Virus record (IMG/VR): IMGVR_UViG_3300020404_002094
Span: 1-64,000 of that record
Strand: one strand, 5' to 3'
DNA: 64,000 nucleotides
Origin: a virus
The notes under the pieces are model-generated. The model ran no database searches. It was not told the DNA's origin and worked only from the letters and a program-made list of their open reading frames with translations. The position numbers were made by a program, and so were the translations under genes. Below, piece by piece: positions 1-64,000 of the stretch; positions within the stretch are counted from its first letter, which is position 1, and the number at the start of each line of letters is the position of its first letter.

Positions 1-735
1 TATTATGAAGGCGATATAATTCTTTTTAGATTAGAACATATACAAGCCACAACTATTAATTTAATATCTTTTGATTTAGAAGTTTCTAAATGGAGTTTAG
101 GTAAACAAGCACAACCTTTAGTGGTGGATACACAAATTCTATTAGAGGAAGATTGGAGTGATTTAGGTGTAGCGAATGGTTGGGTATTCAGACAACCATC
201 ATCTACTGCAGGATCTCCACAAAATATATGGACAGTTAGTAGTGACACTTCTAGAACTGGTAGTAATTCAGCTTATATAAGTGATGAAACTTGGGCTGGT
301 GGTGTACCACCGTATCAGTATGATGAAACTGGAGATGAAATAAATTCTTATATGTATGTAGATTTTGATGTCCCATCTAGTTGTATTGCATTAACAGTTA
401 GCTTTTATTGGACATGTGTAGGTGAGTCTTCGTTTGATTATGGAATGGTTGGATTGGCACCTACAACATTTACACCACGTGACGATGGCGAAGAAGGTGA
501 TTTTGAAGACTACGAAATGGGTGGTGGAACCGGTAATCGTTTAAATACTAGTTATGTGGCAGGTGCAACTGAGGGTAACTGGCAATTGGAGACAATATCA
601 GTACCTACTACTTTATGGACTCCTGGTGAACAAGCTAGATTTATGTTAAGGTGGAGAAATGATGGTACTGTTGGATCTCAACCACCAATTGCAATAGATG
701 ATATAACAATAACGTCACAATTTATCGTTACTTAA
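1..735 (+). CDS. Virion adhesin-like protein, 5' end outside window
   Basis: The reading frame is open from the first base to a TAA at 733-735, so the gene is cut by the window edge. The GTG at 121 is only an internal codon, because the 40 codons before it are coherent protein. The C-terminal ~200 residues have the look of a secreted beta-sandwich (jelly-roll) module: many Gly, Ser, Thr, Trp and Tyr, a segment like 'SNSAYISDETW', and an ending 'IAIDDITITSQF' of the sort that closes Bacteroidota choice-of-anchor or carbohydrate-binding-like domains. Its position before a small baseplate/fibre-type gene suggests a surface-exposed tail or baseplate component. The fold is inferred from residue pattern only; a direct receptor-binding role is possible but not shown. 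Confidence 0.6.
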   Translation, partial: YYEGDIILFRLEHIQATTINLISFDLEVSKWSLGKQAQPLVVDTQILLEEDWSDLGVANGWVFRQPSSTAGSPQNIWTVSSDTSRTGSNSAYISDETWAGGVPPYQYDETGDEINSYMYVDFDVPSSCIALTVSFYWTCVGESSFDYGMVGLAPTTFTPRDDGEEGDFEDYEMGGGTGNRLNTSYVAGATEGNWQLETISVPTTLWTPGEQARFMLRWRNDGTVGSQPPIAIDDITITSQFIVT

Positions 736-736
736 T

Positions 737-1105
737 ATGGAATTTTTTATAAATCAAAATAGTACTTTACCACCACTAAAAATGGAATTAATAAATGATG
801 GTAGAAATGATTTCAAAAAGTTTTTTGAAAAAATACAAAATGCAACTATTAAATTTAATATGTATGATGTAGATAATAAAGTTAAAAGAATCGCCAATTC
901 ACCGGCAGATATTGAATTAAAATGTGAATCTTGTGATATAGGTGGAGATGAAAACGAATATTATATTGTATATAATTGGAGAAATAGGGATACTAAAAAA
1001 GTTGGTAAATTTAACGGTGAATTTATTATAGAATTTTTAGACGGTACGGGAACATTAATTGCACCAATTAGAGACAAATTATTTATTAATGTCTTAGAAG
1101 TTTGA
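737..1105 (+). CDS. Small BppU-N-like baseplate/fibre protein
   Basis: 122 residues, with ATG one base after the upstream stop, so the two are co-transcribed. The sequence 'ATIKFNMYDVDNKVK' followed by a beta-rich region and 'GEFIIEFLDGTGTLIAPI' resembles the N-terminal Ig-like domain of phage baseplate upper proteins (BppU/DUF2479 type), which joins receptor-binding parts to the baseplate. It has one pair of close cysteines (ESCDIGG and upstream KCE) and no signal peptide. Family assignment rests on the motif and length only. It is the last gene before the DNA polymerase promoter. Confidence 0.5.
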   Translation: MEFFINQNSTLPPLKMELINDGRNDFKKFFEKIQNATIKFNMYDVDNKVKRIANSPADIELKCESCDIGGDENEYYIVYNWRNRDTKKVGKFNGEFIIEFLDGTGTLIAPIRDKLFINVLEV

Positions 1106-1131
1106 TAATTACATTTTTTTTCGTATATTTG
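1101..1131 (+). promoter_or_regulatory. Bacteroidota-type promoter of the DNA polymerase
   Basis: TTTG at 1101-1104, a 19-nt spacer, then TATATTTG at 1124-1131 match the -33 TTTG / -7 TAnnTTTG architecture of the Bacteroidota primary sigma factor. The start codon lies 24 nt downstream. This suggests early or middle transcription by unmodified host polymerase. Confidence 0.75.
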
Positions 1132-1155
1132 TAATAATAATTAATATTATATAAT

Positions 1156-4110
1156 ATGCCTGCAACTGTAAAAGAAATTGAAACATACTTAGAAGGATAT
1201 GACGATCAGAAATATATTGTAGGGGTTGAGTCTTCTTATAAGGAGAATAAAATAAGTCTAATAATTCACGACCCTGAAAACGGAAAACGTATTGAAAAAC
1301 ATAGGTTAAAACCTTTTTTATGGATGAAGTCTCCTAATATGACTGTTTTTTATAAAGGTGATAGAAGGAAGATAAAAGATAAAATGAAAGAGTATAAAGT
1401 TAAGTTTATACCACTAAATATTAATGACGAAAATAATGAGGTAGTTGAGAGGTTAGAATTAGGTTATAAGTTTTTAGTAAGATGTAAGGGTACATATGGT
1501 GATTTATTAAAGTTTTTTCAAGAAGGTGGTACACCAGTATATAGTGAAGAACATAGAGATAATTTTTTAGCAATCAACCCAACAGAACAATTTCTTATAC
1601 AAACAGGTAAACGATTATTTAAAGGTTTTGAAAATTATGATGATATACATCGTTTATCCTTTGATATTGAGACTACTAGTTTAGATCCATCAGATGGTAG
1701 GATTTTTCAAATAGGTATAAAAGATAATAGAGGATTTCAACATGTATTATCTATAGAAGGTGGGACAAGAAGAGAATTAAGGGAAAGGGAAAGAGAAGCT
1801 ATTATAACTTTTTTCAAAATTATAGATCACCTTAAACCAGCAATTATTGCGGGATATAACTCAGAAAATTTTGACTGGTATTATATAGTTAAAAGGGCAC
1901 AACTATTAAGATTAGAAATAGGACAAATTGCTAAAACATTAGGTAATATTCCTTTCTATAGAAAAAAACAGAGTTTAAAAATGGGTCCTGAGATGGAGTA
2001 TTATGAACAAACTGTTATGTGGGGTTATAATATAATGGATGTATATCATGCGGTTAGAAGGGCACAAGCAATTAATTCATCAATTAAACAAGCAAGTCTT
2101 AAATACATTACTAAGTATTCTAATGCGGCAAAACCTAATAGGGTTTATATTCCAGGCGATAAGATTAGTAAAGTATGGGAAGATGTAGATAATAAGTATT
2201 GGTTTATAGAAGAAAATGGAGAGTGGGGTATAGTTAGTGGTGATTTACCAGATAATAGTAAACAAGTTACTGGTAAATATATTGTAGAAAGATATCTAAT
2301 AGATGATTTATGGGAAACCGAAAAGGTAGATAATATATTTAATCAAGCAACCTTTCTTTTATCGAAGATATTACCTACTTCATTTATGAGATCATCAACT
2401 ATGGGTACGGCAGCCACATGGAAACTATTAATGTTAGGGTGGTCTTACCATAATGGGTTAGGTATACCACATACTATGCCGACTAAAGGTTTTACTGGTG
2501 GATTATCTAGACTATTAGAGGTAGGGTTTACAGAAAATGTAGTGAAGTTTGACTTTGCATCTCTATACCCATCTATTCAATTAACACACAATGTTTTTAC
2601 TGAGTGTGATGTCACAGGAGCAATGAGAGGATTACTTCAATATAATTACGATTATCGTAATTTATATAAAGAGTTAAAATCTAAACACGCTAAATTAGGT
2701 GAAAAAGAAAAATCAGAATATTATGATAAAAAACAATTACCATTAAAAATATTAAATAATGGTATGTTCGGTTCTATATCTGCACCTAATGTATTTCCTT
2801 GGGGTGATAGTAATATGGGGGAAAAGATTACTTGTACTGGTAGACAATACTTAAGACATATGATAAGATTCTTTAATAAAAAAGGATTTAGACCTTTAGT
2901 AGGTGATACTGATGGATTTAACTTTTCTATACCACAGTATGTAGAAGATAATATATATACTTCTAATGGTAATCATAGATTTAATGAGACAGGTAAAACG
3001 TATAGAGGGTTAGATGCCGTTGTGGCAGAATATAATGACAAGTATATGAAAGGGGTAATGGGATTAGATGTAGATGAAATATGTGAATCAACTATTAATT
3101 TAGCTCGTAAAAATTATGCAGATTTAATCGATGGAAAAGTAAAATTAGTAGGTAACACTATTAAATCTAAAAAATTACCTACGTACATTGCGGAATTTAT
3201 AGATGTGGGTATTCACATGTTATTAAAAGGTAAGGGATACGAATTTGTTAATGAATATTATGACACAATAGAAAAGATATATAATCAAGAAGTACCACTT
3301 TCTAAAATTGCTAATAAATCAAGAGTTAGAATGTCGGTTAAAGATTATGAAAAAAGATCATTACAATTAAATGTTGCTGGTAACCCATTACCTAAACAAG
3401 CACATATGGAATTAATTATAAAAGAAGGATTAACTGTAGATTTAGGTGATACTATTTATTACGTTAATACTGGTACAAAAAAGTCACACGGTGACGTACA
3501 AAAAGTTAATAAACCAAAGAAAGGGTGGAGTGAAAGTCAGATGGATATGTTTGCCAAAGAAGGTAAAAATTATGAAGAAAAAAAGAATACCCTTTTAAAA
3601 AATGGGTGGGAGATGTCATGGTCTGAAGATAATTGGGTTCGTAGTAATTCAAAAAATAAAGAAGCCAACACTGGTATATCAACTGATCAAGCATACGGAA
3701 CTCTTATGGGTGACTCTATAGTTAAACTTAATTGTAGATTAATACCTAATGATGTAATAGAAAATAATCCTGACGCTACAGGTGAATATAATATAGAAAG
3801 GTATATAGATGCATTTAACAAAAGAATAAAACCCTTATTAGTATGTTTCTCACCGGAAGTAAGAGACGATATTTTAATTACTACACCTTTAGATAGACAA
3901 TATTTCACTCAAAAACAATTAACTTTGACTTCTGGACAACCTATGAAAGAAGGTGATCAAGATACAATAGAGGATTTATTAACTATAACTAATGAAGAAA
4001 GGTTGTTTTGGGATTTAATAAACTTATCCCCAACATATATGTTCGAAGAATACAATATTGTAGATGAAAATTGTTTAGATAACAAACAGTCCGAGAGGTC
4101 TATATTGTAA
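1156..4110 (+). CDS. gp43: Family B DNA polymerase (T4 gp43-like)
   Basis: 984 residues; T4 gp43 is about 900. It is the phage replicative polymerase with 3'-5' proofreading. Exonuclease motifs are visible: Exo I FDIETT (D170, E172), Exo II NSENFD (N235, D240) and Exo III Y380-x3-D384. Polymerase motifs are all present: motif A DFASLYPS (D466), motif B K531-x3-N with FG at 538-539, and motif C GDTDG (D584, D586). All catalytic acids are intact, so it should be active. It has its own Bacteroidota-type promoter (1101-1131) with a ~24-nt leader and is isolated from the other replication genes at 38.4-45.3 kb. The 3' end overlaps the convergent neck-like gene by 36 bp. Confidence 0.97.
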   Translation: MPATVKEIETYLEGYDDQKYIVGVESSYKENKISLIIHDPENGKRIEKHRLKPFLWMKSPNMTVFYKGDRRKIKDKMKEYKVKFIPLNINDENNEVVERLELGYKFLVRCKGTYGDLLKFFQEGGTPVYSEEHRDNFLAINPTEQFLIQTGKRLFKGFENYDDIHRLSFDIETTSLDPSDGRIFQIGIKDNRGFQHVLSIEGGTRRELREREREAIITFFKIIDHLKPAIIAGYNSENFDWYYIVKRAQLLRLEIGQIAKTLGNIPFYRKKQSLKMGPEMEYYEQTVMWGYNIMDVYHAVRRAQAINSSIKQASLKYITKYSNAAKPNRVYIPGDKISKVWEDVDNKYWFIEENGEWGIVSGDLPDNSKQVTGKYIVERYLIDDLWETEKVDNIFNQATFLLSKILPTSFMRSSTMGTAATWKLLMLGWSYHNGLGIPHTMPTKGFTGGLSRLLEVGFTENVVKFDFASLYPSIQLTHNVFTECDVTGAMRGLLQYNYDYRNLYKELKSKHAKLGEKEKSEYYDKKQLPLKILNNGMFGSISAPNVFPWGDSNMGEKITCTGRQYLRHMIRFFNKKGFRPLVGDTDGFNFSIPQYVEDNIYTSNGNHRFNETGKTYRGLDAVVAEYNDKYMKGVMGLDVDEICESTINLARKNYADLIDGKVKLVGNTIKSKKLPTYIAEFIDVGIHMLLKGKGYEFVNEYYDTIEKIYNQEVPLSKIANKSRVRMSVKDYEKRSLQLNVAGNPLPKQAHMELIIKEGLTVDLGDTIYYVNTGTKKSHGDVQKVNKPKKGWSESQMDMFAKEGKNYEEKKNTLLKNGWEMSWSEDNWVRSNSKNKEANTGISTDQAYGTLMGDSIVKLNCRLIPNDVIENNPDATGEYNIERYIDAFNKRIKPLLVCFSPEVRDDILITTPLDRQYFTQKQLTLTSGQPMKEGDQDTIEDLLTITNEERLFWDLINLSPTYMFEEYNIVDENCLDNKQSERSIL

Positions 4111-5229
4111 AGATTTATTTAAGTTTTCTGCCTCACCTGCTTTTAATTCTAATTGTTTAGCGTTACTTAATCTTTCTAATCTAGCATCCAAATCTTCTAA
4201 TAATTTAGTTTGTTCTTCTTTACCTTCACTCAATAAACTGTCATAATCCATTGTTAATTCAGCATCTGGTACTTTTAATGCACCACTAAATTTACCTCTC
4301 ACTCTACCTAAGGCTTCTTTAAATAATGCCGTTAGATATCTTCTAACCCAAACTCTTGTTGGTTCATTTAAATCAGAATACATTAATTTAGATAGTGGAA
4401 CATCATTAGGTAATTTTATTATATCTTTATTCTCATTTAAACATAAATTTAATTCATCTTCGGACATACCATTAGTATCATAATAATAATACCACACTTT
4501 AGTTCCCGCTAAACCTATCTGATTACCTATTAAACCGGCAGCACTAAAAGATAGTCTACTTCCTGGTATTGGCATTAAATGTAGTAATCTAGTACCGTTA
4601 GGTCCTGCAGTAACCTTATGAGTTAATTCACTTCTCAATAACTTAGATTTTAAACTAAAATCAGAAGCTCTAAGTAATACGTCAAACGCAGGTGCAACAT
4701 AAAATCCACCGTTACCTAATCCTCCACCTTGACCCCAACCAGCGTAAGGTACTTGTCCGAAACCACCACCAAAACCATAGTCTCCAAAACCCGCAAATGA
4801 ATATAATGCATGATCAGTACTGTTTGGTGTTATCCATAACACTTCGTTAACTTCTCTACCACCAGGTATTTGGTAAACTTGTTGTCCCGCAACTATAGTT
4901 ACATAATCTTTTTTCATTTCCCACGGACCTCTATCTTGTAAACCTACTTGTTTAGAATATGCGTACGAAAACCTACTTTCAAAATCTAGTGAACGAGTGG
5001 TTAGTGCAAAAGCAATATCAATATTATCTGCTTCGTTACCTAGTAAAGATGACCATTGGTTTTCTATTAACCAATCTTGTACTCTTTGTGCATAGTCTTC
5101 AATTGCAGTTTCTAATAATGAACACATTTGATCATTATCTAATTCAATTTTTCTAATAGGTGCACCTAATCTATGCTTTATTAATGTGAATAATTCATCT
5201 TTTAATTTATCATTTAATGCATTTGCCAT
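4075..5229 (-). CDS. Neck / head-tail connector protein, gp13-like
   Basis: 384 residues. The N-terminus (LIKHRLGAPIRKIELDNDQM) matches the start of T4-like neck protein gp13 as found in marine myoviruses: a 'RLGAP..-E-.-dqm' segment, a helix with paired acids, then a beta-rich core with 'GQQVYQIPGGREVNEVLWI'. A Gly/Tyr-rich stretch with repeated GFGG and GQGGG lies in the middle, and a charged helical C-terminus (LLEDLDARLERLSNAK) follows. gp13-type proteins sit between portal and tail and complete the head. Unlike the other virion genes here it is on the minus strand, and it has its own ATATTTAT motif 18 nt upstream. It could instead be another connector protein; the virion role is fairly safe, the exact homologue less so. 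Confidence 0.6.
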   Translation of the reverse strand: MANALNDKLKDELFTLIKHRLGAPIRKIELDNDQMCSLLETAIEDYAQRVQDWLIENQWSSLLGNEADNIDIAFALTTRSLDFESRFSYAYSKQVGLQDRGPWEMKKDYVTIVAGQQVYQIPGGREVNEVLWITPNSTDHALYSFAGFGDYGFGGGFGQVPYAGWGQGGGLGNGGFYVAPAFDVLLRASDFSLKSKLLRSELTHKVTAGPNGTRLLHLMPIPGSRLSFSAAGLIGNQIGLAGTKVWYYYYDTNGMSEDELNLCLNENKDIIKLPNDVPLSKLMYSDLNEPTRVWVRRYLTALFKEALGRVRGKFSGALKVPDAELTMDYDSLLSEGKEEQTKLLEDLDARLERLSNAKQLELKAGEAENLNKSLQYRPLGLFVI

Positions 5230-5247
5230 AATTCTATGTATTTATTT

Positions 5248-5255
5248 ATAAATAT
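5248..5255 (-). promoter_or_regulatory. ATATTTAT-type promoter (minus strand)
   Basis: On the minus strand this reads ATATTTAT within AATATTTATAAATAAA and ends 18 nt before the ATG of the neck-like gene at 5229. It is paired with a plus-strand copy at 5260-5267, so each of the two divergent genes has its own motif. Confidence 0.55.
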
Positions 5256-5259
5256 TAAG

Positions 5260-5267
5260 ATATTTAT
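5260..5267 (+). promoter_or_regulatory. ATATTTAT-type promoter
   Basis: ATATTTAT ends 3 nt before the ATG at 5271 (6 nt before the ATG at 5274), so the transcript would be leaderless or nearly so. Confidence 0.55.
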
Positions 5268-5270
5268 TAA

Positions 5271-5681
5271 ATGATGAAAAGAAACCTAATAAAAAAAATT
5301 TTAAGAGAAGAAACTACTTACGAAGTAGAAAAAAATCTTTTTCCTTATACTAAAACAGATACACATAGTTCTACTGATATTGCAGTAGGTTTAATGCATA
5401 AGGCAATGAATCATTTGGCTTCTGCACTTAGAGATATAGAATCTGCAATACAATTCGCCTATGAAGCGGACACCAATAATGAAGAACTTATTGAGGGATT
5501 AGAAGATATTAGAAAATCTTTACTTCATGGTAGTGGACAAGGTGCGGGATGGAATGGTACAGAAGAACATGATAATATAATTAATGAATTAGGTTCATTA
5601 ATTGAAAAGTATAGTGACGGTAACGATAACTTTAATCTAAATGGTTCTCACGATCAGAAAGCTCCTGAAGGTACTCCTTAA
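5271..5681 (+). CDS. Small protein with candidate capsid-targeting tag
   Basis: 136 residues with two adjacent ATGs; the second (5274) gives MKRNLIKKILREE, the short basic-amphipathic start shared in style with other tagged genes of this phage. A cut after a Glu of 'ILREE' would release a ~123-residue acidic protein. The body has a helical segment (AMNHLASALRDIESAIQFAY, then EGLEDIRKSLLHGSG) and no recognisable catalytic motif. The only plus-strand gene between minus-strand neighbours, it carries its own ATATTTAT promoter and ends in a 50-bp tail-to-tail overlap with the oxygenase gene. Function unknown; head-internal location is inferred from the tag. Confidence 0.7.
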   Translation: MMKRNLIKKILREETTYEVEKNLFPYTKTDTHSSTDIAVGLMHKAMNHLASALRDIESAIQFAYEADTNNEELIEGLEDIRKSLLHGSGQGAGWNGTEEHDNIINELGSLIEKYSDGNDNFNLNGSHDQKAPEGTP

Positions 5682-6558
5682 TCATATTTACCCCATCATC
5701 AATAGTTTTAAATGATTTATCAGGTAAAAATGCTTTTTTTCCTATAATTACTGCAGGTAAAAAATCACTACCAACTTTTTTTGAAAAGGATTCATATAAT
5801 ACTTCATTTTCTTTATCATCTGTATCTATCTCTTTAAATTCTATATTAGATTCTTTAAGTTGGTTTTTTAAATTGTCACAGTGTGGACAACCTTTCATAC
5901 TGAATACTATTGGTACTGTTTTCATAATTATTTTTTCTGTATCTTTTATTTCTTTATTATGGCGACGTTCATATTTGTTTATTATAGGTTCAATTGCGAA
6001 TAAAATCAATAGTTTAAAAAAACTTTTTACCATTAAAAAAAAGTTTTTCTTTTTATTAAGTCTTACATTTATTGTATATCTAACACCACTTTTTAAAGGT
6101 AATGCTCCATGCCAACTCTTTATTTTTCTACCTGAAAATAAAAGAGCGTTTCCCACACCAAATTCTGAAGCATGTGCAGTTTTTTTCAACAACGGAAATA
6201 CAGTACCACTACCTTCATAATTATCATTAATAAAAATTAAAATGGTATAATCATCTCCATCGTAATGATGGGGCATAGAAGGCGCATCTTTAGTATATCT
6301 AAGACCGGCAGATCTTGTTACGTTATAATCTTTTAATTTTGGTATTTTTTTAATCTTATTTACTATAAGTTTATGTATTTCAGGAAATGTATCATTTAAT
6401 GTAGATTCATAAACTGAAAGTCTAAAACTTCCATGATTTACAGTTAGTCCGAATTGATGTAAATTAGTTTCGAATAAATTCTCTATTTTTTTTGCTTCTT
6501 CTTTAGAAAATATATTAATATTTTCCCATACCATTTTATTTTTCCACATCATTTTCAA
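5632..6558 (-). CDS. 2OG-Fe(II) oxygenase fused to glutaredoxin
   Basis: 308 residues in one uninterrupted frame. Residues 1 to ~185 look like a prolyl-4-hydroxylase-type 2-oxoglutarate/Fe(II) dioxygenase: the iron-binding H98-x-D100, the 'GSGTVFPLL' turn, distal H150 in 'SWHGALPL', and the following Arg in SGVRYT that would bind 2-oxoglutarate. Residues ~185-210 form a hydrophobic/basic linker (FFKLLILFAIEPI). Residues ~215-300 are a glutaredoxin/thioredoxin-fold domain with redox motif CPHC (C224, C227) and 'GSDFLPAVIIG' in place of the usual cis-Pro loop. The substrate of the oxygenase is unknown; phage members are proposed to modify proteins or nucleobases. The start overlaps the end of the helicase gene by 23 bp, suggesting translational coupling. 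An internal ATG before the redox domain could also give a free glutaredoxin. Confidence 0.85.
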   Translation of the reverse strand: MKMMWKNKMVWENINIFSKEEAKKIENLFETNLHQFGLTVNHGSFRLSVYESTLNDTFPEIHKLIVNKIKKIPKLKDYNVTRSAGLRYTKDAPSMPHHYDGDDYTILIFINDNYEGSGTVFPLLKKTAHASEFGVGNALLFSGRKIKSWHGALPLKSGVRYTINVRLNKKKNFFLMVKSFFKLLILFAIEPIINKYERRHNKEIKDTEKIIMKTVPIVFSMKGCPHCDNLKNQLKESNIEFKEIDTDDKENEVLYESFSKKVGSDFLPAVIIGKKAFLPDKSFKTIDDGVNMIKEYLQELSDRENHLD

Positions 6559-8353
6559 TCTTTTTAATAAATTCTTCTATAATATTTTCTTCACCCATAA
6601 TAGTTCCGATGATTTTCTTTTTTTCATTTAAAATATCCCACACTAATGTGTCTATTGTTTCATCTATTAACATATAATATATATTAACTGTTTTATTTTG
6701 ACCTATCCTATATGCTCTATCTTCCGCTTGTTCATGATTTCCCGGTACCCAGTCTAATGAATTCATAATTACTATCTCTGCAGCAGTTAAGGTTAATCCT
6801 ACACCGGCAGCCTTTATTTGTCCTACGAAAACTTTACAATTATCATCTTCTTGAAATCTATCAACCGCCAATTGTTTTTGTTTATCTGACATTCCTCCCC
6901 TTATACAAACACACTTATCTCCAAAATACCTAATAAACGCATCCATTTCGTCATTGAAGTTACAAAATATAATAGTTTTTTTATTTAGTTCTAATGCTTC
7001 TTCTACTTTTTCTATAGTATATGGAACAGTTTCCATAGCTATAAAAGTTCTTAACAATGTAGCTTCTACTAAATCTCTTGCGGGATTACCTTTTTTACCA
7101 TCTACTTTACGTTGTGCCAAATATTCTTCCCACACATTTTTATAACCGTCTACATTTTGTAATTCTAAATAAATTGGTGTTATAAGTTTATCTGGTAAAT
7201 CTAATACTTCTTCTTTTTTACGTCTTAAGATAGTTCTTTTAGTTTTTTGTGCTAATTCTTCTAAATTAGAAGCACCTTTAGTTACCCAAACAAACCTACC
7301 ACCTTTTTTAAATCTTACTCCTTCACAATAAGTTCTAGCATAATGTACCCAATTATTTGCAACCCCACATTCTATTATGGATAAAAGATTATAATAGTCC
7401 ATTGGTCTATTAGCGATGGGTGTACCTGTTAACAACCAACATCTTTTAGGAGAAAATCTTTTTGAAATATCTTTTAAAATTTTACCCCTTATACTTTTAT
7501 GATTTTTTACAAAGTGTGCTTCATCTAATATTATTAGATCTGGATTAAATTCAACTATTTCTCTTCTTAATTCCCAGTCTTCATATTTTTTACCTCTTTC
7601 TTCTATAGTATGAAAATTTTTTAATATATCATAATTTATAATAGTAAATCTATCTGGATCCCAATGTTTTCCCTTTATTATGGAGACATCTTCACAAAAG
7701 TTTTGTACTTCTCTCATCCAATTTATTTTTAAAGATGCTGGACAAACAATTAAAACTCTTTCTGCATTACATTCTAATGCAGCAACTATAGATTGATATG
7801 TTTTACCTAAACCCATATCATCCGCCAAAATACATTTTTTATTTTTTAATAAAAATTCTATACCTTCTTCTTGATGTTTAAATGCTCTCCAACCCCTTTT
7901 ATCTAAATCTATGTACTTTTCAAAGTCTACTTCTACTTCTACTTCCTCATAGTGAATATCTTCAATTAATTGAGTTTTAGGTATCCATATTAATTTAACT
8001 TCTTTTTGATTTTTATAAAATTTACATATTGCGTGTATTGCTTTATCACTTTCTGCCAATATAGTTTCTACTAATATTTTATTAATTGGTGTAGTCAATT
8101 TATACTCTTCTTTTAATTGATTTGAAAAATATTCAGTGATTTCTACAATTTTATTAATATTTTTAGGTATGTAATTAAAATAATTAGTAATATATTTTGT
8201 TTGACTATTAGTTAAAAAATATGATTTTTCGGTTTGATATTTTTTCTTTATATAATTAATATAGGGATTCTTACCATTATATGTAACTAATAGTTCTTCA
8301 ATTTTCAATCCTTTAATGTCTTTTATATCTAACATATTTCTAATTATAATCAT
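6536..8353 (-). CDS. SNF2-family DNA helicase/translocase
   Basis: 605 residues. Superfamily 2 SNF2-type motifs appear in order: I DDMGLGKT (~176-184), II DEAH (~274-278), III LTGTPI, IV TIIFCNF, V 'AAGVGLTLTAA' and VI EDRAYRIGQ. The RIGQ form of motif VI is diagnostic of SNF2/SMARCAL1-like translocases rather than T4 UvsW. It probably remodels replication forks or branched DNA, possibly filling the UvsW niche. The N-terminal ~150 residues are Lys/Ile-rich with no named domain. ATG at 8353 is chosen because it lies 12 nt from a palindromic promoter motif; an ATG at 8335 is possible. Downstream it couples to the oxygenase gene. Confidence 0.93.
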   Translation of the reverse strand: MIIIRNMLDIKDIKGLKIEELLVTYNGKNPYINYIKKKYQTEKSYFLTNSQTKYITNYFNYIPKNINKIVEITEYFSNQLKEEYKLTTPINKILVETILAESDKAIHAICKFYKNQKEVKLIWIPKTQLIEDIHYEEVEVEVDFEKYIDLDKRGWRAFKHQEEGIEFLLKNKKCILADDMGLGKTYQSIVAALECNAERVLIVCPASLKINWMREVQNFCEDVSIIKGKHWDPDRFTIINYDILKNFHTIEERGKKYEDWELRREIVEFNPDLIILDEAHFVKNHKSIRGKILKDISKRFSPKRCWLLTGTPIANRPMDYYNLLSIIECGVANNWVHYARTYCEGVRFKKGGRFVWVTKGASNLEELAQKTKRTILRRKKEEVLDLPDKLITPIYLELQNVDGYKNVWEEYLAQRKVDGKKGNPARDLVEATLLRTFIAMETVPYTIEKVEEALELNKKTIIFCNFNDEMDAFIRYFGDKCVCIRGGMSDKQKQLAVDRFQEDDNCKVFVGQIKAAGVGLTLTAAEIVIMNSLDWVPGNHEQAEDRAYRIGQNKTVNIYYMLIDETIDTLVWDILNEKKKIIGTIMGEENIIEEFIKKIENDVEK

Positions 8354-8365
8354 TTTTTTGCAAAG

Positions 8366-8379
8366 TATAAATATTTATA
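8366..8379. promoter_or_regulatory. Palindromic bidirectional ATATTTAT promoter
   Basis: TATAAATATTTATA is a perfect 14-bp palindrome containing ATATTTAT on both strands. It sits 12 nt from the ATG of the minus-strand helicase (8353) and 12 nt from the ATG of the plus-strand connector gene (8392), so one site can serve both divergent genes. Confidence 0.6.
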
Positions 8380-8391
8380 GGTAAAAGATAC

Positions 8392-8913
8392 ATGAAAAAT
8401 AACAGAAAAGTCCCAATTACGAGAGTAAACAAGTTTTTTTCACAAGAAGATTTTAATTTAGAAGTAGATTTTGGTAGAGAATGGTTAGAGGGTGACATAA
8501 ACATTAAAGTAGTTCTTTTTCAAGTAGATCAAAGTAAATCATTAACTGATGATATATATGGAGAATCTGCACCTAATGAAATAAGATTTAAAACACCGGT
8601 TGAATTGACTGTTAATTTCCAAATGGAATCTCCTAAAAATGAGGCTTGGAATCCTAATGGTAGTTTAAGACATTTAGAACATGGTAATCTAACTTTAGGC
8701 GTATATCAGTCACATTTAGATGAATTAGGTGTTGAGATTAATTATGGGGATTATATAGGATATCATGAAACTGAAGATAAAATGACTTACTGGACAGTAT
8801 CTAATAATGGTATAATAACATCAGACAACGCACACACTATTGCAGGTTATAAAGGTTTTTACAGAACTGTGACATGTGTACCTACACCTGAAGATGAATT
8901 TAAAGGTATTTAA
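8392..8913 (+). CDS. Head-tail connector / neck protein (gp14-like)
   Basis: 173 residues. The segment 'VVLFQVDQSKSLTDDIYGE', the following 'PVELTVNFQME' and later 'GVEINYGDYIGYHE' recall T4-like neck protein gp14 or head-closure proteins, where an 'x-D-x-(I/L)YGE' turn and a 'GD-I-Y' strand are typical. It would join head and tail in the virion. It opens a three-gene cluster directly before the tail sheath, with 5 nt to the next gene. The family match is from motif memory; a more general 'connector' label is safer. Confidence 0.55.
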   Translation: MKNNRKVPITRVNKFFSQEDFNLEVDFGREWLEGDINIKVVLFQVDQSKSLTDDIYGESAPNEIRFKTPVELTVNFQMESPKNEAWNPNGSLRHLEHGNLTLGVYQSHLDELGVEINYGDYIGYHETEDKMTYWTVSNNGIITSDNAHTIAGYKGFYRTVTCVPTPEDEFKGI

Positions 8914-8918
8914 TTAAA

Positions 8919-9950
8919 ATGGGACTTCCTAAGAATTATAGAAAAAATTTAAAATTTACCCCTACTCCAGAGGGTTTTGAGGCTAGACAAAATATATTAA
9001 ATGATATTGCTAATCCTGGTACATATCTACCTAAAGGTATTTTACACGAAGATATGGATAGAGAGTTTGTTCAATATATGGAGGATGATATAAGTTTAGT
9101 TTTAAATGGTGAAAAAGTACCAGTTATTTTTTTAAGTATACAAAGATGGGCAGAATTTGCAAAAACTTGGCAATTTTCAGATGAATACAAAAATATTACA
9201 ATGCCCTTTATTACCATAATAAGAAAACCAGATGCACAAACTGGTACTAATTATGCGGGAACTTTTAATGTGCCAGGAAAACCTACGTTTACATATATGA
9301 AAATACCTACATGGGATGGTAATATAAAAAGTTTTGACATTTATAAAATACCACAACCTATTTCTGTAGATTTAAACTATGAAGTTAGATTATTCTGTAC
9401 AAGAATGAGAGATTTAAATGTGTTAAATAGATTAATGTTAGACTCATTTTCTGCAGGTGAAAAATATATTAGGGTAAATGGTCACCCAATACCACTTATG
9501 ATGGATAGTATAGGTGATGAAAGTTCTATACAAAATTTAGATGAGAAAAGATACTACGTACAATTATTCAGTATAAAAATGTTAGGTTATTTATTAGATC
9601 CAAAACAGTTTGAGGTGACACCAGCAATTAGTAGGGCAATTACTTTCTTTGAAATTGCAGAAAATGTTAATTTAGCTACCCACCAGATTAAAGAAAGAGA
9701 AGAAGACACATCAATCGAATTAAATATTCAATTTGCACCAGGTATTAATGTTTTCCAACTATCAATTGAAAACGACTCCATTTACAGTAGTGTTTCACAA
9801 CAAAATATTAGTAACTTTACTGTTACAGTAAATGGTAACGTAAAAACATTACCTTTTGATGTTTCTTATGGAGATTCATTAGAAATTACAATAACAAAAT
9901 TAGATGTAGCAAATCCTGCATTTTTAACAGTAATAGGAAACGCAAAATGA
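8919..9950 (+). CDS. Probable tail terminator / connector structural protein
   Basis: 343 residues. The middle ('RMRDLNVLNRLMLDSFSAG', 'FCT', then 'RVNGHPIPLMMD') resembles tail-completion or sheath-terminator proteins of marine T4-like phages (gp15/gp3 role), in which a vector of measurements on 'LN..ML..F' is conserved. The last ~90 residues are a separate beta-rich, Asn/Ser/Thr-rich module. Located between the gp14-like gene and the sheath; overlaps the next gene by 4 nt (ATGA). No enzyme motif, signal peptide or membrane segment. Function inferred mainly from place. Confidence 0.45.
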   Translation: MGLPKNYRKNLKFTPTPEGFEARQNILNDIANPGTYLPKGILHEDMDREFVQYMEDDISLVLNGEKVPVIFLSIQRWAEFAKTWQFSDEYKNITMPFITIIRKPDAQTGTNYAGTFNVPGKPTFTYMKIPTWDGNIKSFDIYKIPQPISVDLNYEVRLFCTRMRDLNVLNRLMLDSFSAGEKYIRVNGHPIPLMMDSIGDESSIQNLDEKRYYVQLFSIKMLGYLLDPKQFEVTPAISRAITFFEIAENVNLATHQIKEREEDTSIELNIQFAPGINVFQLSIENDSIYSSVSQQNISNFTVTVNGNVKTLPFDVSYGDSLEITITKLDVANPAFLTVIGNAK

Positions 9951-10237
9951 AAAGGATAGTTAGAAATTATGTAGTAAGAGATCCTAAACCTATAATGGAC
10001 GCAATACTTAGGGGAGTAAGTAATTATAATGCAATTAGTATAAAACCTTCTATTAAAGGACAAACTATATTTGATGAAATTAAAGTTAACATTAATGATG
10101 TAGAAAAAACGGAATTATATGTTAACGGTTTAAGGTATGTCGTTAATACGGATTATAACATAGAAGATAATAAACTTATATGGTTAGGTGATTTTGAATT
10201 AACTCCAGATTTTGATTTAGTTTTAATAGTGAGATAA
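9947..10237 (+). CDS. Small virion-associated protein
   Basis: 96 residues, starting in an ATGA overlap with the preceding connector gene, so translationally coupled. The end, 'ELYVNGLRYVVNTDYNIEDN' followed by a Trp-Leu-Gly turn and a final strand, is a pattern seen at attachment domains of phage tail or head decoration proteins. No catalytic motif. Unrecognised beyond that; a structural adaptor role is a guess from context. Confidence 0.55.
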   Translation: MKRIVRNYVVRDPKPIMDAILRGVSNYNAISIKPSIKGQTIFDEIKVNINDVEKTELYVNGLRYVVNTDYNIEDNKLIWLGDFELTPDFDLVLIVR

Positions 10238-10238
10238 T

Positions 10239-10397
10239 TTATCTTACCACTTCACCGTACAAATCTTTTTTAGGGACACATTTTTCTTTTATTATTTTTT
10301 CTACAAATGCAAACATTTTTAATCCATTTTCTTCACAATAAGTTTTTAACAATAAATGTGTTTTGGGTGTAATTTTAAGATTTTTAGTCCTTTTCAT
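10239..10397 (-). CDS. 52-residue ribbon-helix-helix-like regulator
   Basis: Short minus-strand gene of 53 codons including stop, ending one base from the convergent 9947-10237 gene. It begins MKRTKNLKITPKTHLLLK: a basic beta-strand-like 'KNLKITPKTHLLLKTYC', then 'EENGLKMFAFVEKIIKEKC', which is the strand-helix-helix pattern of Arc/MetJ small DNA-binding proteins (K-I/V-x-P-x-T-H-x-x-L-K-x-Y-C). It probably dimerises and represses. The leader carries three AGTATGA half-sites overlapping a TACTTTTG -7 box, as expected for autoregulation. It lies divergent to the tail sheath gene. Confidence 0.75.
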   Translation of the reverse strand: MKRTKNLKITPKTHLLLKTYCEENGLKMFAFVEKIIKEKCVPKKDLYGEVVR

Positions 10398-10413
10398 AGT
10401 TGTTTTTTATATA

Positions 10414-10444
10414 AGTATGACAAAAGTATGAAAAATATCATACT
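10414..10444. promoter_or_regulatory. Three-half-site operator over the RHH gene promoter
   Basis: AGTATGA occurs at 10414-10420 and 10425-10431 as a direct repeat 11 bp apart, one helical turn. Its inverse TCATACT follows at 10438-10444, forming an inverted repeat with the second copy. On the minus strand the -7-like box TACTTTTG (10421-10428) lies inside this array, 24-31 nt before the regulator's ATG. The -33 element is weak. Confidence 0.65.
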
Positions 10445-10491
10445 AAATATCTGAATATTAAAATAATTCACTTACTTTCAAAAATAATTGC

Positions 10492-10499
10492 ATATTTAT
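10492..10499 (+). promoter_or_regulatory. ATATTTAT-type promoter of the sheath gene
   Basis: ATATTTAT followed by AATAAAA, 42 nt before the sheath ATG. The same long spacing (38-42 nt) recurs at 14307, 15257 and 22511. Confidence 0.6.
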
Positions 10500-10541
10500 A
10501 ATAAAAACAAAATAATAAAAAAGATTAAAATAAAAAATTAA

Positions 10542-13367
10542 ATGGCTTCAACAAATAGAATTTTCGTTAGTCCAGGTGTTTTTACATCAGAAAAGGATTT
10601 AACATTCGTAACAAGACAAGTGGGGGTAACTACATTAGGTTTACTAGGGGAAACACCTAAAGGTCCTGCATTTGAACCAGTATTCATTTCTAATTATGAT
10701 GAATTCACATCATATTTTGGTAACCTAAACCCTGAAAAATATAAAGGTAATGGGTATCCAAAATATGAACTTAACTATATAGCTAGATCGTTTTTAACAC
10801 AAACAAATCAACTTTATGTTAGTAGAGTATTAGGATTATCAGGATATAAAGCAGGTAATGCTTGGTGTATTACATTGGATGCAGAGTTTGATCCATCAAC
10901 AGAAGAAGTAATAGGTACTACTTCTTATCCTACATTATTAACTTATAGTGCGAGTACAGGTGGAACACCAGTTACAATGACATTTAGTGATCCTCTTTTA
11001 CAAGAATTATATGATCAAGGGGAAATTAGTAATAGTTTTTCTGCAATAGGTTTAAGTGCAACTGGTGATACTATATCAATAACTTCACCTAAATATATAG
11101 AAGTGGGTAGTGACTTTTCTGGTGCTACTTTCTCAATGGAAGTTACTTCAACATCTGGTTCTACACCAGGTTTTGTAACAGGTGTTACTTCAGGTACAGT
11201 AGTAACTTATACTGCATCATCTTATGATATTGATGGTAGTGTGGTTGCCACTTTAAGATCTAGAGGTAATTATGGTGGAGACCAAATATTAGATTACACA
11301 GTATCAGGTATAACAGATGTAAGTATGACAAATACATCCTCAATTGTAACTAACCCTTTTGGTAGTTTTACAATAAATGGTACAACAAGTAGTGGTGTTG
11401 ACTTTGATTATAATGTGTCTTTAGATAAGACTAAAAAGAACTATTTACCTAATGTTTTTGGTGTTAGTTCACAAGATAAAGAAACAGAACTTTTTGTAGA
11501 AGAATTGTTCATTAACAGTTTAGATGATTTAAATACTGCTGGTAAAGTAAGAGGTTTAAACATTGATTTTGTTAGAATAAGTGCAGATTCTACTTATAAT
11601 TTAAGTAATTATGAAGAAAAATATCAGTCTGCAGCTTCCCCATACGTATTATCTGAATTAAGGGGTAATAAACTTCAGAGATTATTTAGATTTATTACAA
11701 TATCTGATGGTAATGCAGCTAACAGAGATATTAAATTTTCTATTATCAACATTAAACCAGATGATAAAACATTTGATTTAATAGTAAGAAGATATAATGA
11801 TAATGACGCCAATCTAAGTGTTTTAGAGAAATTTTCTAAACTTTCTTTAGACCCTACAGATAACGGATTTATTGGTAGAAAAATTGGTACGTCAGATGGT
11901 GAATTCCCATTAAGAAGTAATTATATTATGGTAGATATGGCAACCGATTACCCAACTAATGGTGTACCTGCAGGTTTTGAGGGAGTACAAGTCAGAGACT
12001 ATATCGGTGATACTACGGCATTACCACCACAAATAGAGTATGGTACAAAATACCCTTCATTGAATAACTCACAAATAAGAAAATACTATTTAGGTCTTAA
12101 TACGACTATTGGTGTAGATCAAGATTTCTTCGATTACAAAGGATTAGACGCAGTAACTAAAGTAGCGTATACTGGTAAATCGGATGGTTTTCACTTAGAC
12201 GTAAACGCAAAAGGGGCAGAAATATCAGCAGGTAATGATAGTTATTTTCCATCATTACAAGTAGGTATATCAGCATTTACTACTGAAGCATCTTTACAAA
12301 GTGGGCCATATGAAAAAGTAACTGCTAGGAAATTTACTTTCGCACCATACGGTGGTTTTGATGGTTGGGATGTGTATCGTTTAGACAGAACAAATACTGA
12401 CTCATATACCAAAACTGGTAGTAAGGGTAATGAAGGTTTACTTAATGGAACGTTTACAACTTATACTACTTCTGAAGGAGATGATGGTATAACTTCAGAT
12501 TACTTTGCATATTTAGAAGGAATATATACTTATAATAATCCAGAAGCAGTAAATATAAATGTTTTTGCAACACCAGGATTAGATTTAAGAGATCAACCTT
12601 CCTTAATTGATGCAGCGGTTGATATGGTTGAAAATGATAGAGCAGATTCATTGTATGTAATTACTACACCAGATACTAGTAGCGATGGAGAAACTGTTTT
12701 AACACCAGATGAAGCAACAGGAATATTAGATGATTCAGGAATAGATAGTAACTATTCTGCAACTTACTTCCCTTGGTTACAGATGAATGATACAGAAAAT
12801 AATCAATACATTTGGTTACCACCAACATTAGAAGTTGTTAGAAACATTGCATTAACGGATAACGTAGCGTTCCCTTGGTTCGCAGCAGCTGGTTTAAACA
12901 GAGGTACTACAAATGCAATTAAAGCGAGAACAAAATTAACTTTAGATCAAAGAGATGATTTATATGAAGGAAGAATTAATCCAATGGCAACATTCTCAGA
13001 TGTAGGTGTTTGTATTTGGGGTAATAAAACCTTACAATCTAAAGATACGGCACTTAACAGAATTAATGTTAGAAGATTGTTATTACAAGCTAGAAAACTT
13101 ATTTCGGCAGTATCTATTAGATTATTATTCGAACAGAATGATGATGTTGTAAGAAATCAATTCCTTTCATTAGTTAATCCAATATTGGATAATATTAGAA
13201 AAGAAAGAGGTTTAACTGACTTTAGAGTTGTATTAGATGATACACCAGAATCTATCGACAGAAATGAATTAAATGGTAGAATATTCATTAAACCGACAAG
13301 ATCTTTAGAGTACATTAGTATTGAATTTAATATTACTAATACTGGAGCATCTTTTGATGATATCTAA
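10542..13367 (+). CDS. gp18: Tail sheath protein (gp18-like)
   Basis: 941 residues; T4 gp18 is 659. Subunit of the contractile sheath. The N-terminal 'FVSPGVFTSEKDLTFV' and 'VGVTTLGLLGETPKGPAFEP' are the sheath signature, as is the C-terminal region: 'NPMATFSDVGVCIWGNKTL', 'INVRRLLLQARKLISAVSI', and 'FRVVLDDTPESIDRNELNG' before the final 'GRIFIKP..SLEYISIEF'. The excess length lies between about residues 110 and 560, where Thr/Ser/Gly-rich beta segments suggest surface-exposed insertion domains. It is a single-gene unit with its own ATATTTAT motif and a strong terminator 20 nt downstream. Confidence 0.97.
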   Translation: MASTNRIFVSPGVFTSEKDLTFVTRQVGVTTLGLLGETPKGPAFEPVFISNYDEFTSYFGNLNPEKYKGNGYPKYELNYIARSFLTQTNQLYVSRVLGLSGYKAGNAWCITLDAEFDPSTEEVIGTTSYPTLLTYSASTGGTPVTMTFSDPLLQELYDQGEISNSFSAIGLSATGDTISITSPKYIEVGSDFSGATFSMEVTSTSGSTPGFVTGVTSGTVVTYTASSYDIDGSVVATLRSRGNYGGDQILDYTVSGITDVSMTNTSSIVTNPFGSFTINGTTSSGVDFDYNVSLDKTKKNYLPNVFGVSSQDKETELFVEELFINSLDDLNTAGKVRGLNIDFVRISADSTYNLSNYEEKYQSAASPYVLSELRGNKLQRLFRFITISDGNAANRDIKFSIINIKPDDKTFDLIVRRYNDNDANLSVLEKFSKLSLDPTDNGFIGRKIGTSDGEFPLRSNYIMVDMATDYPTNGVPAGFEGVQVRDYIGDTTALPPQIEYGTKYPSLNNSQIRKYYLGLNTTIGVDQDFFDYKGLDAVTKVAYTGKSDGFHLDVNAKGAEISAGNDSYFPSLQVGISAFTTEASLQSGPYEKVTARKFTFAPYGGFDGWDVYRLDRTNTDSYTKTGSKGNEGLLNGTFTTYTTSEGDDGITSDYFAYLEGIYTYNNPEAVNINVFATPGLDLRDQPSLIDAAVDMVENDRADSLYVITTPDTSSDGETVLTPDEATGILDDSGIDSNYSATYFPWLQMNDTENNQYIWLPPTLEVVRNIALTDNVAFPWFAAAGLNRGTTNAIKARTKLTLDQRDDLYEGRINPMATFSDVGVCIWGNKTLQSKDTALNRINVRRLLLQARKLISAVSIRLLFEQNDDVVRNQFLSLVNPILDNIRKERGLTDFRVVLDDTPESIDRNELNGRIFIKPTRSLEYISIEFNITNTGASFDDI

Positions 13368-13387
13368 AATAAATAAAATATAATTAT

Positions 13388-13415
13388 AAGGTGGGATTAT
13401 TCCCACCTTTTTTTT
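13388..13415 (+). terminator. Rho-independent terminator after the sheath gene
   Basis: AAGGTGGGA / TCCCACCTT form a perfect 9-bp stem with a TTAT loop, followed by a run of T. It ends 4 nt before the next start codon. Confidence 0.9.
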
Positions 13416-13419
13416 GTCT

Positions 13420-14238
13420 ATGAAAATAAAATTAAGTCAATATCAAAAAAGTCTACTTTTGGAATTTAAAAAAAGAGCATATTCATTTGATTGGGACGAT
13501 AATATTTTATTTATGCCCACTAAAATTTATTTAGAGAAAAAGGTAGGTGATGGATGGATACCTGTTTTAGTAGGTACTGAAGAATTTAGAGAAATTAGGA
13601 ATAGAGTTGGTAAAGATTATAGATATGAAAAAGATGACTTATATTATGCGTTTAAAGATTTCAGAGATTATGACGCATTTATAAGAGACACAAAAGAAGC
13701 ATTAAGAAAAAAATCTTTTGGTCCCAGTTTTGATAAATTTAAAGAAGCATTATTATATGGTAATGACTTCTCTATAATAACTGCTAGAGGAAACCCACCT
13801 AAAGCAATTAAAGATGGTATAAAAGTGATAATTGACACTCTTTTCACTGAAGAACAAAAAGAAAAAATGTTATCTAACTTACATGGTACATCTATAGAAC
13901 AATATCTAAACTTACAGGACTACTATCCTGTGACTTCTGACGAGTTTGTAGAAGAATTTGATACTGATGTAAGTGTAACAAACCCAGAAGTCGGTAAAAT
14001 GATTGCATTAAAGACTTTTGTAGATAGAGTAGTTAGTGCAGTTAAAGAAATGAAAGATAATCCAGAATATAATGGTATGAGTATAGGTTTTAGTGATGAT
14101 GATTTAGGTAATATTGAGAGTGCGGAGAAGTACATTGAGGAGAAATTAAAAAAATTATATCCTGATGTTAAATTTTTAGTATATGATACATCTGATCCTG
14201 ATAACCCTAAAAAGAAACGAATAATAATTAAAAAATAG
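13420..14238 (+). CDS. HAD-like phosphatase-fold protein
   Basis: 272 residues from the ATG at 13420; an in-frame TTG two codons earlier lies in the terminator T-run and is less likely. HAD motifs: I FDWDDN (D24, D26), II 'SIITARG' (T121), and IV 'GFSDDDLGN' (D226-D228), with a Lys (K234/K240 region) between. Motif I lacks the usual DxDxT ending (DWDDNIL) but keeps both aspartates, so phosphatase or phosphotransferase activity is plausible. The first ~15 residues (MKIKLSQYQKSLLLE) resemble the short N-terminal tags of neighbouring head-targeted proteins. Substrate unknown. It sits between sheath and tube genes, unusual for a soluble metabolic enzyme. Confidence 0.8.
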   Translation: MKIKLSQYQKSLLLEFKKRAYSFDWDDNILFMPTKIYLEKKVGDGWIPVLVGTEEFREIRNRVGKDYRYEKDDLYYAFKDFRDYDAFIRDTKEALRKKSFGPSFDKFKEALLYGNDFSIITARGNPPKAIKDGIKVIIDTLFTEEQKEKMLSNLHGTSIEQYLNLQDYYPVTSDEFVEEFDTDVSVTNPEVGKMIALKTFVDRVVSAVKEMKDNPEYNGMSIGFSDDDLGNIESAEKYIEEKLKKLYPDVKFLVYDTSDPDNPKKKRIIIKK

Positions 14239-14257
14239 AATTTTATTTAATTACTAA

Positions 14258-14265
14258 ATATTTAT
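14258..14265 (+). promoter_or_regulatory. ATATTTAT-type promoter
   Basis: ATATTTAT followed by TAATAAA, 41 nt upstream of the tagged gene at 14307. Confidence 0.6.
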
Positions 14266-14306
14266 TAATAAATGGTGAAATAAACCATATTTTAAAATAC
14301 AAAGTA

Positions 14307-14717
14307 ATGAGAATTAAAAAAAACGATAAAGTAATTAAGTTAACTGAAAATGACTTAAAAAGAATTGTAAAAAGAGTATTAACAGAACAAAATTATGATT
14401 ATGAATATATAGAAAATCTAGATGACGCAAAAAAACTATATAAATTAATACTAGATGCGATGGGAGTGTTTATGGATGATGAGGCGATTATTGAAGCTGC
14501 GTTTATGGCATTCGATAAAAATCCCGATTTATATTATGAAGCGAATGAAATCTTTAAAAATGATAATGATTATCTTGCTGGAGATAGTTTTAAAGGGTCA
14601 GTCATGTTTGATGGAGCAGACAGTTTATTACATATGGTTAAATTAAAAATGGATACAAATAAAATATATCATAAAAAATCTATTGCGCGTATAGCTCATG
14701 AAAATAATTTTAAATAA
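14307..14717 (+). CDS. Tagged internal virion protein candidate
   Basis: 136 residues. The start contains 'VIKLTENDLKRIVKRVLTEQ', a basic amphipathic helix ending in VLTEQ. Cleavage after E27 would fit the (L/I)-x-E rule of T4-type prohead proteases and leave a ~109-residue acidic body. Near-identical starts ('LTESDL-RIVKRVI-E') are common in uncharacterised proteins of marine phages. The body is helical, with no catalytic motif seen. First gene of a two-gene unit with 14729. Location inside the capsid is inferred, not shown. Confidence 0.75.
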   Translation: MRIKKNDKVIKLTENDLKRIVKRVLTEQNYDYEYIENLDDAKKLYKLILDAMGVFMDDEAIIEAAFMAFDKNPDLYYEANEIFKNDNDYLAGDSFKGSVMFDGADSLLHMVKLKMDTNKIYHKKSIARIAHENNFK

Positions 14718-14728
14718 AAAAGACTAAA

Positions 14729-15172
14729 ATGGAAAAGAATATAAATAACGAAATTGAAAGAATGAAATCATTATTTAATGAGGAAAGACTTTACGGTAAT
14801 ATAGAAAATGGTAAAGAAAATTTAAATGAAGGTTTAAAGTCTACATTAAAAGGTATTGGTGGAATGTTTAGAGGTACTGGATATAGTTATACTAAATATG
14901 CTTATGAATTATCTGGTGCGTTAAAAGAACTTAATGAAGAATTAGAAGAAACTATTAATGAGGTTGAAAAAATAATAGATAAATCAAATGAATCTAAAAT
15001 GAGTAATGACGCATATGATAGATTAACTCTTCATGTGGGAGATGCGATAGATACGTATAAAATGGCTATTGAGACTAATGAGATTATTATAGAAGATTTA
15101 GATTTTTCTGTTAGTTCTAATAGAGAAGACGAAAGGGCACAAGATAACCCTACTTCACAATTAGAAAGATAA
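14729..15172 (+). CDS. Tagged internal virion protein candidate, twin tag of 18953
   Basis: 147 residues. The first 25 residues (MEKNINNEIERMKSLF, then N-EERLYGNI) are nearly the same as those of the 293-residue protein at 18953, while the remainders are unrelated. A second LNE site follows at ~37. After a Gly-rich segment (KGIGGMFRGTG) comes a long acidic helix with coiled-coil character (ELNEELEETINEVEKIIDK). Read as an N-terminal targeting module on a small helical cargo. It follows the 14307 gene by 11 nt without its own promoter motif. Confidence 0.75.
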   Translation: MEKNINNEIERMKSLFNEERLYGNIENGKENLNEGLKSTLKGIGGMFRGTGYSYTKYAYELSGALKELNEELEETINEVEKIIDKSNESKMSNDAYDRLTLHVGDAIDTYKMAIETNEIIIEDLDFSVSSNREDERAQDNPTSQLER

Positions 15173-15210
15173 TAAAAAACATTAAAGATTTAGTTTTTTT
15201 TAAATTTTAG

Positions 15211-15218
15211 ATATTTAT
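15211..15218 (+). promoter_or_regulatory. ATATTTAT-type promoter of the tail tube gene
   Basis: ATATTTAT followed by TAATAAAG, 38 nt upstream of the tube ATG. Confidence 0.6.
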
Positions 15219-15256
15219 TAATAAAGAATAAAAAACAACGATAAAAAAAAGAAATT

Positions 15257-15745
15257 ATGGCAGATTTATTAATGAGAATGCCGGTTCCTTATGAACCATT
15301 AAGAAAGAATAGATGGATTCTTAGATTTCCTGATGATTTAGGTATTCAAGAATGGTGGATTTCTACTGCAAGTAGACCTAAATACACTAGTGATGAAGTA
15401 TCAATACCATTTTTAAATACTGAGACGTATGTTATCGGTAGATTTAGATGGGAAACAATCTCTGTTACATTTAGAGATCCAATTGGTCCTTCTGCAACAC
15501 AAGCATTAATGGAATGGGTAAGATTACACTCTGAATCTGTAACTGGTAGACAAGGATACGCAGCAGGATACAAAAAGAATGTAGAATTAGAAATGTTAGA
15601 TCCAACAGGTGTAGTAGTACAAAAATGGATTTTAGAAGGTACTCAATTAAATGACGCTGATTTTGGTGGTTTAGATTATAGTTCTTCTGACTTAGCAGAC
15701 ATTACATGTACATTAAGGTTTGATAGAGCAATTAACGTATTCTAA
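15257..15745 (+). CDS. gp19: Tail tube protein (gp19-like)
   Basis: 162 residues, the usual length of T4 gp19 (163). It polymerises as the inner tail tube. Typical features are the N-terminal 'EPLRKNRWILRFPDDLGI', the 'WISTASRPKYTSDEVSIPF' strand pair, the 'RFRWETISVTFRDPIGPSA' core, and the C-terminal 'LNDADFGGLDYSSSDLADI' with a final 'LRFDRAINVF'. A single-gene unit between an ATATTTAT motif and a terminator, consistent with high-level expression. Confidence 0.96.
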   Translation: MADLLMRMPVPYEPLRKNRWILRFPDDLGIQEWWISTASRPKYTSDEVSIPFLNTETYVIGRFRWETISVTFRDPIGPSATQALMEWVRLHSESVTGRQGYAAGYKKNVELEMLDPTGVVVQKWILEGTQLNDADFGGLDYSSSDLADITCTLRFDRAINVF

Positions 15746-15768
15746 ATCAAATTAACATATATAATATT

Positions 15769-15792
15769 AAAAGTCGCATAAAGCGACTTTTT
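15769..15792 (+). terminator. Rho-independent terminator after the tube gene
   Basis: AAAAGTCGC / GCGACTTTT form a 9-bp stem with a 5-nt ATAAA loop; the right arm runs into a short T stretch. Confidence 0.85.
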
Positions 15793-15804
15793 CTATGCTT
15801 TTAA

Positions 15805-15812
15805 ATATTTAT
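15805..15812 (+). promoter_or_regulatory. ATATTTAT-type promoter
   Basis: ATATTTAT followed by ATAAAAA, 17 nt upstream of the 1030-residue tagged protein and 13 nt after the tube terminator. Confidence 0.6.
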
Positions 15813-15829
15813 ATAAAAACTCTATTAGA

Positions 15830-18800
15830 ATGAAAATTATAATTTCCGAAACACAGTATAAAAAAGTTTTTGATAATGATTTTTTAATTATTAGTGAACA
15901 AGAAGTAGATGGAATATCTGGTGCGGCTATCTCAACTCCAAAGTTGGGAAGTGGATGGATTCAAAATAGTACTGCACCAGGAAAAATTAATTATGGTATT
16001 AACGAGTTAAATACCTATGTCGCATGTAGACCAAAGGGGAATATAGTTGCAGGAATACCTGGTCCAGATTGGGACTGGTGTAAAGCTAGACAATATGGTG
16101 ATCCTCATATGGGTGCAGTAACTTATGAATATAACGGAAAAATGGTAACCATTAAAGATTTTAATAGTAGAGCGGAAGATGATGGAAGATATTCTTATGA
16201 TGTTGGGGGAAATATTCTTTCTTCTACATATGATGTACTATTAAACCCTAAAAGTGAAAAAAATATTATAAACAACGCTATTGGGACATATAATAGTGTT
16301 TATAGTAGTTGGAATAGGTTACGAAAACTAGGTAATTGGGACGGTTTAGCATGTAATTTACTCACATTTAGTAATTCTAAAAGTAAATTAGAAGAAGTAT
16401 TTAATAATCCTTATAGTAGTGGAATAGGTATTGGTAATACCAATTTATTGTGGCCAGGTGACTTAATAAAAGAATATTTTAAATTAAAAACAGTTGTTGA
16501 AGAAGATATTTTGAGTATTTGGGGTCAAGAAGCATTTAAAAAGGAACAAATAGAATTAGGTGAAAGGTATAAATTATCCCTAAAAAGGTGGAAAGAAGAT
16601 TATAAAAAATGGAAACAACAATTCGGTGAGAAATATAATACCATACAAAACTCCATTAATGATATCATAAATAGTAAAAATAATGCTTTTGCAATAGAAG
16701 ATTATAGAAATAATTCATGGAGAGATCAAGACAGTAATGATCCATCTAAGTACAGACCTAATTATGTTAATAATTTACTAACTAACAATACTTACCAAAG
16801 TGATTTAGAAAATGATCCTAAACCAGTTGATTGGTATGCATTACTTAAAGAATTAGAATCACAAATAGGTGAAATTAAATTACCTAGAAAGTTAACTAAA
16901 AAAGAACCTATACAGAAATTCCAAAATTGGTTAGACAAAAATTACCCAACTCAGTGGACTACAACAGGTAAACCTTTAAATAAAAAAACACCGGGTTATG
17001 GAACATTTGGGCCACAAACTACTAAAGCGTGGAAAAAATATGGACCGGTTTATTATTATCAATTAAATGGTAAAATTAAACCGCCACCAGTAAAACCTAA
17101 AGAACCAGAAATAAGAGATTTAGCACAAAGAAATATGGGTGAAAAAAGTAATTTAGAACAAATGATTGAAACTTATTTACATATTATAGACGCCTCAGCA
17201 AGTCATAATGAAAGGTTTGAGAGTCAAAGTGCGAGTAAATATAAAGAATATTGTAGTAAACCCGTAGGAGATTTTAGAAACCCATCAGATGGTAAAGTAA
17301 GATGGAATCCAAATAGTAGGAACACCTGGAAAACGGACTGGTTTGATGAATATGGACGCCCAAAACAAGTGGTTGCCGAATCAAAAAAACATAAAATAGA
17401 TGAACAAATAATAGTAGTCCCACCTGTACCTTATTATGATGTTGAAAAATCATTCGATTATAAAGATAATGATAAAAATACTTTTAATCTTGTGTGTAGT
17501 CAAAAGAATCTAGGTGGTGTATGGTGGTACAGTGGAGGTAAAAATTTAGGAACTTGTGGTTGTGTTAATAACCCAACTAATTCATTTAAATTAAATGGAT
17601 CAACTATTAATATGTCTAAAATTGTTGAGTATAGTGCGGTAGAGAATGATGTACGAAGTTTATGGGAAAAAACTTCTGATTGGGCTAGTAAGTGTGTAGG
17701 TGATTGGCATTGTATTGCAGATGTAGCATCTATTGCAGTATTATTTATACCCGTACCAGGATTAAATGTGGCATTATCTGCTGCGATTGATGGTGTGAGT
17801 GCTGCTGGGTATGTAATTGAACAAGATGAGGGTTGGGAATTAAATGCGGGATTAACTTTAGTAGGTGCATTGTTTAGTGGAGCAGAAGCGATGAAATTTA
17901 CAAATAAAGCATTAAAAGGTGGTTTAAAGAATGTAAAATGGACTAAAGCTTTAGGTGAAATAACAACGGAGTTAAATGATAAAGCATTTAAGAATACACT
18001 TGAGGGTATGACTAAATCAGAAGCGGCGGATGTATGGAGTAAAAAATTAAGAGATTTAGTTTCAGAATATTCATCTAAGGAAATAAAACAATTATCTGAT
18101 GTGATAGACGCTTTTCAAAAAATGCCAAATAAAGCGGTAGACGGTTTGGAAAAAATAATGAGAAGTATGAAAAACTTAACTCCAAAAGAAAAAGAAATTT
18201 TACAACAGTTAACAAAAAAAGGAGTTAAAAAAGATAAACTTAAACCATTTCTAGATGATTTAATAAAGGTAGATTATGACATTAAAAAAGTTATAAAAAA
18301 ATATATACCTAAGTTTAGTAATAAAGAAGCTTTAATACAAGCAACTTTATTTGGGTTAGTACAAGGTTATGGAGAAGAAATTGGTAAGGCATTAAGTAAA
18401 GGTTTTGACGCATTAAAAAAGTTTACAGGTTACGATATAGATAATAAACTTACTTCTAAAGAAGATATTAATAAAAAAGACGCTTCTTCATTAGCGATAA
18501 AACAAAAAATAGAAGATTTAGCTAGTTATTATTTATTAGCACATATGATAGATATTGAAACTAGAATAGGTGTAGGTAATTTACTAAGTAAATATGATAT
18601 TAAAGTAGAAAAAAATGTAAGAGATATAGTATTTAATGGGATGGAAAGTATAATAGGTAAAGTTATTTTAGAAAAAACAGGTAAATGGTTGAGAGAAATA
18701 ACAGATACTGCCACTCAAATGGAAAAGGAAGGTAAACCTACAGAAGAAATTAAAACTTTTATTATAACAAAATATGATGAAATATTAGAATTATTAGAAA

Positions 18801-18922
18801 ATGCCCCCGAACAAGATAAATTAAAAGAGTTAGAAAAAAACTTAGAAATAGAAAATAATAAAAACGAAGAATTTAGTGAGGCAGATAAAGAAAATGCCAA
18901 ACATTGGGGTATTGAATTGTAA
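15830..18922 (+). CDS. Large tagged virion protein, PG-binding-like and pretoxin-like
   Basis: 1030 residues. Residues 1-24 end in LIISEQ, a candidate prohead-protease site. Residues ~352-405 resemble a peptidoglycan-binding-1 fold ('IQKFQNWLDKNYPTQW', then 'GYGTFGPQTTKAWKKYG'). Residues ~625-687 are a hydrophobic Gly/Ala/Pro stretch (ADVASIAVLFIPVPGLNVAL, GYVIEQDEGWELNAG, LTLVGALF) with the D-x-PG-x-A-x-D-x-G-x-A order of pretoxin or translocation regions. The C-terminal third is helical, Lys/Glu-rich. Together these suggest a head-packaged protein that acts at the host envelope during DNA entry. No catalytic residues were identified. It has its own ATATTTAT motif. Confidence 0.75.
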   Translation: MKIIISETQYKKVFDNDFLIISEQEVDGISGAAISTPKLGSGWIQNSTAPGKINYGINELNTYVACRPKGNIVAGIPGPDWDWCKARQYGDPHMGAVTYEYNGKMVTIKDFNSRAEDDGRYSYDVGGNILSSTYDVLLNPKSEKNIINNAIGTYNSVYSSWNRLRKLGNWDGLACNLLTFSNSKSKLEEVFNNPYSSGIGIGNTNLLWPGDLIKEYFKLKTVVEEDILSIWGQEAFKKEQIELGERYKLSLKRWKEDYKKWKQQFGEKYNTIQNSINDIINSKNNAFAIEDYRNNSWRDQDSNDPSKYRPNYVNNLLTNNTYQSDLENDPKPVDWYALLKELESQIGEIKLPRKLTKKEPIQKFQNWLDKNYPTQWTTTGKPLNKKTPGYGTFGPQTTKAWKKYGPVYYYQLNGKIKPPPVKPKEPEIRDLAQRNMGEKSNLEQMIETYLHIIDASASHNERFESQSASKYKEYCSKPVGDFRNPSDGKVRWNPNSRNTWKTDWFDEYGRPKQVVAESKKHKIDEQIIVVPPVPYYDVEKSFDYKDNDKNTFNLVCSQKNLGGVWWYSGGKNLGTCGCVNNPTNSFKLNGSTINMSKIVEYSAVENDVRSLWEKTSDWASKCVGDWHCIADVASIAVLFIPVPGLNVALSAAIDGVSAAGYVIEQDEGWELNAGLTLVGALFSGAEAMKFTNKALKGGLKNVKWTKALGEITTELNDKAFKNTLEGMTKSEAADVWSKKLRDLVSEYSSKEIKQLSDVIDAFQKMPNKAVDGLEKIMRSMKNLTPKEKEILQQLTKKGVKKDKLKPFLDDLIKVDYDIKKVIKKYIPKFSNKEALIQATLFGLVQGYGEEIGKALSKGFDALKKFTGYDIDNKLTSKEDINKKDASSLAIKQKIEDLASYYLLAHMIDIETRIGVGNLLSKYDIKVEKNVRDIVFNGMESIIGKVILEKTGKWLREITDTATQMEKEGKPTEEIKTFIITKYDEILELLENAPEQDKLKELEKNLEIENNKNEEFSEADKENAKHWGIEL

Positions 18923-18940
18923 ACATTATATAATATAGTT

Positions 18941-18948
18941 ATATTTAT
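18941..18948 (+). promoter_or_regulatory. ATATTTAT-type promoter
   Basis: ATATTTAT 4 nt before the ATG at 18953, implying a leaderless or nearly leaderless transcript if it is a -10-like element. Confidence 0.5.
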
Positions 18949-18952
18949 TAAT

Positions 18953-19834
18953 ATGGAGAAAAAAATTAATGAGGAAATTGAACGAATTAAAAGTCTTTTT
19001 ACTGAAGAGAGACTTTATGGTAATTTAGTTAAGGAACAAGTTACCAATCCCGATTCTAATGGTGATTTTGTAATAGATACCACAGAATTTACTGCATCTG
19101 GTAATGACATAACTGCAGATGAGGCTAAATTATTCGTTAATGCCTATCATACCGCAAACCCAACTAGAAACACTGAAGTAGGACATTGTATTAATCAATC
19201 AGTAATTCAAATGATGATTAAAAAATTTCCTAGATTGGTGGAAAGTCCTATGAATTATGGAGTAACAAGTTTAGGGGGTAAATGTTACCTATACTCCAAC
19301 AATAGAGGTACAATTAGTTATCCAGCACAAATAACTAAATTAGAATTTTGGCAAAATGATTGGATTACTTTTTATGTAACTCTTAAGACACCTATTGATT
19401 TATCAACTGAAGATAGTTATAAAAAAACATTCAATAAAAATTGGAGTAATACTAAAGCGGTAACTCCCGGCACAATAGAAATGAGGGTAAAACTCAATGA
19501 GACTGCTAACCGAACAGAAAAGATAAAATATTTACAATATAAAGCACCTATAACTAACTTAGGTACTACTGCTACTACATCAACATACGGTCAAATAACT
19601 TTTATGAATTTTTATGATGAAAGTGGTAACAAAAAAACTATTCAGTCATTAATTGATAAAATTGATGAATCAAGTGTATACGGTGGATGGATGGCCGGTG
19701 ATGGTACAGGTAGTACATATCAATATGATCCTGATGGTGTAGATATGGATGGTTTATTACAAGATACAAATACTACAAATTTAACTGTTAGTGGAGGAGA
19801 TATTAAAGAAATGGTAGTTAACTTAATTAGATAA
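18953..19834 (+). CDS. Tagged virion protein candidate, twin tag of 14729
   Basis: 293 residues. The first 25 residues (MEKKINEEIERIKSLF, then TEERLYGNL) nearly duplicate the start of the 14729 protein; a second site, VKEQ, follows at 26-29. After it comes a linker (NPDSNGDFVIDTTEF) and an unfamiliar beta-rich domain containing 'GHCINQSVIQMMIKKFP' and 'GGKCYLYSN'. No known enzyme motif. First gene of a two-gene unit with the 867-residue tagged protein, 9 nt apart. Inferred to be head-internal; function unknown. Confidence 0.75.
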   Translation: MEKKINEEIERIKSLFTEERLYGNLVKEQVTNPDSNGDFVIDTTEFTASGNDITADEAKLFVNAYHTANPTRNTEVGHCINQSVIQMMIKKFPRLVESPMNYGVTSLGGKCYLYSNNRGTISYPAQITKLEFWQNDWITFYVTLKTPIDLSTEDSYKKTFNKNWSNTKAVTPGTIEMRVKLNETANRTEKIKYLQYKAPITNLGTTATTSTYGQITFMNFYDESGNKKTIQSLIDKIDESSVYGGWMAGDGTGSTYQYDPDGVDMDGLLQDTNTTNLTVSGGDIKEMVVNLIR

Positions 19835-19843
19835 TAGAAAAAG

Positions 19844-22447
19844 ATGAAAAAAAAATTAATTTATTTAGATAAGAAAAAGTTTAACCTTATGTTAGAAAGG
19901 ATGGATAATAGAGTTAATTATGACGAATCCATAAATTTGAAGAAAAAAATTTTAATTACTGAAGGTGAAGGTGGTATTGGAAAAATAATTAGAGGTTTCC
20001 TTAATAGTGGTAAATTTGTTGCAGATGAAGTAGCGGTTGTTGCAAGAGCACTAAGTGGAGATGTTGACGAATTAAAAAAATTATTAAGAAGATTAGATGA
20101 TGACCCACAGGGTTTTAAGGTTAGTTTAAATAACTCATTAGTAGATTTAGGTGTTAGTGCAAGTGCATTAAAAGGATTAGAGAATTTTATAGATAATGTA
20201 CGTATAGTTGAGAAATCAAAACCTGAAGATGTTTATACAAATTTATTTTATAATTTATCTAAAGATGGTAAAACTGTAGATGAAGCAGTTAAAGAAATTG
20301 ATAAGTTATGGGATGATATGCCAGAAGTTTTGAAAAGAAAAACAAATGATATTGATTTCCCATTACAAGCAACCGATGATATAAGAATAAATATAATAAA
20401 AAATAGGGTTGGTATGAGTCCTAAATTACCAATGAATATTAGAATTAAGATTGGTGATGATATTGCTAAACAAGCAACAAAAGGTTTGAAAAAACTTCAA
20501 TTAGATGAGATGCTAAAAGGTGTTGAACTTAAAAGCCCAATTAGTGAGTATGTGGTATTAACTAATAAAACTAGTGGTAATCATATAATAGTACATAAAA
20601 ATAATGTTGGTGGTTTTGTGAATAAGTTTGAAATTGTCGGAAGTAATAAGTTTGAGATAAGTGATGGTGTAAGTTTTAGAGGTAAAGATGGTGATACTAT
20701 AGTAGTAATGGATGATCTTAACTTTAAATCAGGTTTAAGTGAGGAAGAGTTAGCCATATTAAAAAATGAGTTAAAAGGTGCTAATTCTATGGAGAAAACG
20801 GAAGAATTACTTGCAGAAATAATAAAGAATCAAAGATTAAATGAAAGAGCAATTGCAAAAGTTAAAAGAAATAAATATTGGGTTTATTCAATAGTAGGTA
20901 TAGAATGGGCTTTAGAAGCATTGATACAAACTATTTCTTGTATAACTAAGGAAGATGGTGAATTAAGACGTGTAAGGAAAGATAAAATGGAACAATTTTT
21001 AGATATGGAGTATGACATGGAAACAAATCCTAATACAAAATATACTGAAAAAGATTTACTTCAGTTTACTGAACCGGTGGATTTTTTGGATTGTTTTAGG
21101 ACTTTTATGAATACAGATTTAGTTGATGTAACTGACAGATATGATCCTAAAGGTTATTTTGAACATTATTTCCCCTTACCTTTATGGGGTGTAGGATCTT
21201 CAATTATAGATTATTTATTTACATTTAGTGTTGATTTACAGAGGTTACTAGGTGTGATTGATGCTAAACTGAAATCTACTATTAAACAACAAGTAAATAA
21301 ACTACTAAAAAATAAAAATTTGGTTGAGATATTAAATCACAAGTGCGAATATACTAAAGAAGAAGCTTTTAATCTGATTAAAAATGAGGGTGGGGATAAT
21401 AATGAATCAGTTAAGGATTTATCAAAAATTTTAAATGTTATAGGTGTAGATGGTGAGTTTAAAAATAATTTAGTACAAAATATACTTAGTGGAAATGAAG
21501 CGTTAGCATTAACAAAAAAGGAAGTTGATGATATGAAAGATGGTGCAACTAAGGATATTAATGTTAACGTAGATGTTTCAGGATGGGATGGAATAAAAAA
21601 TGGAAAGGGTATTGATTTAGCTTCTAAATTAATAAGAAAATGTCAAGCCACAAAGGCAGAATTAATTATTACATTATTGAACGCGGCAGGAGAAAATGAA
21701 GTTGAGAGAAAATTAAATGATTTAATATTATTTACTGATGGTTCTGTATCTAAAGATGAAATAAAAACTATGGCTAAAGATATAGGTAAGGGTAAACAAA
21801 TCGATTTGGGAAGTAAATTTACAGTTTCAAATGGTAAGAAAAACACAGAAGAAGGTATTAATTTAATGGGTTTTGCAATGAATTACGGTACACAGAGAAA
21901 AACAGATATTGAAGGACCTACTGTAGCAAGAAAATATTTTCAAGACGTAAATAAGTTGGCTAGTGATGAATTTATAGATAAACAATTTAATGCGTTAGTA
22001 GATTATATGAAAAATGATGTGTCAGATGACAATGTAGATTCTACAACTACTCGAAATTTAGATTTAGGAGTTGTAATAAATTTTGATTTAACTTTACCTG
22101 ATTATAAATGGCAAAGTATCTTAAACAATAAAAGTGTAGAGGAGGGTTGTAATATTATGAAAGCAACTATGTATAATTTTGCTGCAAAAAGTAAATTTAA
22201 ACCCTTTATTAGTATGTTAAGTCCCGATAATGAAGGTGAATTGTATACAAAACATGAAGATGTAAATGGTAATCCTTCATTTCAATTTATTATAACCGAT
22301 GAAACACTTACTGAATTAGCTAAATTACCTGTTAAAGGTTGGTGTGATAAAGTTACTGCTAATGGTGAAAGAAAAGGTAAGACAAAAAGTGACTGTACTT
22401 CCGAATTAATAGAATTCGCCAAAACTTTACCTTGCTACGTAGAGTAA
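19844..22447 (+). CDS. Large tagged virion protein of unknown function
   Basis: 867 residues. The basic N-terminus (MKKKLIYLDKKKF) runs to 'LKKKILITEGEGG' at 33-42, the longest tag of the set, with a candidate cut after E40. The body is mostly helical and charged. A more hydrophobic middle part ('YWVYSIVGIEWALEALIQTI' and 'PLPLWGVGSSIIDYLFTF', about residues 345-465) could contact membrane. Scattered Cys near the C-terminus (GWCDKV, SDCTS, LPCYVE). No recognised catalytic motif. The nearby tag-bearing genes make a DNA-ejection or head-internal role the best guess. Confidence 0.7.
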   Translation: MKKKLIYLDKKKFNLMLERMDNRVNYDESINLKKKILITEGEGGIGKIIRGFLNSGKFVADEVAVVARALSGDVDELKKLLRRLDDDPQGFKVSLNNSLVDLGVSASALKGLENFIDNVRIVEKSKPEDVYTNLFYNLSKDGKTVDEAVKEIDKLWDDMPEVLKRKTNDIDFPLQATDDIRINIIKNRVGMSPKLPMNIRIKIGDDIAKQATKGLKKLQLDEMLKGVELKSPISEYVVLTNKTSGNHIIVHKNNVGGFVNKFEIVGSNKFEISDGVSFRGKDGDTIVVMDDLNFKSGLSEEELAILKNELKGANSMEKTEELLAEIIKNQRLNERAIAKVKRNKYWVYSIVGIEWALEALIQTISCITKEDGELRRVRKDKMEQFLDMEYDMETNPNTKYTEKDLLQFTEPVDFLDCFRTFMNTDLVDVTDRYDPKGYFEHYFPLPLWGVGSSIIDYLFTFSVDLQRLLGVIDAKLKSTIKQQVNKLLKNKNLVEILNHKCEYTKEEAFNLIKNEGGDNNESVKDLSKILNVIGVDGEFKNNLVQNILSGNEALALTKKEVDDMKDGATKDINVNVDVSGWDGIKNGKGIDLASKLIRKCQATKAELIITLLNAAGENEVERKLNDLILFTDGSVSKDEIKTMAKDIGKGKQIDLGSKFTVSNGKKNTEEGINLMGFAMNYGTQRKTDIEGPTVARKYFQDVNKLASDEFIDKQFNALVDYMKNDVSDDNVDSTTTRNLDLGVVINFDLTLPDYKWQSILNNKSVEEGCNIMKATMYNFAAKSKFKPFISMLSPDNEGELYTKHEDVNGNPSFQFIITDETLTELAKLPVKGWCDKVTANGERKGKTKSDCTSELIEFAKTLPCYVE

Positions 22448-22463
22448 AAAAAATCAACATTTA

Positions 22464-22471
22464 ATATTTAT
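22464..22471 (+). promoter_or_regulatory. ATATTTAT-type promoter
   Basis: ATATTTAT followed by TTAATAG, 39 nt upstream of the tail chaperone gene. Confidence 0.6.
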
Positions 22472-22510
22472 TTAATAGAATAATAGATTAAATTAATAAA
22501 AAAATGTTTT

Positions 22511-23296
22511 ATGGAGCAAAATATACAAAATTCTTTAGATCCTAATTATGTACCTGAAGATTTAAGAACACCTTTCGATGTGTTAGATTTACCATCACAG
22601 GGATTATTATACGATAATAAATTAAAACAAGTTAAAGTAGAATATTTAACTGCAATGGATGAAAATATTCTTAGTTCACCTAATTTGAGTGCAAAACCAG
22701 ATGTGATGATTGATTTACTTATTAAAAGAAAGGTAAAAGATTTAAATATGGATGTTAGTGAATTGTTAGAAGGAGATAGAATGGCTATTCTAATATTTTT
22801 ACGTTCTACCGCTTTTGGTGAGAAATATACCCAATTAGTTTGGGATGAAAATAGTGGTGATTATGTAGAAGGTGAGATAGATTTAAGTCAGTTAAAACAA
22901 AAAAAATTAATGATTAAACCAGATGTTAATGGTGAGATAGATTTTAAATTACCTAAATCTGGAAAATTAATTAAGTTTAAATTTTTAACATCTAAAGAAG
23001 AACAAGAAATTGATATTGCAGACAAAAGTCAGATGAAAAGAAGTAAAGAAAAAGTTTCTCAAAAAATAACACTTAGGTTGGAGAAATGTGTTACCGAAAT
23101 TGATGGTGAGAGAGATAAAATAATAATTTCAAATATCTTAAAAAAGATACCACTTATTGATTCTAGATCATTACGAAAGTATATTGATGATAATGAACCA
23201 GGTATTGATTTTAATACAAACGCACGGATTCAGGGGGGAGAATCCGTTAGTTGCTTTCTTAGATTCGGACCGAATTTTTTATGGCCTAAACTCTGA
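22511..23296 (+). CDS. Tail/baseplate assembly chaperone (gp26-like), zero-frame product
   Basis: 261 residues, similar in layout to T4-type gp26 baseplate hub/tail assembly proteins: 'PFDVLDLPSQGLLYD' at the start, 'RMAILIFLRSTAFGEKY', 'FKLPKSGKLIKFKFLTSKEE', then 'LRLEKCVTEIDG', 'LIDSRSLRKYIDDNEPGID' and a final aromatic 'GPNFLWPKL'. These proteins help assemble the tail around the tape measure, encoded three genes on. Near the 3' end, GGGGGG at 23233-23238 overlaps a second reading frame, so a longer frameshifted form is probable. The zero-frame stop is at 23294-23296. Confidence 0.85.
   Translation: MEQNIQNSLDPNYVPEDLRTPFDVLDLPSQGLLYDNKLKQVKVEYLTAMDENILSSPNLSAKPDVMIDLLIKRKVKDLNMDVSELLEGDRMAILIFLRSTAFGEKYTQLVWDENSGDYVEGEIDLSQLKQKKLMIKPDVNGEIDFKLPKSGKLIKFKFLTSKEEQEIDIADKSQMKRSKEKVSQKITLRLEKCVTEIDGERDKIIISNILKKIPLIDSRSLRKYIDDNEPGIDFNTNARIQGGESVSCFLRFGPNFLWPKL
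23231..23240 (+). promoter_or_regulatory. Probable programmed frameshift site (G6 run)
   Basis: CAGGGGGGAG in an AT-rich genome. Zero-frame codons are CAG GGG GGA GAA. The downstream ORF is in the -2 (equal to +1) frame; slipping two bases back on the G run gives CAG GGG GAG AAT. The site lies inside the overlap of the two frames, as in other tail-chaperone gene pairs; phage Mu uses a -2 shift on a G-rich site. Confidence 0.7.
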
Positions 23297-23429
23297 ATAC
23301 CTACTACACTTACATAAAGAAATATCTTATTTAGTAAAAACAGGTCAGTTTTCATATAGTGATATAATGATAATGCCTACTTATAGTAGAAGAATATTTA
23401 TTGGTAATCTTACTAAGAAAGAAGAATAA
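23238..23429 (+). CDS. Frameshift extension of the tail chaperone (T domain)
   Basis: Second frame of the chaperone pair; it is open from upstream (first ATG 23157) to TAA at 23427-23429 but most likely read only by frameshifting at 23233-23239. The extension is ~63 residues, giving a fusion of ~306. It contains 'LHKEISYLVKTGQFSYSDIM' then 'MPTYSRRIFIG', close to the 'H-x-x-I-F-x-L-x-Y-x-G-x-F-x-x-S-D-V-Y-x-M-P-x-x-x-R-x-F' pattern of the C-terminal domains of tail assembly chaperones in marine myoviruses. As a free protein from the 23157 ATG it would start with a nonsense reading of the upstream gene, which makes the fusion the better model. Confidence 0.7.
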   Translation, partial: ENPLVAFLDSDRIFYGLNSEYLLHLHKEISYLVKTGQFSYSDIMIMPTYSRRIFIGNLTKKEE

Positions 23430-23443
23430 TTTAATTTTTCTTA

Positions 23444-23451
23444 ATATTTAT
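23444..23451 (+). promoter_or_regulatory. ATATTTAT-type promoter
   Basis: ATATTTAT followed by ATAAAAA, 14 nt upstream of the tagged gene at 23466 and 14 nt after the chaperone extension ends. Confidence 0.6.
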
Positions 23452-23465
23452 ATAAAAATCGCACT

Positions 23466-24671
23466 ATGAAAAATATTGAATATTTTAATAATATTATTAA
23501 AGAAGTTATTATTGATATAGATAACTTAATAGTTGAGCAGAGTGTTAGTGTTTCTGGTTATGATGCTTTAGGTGATAGAAGTGTTAGTGATGCTGATAAA
23601 ATTCAAACTATTATAGATGTTCAAAATCAAAAACCACCACAAAATCCTATAAAAATAGAAGAAATTTATAAAGATATGTCTAATGGGAAATGGCCGGATG
23701 GGTTTCCTAGTCAATCTGAATTGGAACAACATTTTCAAAATACTACAAATACTACCTATACTATTGAAGATGGTAAATATAAAGGTAAACAACTTACTTC
23801 AGGTGTTTATGATGCTTTAAGAATCAGTAGAGGTATAAAAAGTGCTAAGTCTAGAGTAAGGTCAGGACAAAAAAAGAAAGGTAAAGGACATGCTTCTGTG
23901 TGTTATTGTGTTAGATTTGCCAGACAATTTTTAACTGATCCAGATGATCTTGTAGAGGAAGAGAATAAATGTCCACAAGGAAATAAAAGCGCATGTATGA
24001 AAAAATGGGAAGATGATTTAAACGCGTGGTTGCCAGCACAAAATGAATATACTAAAAATTTAACTGAAGAATATAGACTAGATTGTATTTCAAGATATAA
24101 AAATGAAATGTTTGATTTAGATACTAGAAATTTATACGTTCATAATAATCCTAATATAACCAATACTCCTTATTGTGAAAAATGGGATAATGATATTAAA
24201 GACCTTTTTGATGGTATAGAATCAGATCTTTCAGGTTTACTAAGTAAATTTTTTAGGGTAAAAAATCAAAAACAATTAAAAGTTAACGCTAATAAAGGTT
24301 CTGTTTCTGATAAATTAATAGTTTATAGTAATATAACAATAAAATATGAAAATAGACCTACGGATTATAATGATAGTGGTGCAGGAGTTCCTCCTAGAGA
24401 AAATAACACCACTTTCCCTACTTGTGTAGCTAATTCAAGTAATATTAAAAAAGGTGATGAGGTTAAATATGAGGTAATGACTGCAAGTCCATTAAATAAA
24501 GGTAAAACCGTGCAATTAAAAGATCCTGATGGAAAATATTTATTAATTACTTTTTCTAGTACAGAAAGAGGTGAGAACCAAAATGGGAATTTAAAATTTT
24601 GCGATTCCAATGGTAAACCCGTATGTTCACAAATAGGTTGGAATGGTAAGATAACAAGACTAGAAATGTAA
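23466..24671 (+). CDS. Tagged virion protein candidate
   Basis: 401 residues. The first 25 residues end in NLIVEQ, another (hydrophobic)-x-E-Q site like those at 14307 and 15830; the tag itself is acidic/hydrophobic rather than basic. The body has a basic segment (SRVRSGQKKKGKGHASVCYC) with two close cysteines, several further Cys (CPQGNKSACMKKW, YCEKW), and a C-terminal beta-rich region with 'GKTVQLKDPDGKYLLITFSS'. No known fold recognised. Directly upstream of the tape measure (6 nt) and co-transcribed with it. Confidence 0.7.
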   Translation: MKNIEYFNNIIKEVIIDIDNLIVEQSVSVSGYDALGDRSVSDADKIQTIIDVQNQKPPQNPIKIEEIYKDMSNGKWPDGFPSQSELEQHFQNTTNTTYTIEDGKYKGKQLTSGVYDALRISRGIKSAKSRVRSGQKKKGKGHASVCYCVRFARQFLTDPDDLVEEENKCPQGNKSACMKKWEDDLNAWLPAQNEYTKNLTEEYRLDCISRYKNEMFDLDTRNLYVHNNPNITNTPYCEKWDNDIKDLFDGIESDLSGLLSKFFRVKNQKQLKVNANKGSVSDKLIVYSNITIKYENRPTDYNDSGAGVPPRENNTTFPTCVANSSNIKKGDEVKYEVMTASPLNKGKTVQLKDPDGKYLLITFSSTERGENQNGNLKFCDSNGKPVCSQIGWNGKITRLEM

Positions 24672-24677
24672 TGAACT

Positions 24678-26594
24678 ATGGCAGGAGAATTCACACCAGG
24701 TAGTGATGATTGGTTTAAAGAAAAACTAAAAAATCAAAAAGAATTAATTCGTGAAAGTAAAAATTGGCGAGACAGTTTAGATGGTATTAGTAGAGATGAA
24801 CGTAAGGCAGAATTAGAGGGTATAAAACAAAAAAAGGAAGCTTTAAGTAAACTTACTCTTGAAACTGAGGAACAAAAAAAAAATGCAGAAGAACTACTTA
24901 AGATTTATGAAAAACAAGAAAAAATATATAAATCTCAATACGAAGTTACTGGTAGAATTACACAAGAAGTTAAGGTTACGTATAGACAATTTCAAAACTT
25001 TTTAACCACTAGTGCCGATCAATATAATTACGCACAAAAAATTGCCAAAGAATATTTAATGGTTTCTAGAAATATTGGTGCAGGTGCAGCACATCAAGAA
25101 AGATTAACTAGAACATTTAAAGATACTTTACCAGAAGTTGAACAAATGGGTGGTAGTATGGAAGATATTACTAATATGATGGAAACTATGGCAGATGAAT
25201 CAGGTAGAATGAAAATTTTAGATAATGAAGATGTCATTAACATTGAAAAAATATCTAGAGGTGTTAATTTAAGTGCTTCTGAAACTGCAAAAATGGCAGA
25301 AATGTTTGACTTAATGGGTATTTCTACAAACGCAATGACTAAAGGATTAGAAGATGTTTTTAAAGAATCTCAAAAATTAGGGTTAAATGCATCAAAAGTA
25401 GTAAAACAACTATCAAGTAATATGAAATCTATCCAATCATATTCATTTGCTAGTGGTGTAAGAGGTATGACTGAAATGGCTAAACAAGCGGTTAAAATGA
25501 GGATTGATGTTTCTGATGTATTACAAATGGCAGATAAATTCTATCAACCAGAAGCGGCGATTGAAGCAGCAGCTAACTTACAGATGTTGGGTGGAGATAT
25601 AGCAAAAGCATTTGGTGATCCTTTTGAGACTATGTATATGGCTCGTAATAAACCAGAAGAATTAGCGAATAAATTGGAAGACATGACTAAAAACATGTTA
25701 CAATTTAACGAAGAAAGTGGTAGATACGAATTACCCGCAGAAGCTAGAATGCAATTAAAAGCGGCAGGTGATCAATTGGGTATCAATACAGAGAAAATGG
25801 TTGAAATGGCTAGACAATCTAGTAAAATTAACGACCTTAAAATGAAGTTTACGGCTATTGGTGATAATGAAATGAAAGAAAACTTAGCATCTTTAGCTAA
25901 ATTTTCAGAAGAAAAAGGAGAATTTGTTATCCAACACAACGGTGAAGAATTAGGATTAGATGAAGTTAACGAATCTATGGTTGATGAGATAATGGAAGCT
26001 AATGCAAATGAAGGTAAAACAGATAGTGATTTATTTAAAAATATTGCAATAAACACTCAAACTATGAGTGAACAATTGCAGAGTTTAAAAGAAAGTGGTA
26101 AAGCTGCAATTGCAGGTGGTACAGATTTATATGAGATAACTGCAGAAAATATGAAAAAGACTTTAGTAACACCTATGAAAAATACTATGGATGTTGCCGT
26201 AAAACAATTTCAAGAAGCGTTTAAACCAGGTGCTTTATTTGAATCAGATGAATGGACTAATGCTACTAATGAATTTGGAGAAACTATGGGTAAAATGGGT
26301 GATGAATTAAATGATTTCATTAATAATTTACCAAAAATACCAACAAATACCGGTCCCGGTAACACCAACAATACAGGTGACCCTAATAGCGGTCCAGGTA
26401 ATACAGGAAATCCTACTGCGTCAGTAACTAAAAATCAAAATATTAATTTAGATGTTGCAATAAATGGGTCTGGAACATTTACACCTGCACAACTGCAAAT
26501 GATTCAGGATGAAATTACACGAAAAATTGTGAATGGGATTGAAATAAAAACAGATGGAACTGATATTGAGGTAGTAATTAATAATATAACTTAA
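24678..26594 (+). CDS. Tail tape-measure protein
   Basis: 638 residues; T4 gp29 is 590. It sets tail length inside the tube. It has long, nearly unbroken amphipathic helices: an N-terminal coiled-coil-like part rich in Lys/Glu (residues ~10-100), then 'MEDITNMMETMADESGRMKI' and similar helical blocks. The repeated segment 'LQMLGGDIAKAFGDPFETMY' is typical of tape measures of T4-like marine phages. A Gly/Asn/Pro-rich linker (GPGNTNNTGDPNSGPGNTG) separates a short C-terminal beta domain (INLDVAINGSGTFTPAQLQ). It follows the chaperone pair, as in other contractile tails. No transglycosylase motif or strong membrane segment seen. Confidence 0.88.
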   Translation: MAGEFTPGSDDWFKEKLKNQKELIRESKNWRDSLDGISRDERKAELEGIKQKKEALSKLTLETEEQKKNAEELLKIYEKQEKIYKSQYEVTGRITQEVKVTYRQFQNFLTTSADQYNYAQKIAKEYLMVSRNIGAGAAHQERLTRTFKDTLPEVEQMGGSMEDITNMMETMADESGRMKILDNEDVINIEKISRGVNLSASETAKMAEMFDLMGISTNAMTKGLEDVFKESQKLGLNASKVVKQLSSNMKSIQSYSFASGVRGMTEMAKQAVKMRIDVSDVLQMADKFYQPEAAIEAAANLQMLGGDIAKAFGDPFETMYMARNKPEELANKLEDMTKNMLQFNEESGRYELPAEARMQLKAAGDQLGINTEKMVEMARQSSKINDLKMKFTAIGDNEMKENLASLAKFSEEKGEFVIQHNGEELGLDEVNESMVDEIMEANANEGKTDSDLFKNIAINTQTMSEQLQSLKESGKAAIAGGTDLYEITAENMKKTLVTPMKNTMDVAVKQFQEAFKPGALFESDEWTNATNEFGETMGKMGDELNDFINNLPKIPTNTGPGNTNNTGDPNSGPGNTGNPTASVTKNQNINLDVAINGSGTFTPAQLQMIQDEITRKIVNGIEIKTDGTDIEVVINNIT

Positions 26595-26613
26595 AAAAAA
26601 TTTGTTTCTACTA

Positions 26614-26644
26614 TTGACTTTTTAAAATTATTTTCTTATATTTG
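26614..26644 (+). promoter_or_regulatory. Bacteroidota-type promoter in the 26595-26792 gap
   Basis: TTGAC at 26614-26618 and TATATTTG at 26637-26644, 20 nt apart. It is 148 nt from the next ATG, leaving a long AT-rich leader in which I see no gene or clear fold. The gap also holds an ATATTTAT motif near its 3' end. Confidence 0.6.
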
Positions 26645-26769
26645 ACCAGAAATAGACCTTAAAAATTATAAATAATTATTAAAACTAGAATAAATATAAT
26701 AAATAAACTAGTAATAATCTATTAATTATATATAATATATAATTTTATCTCCTGAAATTTAGCCTTTAA

Positions 26770-26777
26770 ATATTTAT
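26770..26777 (+). promoter_or_regulatory. ATATTTAT-type promoter
   Basis: ATATTTAT followed by ATATAAAG, 15 nt upstream of the baseplate gene at 26793; a truncated copy (AATATTTATG) overlaps the start codon itself. Confidence 0.6.
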
Positions 26778-26792
26778 ATATAAAGAATATTT

Positions 26793-29700
26793 ATGTCAGG
26801 CATTTTAAATCAAACATTATATACTACTAATTTTGGTGTGTTAAGCACTGAAGATTTACGAGATATATTATTAAGTAAAAATTTACCTCCACCAACTAAT
26901 AGAACTTTAGTTGAAGGGGGTTTAACCTCTAAACTTGATGATATAGGTAATATTGTAAAAGTACCTGTTAATGGTGTACAAAGTGAAAATACTGTTATTT
27001 CTTATAACGAAGATGAAAATATCATTACGGAAGGAGAAAATTTCAGAGACACTCAAAACGTAAATAATAACAGATATATTCCGCCGACAGATGGTTATGA
27101 GGAATTTAGTGTTGTAATACCTTCTGAACCTTATTTCGATTCTTCAGTGAAAGATAGAATTCCATACCCTTTATTTTCTAATACTGAAAGTTTTACTTTA
27201 TTAAGTAGAGGAGATTCTCCTTATGTTACTTTTCCATTTGATGTTATAGACAAAATGTCAACACTAAATTATAACAATGAATCATCTTTAGGTATTATAG
27301 GTGCTGGAGAATTAAAAACTAACGTTATTAGTAAAGTTTCTCAAATACAAAATAAAATGTCTAGTGATTTAATTAAATTTGCTATAACATATTTTCAACC
27401 ACCTGAAGATGAAGCAACTGATTTTGAAGATAGAATGAGAGGAGAACCTTCAAACGGAGGAATTCTACCTGATGAATCGATAGGTTGGCAAGAATATAAT
27501 AGACAATTAAAAAGTAATAAAGGGGGTAAGAGTAATGATAAAAATCAGAGTTCTCCTGTTATATCTACAGAACAAAGAAGTAATTCTTTAATTAGTAATA
27601 CAGGTATCAATCAAACAACGTTTTTATTTAATGCTTTAGGTTTAAATTTATATGTACCAAATTATACAGACAGAAGATTATCATCAACATCTGATGGTGG
27701 TACATCTAGTAGATATTATATAGGTAGTGAAAGAACTACTAATAGAGGTAGTAAAATAATGACTACTTTTACTTCTGAAGATTTTAATGGTGCAGATGGT
27801 ATTAATTCAGAACAAGTAGGACAGACTACAGTTGGTAGGAATTATTATTGGGAATTTAAAGATAGTAATAATTTTAATAATAAAACTTTATTATCGGAGA
27901 CACAAAATTTAGTAAATAACTTTTCTGATGATGTGTACATAGATCAAACTAAAAAGTTTTTTAAAGATAGAGTAAAAGGTAGATTAATTAGTAGAGGTAA
28001 TGCTATAAGTAGTGAATCTTTTGAATCTGCAATTAAAAACGGTAAATTTTGTAGGGTATGGACACCAAATAATCCTTATAAATATAGTAATGCAATTAGA
28101 AAAAGTGGTTTATTTAGTTCAGATAGTAAAAATAAACCAGGTTTTTCTGTTACATCTGATAATGCATCTTTAAGTGTATTACAAAGTAACGGTTTTCCTA
28201 AGACACATTCTACAGAAATAGATAGAACAACATCTTTTAAAAAGTATATGTTATCTATTGAAAATTTAGCGTGGGCAGATAATTTAGCAGATTTAACATT
28301 AGATGAAATTGGACCTGGCGATCCATTAAGTAGAAATAAAGGTAGAATTATGTGGTTTCCTCCATATGATTTAGGATTTGATGAGAATATGAGTGCCAAT
28401 TGGACTAAAACAGATTTTATAGGTAGAGGTGAACCTGTATATACATATAATAATTCTACTCGTAGCGGACAGTTAAAATTTAAGGTATTGGTTGACCACC
28501 CTAAAGTAATAAATGCATATAGAGGTAGAAGAACAAATGAAATAGAAAGATTTTTTGCTGGTTGTATATCACCACAAGAGTTTTTAGATTTATTAGATAA
28601 TAGCCAAGGTGTTAGTCAAAATACTAAAAACGAAATAGAAAAAAAATTAAATATACAAAAACAACAATCTACTGCGTCTAACTATAGTGCTAGTGAAAAA
28701 TACGTATTAAAATTTGATAAAAATAGTGACACAGGTGTAAGTATCGATGCGGCATCTATAACAGAATTTTTAAATATTCAAAAAAATAGTGATAAAACAG
28801 TAAAAATTAATATCAATGGTTTTGCATCTAAAGATGAAACTAATGCAACTACGTTGGCTAGTAAAAGGGCTACTGACATCAAAGCACAAGTAGAATCGGT
28901 AGTAAACTCAATAAGTAATGTAAATTCTACTACTGTTGTAAAATCTAGTGTTATTGACATAAGTGGTGATGAGAATAGTAGGAGAGTAGACATTAAAATA
29001 AGTTATGATGCGGTTAATGATAATACCGCACAACACCAACAAACTGATATGAATAGTAATTTAGTTTCTCTACCTTTAGATTCACAAATAGTAGATAATT
29101 TAAGAATTGATGAAACAAGATATTTTGATTTCATAGGGGAGGAATATCCTGAGTATTTTGAAACTATTTCAGAAAAAATTAAATATTTTCATCCAGGATT
29201 CCACTCAACTACGCCAGAAGGTTTAAACACAAGATTAACATTTTTACAACAATGTTTAAGACAGGGACCTAGTATATATGATAAAGCTAACTCTACTGGT
29301 ATAAAAGCGCAAAACTTAGCTTTTGGTAGACCACCTATATGTATTTTAAGAATAGGTGATTACATTAACACTAAAATCACAATTAATAGTTTAAGTATTA
29401 CTTATGCTACTGGTAATTCACCTCAGTGGGATTTAAATCCAGAAGGTATAGGTGTACAACCAATGATGGCAGATGTTACATTATCTATTGATATTATAGG
29501 TGGGCAATCCTTACAAGGACCTATTAGTAGATTACAAAACGCATTATCATTTAATTACTATGCAAATACAGAAATGTATGAAAGAAGAAGTGATAAATTA
29601 GAAGTTGAAGCATTTATAGGTGCTAGAATAATTGATGGTAGAAATAGTCTATTTAGCGAATTATTACCGGGTATTGCAAATATAGGTCAAAAAATAAAAT

Positions 29701-30257
29701 TAATAGGAGACTCACCTAATGCTAGTCTTAAACAAGAAGTACCTCTAAATCAGGCATCACAGAATACTGGTGAGTCACAACCTACAATACCATCTAATAG
29801 TATTGAAATAAATATTAATCCTAATGGACAAAATGTAATAGTGGAAACACTTATAAATTCAATATTAACACCATTACCAAACCCCATAAATGTAGTTATA
29901 ACTGATAGTGGTAGTGATATAGTACATATAGATGAAGTATTCACTAGTAAAAGTAATACTATAGAACTAAGTAACATACCAATATTTAGTATTGCTTTTA
30001 GTCAATCTCAAGATATTGTAGACTTTAATGGCGATATACTAGATTTACAAGCGGAATATGATTCATTATCAAACACAAGTGCATATAACATAAATAGAAA
30101 AAGTCAAATACAAACAGAGATACAAAATATAGAAAACAGTATAGATGAATTAAAAGAATCTATAATTAGTGTTAGTATAAGTGTATCATATGAAAACGAT
30201 GGAGAAGAACTTCAACGTAATCAAACATTTACTATTTCAGATAATAAATTATTATAA
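26793..30257 (+). CDS. Baseplate protein with embedded OmpA-like domain
   Basis: 1154 residues. The conserved structural part near the C-terminus has 'FHPGFHSTTPEGLNTRLTFL' then 'GRPPICILRIGDYINTKITI' and 'WDLNPEGIGVQPMMADVTLS', a pattern I associate with tail-tube-cap or baseplate hub proteins of large myoviruses. At ~637-745 is an OmpA/MotB-like module: 'YVLKFDKNSDTGVSI', 'VKININGFASKDE', 'LASKRATDIKAQVESVV' and 'SRRVDIKISYD'. OmpA-like domains bind the peptidoglycan diaminopimelate peptide, so this part may grip cell wall on contraction. The N-terminal ~450 residues are low-complexity Ser/Asn-rich. Co-transcribed with 30263 and 30600. Confidence 0.8.
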   Translation: MSGILNQTLYTTNFGVLSTEDLRDILLSKNLPPPTNRTLVEGGLTSKLDDIGNIVKVPVNGVQSENTVISYNEDENIITEGENFRDTQNVNNNRYIPPTDGYEEFSVVIPSEPYFDSSVKDRIPYPLFSNTESFTLLSRGDSPYVTFPFDVIDKMSTLNYNNESSLGIIGAGELKTNVISKVSQIQNKMSSDLIKFAITYFQPPEDEATDFEDRMRGEPSNGGILPDESIGWQEYNRQLKSNKGGKSNDKNQSSPVISTEQRSNSLISNTGINQTTFLFNALGLNLYVPNYTDRRLSSTSDGGTSSRYYIGSERTTNRGSKIMTTFTSEDFNGADGINSEQVGQTTVGRNYYWEFKDSNNFNNKTLLSETQNLVNNFSDDVYIDQTKKFFKDRVKGRLISRGNAISSESFESAIKNGKFCRVWTPNNPYKYSNAIRKSGLFSSDSKNKPGFSVTSDNASLSVLQSNGFPKTHSTEIDRTTSFKKYMLSIENLAWADNLADLTLDEIGPGDPLSRNKGRIMWFPPYDLGFDENMSANWTKTDFIGRGEPVYTYNNSTRSGQLKFKVLVDHPKVINAYRGRRTNEIERFFAGCISPQEFLDLLDNSQGVSQNTKNEIEKKLNIQKQQSTASNYSASEKYVLKFDKNSDTGVSIDAASITEFLNIQKNSDKTVKININGFASKDETNATTLASKRATDIKAQVESVVNSISNVNSTTVVKSSVIDISGDENSRRVDIKISYDAVNDNTAQHQQTDMNSNLVSLPLDSQIVDNLRIDETRYFDFIGEEYPEYFETISEKIKYFHPGFHSTTPEGLNTRLTFLQQCLRQGPSIYDKANSTGIKAQNLAFGRPPICILRIGDYINTKITINSLSITYATGNSPQWDLNPEGIGVQPMMADVTLSIDIIGGQSLQGPISRLQNALSFNYYANTEMYERRSDKLEVEAFIGARIIDGRNSLFSELLPGIANIGQKIKLIGDSPNASLKQEVPLNQASQNTGESQPTIPSNSIEININPNGQNVIVETLINSILTPLPNPINVVITDSGSDIVHIDEVFTSKSNTIELSNIPIFSIAFSQSQDIVDFNGDILDLQAEYDSLSNTSAYNINRKSQIQTEIQNIENSIDELKESIISVSISVSYENDGEELQRNQTFTISDNKLL

Positions 30258-30262
30258 GTATT

Positions 30263-30589
30263 ATGAGTACAGAATATTATAACCGATATCAAAAATTCAA
30301 CTTTAATGGTAAATACACACCGTTACCATTTATAAAAATAGAGCCTAAATCTAGTGATAAATCAGTTTTATATAGACAAACTCAAAGTAGAATGGACAAA
30401 TTAAGTCAAGAATATTATGGAAACCCTTATCACGGTTGGTTAATTATGTTAGCTAATCCACAGTATGGGGGGGTAGAAGAGTCAATACCAAATAATGAAA
30501 TAATAAGAATACCTTTTCCGTTTAAAGACAGTTTACAACAATATATTTCTGAAGTACAAAAATATCAGAAATTAAACGGAACGGGTTAA
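30263..30589 (+). CDS. gp53: Baseplate wedge protein, gp53-like with LysM-type core
   Basis: 108 residues; T4 gp53 is 196. The segment 'RMDKLSQEYYGNPYHGWLIM' followed by 'LANPQYGG' and 'IPNNEIIRIPFP' is the LysM-like core of gp53-family wedge proteins (x-R-x-D-x-I-A-x-x-x-Y-G-d-x-x-x-W-x-I-x-x-A-N). It would join wedge subunits to the hub. It sits 5 nt after the 1154-residue baseplate gene and 10 nt before the 1900-residue one. Confidence 0.8.
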   Translation: MSTEYYNRYQKFNFNGKYTPLPFIKIEPKSSDKSVLYRQTQSRMDKLSQEYYGNPYHGWLIMLANPQYGGVEESIPNNEIIRIPFPFKDSLQQYISEVQKYQKLNGTG

Positions 30590-30599
30590 ATTTTAAGTT

Positions 30600-33500
30600 A
30601 TGGGAGAAGAAGAAAAAGATGTTGAGGTTAAACAAGTTGGTGCGGGTTTAATGTTAGTAGATCCTAACCCTTCAGGTAGAAATGTTTTACCTGCAGAAGA
30701 CATGTTTATTTATATTAGTTTGACTGCGGAAGAACGTAATAGGGGGGTGGCAACTATTGGTGAAAATGAAAATGAGTTTGAAGAGAGTAGATTTGGTATT
30801 ATTGAATTTGTATCAACAGAAGTAAAATACAATCAAGCTGGTGAACCACAAAAAAATATAATGGGAGATGTCAAATCTTATGCAACTACAAGTTATACTA
30901 ATATTGGGGGTATTCAAAACAGTTTAGGTAGTGGATTACTAGAAGGTTTCGGTATAACATCTATTAACATAAAATACAATACTAGTTTAATACCACAAGT
31001 AGACATTGATTTTACAGATGTAAGGGGTAGTGGGCTATTTGATGTTATAGAACAAGATAATAGAAAATCACCATATAGTATATTTTTTAAAATGCCTTAT
31101 CCTATTTTTAATTTGACTGTAAAGGGATATTTTGGTAAACCTGTATCATATTGTTTAAATTTGGTTAACTGGACATCAAAATTCGATGCTGGAACTGGTA
31201 ATTTTAATATTTCCGCAAATTTTTTAGGGTTTCAACAAGCATTTCTTGCAGATATTACAATAGGAGATATAATTGGTACACTTAATACAGAAATAGGATT
31301 AAAAAATTTAACTGAGTTACCACTCACAGTTGGGACAATTAAAAATGGAACAAGTGATGGAACTCAAACAATAGATACACCTTCATTAGATGATTTTGTG
31401 AAACAATTAAGTAAATTACAGATAGACTTAGAAGAATTAAAAATAGAAAATACTAAATATAAAGAACTACAAATATTAAATACACAGGAGAAAAAAGTAG
31501 AAGAAATATTAAGCTTTATTGGTAGTCCAATACCAAAAGCAAACATCGATACTTATAAGGACAAAACTAGTGCACCACCTTACTTATCACAATTAAATTC
31601 ACCAAATACAACAAATACAAGTGGAATTAAATCAGTAAATTTAACTTTAGGTGAAAATTATTTGTCTATAAGAGATTTATTATTTGTTAAGTCTACAATG
31701 ATTCCATCATTAAACTTATATATGAATGATTTAAATAATCTTATTACAGACTATGTTAATTTTTATGGTGAAAATAAAAGTAGTCTTAGTAATAATGATA
31801 ATATCGCTAAAGGAGTATTAGGTGGATCAGCAACGAAAAATACAGAGTACTGGAGATTTTCCGAAAATACAGATGGTGAAAACGTAAATTACGATGAGTT
31901 TACATTAAATTTTGGATCCGGTGCTGGTCAAAGTGGTTTCTTTTCTCCTTCAGAATTAAATAATATTAATAATCAAATTGATTTTTTTATAGATTTTGAA
32001 ATTTCTAAAAAAGGACAATTAACTTTACTTGAATTTATTGATGAAATAAGGCGTGAAGATAGTATATTAACTAAAAATAATCCAAGCGAATATGATGAAG
32101 CTAATAATAACTTTGATGTATCTCAAATTGTTATAAACGACTATTCTAAAGACACTAATAATAATGAGCCTGGTAACTTAAATAGTGGTTTTGGTAACGC
32201 TACACCTGGAATAATATTAGACTTTAGGGCAATCAGAATGATGGTGAATGATATGTTAATTAATATTCGTAAATCAAAAAAGAAAAAAGAGGAAAAATTA
32301 GTAGAAGAATTAAATAATTCTTTATCGGAAAGATTAGGGTATAAACCTACAATAGGTACAGTATTTCAGATACTATGTAATAATGCACAAGCTTTTTTAA
32401 TGACAATATTTGATATTGGTTATTCTGCAGAAAGGAAGAACAAAAAAAGACAAAAAGCATTAGAGTCTGCTGGTGTCACCAGTGATTTACAATTAAAAGA
32501 AGAATTTGATTTTAAAAGTCAAACAATATATGCGTTTCCTTCTTTGTTTGTTAAACAAGATGGAGGTTTTGTAGAAAAATTTATAGGATCAAAAGAAATA
32601 TTTAAACCTGAAGATACGGATGCTAGAACTGCTTTTCCTGAAATTAAATTTATTGAAAATTTAATTGAAGCTTTATTAAAAGAAGAAAAAAGTTTATTAG
32701 GTATTACTAAACAAGTTAATAAAGCTAAGGGTAGTAGTAGTGGTAATGATACAGATAACTGGATACCAATAAATCCAATAGACTGTGAAAAAAATCCGTT
32801 TTATTTGTTAAATGTTGCACAAACAAAAACCGCAGAAGGAAAAGATGTTTTATATGAAAAATTTATAAAAGCTTTAGTAGATAGATTTGTAATATTAAAA
32901 TATTATTCAACCGCAACAGGAGATTTTGGTACTATGAGTAAATATGCTACTTGGGATGGAATTTGGGCTAAAATATCCTTTATTGATAAAGAAAGTAAAG
33001 ATACTATTTACCAAATTTTAAATCAATTTTTAAAAGACAATCCATTAAATTTAACAGATAATACTAATAAAATAACTAAAATTGTTAACGAAAGAATAAA
33101 AGAATTAAATAGTGTCGAATACCAACAAAGTAATGATGAGGACACCATTTATAAGATAGATAATCCAAAAATGAGTAAACTTATTTTAGGTAATAGTATC
33201 AAAGGTAAAAAAATAATTAGAAATAAGGTAAATTTAACGGAAGAACAAAATATTGAAAATGTTAAAGAAGTTTTTGATAAGTCAGTAATTGATAGTAGTG
33301 TTGTTAAATATACGCAATGGATTAATTATATTGCTAATCGTAATTTATCTTATACATGTTGGTTAGAAAAACAAAGTAAATTATTATTAAAAAAAGCAGG
33401 TAAAGAAGGTAGTCTAACTTTTTCACTAAAAAGTGATATTACATTAATTGATGGGGGAATCAATCCTGCAGACAATCCAGTACCAAATACACCTATAGTT

Positions 33501-36302
33501 ACAGATTGGATTAACCTTTATAATAAAAAAGCTGAACCTGTAGAAGGTGAAAGTGATACAGAAAAACCAAAGTATTTAACAGATTCAAATTTATACACTA
33601 ATAACACTTCAGATTTATCTAAAGCACTTTTATTATTATCTACATTACCATTTAAAACTTGGTCTGAAACAGTAGAAAAAGATAAATTTAAAACTGGTAG
33701 TTTATTTTTTCTAAAACCACCAGTTATTTATATATTACCTAAATATTTTTTATACTATATTGGTGGTACTTTATGGAGAAATAGTTTAGAAATAGATCCC
33801 ATAACATGGGACGATTCTATATATAGTGGTTCATCTATACCCACACAAACAACATATATTAAACCTTTATGGTATGGTAAACAAACAAGTTTAAATAGTA
33901 GTTTGTTAGAGTTACCAGTACAGACAAAAAATAATTTAATAGATTATTTTACTAAATGGGTAAATGATGGAAGTTTTTCTAAATTTAGTAAAGCGGTAAT
34001 AGAATATTCTAATGATGATTTATCTATTGATGAAAAGTTTAAAAAAGGTATAAATTTAACAACCTTATTAAAAGAAACAGAAAAATTAATTGTTGTAACT
34101 AATGAAACTAGTTCTTCAGATTTTGATTCAGTCAATTTTAACAATTATTTAAATAAATTTAAACAAAGTTTTAATACAGAAATTAAAAGTAGTGATGGTA
34201 AAACAAATAAAACAGAATCAACTGATCAGACTAATAATATGGAGGATATTAAACAAGCTGCATATAATAGTATAAAAAATGTATACGATAGATGGGTGGC
34301 AGGTAACACATCCAAAAGGGAATTAGCTTTTAACGCTTGTGCCAAAGACAATAAAGACTTATTTAAGTATTTTAGGTTTGTTGATAGGGGGTTTAACGAT
34401 ATTGGTGATAAAGCTATAATAAATTTAGAAAGTGTTATTAGTATAAGTCAAAATTTAACTACTAATATGTATTTTTATATGTCTAAATTACTTAGAGACA
34501 GTAATTTTCTTTTTCAAATACTACCTAATTATGTTAACTATAGAGACCCGGAAGAAGTTTCTACTATGTTTAAACCTATAACTAATATTTCGGATAGAAA
34601 TGATAGTAGTGGTCCAACATATCTTTGCATTTACGCAGGAGGTGCGTCACAAGTATTAAATATAGAAGAACAAAATAGATATACATTTAAAAACGATGGG
34701 TTTAATTTGGATTTTCCACCTTCTGATATTTTAGCACCAAAGAAGTCAGAAAAAAGACAAGCAAGACAACAAAGTAGAAAAGAAAAAAGGAGACTTAGAA
34801 GAGAAGCTAAAGGTAAATCAGTATCTAATGCTTCTGAAGATAACATCAATTTAGTTGGTTTTAGAGTATCATTTGGTACAGAAAACCAAACAGTTTTTAA
34901 AAGTGTATCATTGAATCAACAAGAACACAAAGATACTGCGGAATACCATAAAACATTAACTGACTTAATTGATAAAAGAGGTGGTACTAGTAGGACTTAT
35001 CAAGGTACAGATTTATATAAGATGTTTAGATCTCGTTCATATACTTGTAGTGTTGAAGCTTTAGGTTGTATGAATATTCAACCTATGATGTATTTTCAAT
35101 TAGACAATGTACCTTTTTTCGATGGTGCATATATGATTTTAAATGTTACACATAATATCACCCCTAACCATATGACTACATCTTTTACTGGTGTAAGACA
35201 AAGTAAATATATAACACCAGTTGTAGATAAAATGACTACTTTTTTAAATATAGGTTTAGACGATACATTAGAAACAGAACCTATTTTACTTCAAAGTTCT
35301 ATAAGACAAGAAATTGATTTTAATACCGGTATTCCTGCAGATAAAGGTCCTGATGAAAATTTTAATTTTGATTCTATAACTGAAAGTAATTTAATAACTA
35401 TGGGGATAAGTAATGCATCCACAAATTTAGCTACTAATTTAAAAAATACTTTAAAAGGATTTCGTATTAAAAGTAATTCACAAGTTACTATGTTCTTAGC
35501 AAATGCTATGACAAAATCAAATAATTTTAGTATAGATGTTTTAACATGGAATAATTCAGATAGCGATAAAGGGTTTGGATTATATAGTCAAATCGATAAC
35601 CGATTTGGTAATCGAGATTTTGATACTACTAAAGACGCTTATGTTTTTAGACCTAGAGGTTTTATTCCTATCATAGGTAGGGATCAATATATGAGGTTTA
35701 GTGAAGACACAAAAACACCTATGACTAAATTAACTGGTGATACCATAGACATTAAAACATCATGTGAAATATCTGCATGGAGATGGACTAATTATCCTTA
35801 TAGTGGTAGTTATCAGAACAAAGGCAAAATAGATGAACAAGAAAAAGACAAAGCGAGAATAGAAGCAAGAATGAAAGTAAATCAAGAAAAAATTAACCTT
35901 TCACTAAAGGCAATTTCTCCTGAAGAAAGAATTGCTAGAGTGGTAGAAAATGATGAGTTAGAAAAAGAAATAAACGACATTAACAAAAAAATTGAAGAAT
36001 TATCTACACAAAAAGATACGAGATTAAAAAGTGAAGAAAACTACCCACCTGGTGGTTGGGCAAATGGTGGACAAGCTGAGAATTTTAATCATACTGTAAA
36101 TAGTTTAAATTTTAAAGATGGAAAAGATATAGAAGATTCGTTTGAAAACTTTGCAATAGTTTTAAACACTTTACCGGTAAAAGGTGGTGGAGATAAATTA
36201 ATAGGTCAAACAGTTGGTGGTACTAAATTTAAAAATAAAGGAGTAAATTTATATAAAGAAAATAAAAATTCTGATTTAACTATTGCACCATCCACTACAT
36301 AG
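30600..36302 (+). CDS. Giant baseplate hub protein with GH19-like C-terminal region
   Basis: 1900 residues. The N-terminal ~220 residues carry a beta-rich tube-like domain ('YPIFNLTVKGYFGKPVSYCL', 'NFNISANFLGFQQAF'). Residues ~1460-1570 include 'YKMFRSRSYTCSVEALGCMN' and 'HNITPNHMTTSFTGVRQSKY', typical of hub/spike-carrier domains. A very basic stretch (KKSEKRQARQQSRKEKRRLR) lies near residue ~1385. Residues ~1628-1735 recall GH19 chitinase/endolysin folds: 'FLANAMTKSNNF', 'VFRPRGFIPIIGRDQYMRFS' and 'CEISAWRWTN'. This would parallel the lysozyme part of T4 gp5. The Glu expected after 'FLA-x-x-x-H' is replaced (TKS), so activity is doubtful. Last gene of the 26793 unit. Confidence 0.7.
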   Translation: MGEEEKDVEVKQVGAGLMLVDPNPSGRNVLPAEDMFIYISLTAEERNRGVATIGENENEFEESRFGIIEFVSTEVKYNQAGEPQKNIMGDVKSYATTSYTNIGGIQNSLGSGLLEGFGITSINIKYNTSLIPQVDIDFTDVRGSGLFDVIEQDNRKSPYSIFFKMPYPIFNLTVKGYFGKPVSYCLNLVNWTSKFDAGTGNFNISANFLGFQQAFLADITIGDIIGTLNTEIGLKNLTELPLTVGTIKNGTSDGTQTIDTPSLDDFVKQLSKLQIDLEELKIENTKYKELQILNTQEKKVEEILSFIGSPIPKANIDTYKDKTSAPPYLSQLNSPNTTNTSGIKSVNLTLGENYLSIRDLLFVKSTMIPSLNLYMNDLNNLITDYVNFYGENKSSLSNNDNIAKGVLGGSATKNTEYWRFSENTDGENVNYDEFTLNFGSGAGQSGFFSPSELNNINNQIDFFIDFEISKKGQLTLLEFIDEIRREDSILTKNNPSEYDEANNNFDVSQIVINDYSKDTNNNEPGNLNSGFGNATPGIILDFRAIRMMVNDMLINIRKSKKKKEEKLVEELNNSLSERLGYKPTIGTVFQILCNNAQAFLMTIFDIGYSAERKNKKRQKALESAGVTSDLQLKEEFDFKSQTIYAFPSLFVKQDGGFVEKFIGSKEIFKPEDTDARTAFPEIKFIENLIEALLKEEKSLLGITKQVNKAKGSSSGNDTDNWIPINPIDCEKNPFYLLNVAQTKTAEGKDVLYEKFIKALVDRFVILKYYSTATGDFGTMSKYATWDGIWAKISFIDKESKDTIYQILNQFLKDNPLNLTDNTNKITKIVNERIKELNSVEYQQSNDEDTIYKIDNPKMSKLILGNSIKGKKIIRNKVNLTEEQNIENVKEVFDKSVIDSSVVKYTQWINYIANRNLSYTCWLEKQSKLLLKKAGKEGSLTFSLKSDITLIDGGINPADNPVPNTPIVTDWINLYNKKAEPVEGESDTEKPKYLTDSNLYTNNTSDLSKALLLLSTLPFKTWSETVEKDKFKTGSLFFLKPPVIYILPKYFLYYIGGTLWRNSLEIDPITWDDSIYSGSSIPTQTTYIKPLWYGKQTSLNSSLLELPVQTKNNLIDYFTKWVNDGSFSKFSKAVIEYSNDDLSIDEKFKKGINLTTLLKETEKLIVVTNETSSSDFDSVNFNNYLNKFKQSFNTEIKSSDGKTNKTESTDQTNNMEDIKQAAYNSIKNVYDRWVAGNTSKRELAFNACAKDNKDLFKYFRFVDRGFNDIGDKAIINLESVISISQNLTTNMYFYMSKLLRDSNFLFQILPNYVNYRDPEEVSTMFKPITNISDRNDSSGPTYLCIYAGGASQVLNIEEQNRYTFKNDGFNLDFPPSDILAPKKSEKRQARQQSRKEKRRLRREAKGKSVSNASEDNINLVGFRVSFGTENQTVFKSVSLNQQEHKDTAEYHKTLTDLIDKRGGTSRTYQGTDLYKMFRSRSYTCSVEALGCMNIQPMMYFQLDNVPFFDGAYMILNVTHNITPNHMTTSFTGVRQSKYITPVVDKMTTFLNIGLDDTLETEPILLQSSIRQEIDFNTGIPADKGPDENFNFDSITESNLITMGISNASTNLATNLKNTLKGFRIKSNSQVTMFLANAMTKSNNFSIDVLTWNNSDSDKGFGLYSQIDNRFGNRDFDTTKDAYVFRPRGFIPIIGRDQYMRFSEDTKTPMTKLTGDTIDIKTSCEISAWRWTNYPYSGSYQNKGKIDEQEKDKARIEARMKVNQEKINLSLKAISPEERIARVVENDELEKEINDINKKIEELSTQKDTRLKSEENYPPGGWANGGQAENFNHTVNSLNFKDGKDIEDSFENFAIVLNTLPVKGGGDKLIGQTVGGTKFKNKGVNLYKENKNSDLTIAPSTT

Positions 36303-36334
36303 TTTGTTTTTAACATAAAAAAATAGTATATTTG
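36303..36334 (+). promoter_or_regulatory. Bacteroidota-type promoter of the 36339 cluster
   Basis: TTTG at 36303-36306, a 20-nt spacer, then TATATTTG at 36327-36334. The ATG at 36339 lies 5 nt after the -7 box, where transcription should begin, so the first gene is predicted to be read from a leaderless mRNA. The -33 box abuts the stop codon of the 1900-residue gene. Confidence 0.75.
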
Positions 36335-36338
36335 TAAT

Positions 36339-36962
36339 ATGTATATTGGAAATATAGTAACTAAAGATAAATTTTCAGATAAAAAATATAATGTTTGTGA
36401 AAATATTTCACAAATAAACGATAATTTTATAACATTAATTATTGGTTGGGATGCAACTAAAGAAATTTATGGTGAAGAAAATGTTTCAATACTAAATAAG
36501 AAAATTGATGATAAAACTTTTTGGACTTTTAATAATAATGAAAGAAAAGTAGATTTAGAAATAGACTTAAAAAAATTTCAACACAGATGTTTGGATTTTA
36601 TAGATAATAAAAATAGTTATGTTTTTGTTGATTTAATACATGATAATCCTAAAAAAATAAGAAAAATAATAAGAAAAATATATTCATTAAATAATATTAT
36701 TACAATTATTAATGATGATATGGTATATTTATACGATAAAAATTTAGTTTTTGGATTAGACTTAAAAATATTATTATTTTTAGGTTTAGATATAGATAAA
36801 ATTAAACATAAAATAAATCAACTTTCTAAGGTAACTTTATCTGAAAATGAAATATTTAATAAATGTATAGGGTGTGTAGATTATAACAATAAAAAAATCA
36901 TACCATACATTTATAGATATGGAACAACAGACAAAAATAATCACACTAGCATCATTTGTTGA
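36339..36962 (+). CDS. Conserved phage protein of unknown function
   Basis: 207 residues, Lys/Ile/Asn-rich and acidic-basic mixed, with no signal peptide or membrane segment. Hydrophobic strands such as 'FITLIIGWDATKEIYGEEN', 'NSYVFVDLIHDNP', 'NIITIINDDMVYLYDKN' and 'LVFGLDLKILLFLGLDIDKI' suggest an alpha/beta Rossmann-like fold, but no nucleotide-binding loop is visible. Similar proteins, unnamed, occur in marine T4-like phages to my knowledge. It begins an early-type unit and overlaps the next gene by 44 nt. Confidence 0.65.
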   Translation: MYIGNIVTKDKFSDKKYNVCENISQINDNFITLIIGWDATKEIYGEENVSILNKKIDDKTFWTFNNNERKVDLEIDLKKFQHRCLDFIDNKNSYVFVDLIHDNPKKIRKIIRKIYSLNNIITIINDDMVYLYDKNLVFGLDLKILLFLGLDIDKIKHKINQLSKVTLSENEIFNKCIGCVDYNNKKIIPYIYRYGTTDKNNHTSIIC

Positions 36963-37332
36963 TGAGGATAGAATAGATGGTTTCAGTGATTATATAGAAA
37001 AAAGGTTTAAAATACCTAAAGAAAAATTATTTATTTATACTTCCCCGCAAGAAATAGGTAAAAAAATTTTAACATTTAGATTATATTTAAGGGATGGAAA
37101 AAAAATAAATACTAAATCATTTTTCCCTACCACTATCATAACACACAAAAAGGGAGAGTGTTTTTATACTATTAATGCACTTAATAAATTGATTGAAAGT
37201 GAAAGTAATGGAGAAACAGGTAATTTAAATCATAAAGAACATAAGATAGAATGGGATAAATACCAAAATAAAATGTTGATAACTAAAAAAAATGAATTAA
37301 CTATTATAGATATTAAACGTAATTTTTCTTAA
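36919..37332 (+). CDS. Conserved phage protein of unknown function
   Basis: 137 residues, starting 44 nt inside the preceding gene in another frame; both frames look coding in the overlap. It begins MEQQTKIITLASFVDEDRID, an N-terminus I associate with unnamed proteins of large marine phages, and has 'THKKGECFYTINALNKLIES' near residue 75. No known catalytic motif. The spacing and shared promoter tie it to 36339. Function not recognised. Confidence 0.7.
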   Translation: MEQQTKIITLASFVDEDRIDGFSDYIEKRFKIPKEKLFIYTSPQEIGKKILTFRLYLRDGKKINTKSFFPTTIITHKKGECFYTINALNKLIESESNGETGNLNHKEHKIEWDKYQNKMLITKKNELTIIDIKRNFS

Positions 37333-37339
37333 AATTCTT

Positions 37340-37347
37340 ATATTTAT
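37340..37347 (+). promoter_or_regulatory. ATATTTAT-type promoter
   Basis: ATATTTAT followed by AATAAAAG, 16 nt upstream of the small gene at 37364. It marks a switch from the host-like promoter of 36339 to the ATATTTAT class. Confidence 0.55.
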
Positions 37348-37363
37348 AATAAAAGAGCTTAAT

Positions 37364-37546
37364 ATGGATAATAAAAAAGACATACAAAGAACTAAAGATT
37401 TAGAAGACTCACTTAATGAATTTCTTAAAGTTAATGAAGAAAAAGAGTGTGAAGGGGAAGAATGTTTAATTAATGATGGTAAAGAAATTGTGGAAAGAGT
37501 TAATAAAGTTTATAAAACTACTGACGGAAGACAATTATTAATATAA
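37364..37546 (+). CDS. Small acidic protein, unknown
   Basis: 60 residues. Highly charged with a Glu-Cys pair (EKECEGEECLI) and a final 'ERVNKVYKTTDGRQLLI'. No fold recognised. It is 5 nt ahead of the acidic tagged protein at 37552 and shares its ATATTTAT promoter. In T4 the small genes 67 and 68 precede the capsid cluster and encode prohead core proteins; that analogy is only positional. Confidence 0.6.
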   Translation: MDNKKDIQRTKDLEDSLNEFLKVNEEKECEGEECLINDGKEIVERVNKVYKTTDGRQLLI

Positions 37547-37551
37547 AAAAA

Positions 37552-38310
37552 ATGGATAAGAAAAAATTAATATCGGAAGAGTTAAAAAGACATATGGAAC
37601 TATTGGAATATACGTTTTATATGGAAGATAAAGTTGACAGTGATGATACTGACGAACTTTTATTAGGTGCTAAACAACTTTATGAACAAGATCCTGTTCC
37701 TGATGGTGGTGATACAGAAAGTGGAGAAGGTACAGAAGAAGAGACTACTGAAGACCCATTTGCAGAAGAAGGTGGTGAAGAAGAAACTGTAGATTTAGAT
37801 ACTGAAGAAGGATCAGGTGAAACAGATCCATTTGCAGGTGAAACAGATCCATTTGCAGGTGAAGAAGGTATGGAAGTGGAAGATGAATTCGCAACTGAGG
37901 AAGGTGGTGAAGAAACTGTCGAAGTAGATGTTACTGATATAGTAGATAAGGCAGAACAAACTAGAACAGAAATTGAGGGTATGACTGCTAAAATGGATGA
38001 ATTATTAGGTAAATTAGGTGATTTAGAAGGTAAGGTAGGTGATATGGATCAAGTTATTAATAAAATAGATGGATTAGAAAAAGAAATAGCAGATAGAAAC
38101 CCAACACCGGTAGAAAGATTAGAAATGAGATCGATGGATTCTTTTCCATATAGTGTTTCCTTAACTGATTATTGGTCAGATAAAGAAGGATATGATGTTG
38201 GGGGTAAAGAAGAGGAAGAATACACCATAACTCAAAAAGACGTAGATGATTATAGTGCAACAGAAATAAAAAATTCTTTTGACTATGATAAGGATGACGA
38301 AGATTATTAA
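37552..38310 (+). CDS. Acidic protein with tag, candidate prohead core/internal protein
   Basis: 252 residues. The start (MDKKKLISEELKRHMELLE) and a KQLYEQ site at 41-46 fit the tag pattern. The next ~90 residues are nearly all Glu/Asp/Gly/Thr, with a perfect 21-bp tandem duplication (GETDPFA twice, 37816-37857). Then comes a helical heptad-rich region (MTAKMDELLGKLGDLEGKV) and a C-terminal segment with 'NPTPVERLEMRSMDSFPYS'. Acidic, repetitive, helical proteins near head genes are typical of scaffold or prohead core components. A terminator follows at once. Confidence 0.7.
   Translation: MDKKKLISEELKRHMELLEYTFYMEDKVDSDDTDELLLGAKQLYEQDPVPDGGDTESGEGTEEETTEDPFAEEGGEEETVDLDTEEGSGETDPFAGETDPFAGEEGMEVEDEFATEEGGEETVEVDVTDIVDKAEQTRTEIEGMTAKMDELLGKLGDLEGKVGDMDQVINKIDGLEKEIADRNPTPVERLEMRSMDSFPYSVSLTDYWSDKEGYDVGGKEEEEYTITQKDVDDYSATEIKNSFDYDKDDEDY
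37816..37857 (+). repeat. Perfect 21-bp tandem duplication
   Basis: Two identical 21-bp units (37816-37836 and 37837-37857), each encoding GETDPFA in the acidic part of the 37552 protein. Being identical at third positions, the duplication looks recent, or is kept by slippage. Confidence 0.85.
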
Positions 38311-38326
38311 ATAATTAAAAAAATTA

Positions 38327-38358
38327 TTTGACATATTAACCAATAATGACTATATTTG
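38327..38358 (+). promoter_or_regulatory. Bacteroidota-type promoter overlapping the terminator
   Basis: TTTG at 38327-38330, 20 nt, then TATATTTG at 38351-38358. Transcription should start near 38365, inside the right arm of the hairpin, so new transcripts would lack the left arm and escape termination. Confidence 0.55.
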
Positions 38359-38376
38359 TTCATTATTGGTTTTTTC
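38339..38376 (+). terminator. Rho-independent terminator with embedded promoter
   Basis: ACCAATAATGA / TCATTATTGGT form a perfect 11-bp stem with a 10-nt loop, followed by TTTTTT. The loop contains the TATATTTG box of the promoter listed at 38327-38358. Confidence 0.9.
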
Positions 38377-38381
38377 ATGTA

Positions 38382-38412
38382 TTGACTTTTAAGAAAAAAC
38401 TTATTATATTTA
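38382..38412 (+). promoter_or_regulatory. Second Bacteroidota-type promoter before the SSB gene
   Basis: TTGAC at 38382-38386 and TATATTTA at 38405-38412, with 20 nt between TTG and the -7 box, which deviates from consensus in the last base. The SSB ATG is 32 nt downstream. Confidence 0.6.
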
Positions 38413-38444
38413 GAAATAATTATTAACATTTAAAAAAAATAGAA

Positions 38445-39338
38445 ATGAGTAACAGTTTAGACGCGATTTTGTCTCAGTATGAAAGTAATACTGAAAACAG
38501 TTCAAAAAAACCTAAGTTATCTAATGAAGATAGACTTAAGAAGTATTTCACTGAAAAACTTCAACAAGGTGTAAAAAATGCAACTCGAAGATTTAGAATT
38601 TTACCTGCAAAAGATGGTAAGTCTCCATTCGAAGAAGTATATTTTTACGAAAGACAAGTGAATGGTAAATATGAAAAAATTTACTGTAATAAATTAAATG
38701 ATGGTGAACATTGCCCAATGTATGAAGCAAAGGAAGCTTTATTAATGGAGGGTAGTAAAAAAGCTAAAGAAATGGCTAGAGAGTATACTCCTCGTAAATT
38801 TTATGTGGTAAAAGGTATTGATAGAGATAATGAAGATCACGGTGTTAAATTTTGGAGATTTAAACACAATTACACAGGTAACGGTGTTATGGATAAGTTA
38901 ATGCCACTTTTTAAATTAAAAGGTGACATTACAGATGCTAGAGAAGGTAGAGATATTATTATAACTACTAACCGTAACGAAAAAGGGTGGAGTGTAGTAA
39001 CATCTATTATGTGTGATGATGTAAGTATGTTAACTGAAGATACTACTAAGGCTAACGATTGGTTTAACAACGAAGAAACATTTAGAGATGTTTACGCTAA
39101 AAAATCTCCAGAATATTTAGAGATAGTAGCAAAAAATATGACACCTGTTTGGGATTCAGAACAAAGTAAATATGTTGCAGAAGAAGAAAGAGAAGAATCA
39201 GAAACTGCTTCATTAGAAGAAGAAATAACTTTCTTAAGAGAGGAAAGTAACACCCCACAAGTGGAATCTTCAAATGAAGATGATGATGAAGTTACTGTGA
39301 CTAATTTAGAAACTGGTGGTGATGATTTACCATTTTAA
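38445..39338 (+). CDS. gp32: Single-stranded DNA-binding protein (gp32-like)
   Basis: 297 residues; T4 gp32 is 301. It coats single-stranded DNA and organises replication and recombination. The N-terminal basic segment precedes an OB-fold core ('TRRFRILPAKDGKSPFEEVY', 'KFYVVKGIDRDNEDHGVKFW') with a C-x9-C pair (YCNKLNDGEHCPMYEAK) in the place of the gp32 zinc site; a full zinc ligand set is not evident. The C-terminus is acidic and ends DDLPF, the partner-binding tail seen in SSBs. It stands as a single-gene unit between two promoters and a terminator, in line with high expression. Confidence 0.9.
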   Translation: MSNSLDAILSQYESNTENSSKKPKLSNEDRLKKYFTEKLQQGVKNATRRFRILPAKDGKSPFEEVYFYERQVNGKYEKIYCNKLNDGEHCPMYEAKEALLMEGSKKAKEMAREYTPRKFYVVKGIDRDNEDHGVKFWRFKHNYTGNGVMDKLMPLFKLKGDITDAREGRDIIITTNRNEKGWSVVTSIMCDDVSMLTEDTTKANDWFNNEETFRDVYAKKSPEYLEIVAKNMTPVWDSEQSKYVAEEEREESETASLEEEITFLREESNTPQVESSNEDDDEVTVTNLETGGDDLPF

Positions 39339-39358
39339 TTTATTATAAATGTTAAAAG

Positions 39359-39389
39359 TAGGTCATCTTTTTGGGTGACCTATTTTTTT
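39359..39389 (+). terminator. Rho-independent terminator after the SSB gene
   Basis: TAGGTCATC / GGTGACCTA form a 9-bp stem with one T-G wobble and a 6-nt loop, followed by seven T. The recombinase ATG is 12 nt downstream. Confidence 0.85.
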
Positions 39390-39401
39390 AAAAAAAAATA
39401 T

Positions 39402-40451
39402 ATGGCTAAGAAACCAATTAAGAAAAAAACAAGTGATTTTTCTAGTATACGTAAAAAGTTTTCTTCTAGTGATAAGTATAAAGAACAGAAATACTTTGAT
39501 TTAGGAGAATCATTTCAAAAAGCAACAGGAATTCCTGGTCCTGCTATGGGTCAAATTAATATGTTATTAGGACATTCAGATACTGGAAAAACAACTGCAC
39601 TAATACAAACTGCAGTAGATGCACAGAAAAAAGGTATATTACCAATATTCATTATAACTGAACAAAAATTTAGTTTTGAACACGCAAAACAAATGGGTTT
39701 AGAGACTGAATATATTGAAGAAGTAGATGAAAGTACTGGTGAAATAGAAGCTTATTGGGATGGATTCTTATTATATAAGTTAGGATTTGAATACATTGAA
39801 CAAGCTTTCGAATATGTGACTGAAATTTTAGATGCACAATCAAAAGGAGATATACCACATGATATTGTATTTTTGTGGGACTCCATAGGAACAATACCTT
39901 GTAAAATGAGTTTTGAAGGTAAAGGTGGTAACCAACATACTGCTAGAGTAATATCAGAAAAATGGGGTATGGGAATGGCTCAAAGGATAACCTCTTCTCG
40001 TAAAGAGAGTTCTCCTTATACTAATACAATGGTATTTGTTAACCAACCTTGGGTAGAGTTACCCGATAACCCATTCAGTCAACCCAGAATTCAACCTAAA
40101 GGGGGGCAATCAATTTATTTATCTTGTGCGTTAGTATTCCTTTTTGGGAATCAAAAAAGTGCAGGAGTATCTAAATTAAATGCAACAAATAAAGGACGTA
40201 AAGTAAACTTCGCAGTTAGAACTAAAGTGGGTATACATAAAAACCATATGAATGGTTTAGGTTATGCTGATTGTAGAATACTGGCGACAACACACGGATT
40301 TATTGAAGACGATAAGAAAGCTATTGATTCTTATAAGTCTGACTATAAAGAATATTGGTCTACGGTATTTGATAGTGTTGGTGAAGAAGTAGATTTTACA
40401 ATAGAAGAAGGAGAACATATTGATGCACCCGTAGAATATGCAGATCAATAA
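39402..40451 (+). CDS. uvsX: UvsX/RecA-like recombinase
   Basis: 349 residues from the ATG at 39402; an in-frame ATG 9 codons earlier lies in the terminator T-run and is rejected. It promotes strand exchange in recombination-dependent replication. Walker A is GHSDTGKT (57-64), Walker B 'DIVFLWDSIG', and the downstream 'VFVNQPWVELPDNPF' corresponds to the L1/NQ region of RecA folds. The N-terminal basic segment is typical of UvsX. Length is near T4 UvsX (391). It has no clear own promoter and probably depends on SSB-region read-through or a weak site near 39390. Confidence 0.93.
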   Translation: MAKKPIKKKTSDFSSIRKKFSSSDKYKEQKYFDLGESFQKATGIPGPAMGQINMLLGHSDTGKTTALIQTAVDAQKKGILPIFIITEQKFSFEHAKQMGLETEYIEEVDESTGEIEAYWDGFLLYKLGFEYIEQAFEYVTEILDAQSKGDIPHDIVFLWDSIGTIPCKMSFEGKGGNQHTARVISEKWGMGMAQRITSSRKESSPYTNTMVFVNQPWVELPDNPFSQPRIQPKGGQSIYLSCALVFLFGNQKSAGVSKLNATNKGRKVNFAVRTKVGIHKNHMNGLGYADCRILATTHGFIEDDKKAIDSYKSDYKEYWSTVFDSVGEEVDFTIEEGEHIDAPVEYADQ

Positions 40452-40482
40452 TTTTTTATTAATTTTGTAATCAATATGTTAA

Positions 40483-41526
40483 GTGTCGAGACCAACTAAA
40501 AAACCTAAATATACCCACACTTTATTAGTAGATGGTGATTCATTGTTAAAAACCGCCTATCATGGTGCAAAAAATCTTTATTATAAAGAAAACCATATAG
40601 GTGGGATTTTTCAATTCTTAACTATGTTAAGAAAAAATATTAATGAGTACAGATACGATAGAGTTTATGTATTTTGGGATGGTGTTTTTAGTGGCAGGTT
40701 AAGATATGATATCTATAAAGATTATAAAGGTAATAGGGATAAAGATTTTTATTGTGAACAACCACCATCAGAACCTGAATTATATATTCAAAAAGAAAGA
40801 GTAATTGATTATTGTGAAGAACTTTTTATTCGTCAATTTATTGATGAGGTTGTAGAAGCGGATGATGGAATAGGTTATTATTGTAATCAGATTAAAGATA
40901 ATGAGAAAGTTGTTATAATGACTAACGATAGAGATATGTTACAACTACTTAATGAAAGAGTGGGAGTATATGTTCTTAATCTTAGAAATATTATTACAAT
41001 ATCAAATTATAATCAATATTTCACACATCATTATAGTAATGTTAAGTTATTAAAAATGATTTCTGGTGACGCTAGCGACAATATAAAAGGTATAAAAGGT
41101 GTTAGTGAAAAAACATTAATAAAATATTTTCCTGATTTCTCTTCCAAAACTTTGACATTGGAAGAAATTTTTAGTAAAATTGAAGAAATTCAAAGTCAAA
41201 GAAAAAGTAGATTGAAAACATTAGATAATATAATTAATAAAGTTACTGTGGGAGTACAAGGTGAAAGTATTTTTGAGGTAAATGAAAAAATTATTAATCT
41301 AAAGAAACCTTTGTTAACTGAACAATCTAAAACCACTTTAAATAATTTATTTAGTTCTCCTATTGATCCCGAAAATAGGACAACTAAAAATGTAATTAAG
41401 ATGATGTTAGAAGACGGATTAACAATGGCAATACCTGGGGGTAGAGACGGTTATATTAACTTTTTACAACCGTTTTTACGAATAATAAAAAAAGAAAAAA
41501 GTTATTTTAGTAAAATTAAAAATTAA
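40483..41526 (+). CDS. rnh: 5'-3' exonuclease / RNase H (FEN family)
   Basis: 347 residues with a GTG start at 40483; no in-frame ATG lies upstream. It removes RNA primers and 5' flaps on the lagging strand. FEN/5'-nuclease acids are in order: 'LLVDGDSLLK', 'VFWDGVFSGRLRYDIYKDYK', 'VVEADDGIGYY', 'MTNDRDMLQLL', then the helix-three-turn-helix 'GDASDNIKGIKGVSEKTLI'. The order and spacing fit T4 RNase H (305 residues). The C-terminal ~90 residues are less conserved. 31 nt after UvsX, 5 nt before the next gene. Confidence 0.92.
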   Translation: MSRPTKKPKYTHTLLVDGDSLLKTAYHGAKNLYYKENHIGGIFQFLTMLRKNINEYRYDRVYVFWDGVFSGRLRYDIYKDYKGNRDKDFYCEQPPSEPELYIQKERVIDYCEELFIRQFIDEVVEADDGIGYYCNQIKDNEKVVIMTNDRDMLQLLNERVGVYVLNLRNIITISNYNQYFTHHYSNVKLLKMISGDASDNIKGIKGVSEKTLIKYFPDFSSKTLTLEEIFSKIEEIQSQRKSRLKTLDNIINKVTVGVQGESIFEVNEKIINLKKPLLTEQSKTTLNNLFSSPIDPENRTTKNVIKMMLEDGLTMAIPGGRDGYINFLQPFLRIIKKEKSYFSKIKN

Positions 41527-41531
41527 AAATT

Positions 41532-41993
41532 ATGAAAAAAAGATATGATAGTCTTCCTTATGAATTTTTATTATTGATTAACGGTAAACCTATAGTCGGT
41601 AGAAACTTTCAAATAAATGGATATAATGAAAAAAGTTTAAGATCTACAAAAATTAAAGATGTTATTGATGATGCAACTGAAGTCATAAAGAACCAATTTA
41701 AATTAAAAAGTAATTTTTATTTGTGGAAGTATTATAATCCTTATGCTATTCAAACTACAGAAGAATTAGATGAATTAAGACATGATATATATGAAAATGA
41801 AGATTTATTTACTTTACAAATTAAAGTTAAAGGAAGGGTTGTGGCACAAAAGATTTTTAGTGGTAATGACTACCCCCCAAAGGTAAGATATGATGTTGAT
41901 ATCAGATCAATTATTCCTGAAATCATCTCTATTATACAGAATGGGTTGAGTTTAAAAAAATATAGTCAAGAATATTGTGGTTACACGCTTTAG
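41532..41993 (+). CDS. Unknown protein in replication cluster
   Basis: 153 residues starting MKKRYDSLPYEFLLLINGKP. No motif recognised. A beta-rich N-terminus is followed by helices ('KIKDVIDDATEVIKNQFKLK') and a Tyr-rich middle. Five nt after the exonuclease and just before the helicase, so a replication-linked role is likely from context. Such an accessory could be a helicase loader (gp59-like position), but nothing in the sequence supports that name. Confidence 0.65.
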   Translation: MKKRYDSLPYEFLLLINGKPIVGRNFQINGYNEKSLRSTKIKDVIDDATEVIKNQFKLKSNFYLWKYYNPYAIQTTEELDELRHDIYENEDLFTLQIKVKGRVVAQKIFSGNDYPPKVRYDVDIRSIIPEIISIIQNGLSLKKYSQEYCGYTL

Positions 41994-41996
41994 TGT

Positions 41997-42004
41997 ATAT
42001 TTAT
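41997..42004 (+). promoter_or_regulatory. ATATTTAT-type promoter of the helicase gene
   Basis: ATATTTAT followed by TAATAAAT, 24 nt upstream of the helicase ATG and 3 nt after the previous stop. It is the only replication gene on this strand with this motif. Confidence 0.55.
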
Positions 42005-42028
42005 TAATAAATCAAAAAGGATTAAAGA

Positions 42029-43417
42029 ATGACTAAAGAAAAAGATAAAAATTTAGGTTATTTAGGGTGGAGTTTTCAAATTAAGTTAGTCAAACAATTA
42101 ATTGAAGATAATAAATTTTGTGAGGAGATTATTGATATAATCGATCCAAAATATTTTGATAACGAATATCTTAGAATAATTGTTGCTAGTATTAAAAATT
42201 ATTATGAAAGTTATGAAACAATTCCTACTTATGACACTATTTTTCAACTTATAAGAGTAGAAATAAAAAGAGATATCGCCAGAGATTCTGCGATTGAAAT
42301 GGTTAAAGAGGTAAAAAATTCAGATAATAAAGATTGTTTACACACACAAGAAGTTGCAACTAAGTTTTGTAAACAACAAGAACTTAAAAAAGCAACAAAT
42401 AAGATACAAGGAATATTAGATTCGGGAGATTTTGATAGGTATGATGAATGTGAAGACATATTAAAAGAAGCTTTATCTGTTGGAGGAGAAAAAGATAATG
42501 GTATAGATGTATTTCACGCAATAGATGAGGTATTAAGTGACGATTTTAGAAGTCCTGTACCCACAGGATTAGTTGGTATAGACAATTTAATGGATGGTGG
42601 ATTATCTAAAGGAGAATTAGGTGTGATTTTAGCACCTTTTGGTGTTGGTAAAACTACTTTAATAACTCGTATGGCAAATACTGCTTATAATCTGGGTTAC
42701 AATGTAGTGCAAATCTTCTTTGAAGATAACCCAAAAGTCATTCAAAGAAAACATATGACATGTTGGAGTGAAATACCACTAAATGAATTAACTGATAGAA
42801 AAGAAGAAGTTAAAGCATTATTACCTCAGTTTAAAGAAAAAGAAGGAAATTTAATATTAAAAAAGATGCCGAGTGATGGCACAACAATTAATCATATAAA
42901 ACAATATTTAAGAAAACTAACATCTAATGGTACAAAACCTGATGTTGTTTTTATAGATTATATGGATTGTGTTGTACCCACTAAACAGTTTAAAGATGAA
43001 TATGCTGGTGAAGGAAACGTTATGAGACAGTTTGAAACTATGATATCTGAATTAGACGTTGTTGGGTGGACTGCAGTACAAGGTAATAGAAGTTCTATAG
43101 GTGCGGATGTAGTGAAAGCAGATATGATTGGTGGTTCGATTAAAAAAGGACAAATTGGACACTTTATTATATCAGTAGCTAAGACTTTAGAACAAAAAGA
43201 AGAAGGTACTGCTACTATGGCAATACTTAAGTCTAGATTTGGTAAAGATGGTATTATATTCGAAGATATATTATTTGATAACGGATCATTAAAAATAGAC
43301 ACTAGTATTTCTAGTGACGTTTCATTCTTAGAACACCAAAATGGTGAGGAGAAGAGAAAGTCTCAATTGGTTATAGATGCCATGAAAAAGAAAAGAGAGA
43401 CATTAGGGGAAAATTAA
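42029..43417 (+). CDS. gp41: Replicative DNA helicase (gp41/DnaB-like)
   Basis: 462 residues; T4 gp41 is 475. RecA-fold hexameric helicase that unwinds the fork. An N-terminal helical domain (~1-150) precedes the ATPase part. The signature 'VPTGLVGIDNLMDGGLSKGE' leads into Walker A APFGVGKTT (~202-210). Walker B is 'PDVVFIDYMD' (~304-313), and 'GWTAVQGNRSSIGADVV' contains the sensor Gln of DnaB helicases. A Lys/Glu-rich tail follows. It sits between the exonuclease cluster and the reductase. Confidence 0.94.
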   Translation: MTKEKDKNLGYLGWSFQIKLVKQLIEDNKFCEEIIDIIDPKYFDNEYLRIIVASIKNYYESYETIPTYDTIFQLIRVEIKRDIARDSAIEMVKEVKNSDNKDCLHTQEVATKFCKQQELKKATNKIQGILDSGDFDRYDECEDILKEALSVGGEKDNGIDVFHAIDEVLSDDFRSPVPTGLVGIDNLMDGGLSKGELGVILAPFGVGKTTLITRMANTAYNLGYNVVQIFFEDNPKVIQRKHMTCWSEIPLNELTDRKEEVKALLPQFKEKEGNLILKKMPSDGTTINHIKQYLRKLTSNGTKPDVVFIDYMDCVVPTKQFKDEYAGEGNVMRQFETMISELDVVGWTAVQGNRSSIGADVVKADMIGGSIKKGQIGHFIISVAKTLEQKEEGTATMAILKSRFGKDGIIFEDILFDNGSLKIDTSISSDVSFLEHQNGEEKRKSQLVIDAMKKKRETLGEN

Positions 43418-43446
43418 TAATAATAAATAAAATAAGTAGTTAAAAA

Positions 43447-45306
43447 ATGGAGTTATCAAGCAAAATTTTATCGGATATTACTGTATATATGAAGTATGCA
43501 AAATATCTACCAGAATTAAACAGAAGAGAAACATGGGATGAATTAGTTACCCGTAATAAAGAAATGCATCAAAAAAGATACCCTAACATTGCGGATAAAA
43601 TAGACGAAGCGTACCAATTTGTGTATGACAAAAAAGTATTACCCTCAATGAGAAGTATGCAATTTGGTGGAAAACCAATTGAAATATCACCTAATAGAAT
43701 TTATAATTGTGCATATATGCCTATTGATCATATAGACTCTTTTAGTGAGTGTATGTTTTTATTGTTAGGTGGAACTGGTGTAGGTTACTCAGTACAAAAA
43801 CATCATGTTGAGAAATTACCACCCGTAAATAAACCTTATGCGAAAAGAACAAAAAGATTTTTAATTAGTGACTCAATAGAAGGTTGGGCAGACGCAATTA
43901 AATTATTAATGAAATCCTATCTTAATGGTAAGAGTTCTAGAATAGTATTTGATTATTCTGATATTAGACCTAAAGGGGCTAGATTAGTTACTTCAGGAGG
44001 TAAGGCACCAGGGCCTCAACCATTAAAAGAATGTATCGTTAAAATAACTGGTATATTAAGTGAAAAAGAAGATGGTGAACAACTAACTACTTTAGAGGTA
44101 CATGATATTGTATGTCATATTGCAGATGCGGTATTAGCGGGAGGTATTCGTAGAGCTGCATTGATTAGTTTATTTTCTGCAGACGATCAAGAAATGATTG
44201 GTTGTAAATCAGGTAATTGGTGGGAAACAAATCCACAAAGAGGTAGATCTAATAACTCAGCGTGTTTAATGAGACATAAGATAACTAAGGAATTCTTTTT
44301 AGATTTATGGAAAAGAGTTGAATTAAGTGGATCTGGTGAGCCAGGTATTTATTTTAATAATGATAAAGACTGGGGTACAAATCCTTGTTGTGAAATAGCT
44401 CTGAGACCTTATCAGTTTTGTAATTTATGTGAAGTCAACGTATCAAACATTGAGTCACAAGAAGATTTAAATGAAAGAGTTAAAGCCGCAGCTTTTATAG
44501 GTACACTACAAGCCGGATATACACATTTTCATTATTTAAGAGATATATGGCAGGAAACTACTGAAAAAGAAGCATTAATAGGTGTTAGTATGACAGGTAT
44601 TGGTTCAGGTAGAGTTTTAGGTTACGATATGGAAGAAGCAGCTAAAGTTGTTAAAAGAGAAAATAGTAGGGTTGCTAAATTAATTGGTATTAATAAATCA
44701 GCTAGAACTACTACAGTTAAACCTGCTGGAACTACCTCACTTACATTAGGTACTTCATCTGGAATACATGCTTGGCATAACGATTATTATATTAGGAGAG
44801 TTAGAGTAGGTAAAAATGAATCAATGTATGGATACCTTCAAAACAATCACCCAGAATTAATAGAAGACGATTATTTTAGGGGACATGATACTGCAGTTAT
44901 ATCTATACCACAAAAAGCACCCAAAGGTTCAATATTAAGAACTGAGTCACCATTTGATTTATTAGAAAGAGTTAAAACAGTTGCAACTAAATGGGTTAAA
45001 AGTGGGCATAATAGTGGTTCTAATTCACATAATGTCTCCGCAACAATATCTTTAAAAGAAGAAGATTGGGAGTTAGCTGGTGAATGGATGTGGAATAATA
45101 GGGAACATTATAATGGATTATCCGTTTTACCATATAATGGTGGTACTTATGTGCAAGCACCATTTGAGGATTGTACTAAAGATGAGTACGAAAAAATGAT
45201 GAAAACACTATCAGAAATAGACTTATCTAAAGTAGTAGAAGAAAATGATGAAACAAATTTAAGTGGTGAATTAGCTTGTGCTGGAGGAGCTTGTGAAATT
45301 ACTTAA
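43447..45306 (+). CDS. nrdJ: B12-dependent ribonucleotide reductase, class II
   Basis: 619 residues; the Lactobacillus enzyme is ~739, so the allosteric insert is probably shortened. It reduces ribonucleoside triphosphates to deoxynucleotides using adenosylcobalamin, needing no oxygen and no second subunit. Landmarks: 'MRSMQFGGKPIEI' substrate-loop start, the redox Cys in 'RIYNCAYMP', 'LLGGTGVGYSVQKHHVEKLP', the radical/substrate region 'NPCCEIALRPYQFCNLCEVN', and 'TVKPAGTTSLTLGTSSGIHA' phosphate-binding motif. The C-terminal relay pair is in 'CAGGACEIT'. It supplies DNA precursors for phage replication; the host must provide or import B12. Followed by a strong terminator. Confidence 0.95.
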   Translation: MELSSKILSDITVYMKYAKYLPELNRRETWDELVTRNKEMHQKRYPNIADKIDEAYQFVYDKKVLPSMRSMQFGGKPIEISPNRIYNCAYMPIDHIDSFSECMFLLLGGTGVGYSVQKHHVEKLPPVNKPYAKRTKRFLISDSIEGWADAIKLLMKSYLNGKSSRIVFDYSDIRPKGARLVTSGGKAPGPQPLKECIVKITGILSEKEDGEQLTTLEVHDIVCHIADAVLAGGIRRAALISLFSADDQEMIGCKSGNWWETNPQRGRSNNSACLMRHKITKEFFLDLWKRVELSGSGEPGIYFNNDKDWGTNPCCEIALRPYQFCNLCEVNVSNIESQEDLNERVKAAAFIGTLQAGYTHFHYLRDIWQETTEKEALIGVSMTGIGSGRVLGYDMEEAAKVVKRENSRVAKLIGINKSARTTTVKPAGTTSLTLGTSSGIHAWHNDYYIRRVRVGKNESMYGYLQNNHPELIEDDYFRGHDTAVISIPQKAPKGSILRTESPFDLLERVKTVATKWVKSGHNSGSNSHNVSATISLKEEDWELAGEWMWNNREHYNGLSVLPYNGGTYVQAPFEDCTKDEYEKMMKTLSEIDLSKVVEENDETNLSGELACAGGACEIT

Positions 45307-45330
45307 AATAATGATTATTTTTAAATAAAA

Positions 45331-45360
45331 AAAAGGTATCAAACGATACCTTTTTTTTTT
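45331..45360 (+). terminator. Rho-independent terminator after the reductase gene
   Basis: AAAAGGTATC / GATACCTTTT form a 10-bp stem with an AAAC loop, followed by a T run of ten. It ends the replication block before the baseplate genes. Confidence 0.92.
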
Positions 45361-45394
45361 ATATAACCTTTTCTTTTAAAAAATTTATTGTAGA

Positions 45395-45402
45395 ATATTT
45401 AT
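45395..45402 (+). promoter_or_regulatory. ATATTTAT-type promoter of the gp25-gp6 unit
   Basis: ATATTTAT followed by ATACAT, 6 nt upstream of the gp25-like ATG. Confidence 0.55.
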
Positions 45403-45408
45403 ATACAT

Positions 45409-45792
45409 ATGGCAGAAGAAAGATTTATAAATATTGATTTTCCTTTTAAGAACAGTGAGAGTGGTTTTTACTTTAAATTAAATCAAACTGATAAAGATGC
45501 AATTAAGGCTGATTTACTTCATCTTTTATTGACTACTAAAGGAGAAAGATTGTATATGCCAGATTTTGGTAGTGATTTAAAAAAGTTTATTTTTGAACCT
45601 AATGATAACATAACACATAGTGAAATTAAAGACAATTTAAATGAGACAATAAAAAAATATATACCAAATTTAGTTGTAGATAGTATAGATTTTAAAAAAA
45701 ATGACATTGAAGAATTAATAATAGTTGAATTAAAATATACAGTAGTAGATGGTACTTTCGCATCTTCTGATATTTTAGAAATAACACTTTAA
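45409..45792 (+). CDS. gp25: Baseplate wedge protein gp25-like
   Basis: 127 residues; T4 gp25 is 132. Inner baseplate wedge component that starts sheath assembly, conserved in all contractile injection systems. 'IKADLLHLLLTTKGERLYMP' followed by 'DFGSDLKKFIFEPND' is the gp25/GPW signature; the usual E-P-R is E-P-N here. A final 'VVDGTFASSDILEITL' closes the domain. It lies 2 nt before the gp6-like gene, the normal order. Confidence 0.95.
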   Translation: MAEERFINIDFPFKNSESGFYFKLNQTDKDAIKADLLHLLLTTKGERLYMPDFGSDLKKFIFEPNDNITHSEIKDNLNETIKKYIPNLVVDSIDFKKNDIEELIIVELKYTVVDGTFASSDILEITL

Positions 45793-45794
45793 AT

Positions 45795-47618
45795 ATGAAA
45801 AAGAAAGTAAATTATAATAGTAGAAATTTTGCCGAAGTAAGAGCAGAATTAATTGGTTTTGTACAACAATATTATCCTGAAGTATTATCAGATTTCAATG
45901 ACGCTTCCGTAGGTATGATGTTATTAGAGTTAAATGCTGCAGTAGGTGATATGTTATCATTTCATACAGACAGAATGTTTAATGAAACACAAATAAATTA
46001 TGCACAAGAGAGATCATCACTATTAGAATTGGCTAGAACTTTTGGTTTAAAAGTTCCAGGTAAAAGACCTAGTATTACAATTGTGGAATTATCTGTTACT
46101 GTTCCAGTAGATGAAAATGATGGTACTAAGGCAGATGAAAGTTATGCACCAATATTATTAAAGGGTACACAAGTTACGGGTGCGGGTAAAGTGTTTGAGT
46201 TAGTAGATGATTTAGATTTTTCCTCCCCTTTTAGTAGTAGTGGTATACCTAATAGAAAAGTTTTACCTAATAAAAATTCCTCTGGTGGTATAGACAATTA
46301 TAATTTAATTAAACAAGCTTTAGTAGTCAATGGTATTACTAAAGAATATAAAAGAGTTATAAGTAGAGAAGATTATAAACCTTTTTTAGAAGTTATTTTA
46401 CCTGAAGATAATGTAATTTCTATTGACAATATAATTACATTGGAAGGAACAAATTTAACCACACCCCCTACTTTAGTTGATTATTCCACCTTCGAAAATA
46501 ATTTTTATGAAGTTAGTGCATTAGCTGAGGCAGAAAAGTTTATTGAAGATCCTAATGTACCTACGACAACACAAGGTATTTTAGCTGGTAAATGGAAAAA
46601 CATACCCCAAAGATTTATAAGTGAATATACGGACAATGGTTTTTGTAAAATTACATTTGGTGGTGGTGAAATAGATGTTTCAGAATTAAACGATTTTATT
46701 GGATGTAGAGGACAAATAACACAAATTGGTAATTTTGTTAATAATGATTCATTAGGAACTATACCTACACCTGGAAGAACTATGTTTATTAAATATAGAG
46801 TTGGTGGTGGTGGTGACAGTAATGTTGGACCTAATGTGTTAAAAGGTTTAGGCGAAGTATTTATGGTTACTACAGGTGAAGACGCAACAATAAATTTAAA
46901 TGTAAAAAATAGTTTAACCGCAAATAACCCAATACCTGCTATTGGGGGTAAAGATCAACCGTCCCTTAACGAAATTAGACAATTAGTTAAATATAATTTT
47001 TCTGCACAAGACAGATGTGTAACTATAAAAGATTATATGTCTAGAATAAGTTTAATGCCTGGAAAGTTTGGTATTCCTTTTAGAAGTGGGGTTTGGGAAG
47101 AAAGAAATAAAGTTAACGTAACAATTTTGGCTTTAGATGAAAATGAAAATTTAACAAATACTTCTACTGATACGTTAAAAGAAAATATAGCAGAGTACCT
47201 ATCTAATTATAGAATGTTAAACGATTATGTAACGATAAAAGATGGTAGAATTATTAACCTTTCATTTGAAGTTTCCGTATTTACAGATAAAACTACATCT
47301 AAAGGTGAAATTATGTCTTCAGTTATTGAAACAGTAGAAGAGTATTTTGATATAGATAGTTGGGGTATGGGAGAAAATGTTTATTTAGCTCAGTTAGTTG
47401 AAAATATAAATAATGTAGGTGGAGTATTAAATGTTACTGATTTGAAGATATTTAATAAAGTTGGTGGAAAATATTCATTAAATGAAATATCTCAACCATA
47501 TATAGATGATGATAGTAAAGAAATAGATATTTCTGATGATTATACTTTATTTGGTGAACCAGATGCAATGTTTGAAGTTAAATTCCCAAATAAAGATATA
47601 AAAGTTAGGTTTAAATAG
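45795..47618 (+). CDS. gp6: Baseplate wedge protein gp6-like (J protein family)
   Basis: 607 residues; T4 gp6 is 660. It forms the inner ring of the baseplate. The N-terminus 'NYNSRNFAEVRAELIGFVQQ' and 'DFNDASVGMMLLELNAAVGD' with 'MLSFHTDRMFNETQI' is the conserved gp6/baseplate J start, and 'LARTFGLKVPGKRPS' follows as usual. Later 'RVGGGGDSNVGPNVLKGL' and 'VKYNFSAQDRCVTIKDYMSR' match the second conserved block. Adjacent to gp25. Confidence 0.94.
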   Translation: MKKKVNYNSRNFAEVRAELIGFVQQYYPEVLSDFNDASVGMMLLELNAAVGDMLSFHTDRMFNETQINYAQERSSLLELARTFGLKVPGKRPSITIVELSVTVPVDENDGTKADESYAPILLKGTQVTGAGKVFELVDDLDFSSPFSSSGIPNRKVLPNKNSSGGIDNYNLIKQALVVNGITKEYKRVISREDYKPFLEVILPEDNVISIDNIITLEGTNLTTPPTLVDYSTFENNFYEVSALAEAEKFIEDPNVPTTTQGILAGKWKNIPQRFISEYTDNGFCKITFGGGEIDVSELNDFIGCRGQITQIGNFVNNDSLGTIPTPGRTMFIKYRVGGGGDSNVGPNVLKGLGEVFMVTTGEDATINLNVKNSLTANNPIPAIGGKDQPSLNEIRQLVKYNFSAQDRCVTIKDYMSRISLMPGKFGIPFRSGVWEERNKVNVTILALDENENLTNTSTDTLKENIAEYLSNYRMLNDYVTIKDGRIINLSFEVSVFTDKTTSKGEIMSSVIETVEEYFDIDSWGMGENVYLAQLVENINNVGGVLNVTDLKIFNKVGGKYSLNEISQPYIDDDSKEIDISDDYTLFGEPDAMFEVKFPNKDIKVRFK

Positions 47619-47663
47619 TTACTTTTCGTAGTTTATGAATTAGTTTTAAAAAAAATAGAAATT

Positions 47664-48083
47664 ATGGGATGTAATACATGTAACGGAAAAAAACAAGGTG
47701 AAATGTCATATGATGATATTCCTGGAAAAGAAATTAATTTAATCCCATCTGCAATTGCAGATGGTAATTTTAACGAAATGAATATAATATTAAAATTAGT
47801 GACGACAGTAGTAATTTTAATGGCAATACCATTAGTATTAGTGGCAATTACCATTCAATTTATTTTACATATGTTTACCCCTAAGTGGTTACAAAAAATA
47901 CAAGTAAAATGGTCACTATATTGGAAAAATAAAATTAGAGAAAGAACAGAAAAAAATAAAGTAAGAAAAAACACTGCAACTAGAGAAAAAAGAGAAAAAC
48001 AGTTTTCTGACACACCAACATATAGTGCAGAAACTTTTAGTAATTTAGAAATAGTAGAAGATAACGAAGAAAATGAAGAATAG
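47664..48083 (+). CDS. Single-pass membrane protein with CxxC start
   Basis: 139 residues. It begins MGCNTCNGKKQGEM with a CxxC pair and no cleavable signal. One hydrophobic helix at ~42-68 (LKLVTTVVILMAIPLVLVAI) is followed by 'WLQKIQVKWSLYWKNKIRER', a basic Lys/Arg/Glu helix, and an acidic tail. Topology is probably N-out/C-in by the positive-inside rule. An unnamed membrane protein in a baseplate operon could be an entry or lysis accessory; it lacks the two- or three-helix form of common holins. 46 nt after gp6 and 6 nt before the next gene. Confidence 0.65.
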   Translation: MGCNTCNGKKQGEMSYDDIPGKEINLIPSAIADGNFNEMNIILKLVTTVVILMAIPLVLVAITIQFILHMFTPKWLQKIQVKWSLYWKNKIRERTEKNKVRKNTATREKREKQFSDTPTYSAETFSNLEIVEDNEENEE

Positions 48084-48088
48084 TAGAT

Positions 48089-51000
48089 ATGTCAAAATCA
48101 GTTCGAATAAGAACAACACCAAACGGAAAAGATAAGTATGTTAAGGTCGAACTTAAACAAGATTTTGACTTACTAGAAATTTTAAGTTTAAAAATTAAAC
48201 AGGAAGATGTTTATGGAAATTTTTGTTCCGATCATGGTGTAGTAGCAGGTAGAGTTATAATAAATAACGGTTTTGGTGTACCAAATGTAAAAGTATCTAT
48301 ATTTATACCAAAAAATTCTAATAATCCTATAGTTGAACAATTATACCCTTTTGACAGTCCTTCACCTGAGAAGAAAAATGTTAACGGTATACGATATAAT
48401 TTATTACCCGATAGTCAACAAACTTTAGATCACACACCGGTTGGTACATTTCCTGATAAAATAGGTATTTTAGATGATAAAATAAACTTAGAAATATACG
48501 AAAGATATTATAAATATACTACAACAACCAACGAATCAGGAGATTTTATTTTATTTGGTGTTCCTACAGGTAATCAAACACTACATTATGATATGGATGT
48601 TAGTGACATAGGTTTTATATCTGCTAGACCTTATGAATTAATAGAACAAGGTTATGCAGAAGAGTTATTTGCGTCACCATTTAAATTTAAAAGTAGTAGA
48701 AACTTAGATAGTTTAACTCAAATAGTTAGTCAAAACATAAATGTTTTAGTCCAACCATTTTGGTGTGACAGTTTAAGTACGGGTAGAGTTATTGGAATTA
48801 CCAGAGAAGATATTAGTATAGATTCTATAGAATTAACACCTACGGCAATGTTTTTTGGTAGTGTATTATCAGATGATGAAAAAGACTCTGTTAATAAAAA
48901 TTGTAGACCTAGAAAGAAAATGGGTCGTATGGAGGAAATGATTACCGGTAAAGGACAAGTTGAGGCTATATATCGTACTATAGATGGAGATATAGAAAAA
49001 TACGATATTGATGAAGATGCAATAGATGAAAATGGTACATTTGCATTACAATTACCAATGAATTTAAGAAAAGTAGTGACAGATGAATTTGGTAACTTAG
49101 TTCCTAGTCCAGATGGTATTAAAGGTATCGCTACTGAGGCTGATTTTAGATTTAGAATCAGTATGGATGCCACAGGTAATGATAAAAGACTTAGGAGAAG
49201 GGCAAGTTTTTTAGTACCTAATTTAACAGGAAATTATAAATTCGATAACTATGATTTAAAAGAGTTACAAGAAGAAAAACCATATAAAATAAATAGACAG
49301 TTATCTACGTTTACTGAAAATACACCATATTCTGGACAAACTAATAATCAATATAACTATTTAGAGGATTTTTACACTTTAAGATGGAAAAAAGTTTATA
49401 CTGTTAAACAATTCATTTCGAGATACCAGTCAAATAAAAAAGACAGAAATAGAAATTTTATTGGAATAAAGAGAATTGAAGATGGTGCAGGAACAACTAA
49501 ATTTCCAATAAATAGGTTATTTACAAAAATAAATGCAATATATTCTATATTTTGTTTTGTATTAACTGCAGTCGGAATTGTTATCGCTTTCATAAATGGA
49601 ATATTAAATTATATTAATAGTTTAATAACATCCATATGCCAAATACCTATTATATGTGGGTTAAAAGTAGTTAGTAATATACGCATAAGATATGGTAATC
49701 ACGGTTGTAATACTCCTGCATGTAGCAGTTCCATTAATATATTTAATTTTCATACTTACATAGGCTTAACAAAAAAGATTGGGTTCACTGTTTGTTTAAA
49801 GTTAAAATTATGTTTTAGAAAAAAATGTGTTTTTGGTGGGTGGTTATGTAAACGTTGTAATGACACATGTTTTCCAAATACCAATCCTGGACATAGTTGT
49901 TGTAGAGATATATCACCAACCACAGGTTCATCTGAAAAAAACAATGATAACGAAAATTGTACTAGTGGTAGTTTTGATAGAAAATACGGTTGTCCTAGAA
50001 ATGATTGTGCATTATGTATTGATGGTACACCTGAAGATAATAAGGATAGAGGTTGTTGTCGTTCTTGTTGTACAAAAATTAATTTAATTGCGTTAAGTTG
50101 TCCTGAAGATAATGCATTTCCCACAATTAGACCTTCTCTAATATATACACCATTGGCTAGAAATGTATGTAATGAAACATTTGTTAAAATAAATAGTTGT
50201 AAAGAGTGTTCTGGAAGTAGCACACCTCAAATCAAAGAGTGGGTTAAGTGTAAATTAGAGGGTGTCGCTAATTGGTTAAATATGTTAAGGTTTGAATTTT
50301 ATAATGATTGGGTTAGTGGTACGTTATACTTTCCATTAATAAAAAGAAAATATAAACTTAAAAAAAGAAAAAAGAAAAGAGGACAATTAAAGAAAGATAA
50401 ATTCTGTGACTTTGATTGTGCACCTGATTATCAAACACCACTTACATATAACAAATATAGGGTTATAGTTCAAAATACTACTGCAAATCAAGAAGAAATT
50501 ATTGATGTAAATGGGTGTAGGGTTAGAATCAGAGGATCAAAAAGATATGTTACTCCGTGGTTTGGTAAATACGTAGCTAATGGTAACGCACAAGTATTAG
50601 AAGATATTGCAATACTAAATGCAAAAGAATCTTTAAAATTTACAGGTGTAGATACGGCATCCAACCCTTGTACTTTACGATTCGACGATCCACTTGTGTT
50701 TCAAGCTTTTGATGATAATGCAAATATAGAGATTAGAATAAATGATTCTAAAACTATTAAAACGTTTCCTGGTCCACATGGTAGACCTAATTATGTTGAG
50801 GTTGAAGATCCCGTAACTGGATTGAGTGTGTGGGAAAATAGAGGTGGACACTCACATCATAAAAATAAATGTAATACTGTTTATCGAGTAGAGAAAGAAG
50901 AATATTTTAGATCCTCTGTTGGTTGCCAAACAGATTTAGGTAATAATAATGCAGGTTCAATAGATGCAGATTTCATTACATCCCCACCCGATCCTGAGAC

Positions 51001-52732
51001 ACAACCAGGTGAAGACATACCCAACAACCTTCAACCACAAAGTTGTCCCCCTACTGGATGTATAGATCCTTGTCAAAGTGCGGTTCAAGGGTGTACTAAT
51101 AGATGTCCTTGTACACAACATAATAGTTATAACGATAGAAATATAAAACACGGTATTATTGCGTGGGAAGACGGTAAAATATATTACGCATCAGTTATGA
51201 AAAAACCTGATGCGGCATATAATACTTTACCTAGAAATTATAAAGCAAATTTATTATATCCTACAGATTTAGTCGAAATGGGTAGTTCAGTATACTGCGA
51301 TATAGATGATGTACCATTTGTAATTAATGATTTAGAACCCACAACTTCTAGATTAAGTGAGGAAGGTTTAGAATATGATTTTGAAAATCAAAATGCTAAT
51401 CCTATAGTAGTTAATTCTGTGGAAGAGAAAGATGGAATAGTAAATCTTAGAGCTTATGTTTCTTTTGGTTGCACAAGAGTAAATTGTTTAAATACTACTG
51501 CAGGTGTGGTACAATCACAAGTAGGTATAGATTTAATTGATAGTAACGATTTAGGTATGGAAGTTGGACAGTGTTTTACATATTATGAACATGACTCAGA
51601 AACTAGAGATTATTTCTGTAGGAGGTTTAGTACTTTTAAGAATGATGATTTAGAAGTAAACTATATGAGACCAGGATCGAACGAATTTGATAATCTTTAT
51701 GATGTTTATCCTTCTGCACAGTTTACATCAGGAATACCATCAGTAAATTACTCTATAGATGGTGTTTTAATACCTAATAGTATTAATGATGGTGATGAAT
51801 TTGTAACAGGAGATAGATGTGGTTTAAAAAGTAATGGTAATTTTTTCTATGGTGCAGGTTGGAAAGGAGGGAATAACCCATTTCCTAGTGAATTTTTAGA
51901 TTTTCCTAATATGTCTAATATTAATGATAAAACAAACCCACAAAATTTTGGGGTAAAATACTCAACCTCACAGACACCATATTATCATTATTTTGGTTTA
52001 GTACCAGGTAAAAGTGCATTACATAGATTAGTTTCTAAATATTTTGCAGATAAGATTGATGAAGTTACATTACAAGGATTAGGTAACAATGAAAAAGCCG
52101 GTTCTAATACTTATAACCAACCAGGATTTAGAGATATTGGACAAAATAAATTTACCGCACTTAGAAGTTGTTTAGGTGAGGCAGTCATTACAAGTGCTTC
52201 AGAAAGTGCTGCAATATCAGATTTAAGTAATAGTGGTGTAATATCATTACCAAACGGAAATGCGGCAGTCGGCAAAAATAGTGGAGGTTCATCCGCAATA
52301 CCAAATAATCTTAAATATCAGATAACAGGAGTTAATGAGGTAGGTAATACTAATACTTTTTCTACTGATAAAACAAATAATTTTGGGCAGGTTAGCCCTA
52401 CTAAGATATTTGTTACTTCACCTAATGCAGAATTAAAAATAGAAATTAGTACTGGATCAGTACAATCAGGTTTCCCACCTGCACTTACAACAGGTACCGG
52501 AAAATTTGCTATTTATAATGATAATACTACTACTCCCGTAGACACAAACGTAATATCATCTTTCAACGCACAACCAAACCCACAAAATGTTATTATTAGA
52601 CCTATATTTGGAATGTTGAACTCAACTACTGATACAATTAATTTTACAATAAAACAAACTGGTACATATAACGTTTATTTAGAATATATTACAGGTAGTA
52701 ATAATACTAACGGTTATATAAAAATAACTTAG
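48089..52732 (+). CDS. Giant cysteine-rich baseplate/tail protein
   Basis: 1547 residues. An N-terminal carboxypeptidase-regulatory-like Ig module ('GVVAGRVIINNGFGVPNVKV', 'NESGDFILFGVPTGNQTL') precedes a wedge-like region. At ~482-530 is a hydrophobic stretch (FCFVLTAVGIVIAFINGIL, then SLITSICQIPIICGL) long enough for one or two membrane helices. The next ~250 residues hold 27 cysteines, several as CC pairs (SCCRD, GCCRSCC), and then a basic block (KRKYKLKKRKKKRGQLKKDK). The rest is beta-rich. Position after gp25 and gp6 corresponds to T4 gene 7, but no real similarity was recognised. A membrane-active or disulfide-locked tip is a hypothesis. Confidence 0.7.
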   Translation: MSKSVRIRTTPNGKDKYVKVELKQDFDLLEILSLKIKQEDVYGNFCSDHGVVAGRVIINNGFGVPNVKVSIFIPKNSNNPIVEQLYPFDSPSPEKKNVNGIRYNLLPDSQQTLDHTPVGTFPDKIGILDDKINLEIYERYYKYTTTTNESGDFILFGVPTGNQTLHYDMDVSDIGFISARPYELIEQGYAEELFASPFKFKSSRNLDSLTQIVSQNINVLVQPFWCDSLSTGRVIGITREDISIDSIELTPTAMFFGSVLSDDEKDSVNKNCRPRKKMGRMEEMITGKGQVEAIYRTIDGDIEKYDIDEDAIDENGTFALQLPMNLRKVVTDEFGNLVPSPDGIKGIATEADFRFRISMDATGNDKRLRRRASFLVPNLTGNYKFDNYDLKELQEEKPYKINRQLSTFTENTPYSGQTNNQYNYLEDFYTLRWKKVYTVKQFISRYQSNKKDRNRNFIGIKRIEDGAGTTKFPINRLFTKINAIYSIFCFVLTAVGIVIAFINGILNYINSLITSICQIPIICGLKVVSNIRIRYGNHGCNTPACSSSINIFNFHTYIGLTKKIGFTVCLKLKLCFRKKCVFGGWLCKRCNDTCFPNTNPGHSCCRDISPTTGSSEKNNDNENCTSGSFDRKYGCPRNDCALCIDGTPEDNKDRGCCRSCCTKINLIALSCPEDNAFPTIRPSLIYTPLARNVCNETFVKINSCKECSGSSTPQIKEWVKCKLEGVANWLNMLRFEFYNDWVSGTLYFPLIKRKYKLKKRKKKRGQLKKDKFCDFDCAPDYQTPLTYNKYRVIVQNTTANQEEIIDVNGCRVRIRGSKRYVTPWFGKYVANGNAQVLEDIAILNAKESLKFTGVDTASNPCTLRFDDPLVFQAFDDNANIEIRINDSKTIKTFPGPHGRPNYVEVEDPVTGLSVWENRGGHSHHKNKCNTVYRVEKEEYFRSSVGCQTDLGNNNAGSIDADFITSPPDPETQPGEDIPNNLQPQSCPPTGCIDPCQSAVQGCTNRCPCTQHNSYNDRNIKHGIIAWEDGKIYYASVMKKPDAAYNTLPRNYKANLLYPTDLVEMGSSVYCDIDDVPFVINDLEPTTSRLSEEGLEYDFENQNANPIVVNSVEEKDGIVNLRAYVSFGCTRVNCLNTTAGVVQSQVGIDLIDSNDLGMEVGQCFTYYEHDSETRDYFCRRFSTFKNDDLEVNYMRPGSNEFDNLYDVYPSAQFTSGIPSVNYSIDGVLIPNSINDGDEFVTGDRCGLKSNGNFFYGAGWKGGNNPFPSEFLDFPNMSNINDKTNPQNFGVKYSTSQTPYYHYFGLVPGKSALHRLVSKYFADKIDEVTLQGLGNNEKAGSNTYNQPGFRDIGQNKFTALRSCLGEAVITSASESAAISDLSNSGVISLPNGNAAVGKNSGGSSAIPNNLKYQITGVNEVGNTNTFSTDKTNNFGQVSPTKIFVTSPNAELKIEISTGSVQSGFPPALTTGTGKFAIYNDNTTTPVDTNVISSFNAQPNPQNVIIRPIFGMLNSTTDTINFTIKQTGTYNVYLEYITGSNNTNGYIKIT

Positions 52733-52735
52733 AAA

Positions 52736-52743
52736 ATATTTAT
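52736..52743 (+). promoter_or_regulatory. ATATTTAT-type promoter
   Basis: ATATTTAT followed by ATATAG, 5 nt upstream of the GTG start at 52749; it supports that GTG as the true start. Confidence 0.55.
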
Positions 52744-52748
52744 ATATA

Positions 52749-54734
52749 GTGAAAGATAAATTTAAAATATTATTAAATAAGGAAAAATCAGTAAGATCAG
52801 TTAATAGAACTGAACACATACCTTTAAATTTAGAAAATAGTAATAAACTATTACCATTAAGTGATGAACAGGCGGTTGTTAATAGTTATGAACAATTTGA
52901 GAAAGAAAGAAAAGAATCACACATATATAGATTTTATGGTGTATTAAATAGTGTTGTTAGTAATTGTTTATATAATGAAAATATAAGGATTTTTGAGGAT
53001 AATGGTGTTGTAACTAGTGAACTTATTAGATCTAATAGTATTTTTGTTACTGATGGTTGGTATGGTTATTTTGAACCGCCCGATACTGATGTTGCTCAAA
53101 TACAAAATGATAATGAGTCATCTAGATGTCAATTTAAAACTTTTGATCCTGGTTTTGATAGATTATCTATGATTGATTATGATGGTAAAGAGAACTATCT
53201 TTTGAAAATTACTTATCCATTTGAAAGTAGAGATATTAATTTAGTAGAAAATAACGGAAACATAAGTTTAAAAGACGGTTTACAAATAATAGATAAGGGA
53301 TCAGTTACTATAAATAATAGAGAGTATGTTTATTTCAAAACACCTATAAATCATGCATTAGAAGAAGATGATGAAATTAGACTTTATAATTTTATAGATA
53401 ATACTAATAATGGTTTATATCTTAATGAAAGAACTTTTAATATTGTTAAGTTAGGTGACGAAGAAAATAATAATCTAAATAGAATATTTGTTATAGATAT
53501 AAATCCACAAGACATAGATTTCACTAAAGGAATATCTACAATAAAAAGGTCAATAGATAACGTAGTTTCTGAATATTACGTAAGAAGATTAAAATGTTTA
53601 ACTACAGAAGAAAAAGACTATGACATTTATCCCTCTGCATATGGTGTAAATTATTTTGATGATATGGAAGCGGGATTTTATTTTAAAAAAGATGTTGATG
53701 TAGAAGGATTAAGAGATAACTTAGGTAGACCACTAAGTACATTATTTTTTACTATTGTAAAAAATGATAATGATACAGATTATAGTGACATTAAAAATGT
53801 TTTTTTTAGAGACAAACAAAAAAATCTACCAGATAAAATAAAAAATAGATTTTGGATGCCAATTATTGGTGGTTATGAAACAGAACAAGATGTTAAAGTA
53901 AATTATAATATAAGGGCAGTTGGTTCTAATTATCCTGGAGGAAAACCAAATTACCCACAAAATTATTTTGAAAATATAGATGAGAGCAATCTTGAGTTTG
54001 ATAATGATATTGTAGAATATAATGAAAAAAACTTAAGTGAAATTGTATTAGAAGAAGTTTTTCATAGAATTAATACTGTTTATAGAGATAATTTAAGTAT
54101 TATTGATTCAGAAAAAGTAGATAAAAGAGAAGGATATATTTATAATCCTCATACTCCAATTACTATAAGAGAATATTCTGAATATGTTGAGGAAGGTGAT
54201 TCACAAAACACACTAAATATACCTGATTATGCACATCTAAAATACTCTGCTAACACAGAAAGTTTACCAACAGGACCACTAAAAACAAAACCATTAACCA
54301 CAGATTCTATAATTTATAGATGGAGAGATTTATTAGAAATTGGATTTATTGATGGTAATGGTAGAGGGGTTGAATATCCGTTTGAAAGTGGTGCACATTA
54401 TATATATTTTGATAAGAATTTTTATCTTTATAGACAAGATCCACCATGTGTTGTGGACTTCACAACTCAACAAGTAACATTACCATCTGAGAAAGATAAA
54501 TTCACTGCTTTGTGCTCAGAACCTACTTTTTTTGAATATACACCGGATGATTTAATAAATTTATTAGGTAGTAATATACCAGTAGATTTATTAGATCCTC
54601 AGTTGCAACCTACCGATGTTGATATCAAATTTATTACTTATTCTGGCAATTACGAATTAGGTGAGAGGGATACTCCTGGTGGTTGTGCAGATTATTCGTC
54701 ATTAAATCAAAAAACAATTACTGATGTCTGTTAA
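52749..54734 (+). CDS. Large baseplate/tail structural protein
   Basis: 661 residues with a GTG start placed 5 nt after an ATATTTAT motif; the sequence upstream of it has no in-frame coding. Asp/Asn/Tyr-rich beta protein without catalytic motifs, containing 'LDEIRLYNFIDNTNNG'-like strands and a C-terminal 'ERDTPGGCADYSSLNQ'. It overlaps the next gene by 11 nt. No named family recognised. Context (gp25/gp6 operon) marks it as a baseplate or wedge-associated part. Confidence 0.65.
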   Translation: MKDKFKILLNKEKSVRSVNRTEHIPLNLENSNKLLPLSDEQAVVNSYEQFEKERKESHIYRFYGVLNSVVSNCLYNENIRIFEDNGVVTSELIRSNSIFVTDGWYGYFEPPDTDVAQIQNDNESSRCQFKTFDPGFDRLSMIDYDGKENYLLKITYPFESRDINLVENNGNISLKDGLQIIDKGSVTINNREYVYFKTPINHALEEDDEIRLYNFIDNTNNGLYLNERTFNIVKLGDEENNNLNRIFVIDINPQDIDFTKGISTIKRSIDNVVSEYYVRRLKCLTTEEKDYDIYPSAYGVNYFDDMEAGFYFKKDVDVEGLRDNLGRPLSTLFFTIVKNDNDTDYSDIKNVFFRDKQKNLPDKIKNRFWMPIIGGYETEQDVKVNYNIRAVGSNYPGGKPNYPQNYFENIDESNLEFDNDIVEYNEKNLSEIVLEEVFHRINTVYRDNLSIIDSEKVDKREGYIYNPHTPITIREYSEYVEEGDSQNTLNIPDYAHLKYSANTESLPTGPLKTKPLTTDSIIYRWRDLLEIGFIDGNGRGVEYPFESGAHYIYFDKNFYLYRQDPPCVVDFTTQQVTLPSEKDKFTALCSEPTFFEYTPDDLINLLGSNIPVDLLDPQLQPTDVDIKFITYSGNYELGERDTPGGCADYSSLNQKTITDVC

Positions 54735-55623
54735 TAAATTTAAAATACCTATTAGAGATATAAATATATCAGGAACTACAATTAATTTAAATGTTAATTT
54801 AGATTTTTCACCTGTGGATAATGCAGAATTAATAAAGACTAAATTAATTGATGACGAAATAGAAAAGGCAATAAATCCAATAGACGATTATAAAAAAGTT
54901 AGATTTTTCCCTTGTGATAATAATTGGAATATTATAAGAAAGTTCAAAATTAATATAAATTTCTTTAGAAAAACAAATAACGGTTATTTTTATAGTAACA
55001 GTCCAAGTTATAATGGTTCTTCTTATTATGGTGAAATAGGTTTTAGATTTGATGATTTGTTTTGTAGAACCGATAGTGTTATGAATAGTTTTATTAGATT
55101 TAGTTATTATGACACAAATGTATTACCTAATAATTTAATTGCATCTACTAATATATTTACACAAATACTAAATGATCAGAAAAATGAGTATGGATTTGTT
55201 TTAACTAAAGATGAATGTCCGGTAAGTTTTGTTTTGGGTGATTCAACTTTAGAACCAGAAACAGTTCATGAAGGATACTATATATATTGGTTTCAAGATT
55301 TAGTAGATAACGCCCCAAATAAAGAGTATGTCATATATCTAGAAGTAACATATCAAAACGCTAAAACAGGAGAATCTACCTTACATTATTCTAGAAAAAC
55401 TACAGATTTTAATAATCTAAATTTCAATCAGATAAACGATAATAGATTTTTAAAAGTAGTTTTAAAAAATGATAATGGTATATATAAATACAGATTTGAA
55501 CCTAATAATGAGCAAAATGCATTTAATGGTGGTCCGGGAGGAATAAATTTAAATCCACAAAGTGGATTATCTGACTTACCATATTTAACATTTTGGCAAG
55601 TAGAACCAAACATTAAAAACTAA
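54724..55623 (+). CDS. Baseplate/tail structural protein
   Basis: 299 residues, starting inside the end of the preceding gene (11-nt overlap) and sharing its stop's last base with the next ATG (TAATG). Beta-rich, with 'IPIRDINISGTTINLNVNLD' at the start and aromatic-rich middle ('SYNGSSYYGEIGFRFDDLF'). No enzyme motif, signal or membrane segment. The tight overlaps imply translation together with its neighbours and probably a stoichiometric complex. Unrecognised family. Confidence 0.65.
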   Translation: MSVNKFKIPIRDINISGTTINLNVNLDFSPVDNAELIKTKLIDDEIEKAINPIDDYKKVRFFPCDNNWNIIRKFKININFFRKTNNGYFYSNSPSYNGSSYYGEIGFRFDDLFCRTDSVMNSFIRFSYYDTNVLPNNLIASTNIFTQILNDQKNEYGFVLTKDECPVSFVLGDSTLEPETVHEGYYIYWFQDLVDNAPNKEYVIYLEVTYQNAKTGESTLHYSRKTTDFNNLNFNQINDNRFLKVVLKNDNGIYKYRFEPNNEQNAFNGGPGGINLNPQSGLSDLPYLTFWQVEPNIKN

Positions 55624-56393
55624 TGGAAATAATAAAAATAAAAAGATGTATTAGTAATTATGTTAGTAAAGAGTCTAATGATAATTATGGTAAATTATTA
55701 AATGATAATATATGTGTAAATGTATACTTAACTCAAAAAATGGAAGATCAAGGAATTTTTACTGATTTTTCTTTTAACCCACTTTTACCATATTTAACTG
55801 AAAGACCTACTAATTTAGGTGAATTTAATTCGTTTACTTATGGTAGATTTCCTGCGGCACCTCTTAGTTTTTATATTAATGAATCTATAAGAATAAATGG
55901 TACAACTGATGACGGTAAAATAGCAAATGTTTCCTCATATAGAGTAGATGTAAACACAGGAAAACCAATTTATGTCAATGATTTAGATATGACAGGTAAT
56001 TCTGATTTGATTTTTACGGGGGTAATTAATCAAGATAGTGAAAAAATACACTATGTTATAAATGCAGAATCTAACAATATTAATAGTAGTGGGATACATT
56101 ATATTACTTTTTTTAATGAGTATGTTGATAAAATAAATTCGGAAGGTAATAGAGAGAGATATAGGAAAACAGATTTTTATACAGATTTAAATAGTATAAA
56201 TGACAATATAGTAACATTATCTGCAATAACTAAACAAGAAGAATATTTAGGGTTGGTTTTCAAACCAGAAGTTGATAGTGAAGTATTTATTAATAGAGGT
56301 GTGGCAGATATTTTTGAGAGACACGCTTTGTTAGGTGAAATAAAAACAACTAATGATATTGATACTAATAGGGGAGGATTTATAAGAACGTAA
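55623..56393 (+). CDS. Baseplate/tail structural protein
   Basis: 256 residues. The ATG shares one base with the previous stop. It begins MEIIKIKRCISNYVSKESND and contains 'FGRFPAAPLSFYINESIRIN'-type strands (seen as GRFPAAPLSFYIN) and a final 'DIFERHALLGEIKT'. The profile is an all-beta structural protein. No family name can be given. 12 nt before the next gene. Confidence 0.62.
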   Translation: MEIIKIKRCISNYVSKESNDNYGKLLNDNICVNVYLTQKMEDQGIFTDFSFNPLLPYLTERPTNLGEFNSFTYGRFPAAPLSFYINESIRINGTTDDGKIANVSSYRVDVNTGKPIYVNDLDMTGNSDLIFTGVINQDSEKIHYVINAESNNINSSGIHYITFFNEYVDKINSEGNRERYRKTDFYTDLNSINDNIVTLSAITKQEEYLGLVFKPEVDSEVFINRGVADIFERHALLGEIKTTNDIDTNRGGFIRT

Positions 56394-56405
56394 AAAAAAT
56401 AAATT

Positions 56406-57320
56406 ATGGCAACAGGAAATTATGGAACAATAAGACCGGCAGATGTATCGGTAGAGGACGTAGAAATTTTATATTCTTACAGTCCCAATAGAGGTGAAAA
56501 TAGCAGTGAAAGTATACTGATTAATTTAGATCCAACACAAGTATTAATACCTGCGAATAACCCTAATGATAGTGGAGAGATTTTAGGTGGTATGTATACT
56601 CTAAAATTACCTACAAATGAATTTGCAGCTAAAGGTATTTACAATATAATAATAAGACCAAAACAAATAAGAACTACAATACAAGCATGTGGTGTTTTAT
56701 CAAGTAGTCCTGATATTATAGGAATTGTTTTACAACTAAACGATCCAAATATTAGCGGAGAAGATAAGGTTAAATTCGAAAATGGAAATTTAGTAGGATA
56801 TAGAGTGGAATACCTATCAACTAATACTAATAGTGAACAGAAAAAAATGCAAAATTTGTATAGAGTAGTCACATCAAATAATAGAGTATTAAGTGTTGCA
56901 GAAAATGTGAGTAATGCATCGGCACAAGTAGCATCATACTCTTTTGATGATAGTTCTGATTTAGTATTTTGCACTTTAACTCCTTCTTCCGCACCATCCA
57001 TTAAACCAAATATATTACCATATATTGGTGAGCCAGGTCAACCAATAATAATAACTAATACTTTTTTTAACCCAATTATGGTGGAAGTAGAAATGGTAGA
57101 ACATGATGATGAAACTTTATCATATGCCTTATATGGTAACCAAACAAAATCTATAGACGATGGTATTTATACAATATATAACAATGATAACGAAATTTAC
57201 AAACAGTATGTATTATTTGAAATAAAAGATCAGTTCACAGGTAAACCATTGTATGAAGTTAGGGAAGAATTGGAAAAACCAGATTTCACTAAGGAATTTG
57301 ATGAAATAACAGATGTATAG
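56406..57320 (+). CDS. Conserved myovirus structural protein, unnamed
   Basis: 304 residues. The start 'GNYGTIRPADVSVEDVEILY' with 'SYSPNRGE' and the later 'KGIYNIIIRPKQIRTTIQAC', 'ITNTFFNPIMVEVEMVEHDD' and 'ALYGNQTKSIDDGIYTIYNN' are segments I know from unnamed virion proteins of marine T4-like phages. Beta-rich, with no catalytic residues. It directly precedes the giant gene at 57332 (11 nt), so it probably binds it in the wedge. The function is not established. Confidence 0.75.
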   Translation: MATGNYGTIRPADVSVEDVEILYSYSPNRGENSSESILINLDPTQVLIPANNPNDSGEILGGMYTLKLPTNEFAAKGIYNIIIRPKQIRTTIQACGVLSSSPDIIGIVLQLNDPNISGEDKVKFENGNLVGYRVEYLSTNTNSEQKKMQNLYRVVTSNNRVLSVAENVSNASAQVASYSFDDSSDLVFCTLTPSSAPSIKPNILPYIGEPGQPIIITNTFFNPIMVEVEMVEHDDETLSYALYGNQTKSIDDGIYTIYNNDNEIYKQYVLFEIKDQFTGKPLYEVREELEKPDFTKEFDEITDV

Positions 57321-57331
57321 TAATAAAATGA

Positions 57332-60300
57332 ATGCCAACAACCAACCAAAATAATAATCAAAACAATAACTTTAATAGAACTATTAAGGTTCCTGGTTAC
57401 GCTAAAAGAAAATTTTTTATAGACAATATAGAATATAGAAATTTTGCAGATGATTTAGTGGGTAATCAAATTGTTAATGATGGTGGAACACCCCTATTTA
57501 CGTTGGGTAATTTTAAAGTTACAACTAATTTAAGTCCTAAGTTAAATAAAACTTACAATCAAGGTAGTTATTCTGATTTTTTTAGTTTAGATGATTTAGA
57601 CGATGGACAAAGTGATAGTTTATTAATACAAAAAAACCAAAAAGCGGGTTTAAATTTAGATGATAGTAATCCTTTAACTTATGTTTTATATGGTTCTGTA
57701 GAAGAAAAAATACGTGTTTCTTTAGAACATATAAAAGAATATTTTCCTGCGGCAATATATGTTGAAGACGTTATAGGTTCGGTTAGTGGAAACAATATAA
57801 CGAAATACGTTTATGATAGTTTAGCGGACGAATCTACATTTACAGTTAATACAAATTATTTTAATAATCCTTTTGGTTTAGTATATACTTCGGATAGTAA
57901 AAGAGTTAGTGATGATGATACATCAAATCCATTAAGAAATATTACAATTAATTATAAAGATTATGTTATAGAACACAATGGTATTAGTAAAAATATAATA
58001 AATTTCACTCCTGCTACAACCGTTACTAATAGCTTAGTTGAATTTGTGGTGGAAGGTAATCCATTTCCTGAAATAACTGGTTTAAACTTTTCTCAGTTTA
58101 GTTTTTTAAATAGTATTGGAGAAGGTTCTATACCATTTTTTATAAAACCTAATGAAATAAAAAGCGAAAATTTTTTTACTCAATTAAACGATTTAGAAAA
58201 AAATTTACTTAATAGAAATGTATATCCCATTTATACTGCCACATTTAAGACACCTAAAGAAACAGAACAAGGGGTAATAGTATTTAGCGAAGAAAAAGTT
58301 ACATTTCCAGTATTAAATGATGGATATAATCTAAATTTATTTGACGGTTTATATATAACTTATCTTAATACAATAATAGATATTGGTGAGAATTTAGACA
58401 AGTTTAAAACTGATATAATAAAAAGAAAATATACTGCTGAAGTAATAACTGGTTTTGATACTTTACCTTCTGGTGATGGTAGTGAAGATTTAGAATTAGA
58501 TGGGGCTAAAGCAAATAAATTATTAAGGATATATGGTGTTGAGTTTGATGAGGTAAAGAAATATATCGATGGGATAAAATTTTCACATGTTATTACCTAT
58601 AATAAAAATAATAATACACCTGATAGTTTAGTTAAAGATTTAGCTAATATGTTAGGTTTTGGTGATTTTAATTTTTTAACCGATGTAAATATTCTAAAAA
58701 ATATTTTACCTAGTAATGGTAAAGGTTTAATGAGTGGTACTTCTACTAATATGAGTTTAGAAGAAATAGATATTGAATTATATAGAAGATTAATTTTGAA
58801 TGTGGCTTGGTTATGGAAAAGTAAAGGTGCTAGAAAAGCTATAGAATTTTTATTTAGATTTATAGGGGCACCAGAGTCATTAGTTAATTTTAATGAATAT
58901 ATTGTAGTGGCAGATAAACCTGTTAATATTCCACAACTTCAAAGTATGTTATACATTTATACGGGAAGTTCAGACATAAAAGATTTACCTTTTGATAGTG
59001 ATGGTTATCCACTTCCAATACCAAATGGGGAAGATGTTATAATAGGTTTTGATAGTGAAAATAATCCTATATTTGATACAACTTGGTTTCAAAAAGCAGG
59101 TGGATGGTATAGAGAAACAGGTGGATTGAACCCACCTATAGATATTCGTGAAGGTAATAACCCACATCAAGGTAAATATGATGGAGGTTCATTTTATATG
59201 AATCAATTTATCACATCTATTTATCCTAATCAAATAAAAAGTGATTTTATAACTTTAACTGGGAATACTATATATCAAAATCAATTTTTAAATTATAACG
59301 ATGGTTTTATAAATGGAACATCTGATGGGGACATTTTATATATTACACCAATTAACCCACTAAACAATCAAATTATTACTGAAGGATTAGACATAGAATT
59401 TTCAGTAGTCACTTCCCCACCTGTTTCGGGTGGTACAACATTATTTCAAGATTTATGTAACAATGCAAAACTAGAATATGACCAATGGGTTGAGGATATA
59501 AAAGAAAAATGTGAATTAATATATTCACCTGAATGGTTTAGAGTACAACAAAATTATATCATTGCTAAAAATAATTTAAATAGAGAGATAAATAGTAGGA
59601 ATGGTAATAATAATGAGGCGTTAGAAATTTGTATAAATACGGATTGTGATGGTATTAAAGTAATTGAAAATCCTTGTGATTTTTACACTATGGTAGAAGA
59701 TAATGGTATTATTTATTTTACTGATGAAAAAGGTACACAAGTTAATTTTGATGAGTTTCCTCAGTGTTGTGTAGCAGCAGGAGGACAATATTTTACATAC
59801 ACTAATCAACAAAATGAAGAATCATTCTTTTGTGCAACAGAACCTCCTTGTCCCGGTATACCAATAGAAAATACGGGAGAAGCAATTTTATGGCAATTAG
59901 AAGGATTAAATGTTGTTCCTGATAATATAATACGAATTAAACCTGATAACACATCACTTCCACAATATGAAGAAAAGTGTTTGAATGAAGCCAAAAGTAA
60001 AACTTTTAGAAGTGAAGAAGAAAGAATTAAATTTTTAACCGATTGTACTACTAAAGTTAGGAAAGAAATTTTAACACAAATTAGTACTAATACTGGTTGT
60101 AATGAATTTGAAATATCGGGTTGTTTTCAGTTAACTGAAGAGGGAGAAAAGTTTTTTGGTTTTATTGAAGACGAGTCCGAATTAGACGGATTTTCGACTA
60201 AGATAGGAGATAAGATTGCAGAATTTGTTATTTATGATAAAGACACTAATCCTGTGGGATATATTTCAAATGTTGCAGGCATTACTTTATCATTTAAGGG

Positions 60301-63300
60301 TTTAAGTGCAATTAATTACATAAAAAAACTTAATGGTACTGTTTTCCCTAATTATGAAAAACTTTATAGTAGTGAGGTAGTAAATAATCCTCAATTATCA
60401 TTAGAAAAATATGTGGAAGCCGTAAGAAACGCACAACCGGTTACTAACTTTGAAAAATATTTTACTCCTGTGGATTGTGATGGTACTAATACTACTTATG
60501 ATTCTACGGTAGAATGTTGTGCATATTATGGTTTTGATCATTATTATGTAAATAAAAGAAATGAAGATGGCACTATTACAACCGTAGTTTATTGTAGAGA
60601 TAAAAATGGTGATTTTATAGATCAAGATGATTATGAGATGCCAGATCCACAACCAACAGAACCAATATATGACACTGATGGTAGAAGACCTAATACTTCC
60701 CCAACAATTACTAAACCCTCAAAGGGAGGTAAAAGTGAATTAAATAACCCTCAAAAAAGTATTGAAAAAGAAATAAAAAAGGTTGAAAAACAACAAAGAG
60801 AAGTTACTAAAAAGATTGATAATAGTAGGACTATAACTGGTAAAGAAAAATCTAAATTACGTTTAGAAAGAATAAATTTAGAACAAAGGAAAATTGAATT
60901 AAATACTCAAAAACAAAAAAATGAGTTAAAGAATACTAGAACAATTAAACCAGCCACTAGTAAAGGTTATACTAAGTATGAAGAAGGAACTAATTTAAAT
61001 GCAGTAAAAAGTAAAGGAGACACTATTACTGTAATGTCTAATACTAAAGGAGTTTATAGTAAAGGTAACATAGGAGGTAAAGATGGTGAAGTAAATACTG
61101 ACTTTGGTTCTCCTTTTGGTAATCCAGACTTTCAAGATATTACTAAATGGAAACTTGATAATATTGACCAATATGGTAGAATAACATTTGTATCTGTTGA
61201 AGATAGTAAGACTACATTGGATTGGAACGCCACTAAAGATAGTGGGGCAGATTTATATAAAGAATGTTGTTTAGGTAAAGGTTATGGTTTTGGGCAATTT
61301 CAGATAAATCCTGAAACTAATCAGTTAGTACCTTATAACGGTGAACCAAACAACTTCACAAATGGTTCTATTATAGATTCTTGTGTAGACAAATCTCATA
61401 TATCTTGTGAAGACACACAAGATGTTAAACTAATTTTAGGTAGTAATGGTAGTGATGGGTTCTTTTTACCCACCAATAATGAAAGCAATGAAGTAACCAT
61501 TAAATTTGATTATATGATTAAATATAATGCGGAATCCTTAATTGCGTGTGCGGGTATAGATTCATGTCCGATACCATTAGATTTATATACTAACAGTATA
61601 TATAATTTAGATTGTAGAAACTTTATAGTGTTTACTGAAGGTGAACAAATTAAAAACACATTAAAAGATAATATTCTTCATATCGATACCGATATTGTAC
61701 CGTTGGAAGGTGAAACATTAGATTTAACTAAGCCAGATAAAGATGGAATACCTAATTTAATACCGTATTGGGACAGTAATAATATACAAGTATGGCAAAC
61801 ACCAGGACTTCAAAAAACTGTTACTGAATCAGATGAATGTTGTAGTGCGTATGGTGGTACATTAGTACCTATTTCTAATTGGGGTAAAGTGAATGAAGAA
61901 AATGTGGGAAGAATTAAAGAAGAATTTGCGAGTAATGTTAATGCAATTAATGTAAATGGTAATGTTTCAAGTTGGGTAGACGATGATTTTAAAAATATTA
62001 TTAAAAACCTTCTAGATGACAATCAATTAGTAAGTAATATTATGGATGAATCTTGTGTTGATTATGTAACATTTAGAGGTGAAAATTATTGTGATGATTT
62101 CGAACAAATTATAACTACCCCTAATGTATGTGCGTTATTAACCCCTCAATTAATAGGTTCATATAGTGAAGTATTAAAACAATATTGGAAATTAATCAAC
62201 CAATTAAAATTAATGGAGGCGGAATTAACAATATGTAACGATGCTAACCTAAGAATGAGTAATCTTATTGTAGAAACAGATAAAGAACAAATATCTGAAG
62301 AAGTAGAAAAAAATAAAAAAGAAAAAGAGTTTAAGAAAAGTATTGTAGATTTAGAAACTAAACATTCACTAAAAAAGAGAGAAGTAAGAGACCTTGATAA
62401 ACAAATAAATGATATTGTAGAAGTAACTACGGCAATAGATTCAGTAAAAGAAGAAAATTTACCGAAGATAGATTGTAATCTTTATCAAGATCAAATTAAA
62501 ATTATAGAAAATTTTAATATAGAAGAATTTTGTAGAAATCAAACCAACAATGTATCTGACAATCCAGATGTTGTATTTACTGCATACAACACTTGTTTAT
62601 CTAATAAAAAAATGGAATTAGGTAAAGAGTTGAAAAAATATCAAGAATTATTCCAAAACTGTGTTAAAAGTAATGTAATTAGTGATGAATTAAGTAAGGC
62701 TGAAGCTAATAACGATATAGTAACAAAAAATAGACTTAATAGTGAATATGATATAACCTTAGATAAATTAAATGAATTACAAAGTACTATTTTCTGTGAA
62801 GATATAAATGAAGAAAATGATATTTTAAGATCAACTAAAGAACAAGAAAACGATATTAAGAAAAATGTTGATATAGTTTCAAAAATATTAAATGTTGATA
62901 GTACAACGATAAGAAAGGGTAATACTACTGATTTAACTGCACCACAAAAAGTAGAAGTTAATAGAGTATTAAGTACACAAAAAGCCGTCTCAAATAAATT
63001 AAAAATTAAAAAACTAGAACTTGAAGAAGAATTAGGTACAATACAAAAAAACAGGTTAAAGATAAATGAAGAGTACAAAAAAGAACAAAAAGAAAAAGAA
63101 GAGATTATAAAAGATATTAAAACTGTAAAAAATAATTTAGAAAATCAATTACGTAATACCACTCAAAACAAATGTTGTAAAGAAACTTTAGAAGAGGTTC
63201 AAGAACTACTTAGAAGTTTAACTAAAACTAGAAATGACATATATTATGATACGGAGGTATTATATCAAGATTGGTATACAACAAGATACAATCAATATTT

Positions 63301-64000
63301 AGAATTTGTTAAAGATAAAATGGCAACTTCGTTTGAATATATGGATGAACTTACATTAAGTTTTAATTTAGAAGTAGATAATAATACTATAGGTTCTATA
63401 CCAGAAAACGAGGTAGTAAGTAATTTGACAACATTACCAATTATGTCAAATACTAATCCAATATGGAGGTTTAATCCACAAAATTATAGTGGTGTTGTAA
63501 TAGGTGGTTCAGATTATAATAGTAATTTATTAGAAGATTCAATAACTGTGGCATTGTCAGAACAAGGTTATAGTGGGTTAAATGCTATATTTGAGCCTAA
63601 ATGGCAAAACTTTGAATTAAAAATACCACAAGACGTATTAGATAATTTAAATGGTGCATATCCAGATAAACAATTCTTTTTATCGTTAATGTTAGAAAAC
63701 TACGAGTGTGATGTATGTTTATTAATTGATAATATACAAATAAATTATAAAACTTACGATATATTTCCATTTTATAATACACAGGGTGATGGTTTACCTA
63801 AATTAAATTGTACTATAGATAATAGAAAGTCTTGGGTATATGTTGGGGATAGTATAAAACCAGTTAAAAATTTACCTGACGGTAAGTGTGTAGAAAATGA
63901 AGTTACATGTGCAACACCATTAGAAATAACTACACAAAATAGGTTATGGCAAAATTTAGAATATAGATATACGGAATACGATTTCAATCACTCTGACTTA
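57332..64000 (+). CDS. Giant baseplate/tail protein, 3' end outside window
   Basis: 2223 codons from ATG 57332 with no stop before the window end. The ATG at 57328 is out of frame and closes after 8 codons. The region around residue ~475-520 ('EEIDIELYRRLILNVAWLWK', 'GARKAIEFLFRFIGAPES') looks like a wedge-type helical domain. Residues ~800-1510 hold four CC-x3-G motifs (812, 1062, 1312, 1503). A Lys/Glu coiled-coil lies at ~1145-1210 (KEIKKVEKQQREVTKKIDN) and a much longer one at ~1625-1980. A beta-sandwich-like domain near 2030-2150 may bind carbohydrate. Position and size suggest the major wedge scaffold or a fibre-bearing protein. Confidence 0.85.
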   Translation, partial: MPTTNQNNNQNNNFNRTIKVPGYAKRKFFIDNIEYRNFADDLVGNQIVNDGGTPLFTLGNFKVTTNLSPKLNKTYNQGSYSDFFSLDDLDDGQSDSLLIQKNQKAGLNLDDSNPLTYVLYGSVEEKIRVSLEHIKEYFPAAIYVEDVIGSVSGNNITKYVYDSLADESTFTVNTNYFNNPFGLVYTSDSKRVSDDDTSNPLRNITINYKDYVIEHNGISKNIINFTPATTVTNSLVEFVVEGNPFPEITGLNFSQFSFLNSIGEGSIPFFIKPNEIKSENFFTQLNDLEKNLLNRNVYPIYTATFKTPKETEQGVIVFSEEKVTFPVLNDGYNLNLFDGLYITYLNTIIDIGENLDKFKTDIIKRKYTAEVITGFDTLPSGDGSEDLELDGAKANKLLRIYGVEFDEVKKYIDGIKFSHVITYNKNNNTPDSLVKDLANMLGFGDFNFLTDVNILKNILPSNGKGLMSGTSTNMSLEEIDIELYRRLILNVAWLWKSKGARKAIEFLFRFIGAPESLVNFNEYIVVADKPVNIPQLQSMLYIYTGSSDIKDLPFDSDGYPLPIPNGEDVIIGFDSENNPIFDTTWFQKAGGWYRETGGLNPPIDIREGNNPHQGKYDGGSFYMNQFITSIYPNQIKSDFITLTGNTIYQNQFLNYNDGFINGTSDGDILYITPINPLNNQIITEGLDIEFSVVTSPPVSGGTTLFQDLCNNAKLEYDQWVEDIKEKCELIYSPEWFRVQQNYIIAKNNLNREINSRNGNNNEALEICINTDCDGIKVIENPCDFYTMVEDNGIIYFTDEKGTQVNFDEFPQCCVAAGGQYFTYTNQQNEESFFCATEPPCPGIPIENTGEAILWQLEGLNVVPDNIIRIKPDNTSLPQYEEKCLNEAKSKTFRSEEERIKFLTDCTTKVRKEILTQISTNTGCNEFEISGCFQLTEEGEKFFGFIEDESELDGFSTKIGDKIAEFVIYDKDTNPVGYISNVAGITLSFKGLSAINYIKKLNGTVFPNYEKLYSSEVVNNPQLSLEKYVEAVRNAQPVTNFEKYFTPVDCDGTNTTYDSTVECCAYYGFDHYYVNKRNEDGTITTVVYCRDKNGDFIDQDDYEMPDPQPTEPIYDTDGRRPNTSPTITKPSKGGKSELNNPQKSIEKEIKKVEKQQREVTKKIDNSRTITGKEKSKLRLERINLEQRKIELNTQKQKNELKNTRTIKPATSKGYTKYEEGTNLNAVKSKGDTITVMSNTKGVYSKGNIGGKDGEVNTDFGSPFGNPDFQDITKWKLDNIDQYGRITFVSVEDSKTTLDWNATKDSGADLYKECCLGKGYGFGQFQINPETNQLVPYNGEPNNFTNGSIIDSCVDKSHISCEDTQDVKLILGSNGSDGFFLPTNNESNEVTIKFDYMIKYNAESLIACAGIDSCPIPLDLYTNSIYNLDCRNFIVFTEGEQIKNTLKDNILHIDTDIVPLEGETLDLTKPDKDGIPNLIPYWDSNNIQVWQTPGLQKTVTESDECCSAYGGTLVPISNWGKVNEENVGRIKEEFASNVNAINVNGNVSSWVDDDFKNIIKNLLDDNQLVSNIMDESCVDYVTFRGENYCDDFEQIITTPNVCALLTPQLIGSYSEVLKQYWKLINQLKLMEAELTICNDANLRMSNLIVETDKEQISEEVEKNKKEKEFKKSIVDLETKHSLKKREVRDLDKQINDIVEVTTAIDSVKEENLPKIDCNLYQDQIKIIENFNIEEFCRNQTNNVSDNPDVVFTAYNTCLSNKKMELGKELKKYQELFQNCVKSNVISDELSKAEANNDIVTKNRLNSEYDITLDKLNELQSTIFCEDINEENDILRSTKEQENDIKKNVDIVSKILNVDSTTIRKGNTTDLTAPQKVEVNRVLSTQKAVSNKLKIKKLELEEELGTIQKNRLKINEEYKKEQKEKEEIIKDIKTVKNNLENQLRNTTQNKCCKETLEEVQELLRSLTKTRNDIYYDTEVLYQDWYTTRYNQYLEFVKDKMATSFEYMDELTLSFNLEVDNNTIGSIPENEVVSNLTTLPIMSNTNPIWRFNPQNYSGVVIGGSDYNSNLLEDSITVALSEQGYSGLNAIFEPKWQNFELKIPQDVLDNLNGAYPDKQFFLSLMLENYECDVCLLIDNIQINYKTYDIFPFYNTQGDGLPKLNCTIDNRKSWVYVGDSIKPVKNLPDGKCVENEVTCATPLEITTQNRLWQNLEYRYTEYDFNHSDL

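Follow-up and report, generated by a model that had tools for sequence, protein, structure and literature searches.

Candidate capsid-targeting peptides, much expanded in number, on otherwise unrelated proteins of large T4-like phages

Tagged head proteins in described phages and candidates in the window

In phage T4 a prohead protease cuts after L/I-x-E, N-terminal propeptides measure 7 to 65 residues, and the first ten residues of the internal protein IPIII suffice for targeting to the head (PMC9026906). Of the few internal proteins known in T4, those with described roles act against host restriction (IPI), modify host RNA polymerase (Alt) or allow infection of the strain ECOR17 (IPIII) (PMC3012670, PMC9026906, PMC9391042), and C-terminal processing of Alt by gp21 has been reported as well (PMC9026906). 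In the Salmonella phage SPN3US, N-terminal propeptides are likewise removed in the head, with 14 cleavage sites in nine substrates established by mass spectrometry (PMC10052503), and in phage P1 thirty N-terminal residues of DarB direct a reporter to the capsid (PMC9024508). The principle is already known from T4 and, for one protein, P1.

Here we describe a set of short, mostly N-terminal peptides (tags) in a group of large T4-like phages. We consider it likely, by analogy with T4, that these are T4-type capsid-targeting propeptides, much expanded in number, that form several tag families, are swapped between proteins and occur within polyproteins. Like the T4 internal proteins processed by gp21 (IPI, IPII, IPIII and Alt), the tagged proteins combine short N-terminal peptides with unlike bodies, the peptides end in hydrophobic-x-Glu, and the phages encode gp23 and an S77 protease. 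Unlike T4, the present phages have up to 44 profile matches per record, several unlike tag families and a Gln after the site, and they also place tags inside fused proteins and at C-termini. None of 56 T4 ORFs reached 8 bits with our tag profiles, although the two T4 stretches scanned contain IPI, IPII and IPIII, and the likeness of one family (class F) to T4 tags is by eye, so that kinship with the T4 tags is by analogy. SPN3US shares the N-terminal propeptides, whose removal is predicted here; its propeptides differ in being mostly of 111-254 residues (two of 20-24), and 42 of its head proteins are reported uncleaved (PMC10052503). As described, DarB is one protein and not a family of interchangeable tags, and is set apart on that account (PMC9024508). 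Our literature search, with preprints and most subscription journals outside its coverage, returned no description of such a repertoire, of this number of tag families, of swapping, or of internal and C-terminal positions.

The window, a 64,000-base stretch of DNA, is the first part of a 79,938-base virus record (G000). It carries a T4-like gene set that includes DNA polymerase, a UvsX-like recombinase, a DnaB-like helicase, sheath, tube, and baseplate hub and wedge proteins. Near relatives in IMG/VR, ranked by sheath identity, are L003 (G001, 100%), L005 (G003, 99%), L011 (G004, 198 kb, 91%) and L050 (G008, 254 kb, 72%); the sheath of L004 is 99% identical to that of the window. Neither an S77 protease nor gp23 was found in the 79,938-base record, which places the head genes out of view.

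An earlier note on this DNA had picked out nine genes for their N-termini. All nine ORFs are present with the starts and N-termini quoted there, 13420 being an internal ATG of an ORF with a TTG start at 13414, and the claim of more than 3000 residues of cargo is borne out (3262 for eight genes, 3534 with 13420). The note's picture of one tag family inside the tail block survives in part: the tags are there, but they belong to several families and in longer records are spread genome-wide. Seven expanded profiles recognise six of the nine tags (5271, 13420, 14307, 14729, 15830 and 18953, at 17-73 bits), whereas 19844, 23466 and 37552 score below 8 bits. Gene 74665, in the same record and outside the window, also scores. 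The nine are as follows, with a slash at the predicted cut.

5271..5309, plus strand: class D tag on gene 5271-5681, 13 residues up to LRE/E; 22.7 bits; class F tag on the G008 homolog
13420..13464, plus strand: class A tag on gene 13420-14238, 15 residues up to LLE/F; 17.3 bits; residues 1-18 below pLDDT 50; body fused elsewhere
14307..14387, plus strand: class B tag on gene 14307-14717, 27 residues up to LTE/Q; 45.6 bits; class B family
14729..14782, plus strand: class C tag on gene 14729-15172, first possible site FNE/E, second LNE/G at residue 34; 62.9 bits; class-B-like tags on homologous bodies
15830..15898, plus strand: class A tag on gene 15830-18922, 23 residues up to ISE/Q; 33.3 bits
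18953..19036, plus strand: class C tag on gene 18953-19834, sites FTE/E at residue 18 and VKE/Q at residue 28; 72.2 bits; class C family
19844..19963, plus strand: possible tag (weak) of gene 19844-22447, 40 residues to ITE/G; below 8 bits; LLTEI in G004
23466..23537, plus strand: possible tag of gene 23466-24671, 24 residues to IVE/Q; below 8 bits; site conserved in the G004 homolog
37552..37686, plus strand: possible tag, a long one, on the acidic gene 37552-38310, with 45 residues up to LYE/Q; below 8 bits; start and site conserved in the G004-G008 homologs

For two of the low-scoring genes, 23466 and 37552, relatives conserve the end of the putative tag, with LIVEQ in G004 and LYEQ, LNEQ, LTEQ or ITEQ in other records; for 19844, ILITEG and the LLTEI of G004 weakly support a tagged gene. 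The 37552-38310 product is an acidic protein of 252 residues with a conserved start and an LxEQDP-like site in five other records, and it could be a core protein instead of cargo.

Pfam gave no match over cut-off for the nine window bodies or for 74665. In the AF2 model of the 13420 product, pLDDT stays under 50 over residues 1-18 and has a mean of about 80 or higher over residues 21-170. The acidic motifs of this body recall, in our estimation, a HAD phosphatase, an assignment that found no support from Pfam, PDB sequences or Foldseek (0 matches at E 0.001 or better). The model of 15830 was set aside (mean pLDDT 44), as was the PHROG assignment of 14729 to a GP16.7-like protein (E 2.7e-4).

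Enrichment of the tags at protein N-termini

A bare hydrophobic-x-Glu in residues 2-46 occurs in 40 of the 52 proteins of the window's record, against a mean of 32.8 (sd 3.2, maximum 43) in 500 shuffles; this pattern is too degenerate to serve as evidence and was rejected. Hydrophobic-x-Glu-Gln is enriched at N-termini (7/52; shuffle mean 1.8, maximum 6). So are three of four family-specific motifs (2-3 of 52 proteins against 0-0.1 expected), the fourth being weak (4/52; shuffle mean 1.1, maximum 6), all four having been composed after the sequences had been seen.

A profile check in related phages came out in favour of the tags. With first profiles seeded from G000, G001 and G004, 47 of 562 N-termini in the test records G005-G008 reached at least 8 bits, and the controls gave 2 matches in 2364 interior windows and 8 in 5620 shuffled N-termini; since test and seed records are related, part of these matches are orthologs of seeds. 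One of the 2 interior matches is a clear tag inside a fused protein. The seven expanded profiles, whose seeds include peptides from the scanned records themselves, matched 100 of 817 N-termini at 8 bits or more (15/3484 interior windows, 10/4085 shuffles) and 94 at 12 bits or more (4 interior windows, 1 shuffle). Six of the 100 score below 12 bits, and the interior rate at 8 bits predicts about 3 to 4 false matches among the 100. Matches are most numerous in the 254-kb G008 (44 of 267 proteins), with 7/53 in G000, 15/175 in G004, 12/106 in G005, 14/110 in G006 and 8/106 in G007.

We also counted, independently of any profile, the proteins whose N-terminus has a 14-mer in common with that of another protein while the bodies are unrelated. 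In G008 there were 30 of 267, against 4 of 185 for a control at residues 61-104. Smaller records gave lower counts (G000 2/53, G004 5/175, G005 3/106, G006 3/110), and G007 gave 2/106 against 2/90 in its control. The first halves of two control phages, phi14:2 (0/55) and crAss001 (0/44), yielded none, the 2 14-mer pairs of crAss001 being related proteins, and the tag profiles matched nothing in these halves. The cultured Flavobacterium phage immuto (NC_055915), with annotated gp23 and prohead serine protease, behaves like the tag-bearing phages: 12 of its 183 proteins qualify by this count, against 0 of 121 in the control, and 8 of the 10 pairs are tag-like by eye. It differs in its tag sequences, the profiles finding 3 of 183. 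A cultured phage with the same habit makes the idea open to testing; a paper on phages of immuto's host strain (PMC7077304) does not mention mass spectrometry.

A tblastn search of a phage collection with a 23-residue tag gave no match, so short a query having little power, and the E. coli genomes searched gave none. Several G008 genes, for example 11074, 15334, 21384 and 26047, share another repeated N-terminus (LNxIVxxLVDDT-like) that lacks the Glu site and is perhaps a shared domain rather than a tag.

Tags as peptide modules and their predicted cleavage site

Confirmed loci in viral contigs number 253 for class B and 94 for class C, and we took the best 80 of each, some of which share a record. 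The tag starts no more than 25 residues from an in-frame ATG in 78 of the best 80 class B loci and 72 of the best 80 class C loci (150/160 together). The best 80 of the 253 class B loci yield 62 non-identical proteins that fit the pattern, and these fall into 39 unrelated body families; a short end peptide common to unlike bodies is what a T4-type tag would give. Between families the class B tag is on average 70% identical, a figure that partly reflects selection of the loci by tag, and the next 21 residues are 10% identical. Column entropy rises from 0 at the Glu to 0.7 bits at the residue that follows it (Gln in 69/77) and to 3.4-3.9 bits beyond. The conserved Leu is written with five codons and the conserved Thr with four. 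This sharp end of conservation, together with the varied codons, identifies the unit as a peptide ending at Glu-Gln. Judged by their sequences, the tags are interchangeable peptide modules of several families.

The end of the module can be compared with the capsid protein's own propeptide, which in T4 ends at FLTE/A at residue 65. By eye from an alignment, the corresponding ends are LLTE/A in G001 and G004, LLNE/S in G008, LINE/A in L407-L409 and IVSE/A in immuto. In class B, position P3 is I in 55, L in 20 and M in 2 of 77 sequences, the pattern having allowed I, L, V, M or T, and P2 is S in 25, N in 20, K in 14 and T in 5. Thus all 77 carry I, L or M at P3, as in an L/I-x-Glu end of the T4 type, and the predicted tag ends resemble the capsid protein's propeptide site.

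Tags and bodies do not always keep company. The body of 14729, which has a class C tag in the window, carries class-B-like tags in G008, L031 and L068 (by eye), and that of 5271, with a class D tag, has a G008 homolog (33% identity over 97 residues) whose tag is of class F. Fused proteins give a second view of the same modules. A gene of G000 outside the window (76784-78682, minus strand) joins three parts, of which the second and third match, at 37% and 52% identity, G008 proteins that are separate and each bear a class D tag; a tag precedes each of these two parts, and the G004 and G005 versions are without the middle part, the gap falling between tags. Among 58 ORFs homologous to the 13420 body, 8 from 7 records, one of which contributes two, have it as the C-terminal segment of a longer protein, with a tag-like site by eye at each junction. 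One such fusion is the 989-residue product of L004 10225-13194; set beside window gene 13420-14238, it shows a fusion gained or lost between close relatives.

Internal and terminal placements extend beyond these cases. A class C tag lies at residues 898-937 in seven ORFs of 1164-1199 residues, and tags stand at the C-terminus in L176 and L201 (residue 216 of 236), L203 (108 of 133), L068 (375 of 391) and G007_36338. Overall, 18 of 1812 ORFs of more than 120 residues have an internal or C-terminal tag of at least 14 bits. Tags in such positions agree better with a signal for processing than with one that only marks a start. Ahead of several junction or C-terminal tags lies a short K(P/x)KNES-like stretch, perhaps a second cutting site.

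Head protease, rival readings and possible cargo

The earlier note had predicted a gp21-like protease elsewhere in the genome. None is in the 79,938-base record, but near relatives have one beside scaffold-like and gp23-like genes. S77 exceeds the Pfam cut-off in 4 of 17 sheath-related records (E 4e-24 to 5e-27), and the relatives' S77 aligns with T4 gp21 at GEADHP and VSSRG, which we take to hold the catalytic residues (the His and Ser motifs of gp21). Among first-set tag-bearing records of at least 89 kb, G001, G004 and G008 have both S77 and gp23 and G005 and G006 have neither; in G007, gp23 is cut by the contig start so that only its end is present, and S77, which is not found, would lie beyond the edge. 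Twenty further tag-bearing records of at least 89 kb include 16 with S77, and gp23 is in those same 16. The 26 records together thus comprise 19 with an uncut gp23, S77 being present in 19/19, 6 with neither, and G007; this count comes from tag-bearing records only, as an RNR panel meant to supply a neutral base rate returned near relatives only. One record without S77, G027, can be compared with its twin G026, whose S77 lies about 17 kb past a shared tag, whereas G027 ends about 7 kb past that tag.

By analogy with T4, a short peptide, probably a helix, at a protein end or fusion junction would dock the cargo on the prohead scaffold core. At head maturation the S77 serine protease would then cut after the Glu of hydrophobic-x-Glu, usually before Gln, leaving the body free inside the head, from which it would be ejected together with the DNA. 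We infer cleavage after Glu, head location and ejection alike for the tagged proteins.

Some observations speak against head loading. S77 is missing from the 79,938-base record, the profiles match neither three of the nine genes nor the T4 targeting sequences, and a T4-type late promoter is not enriched. Most tagged genes of the window are interspersed with genes for sheath, tube, hub and wedge, and some of the tagged proteins have peptidoglycan-binding or peptidase domains, which would fit tail proteins too. The tags might accordingly serve, uncut, to dock proteins on the tail or baseplate, the final Glu-Gln being part of the peptide fold. We think this improbable, as many tags of G004 and G008 are far from tail genes, the sheath, tube, hub and wedge proteins of the window are themselves untagged, and the 17 of 40 window ORFs with a PHROG match include a single tagged one (14729, weak, E 2.7e-4). 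Nor does tail docking account for unlike tag families converging on the capsid protein's site.

Any kind of sorting signal could look like modular N-termini spread over many small proteins, and the tags could instead direct proteins within the host cell during infection, whether to a membrane, chaperone or phage compartment, with no relation to the head. In the genomes of 84,980 bacterial and archaeal species, however, the class B pattern gave 99 matches, of which 0 were confirmed, so that class B is no known host signal at that sensitivity; cell sorting also leaves the site match and the link to S77 unexplained, and we give it little credence. That the shared starts, which do stand at gene beginnings ahead of unrelated genes, are a by-product of recombination or a DNA translation signal with no protein role is very improbable given the five Leu and four Thr codons, the stop of conservation at one residue and the retention of tags inside fused proteins, where a start is not needed. 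Capsid-targeting propeptides are preferred over all three because unlike tags converge on the capsid site and fusions keep their junction tags, which the rivals do not explain.

The T4-type late promoter TATAAATA was present within 80 bases upstream of 3 of 100 tagged, 1 of 40 structural, 3 of 35 replication and 53 of 642 other genes, and this 80-base search gave no enrichment upstream of tagged genes.

As to cargo, a Pfam scan of 88 of the 100 tagged proteins gave PG_binding_1 (5), M23 (3), NlpC/P60 (2) and CHAP (2), with eight further families, including tyrosine-phosphatase models, of one member each. On one reading of these domains, the cell-wall enzymes among the tagged proteins may aid DNA entry; on one reading by analogy with IPI of T4, some of the small tagged proteins may counter host defences.

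Taking targeting by propeptides as the basis, we lean somewhat towards a general modular head-loading code, in which tag families at the start, at the end or between polyprotein modules would load dozens of proteins, the protease would free them, tag-swapping would recruit new cargo quickly and the tags would be a key to what a large group of uncultured phages injects. If the tags do stand for head loading, the injected proteins of many uncultured phages could be named from sequence alone (253 class B and 94 class C confirmed loci), and the question of what large phages inject besides DNA would become testable. Fusions that have tags between their modules would amount to natural polyproteins that mature inside the virus head, and each particle of a large T4-like phage group could deliver a large protein set to the next cell.

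One tag-bearing record, G023 (L166, 268,739 bases), carries S77 twice, at 31291 and 233494, with a gp23 gene close to each copy (34203 and 237186); it either contains a pair of head modules or is a chimaera assembled from two phages.
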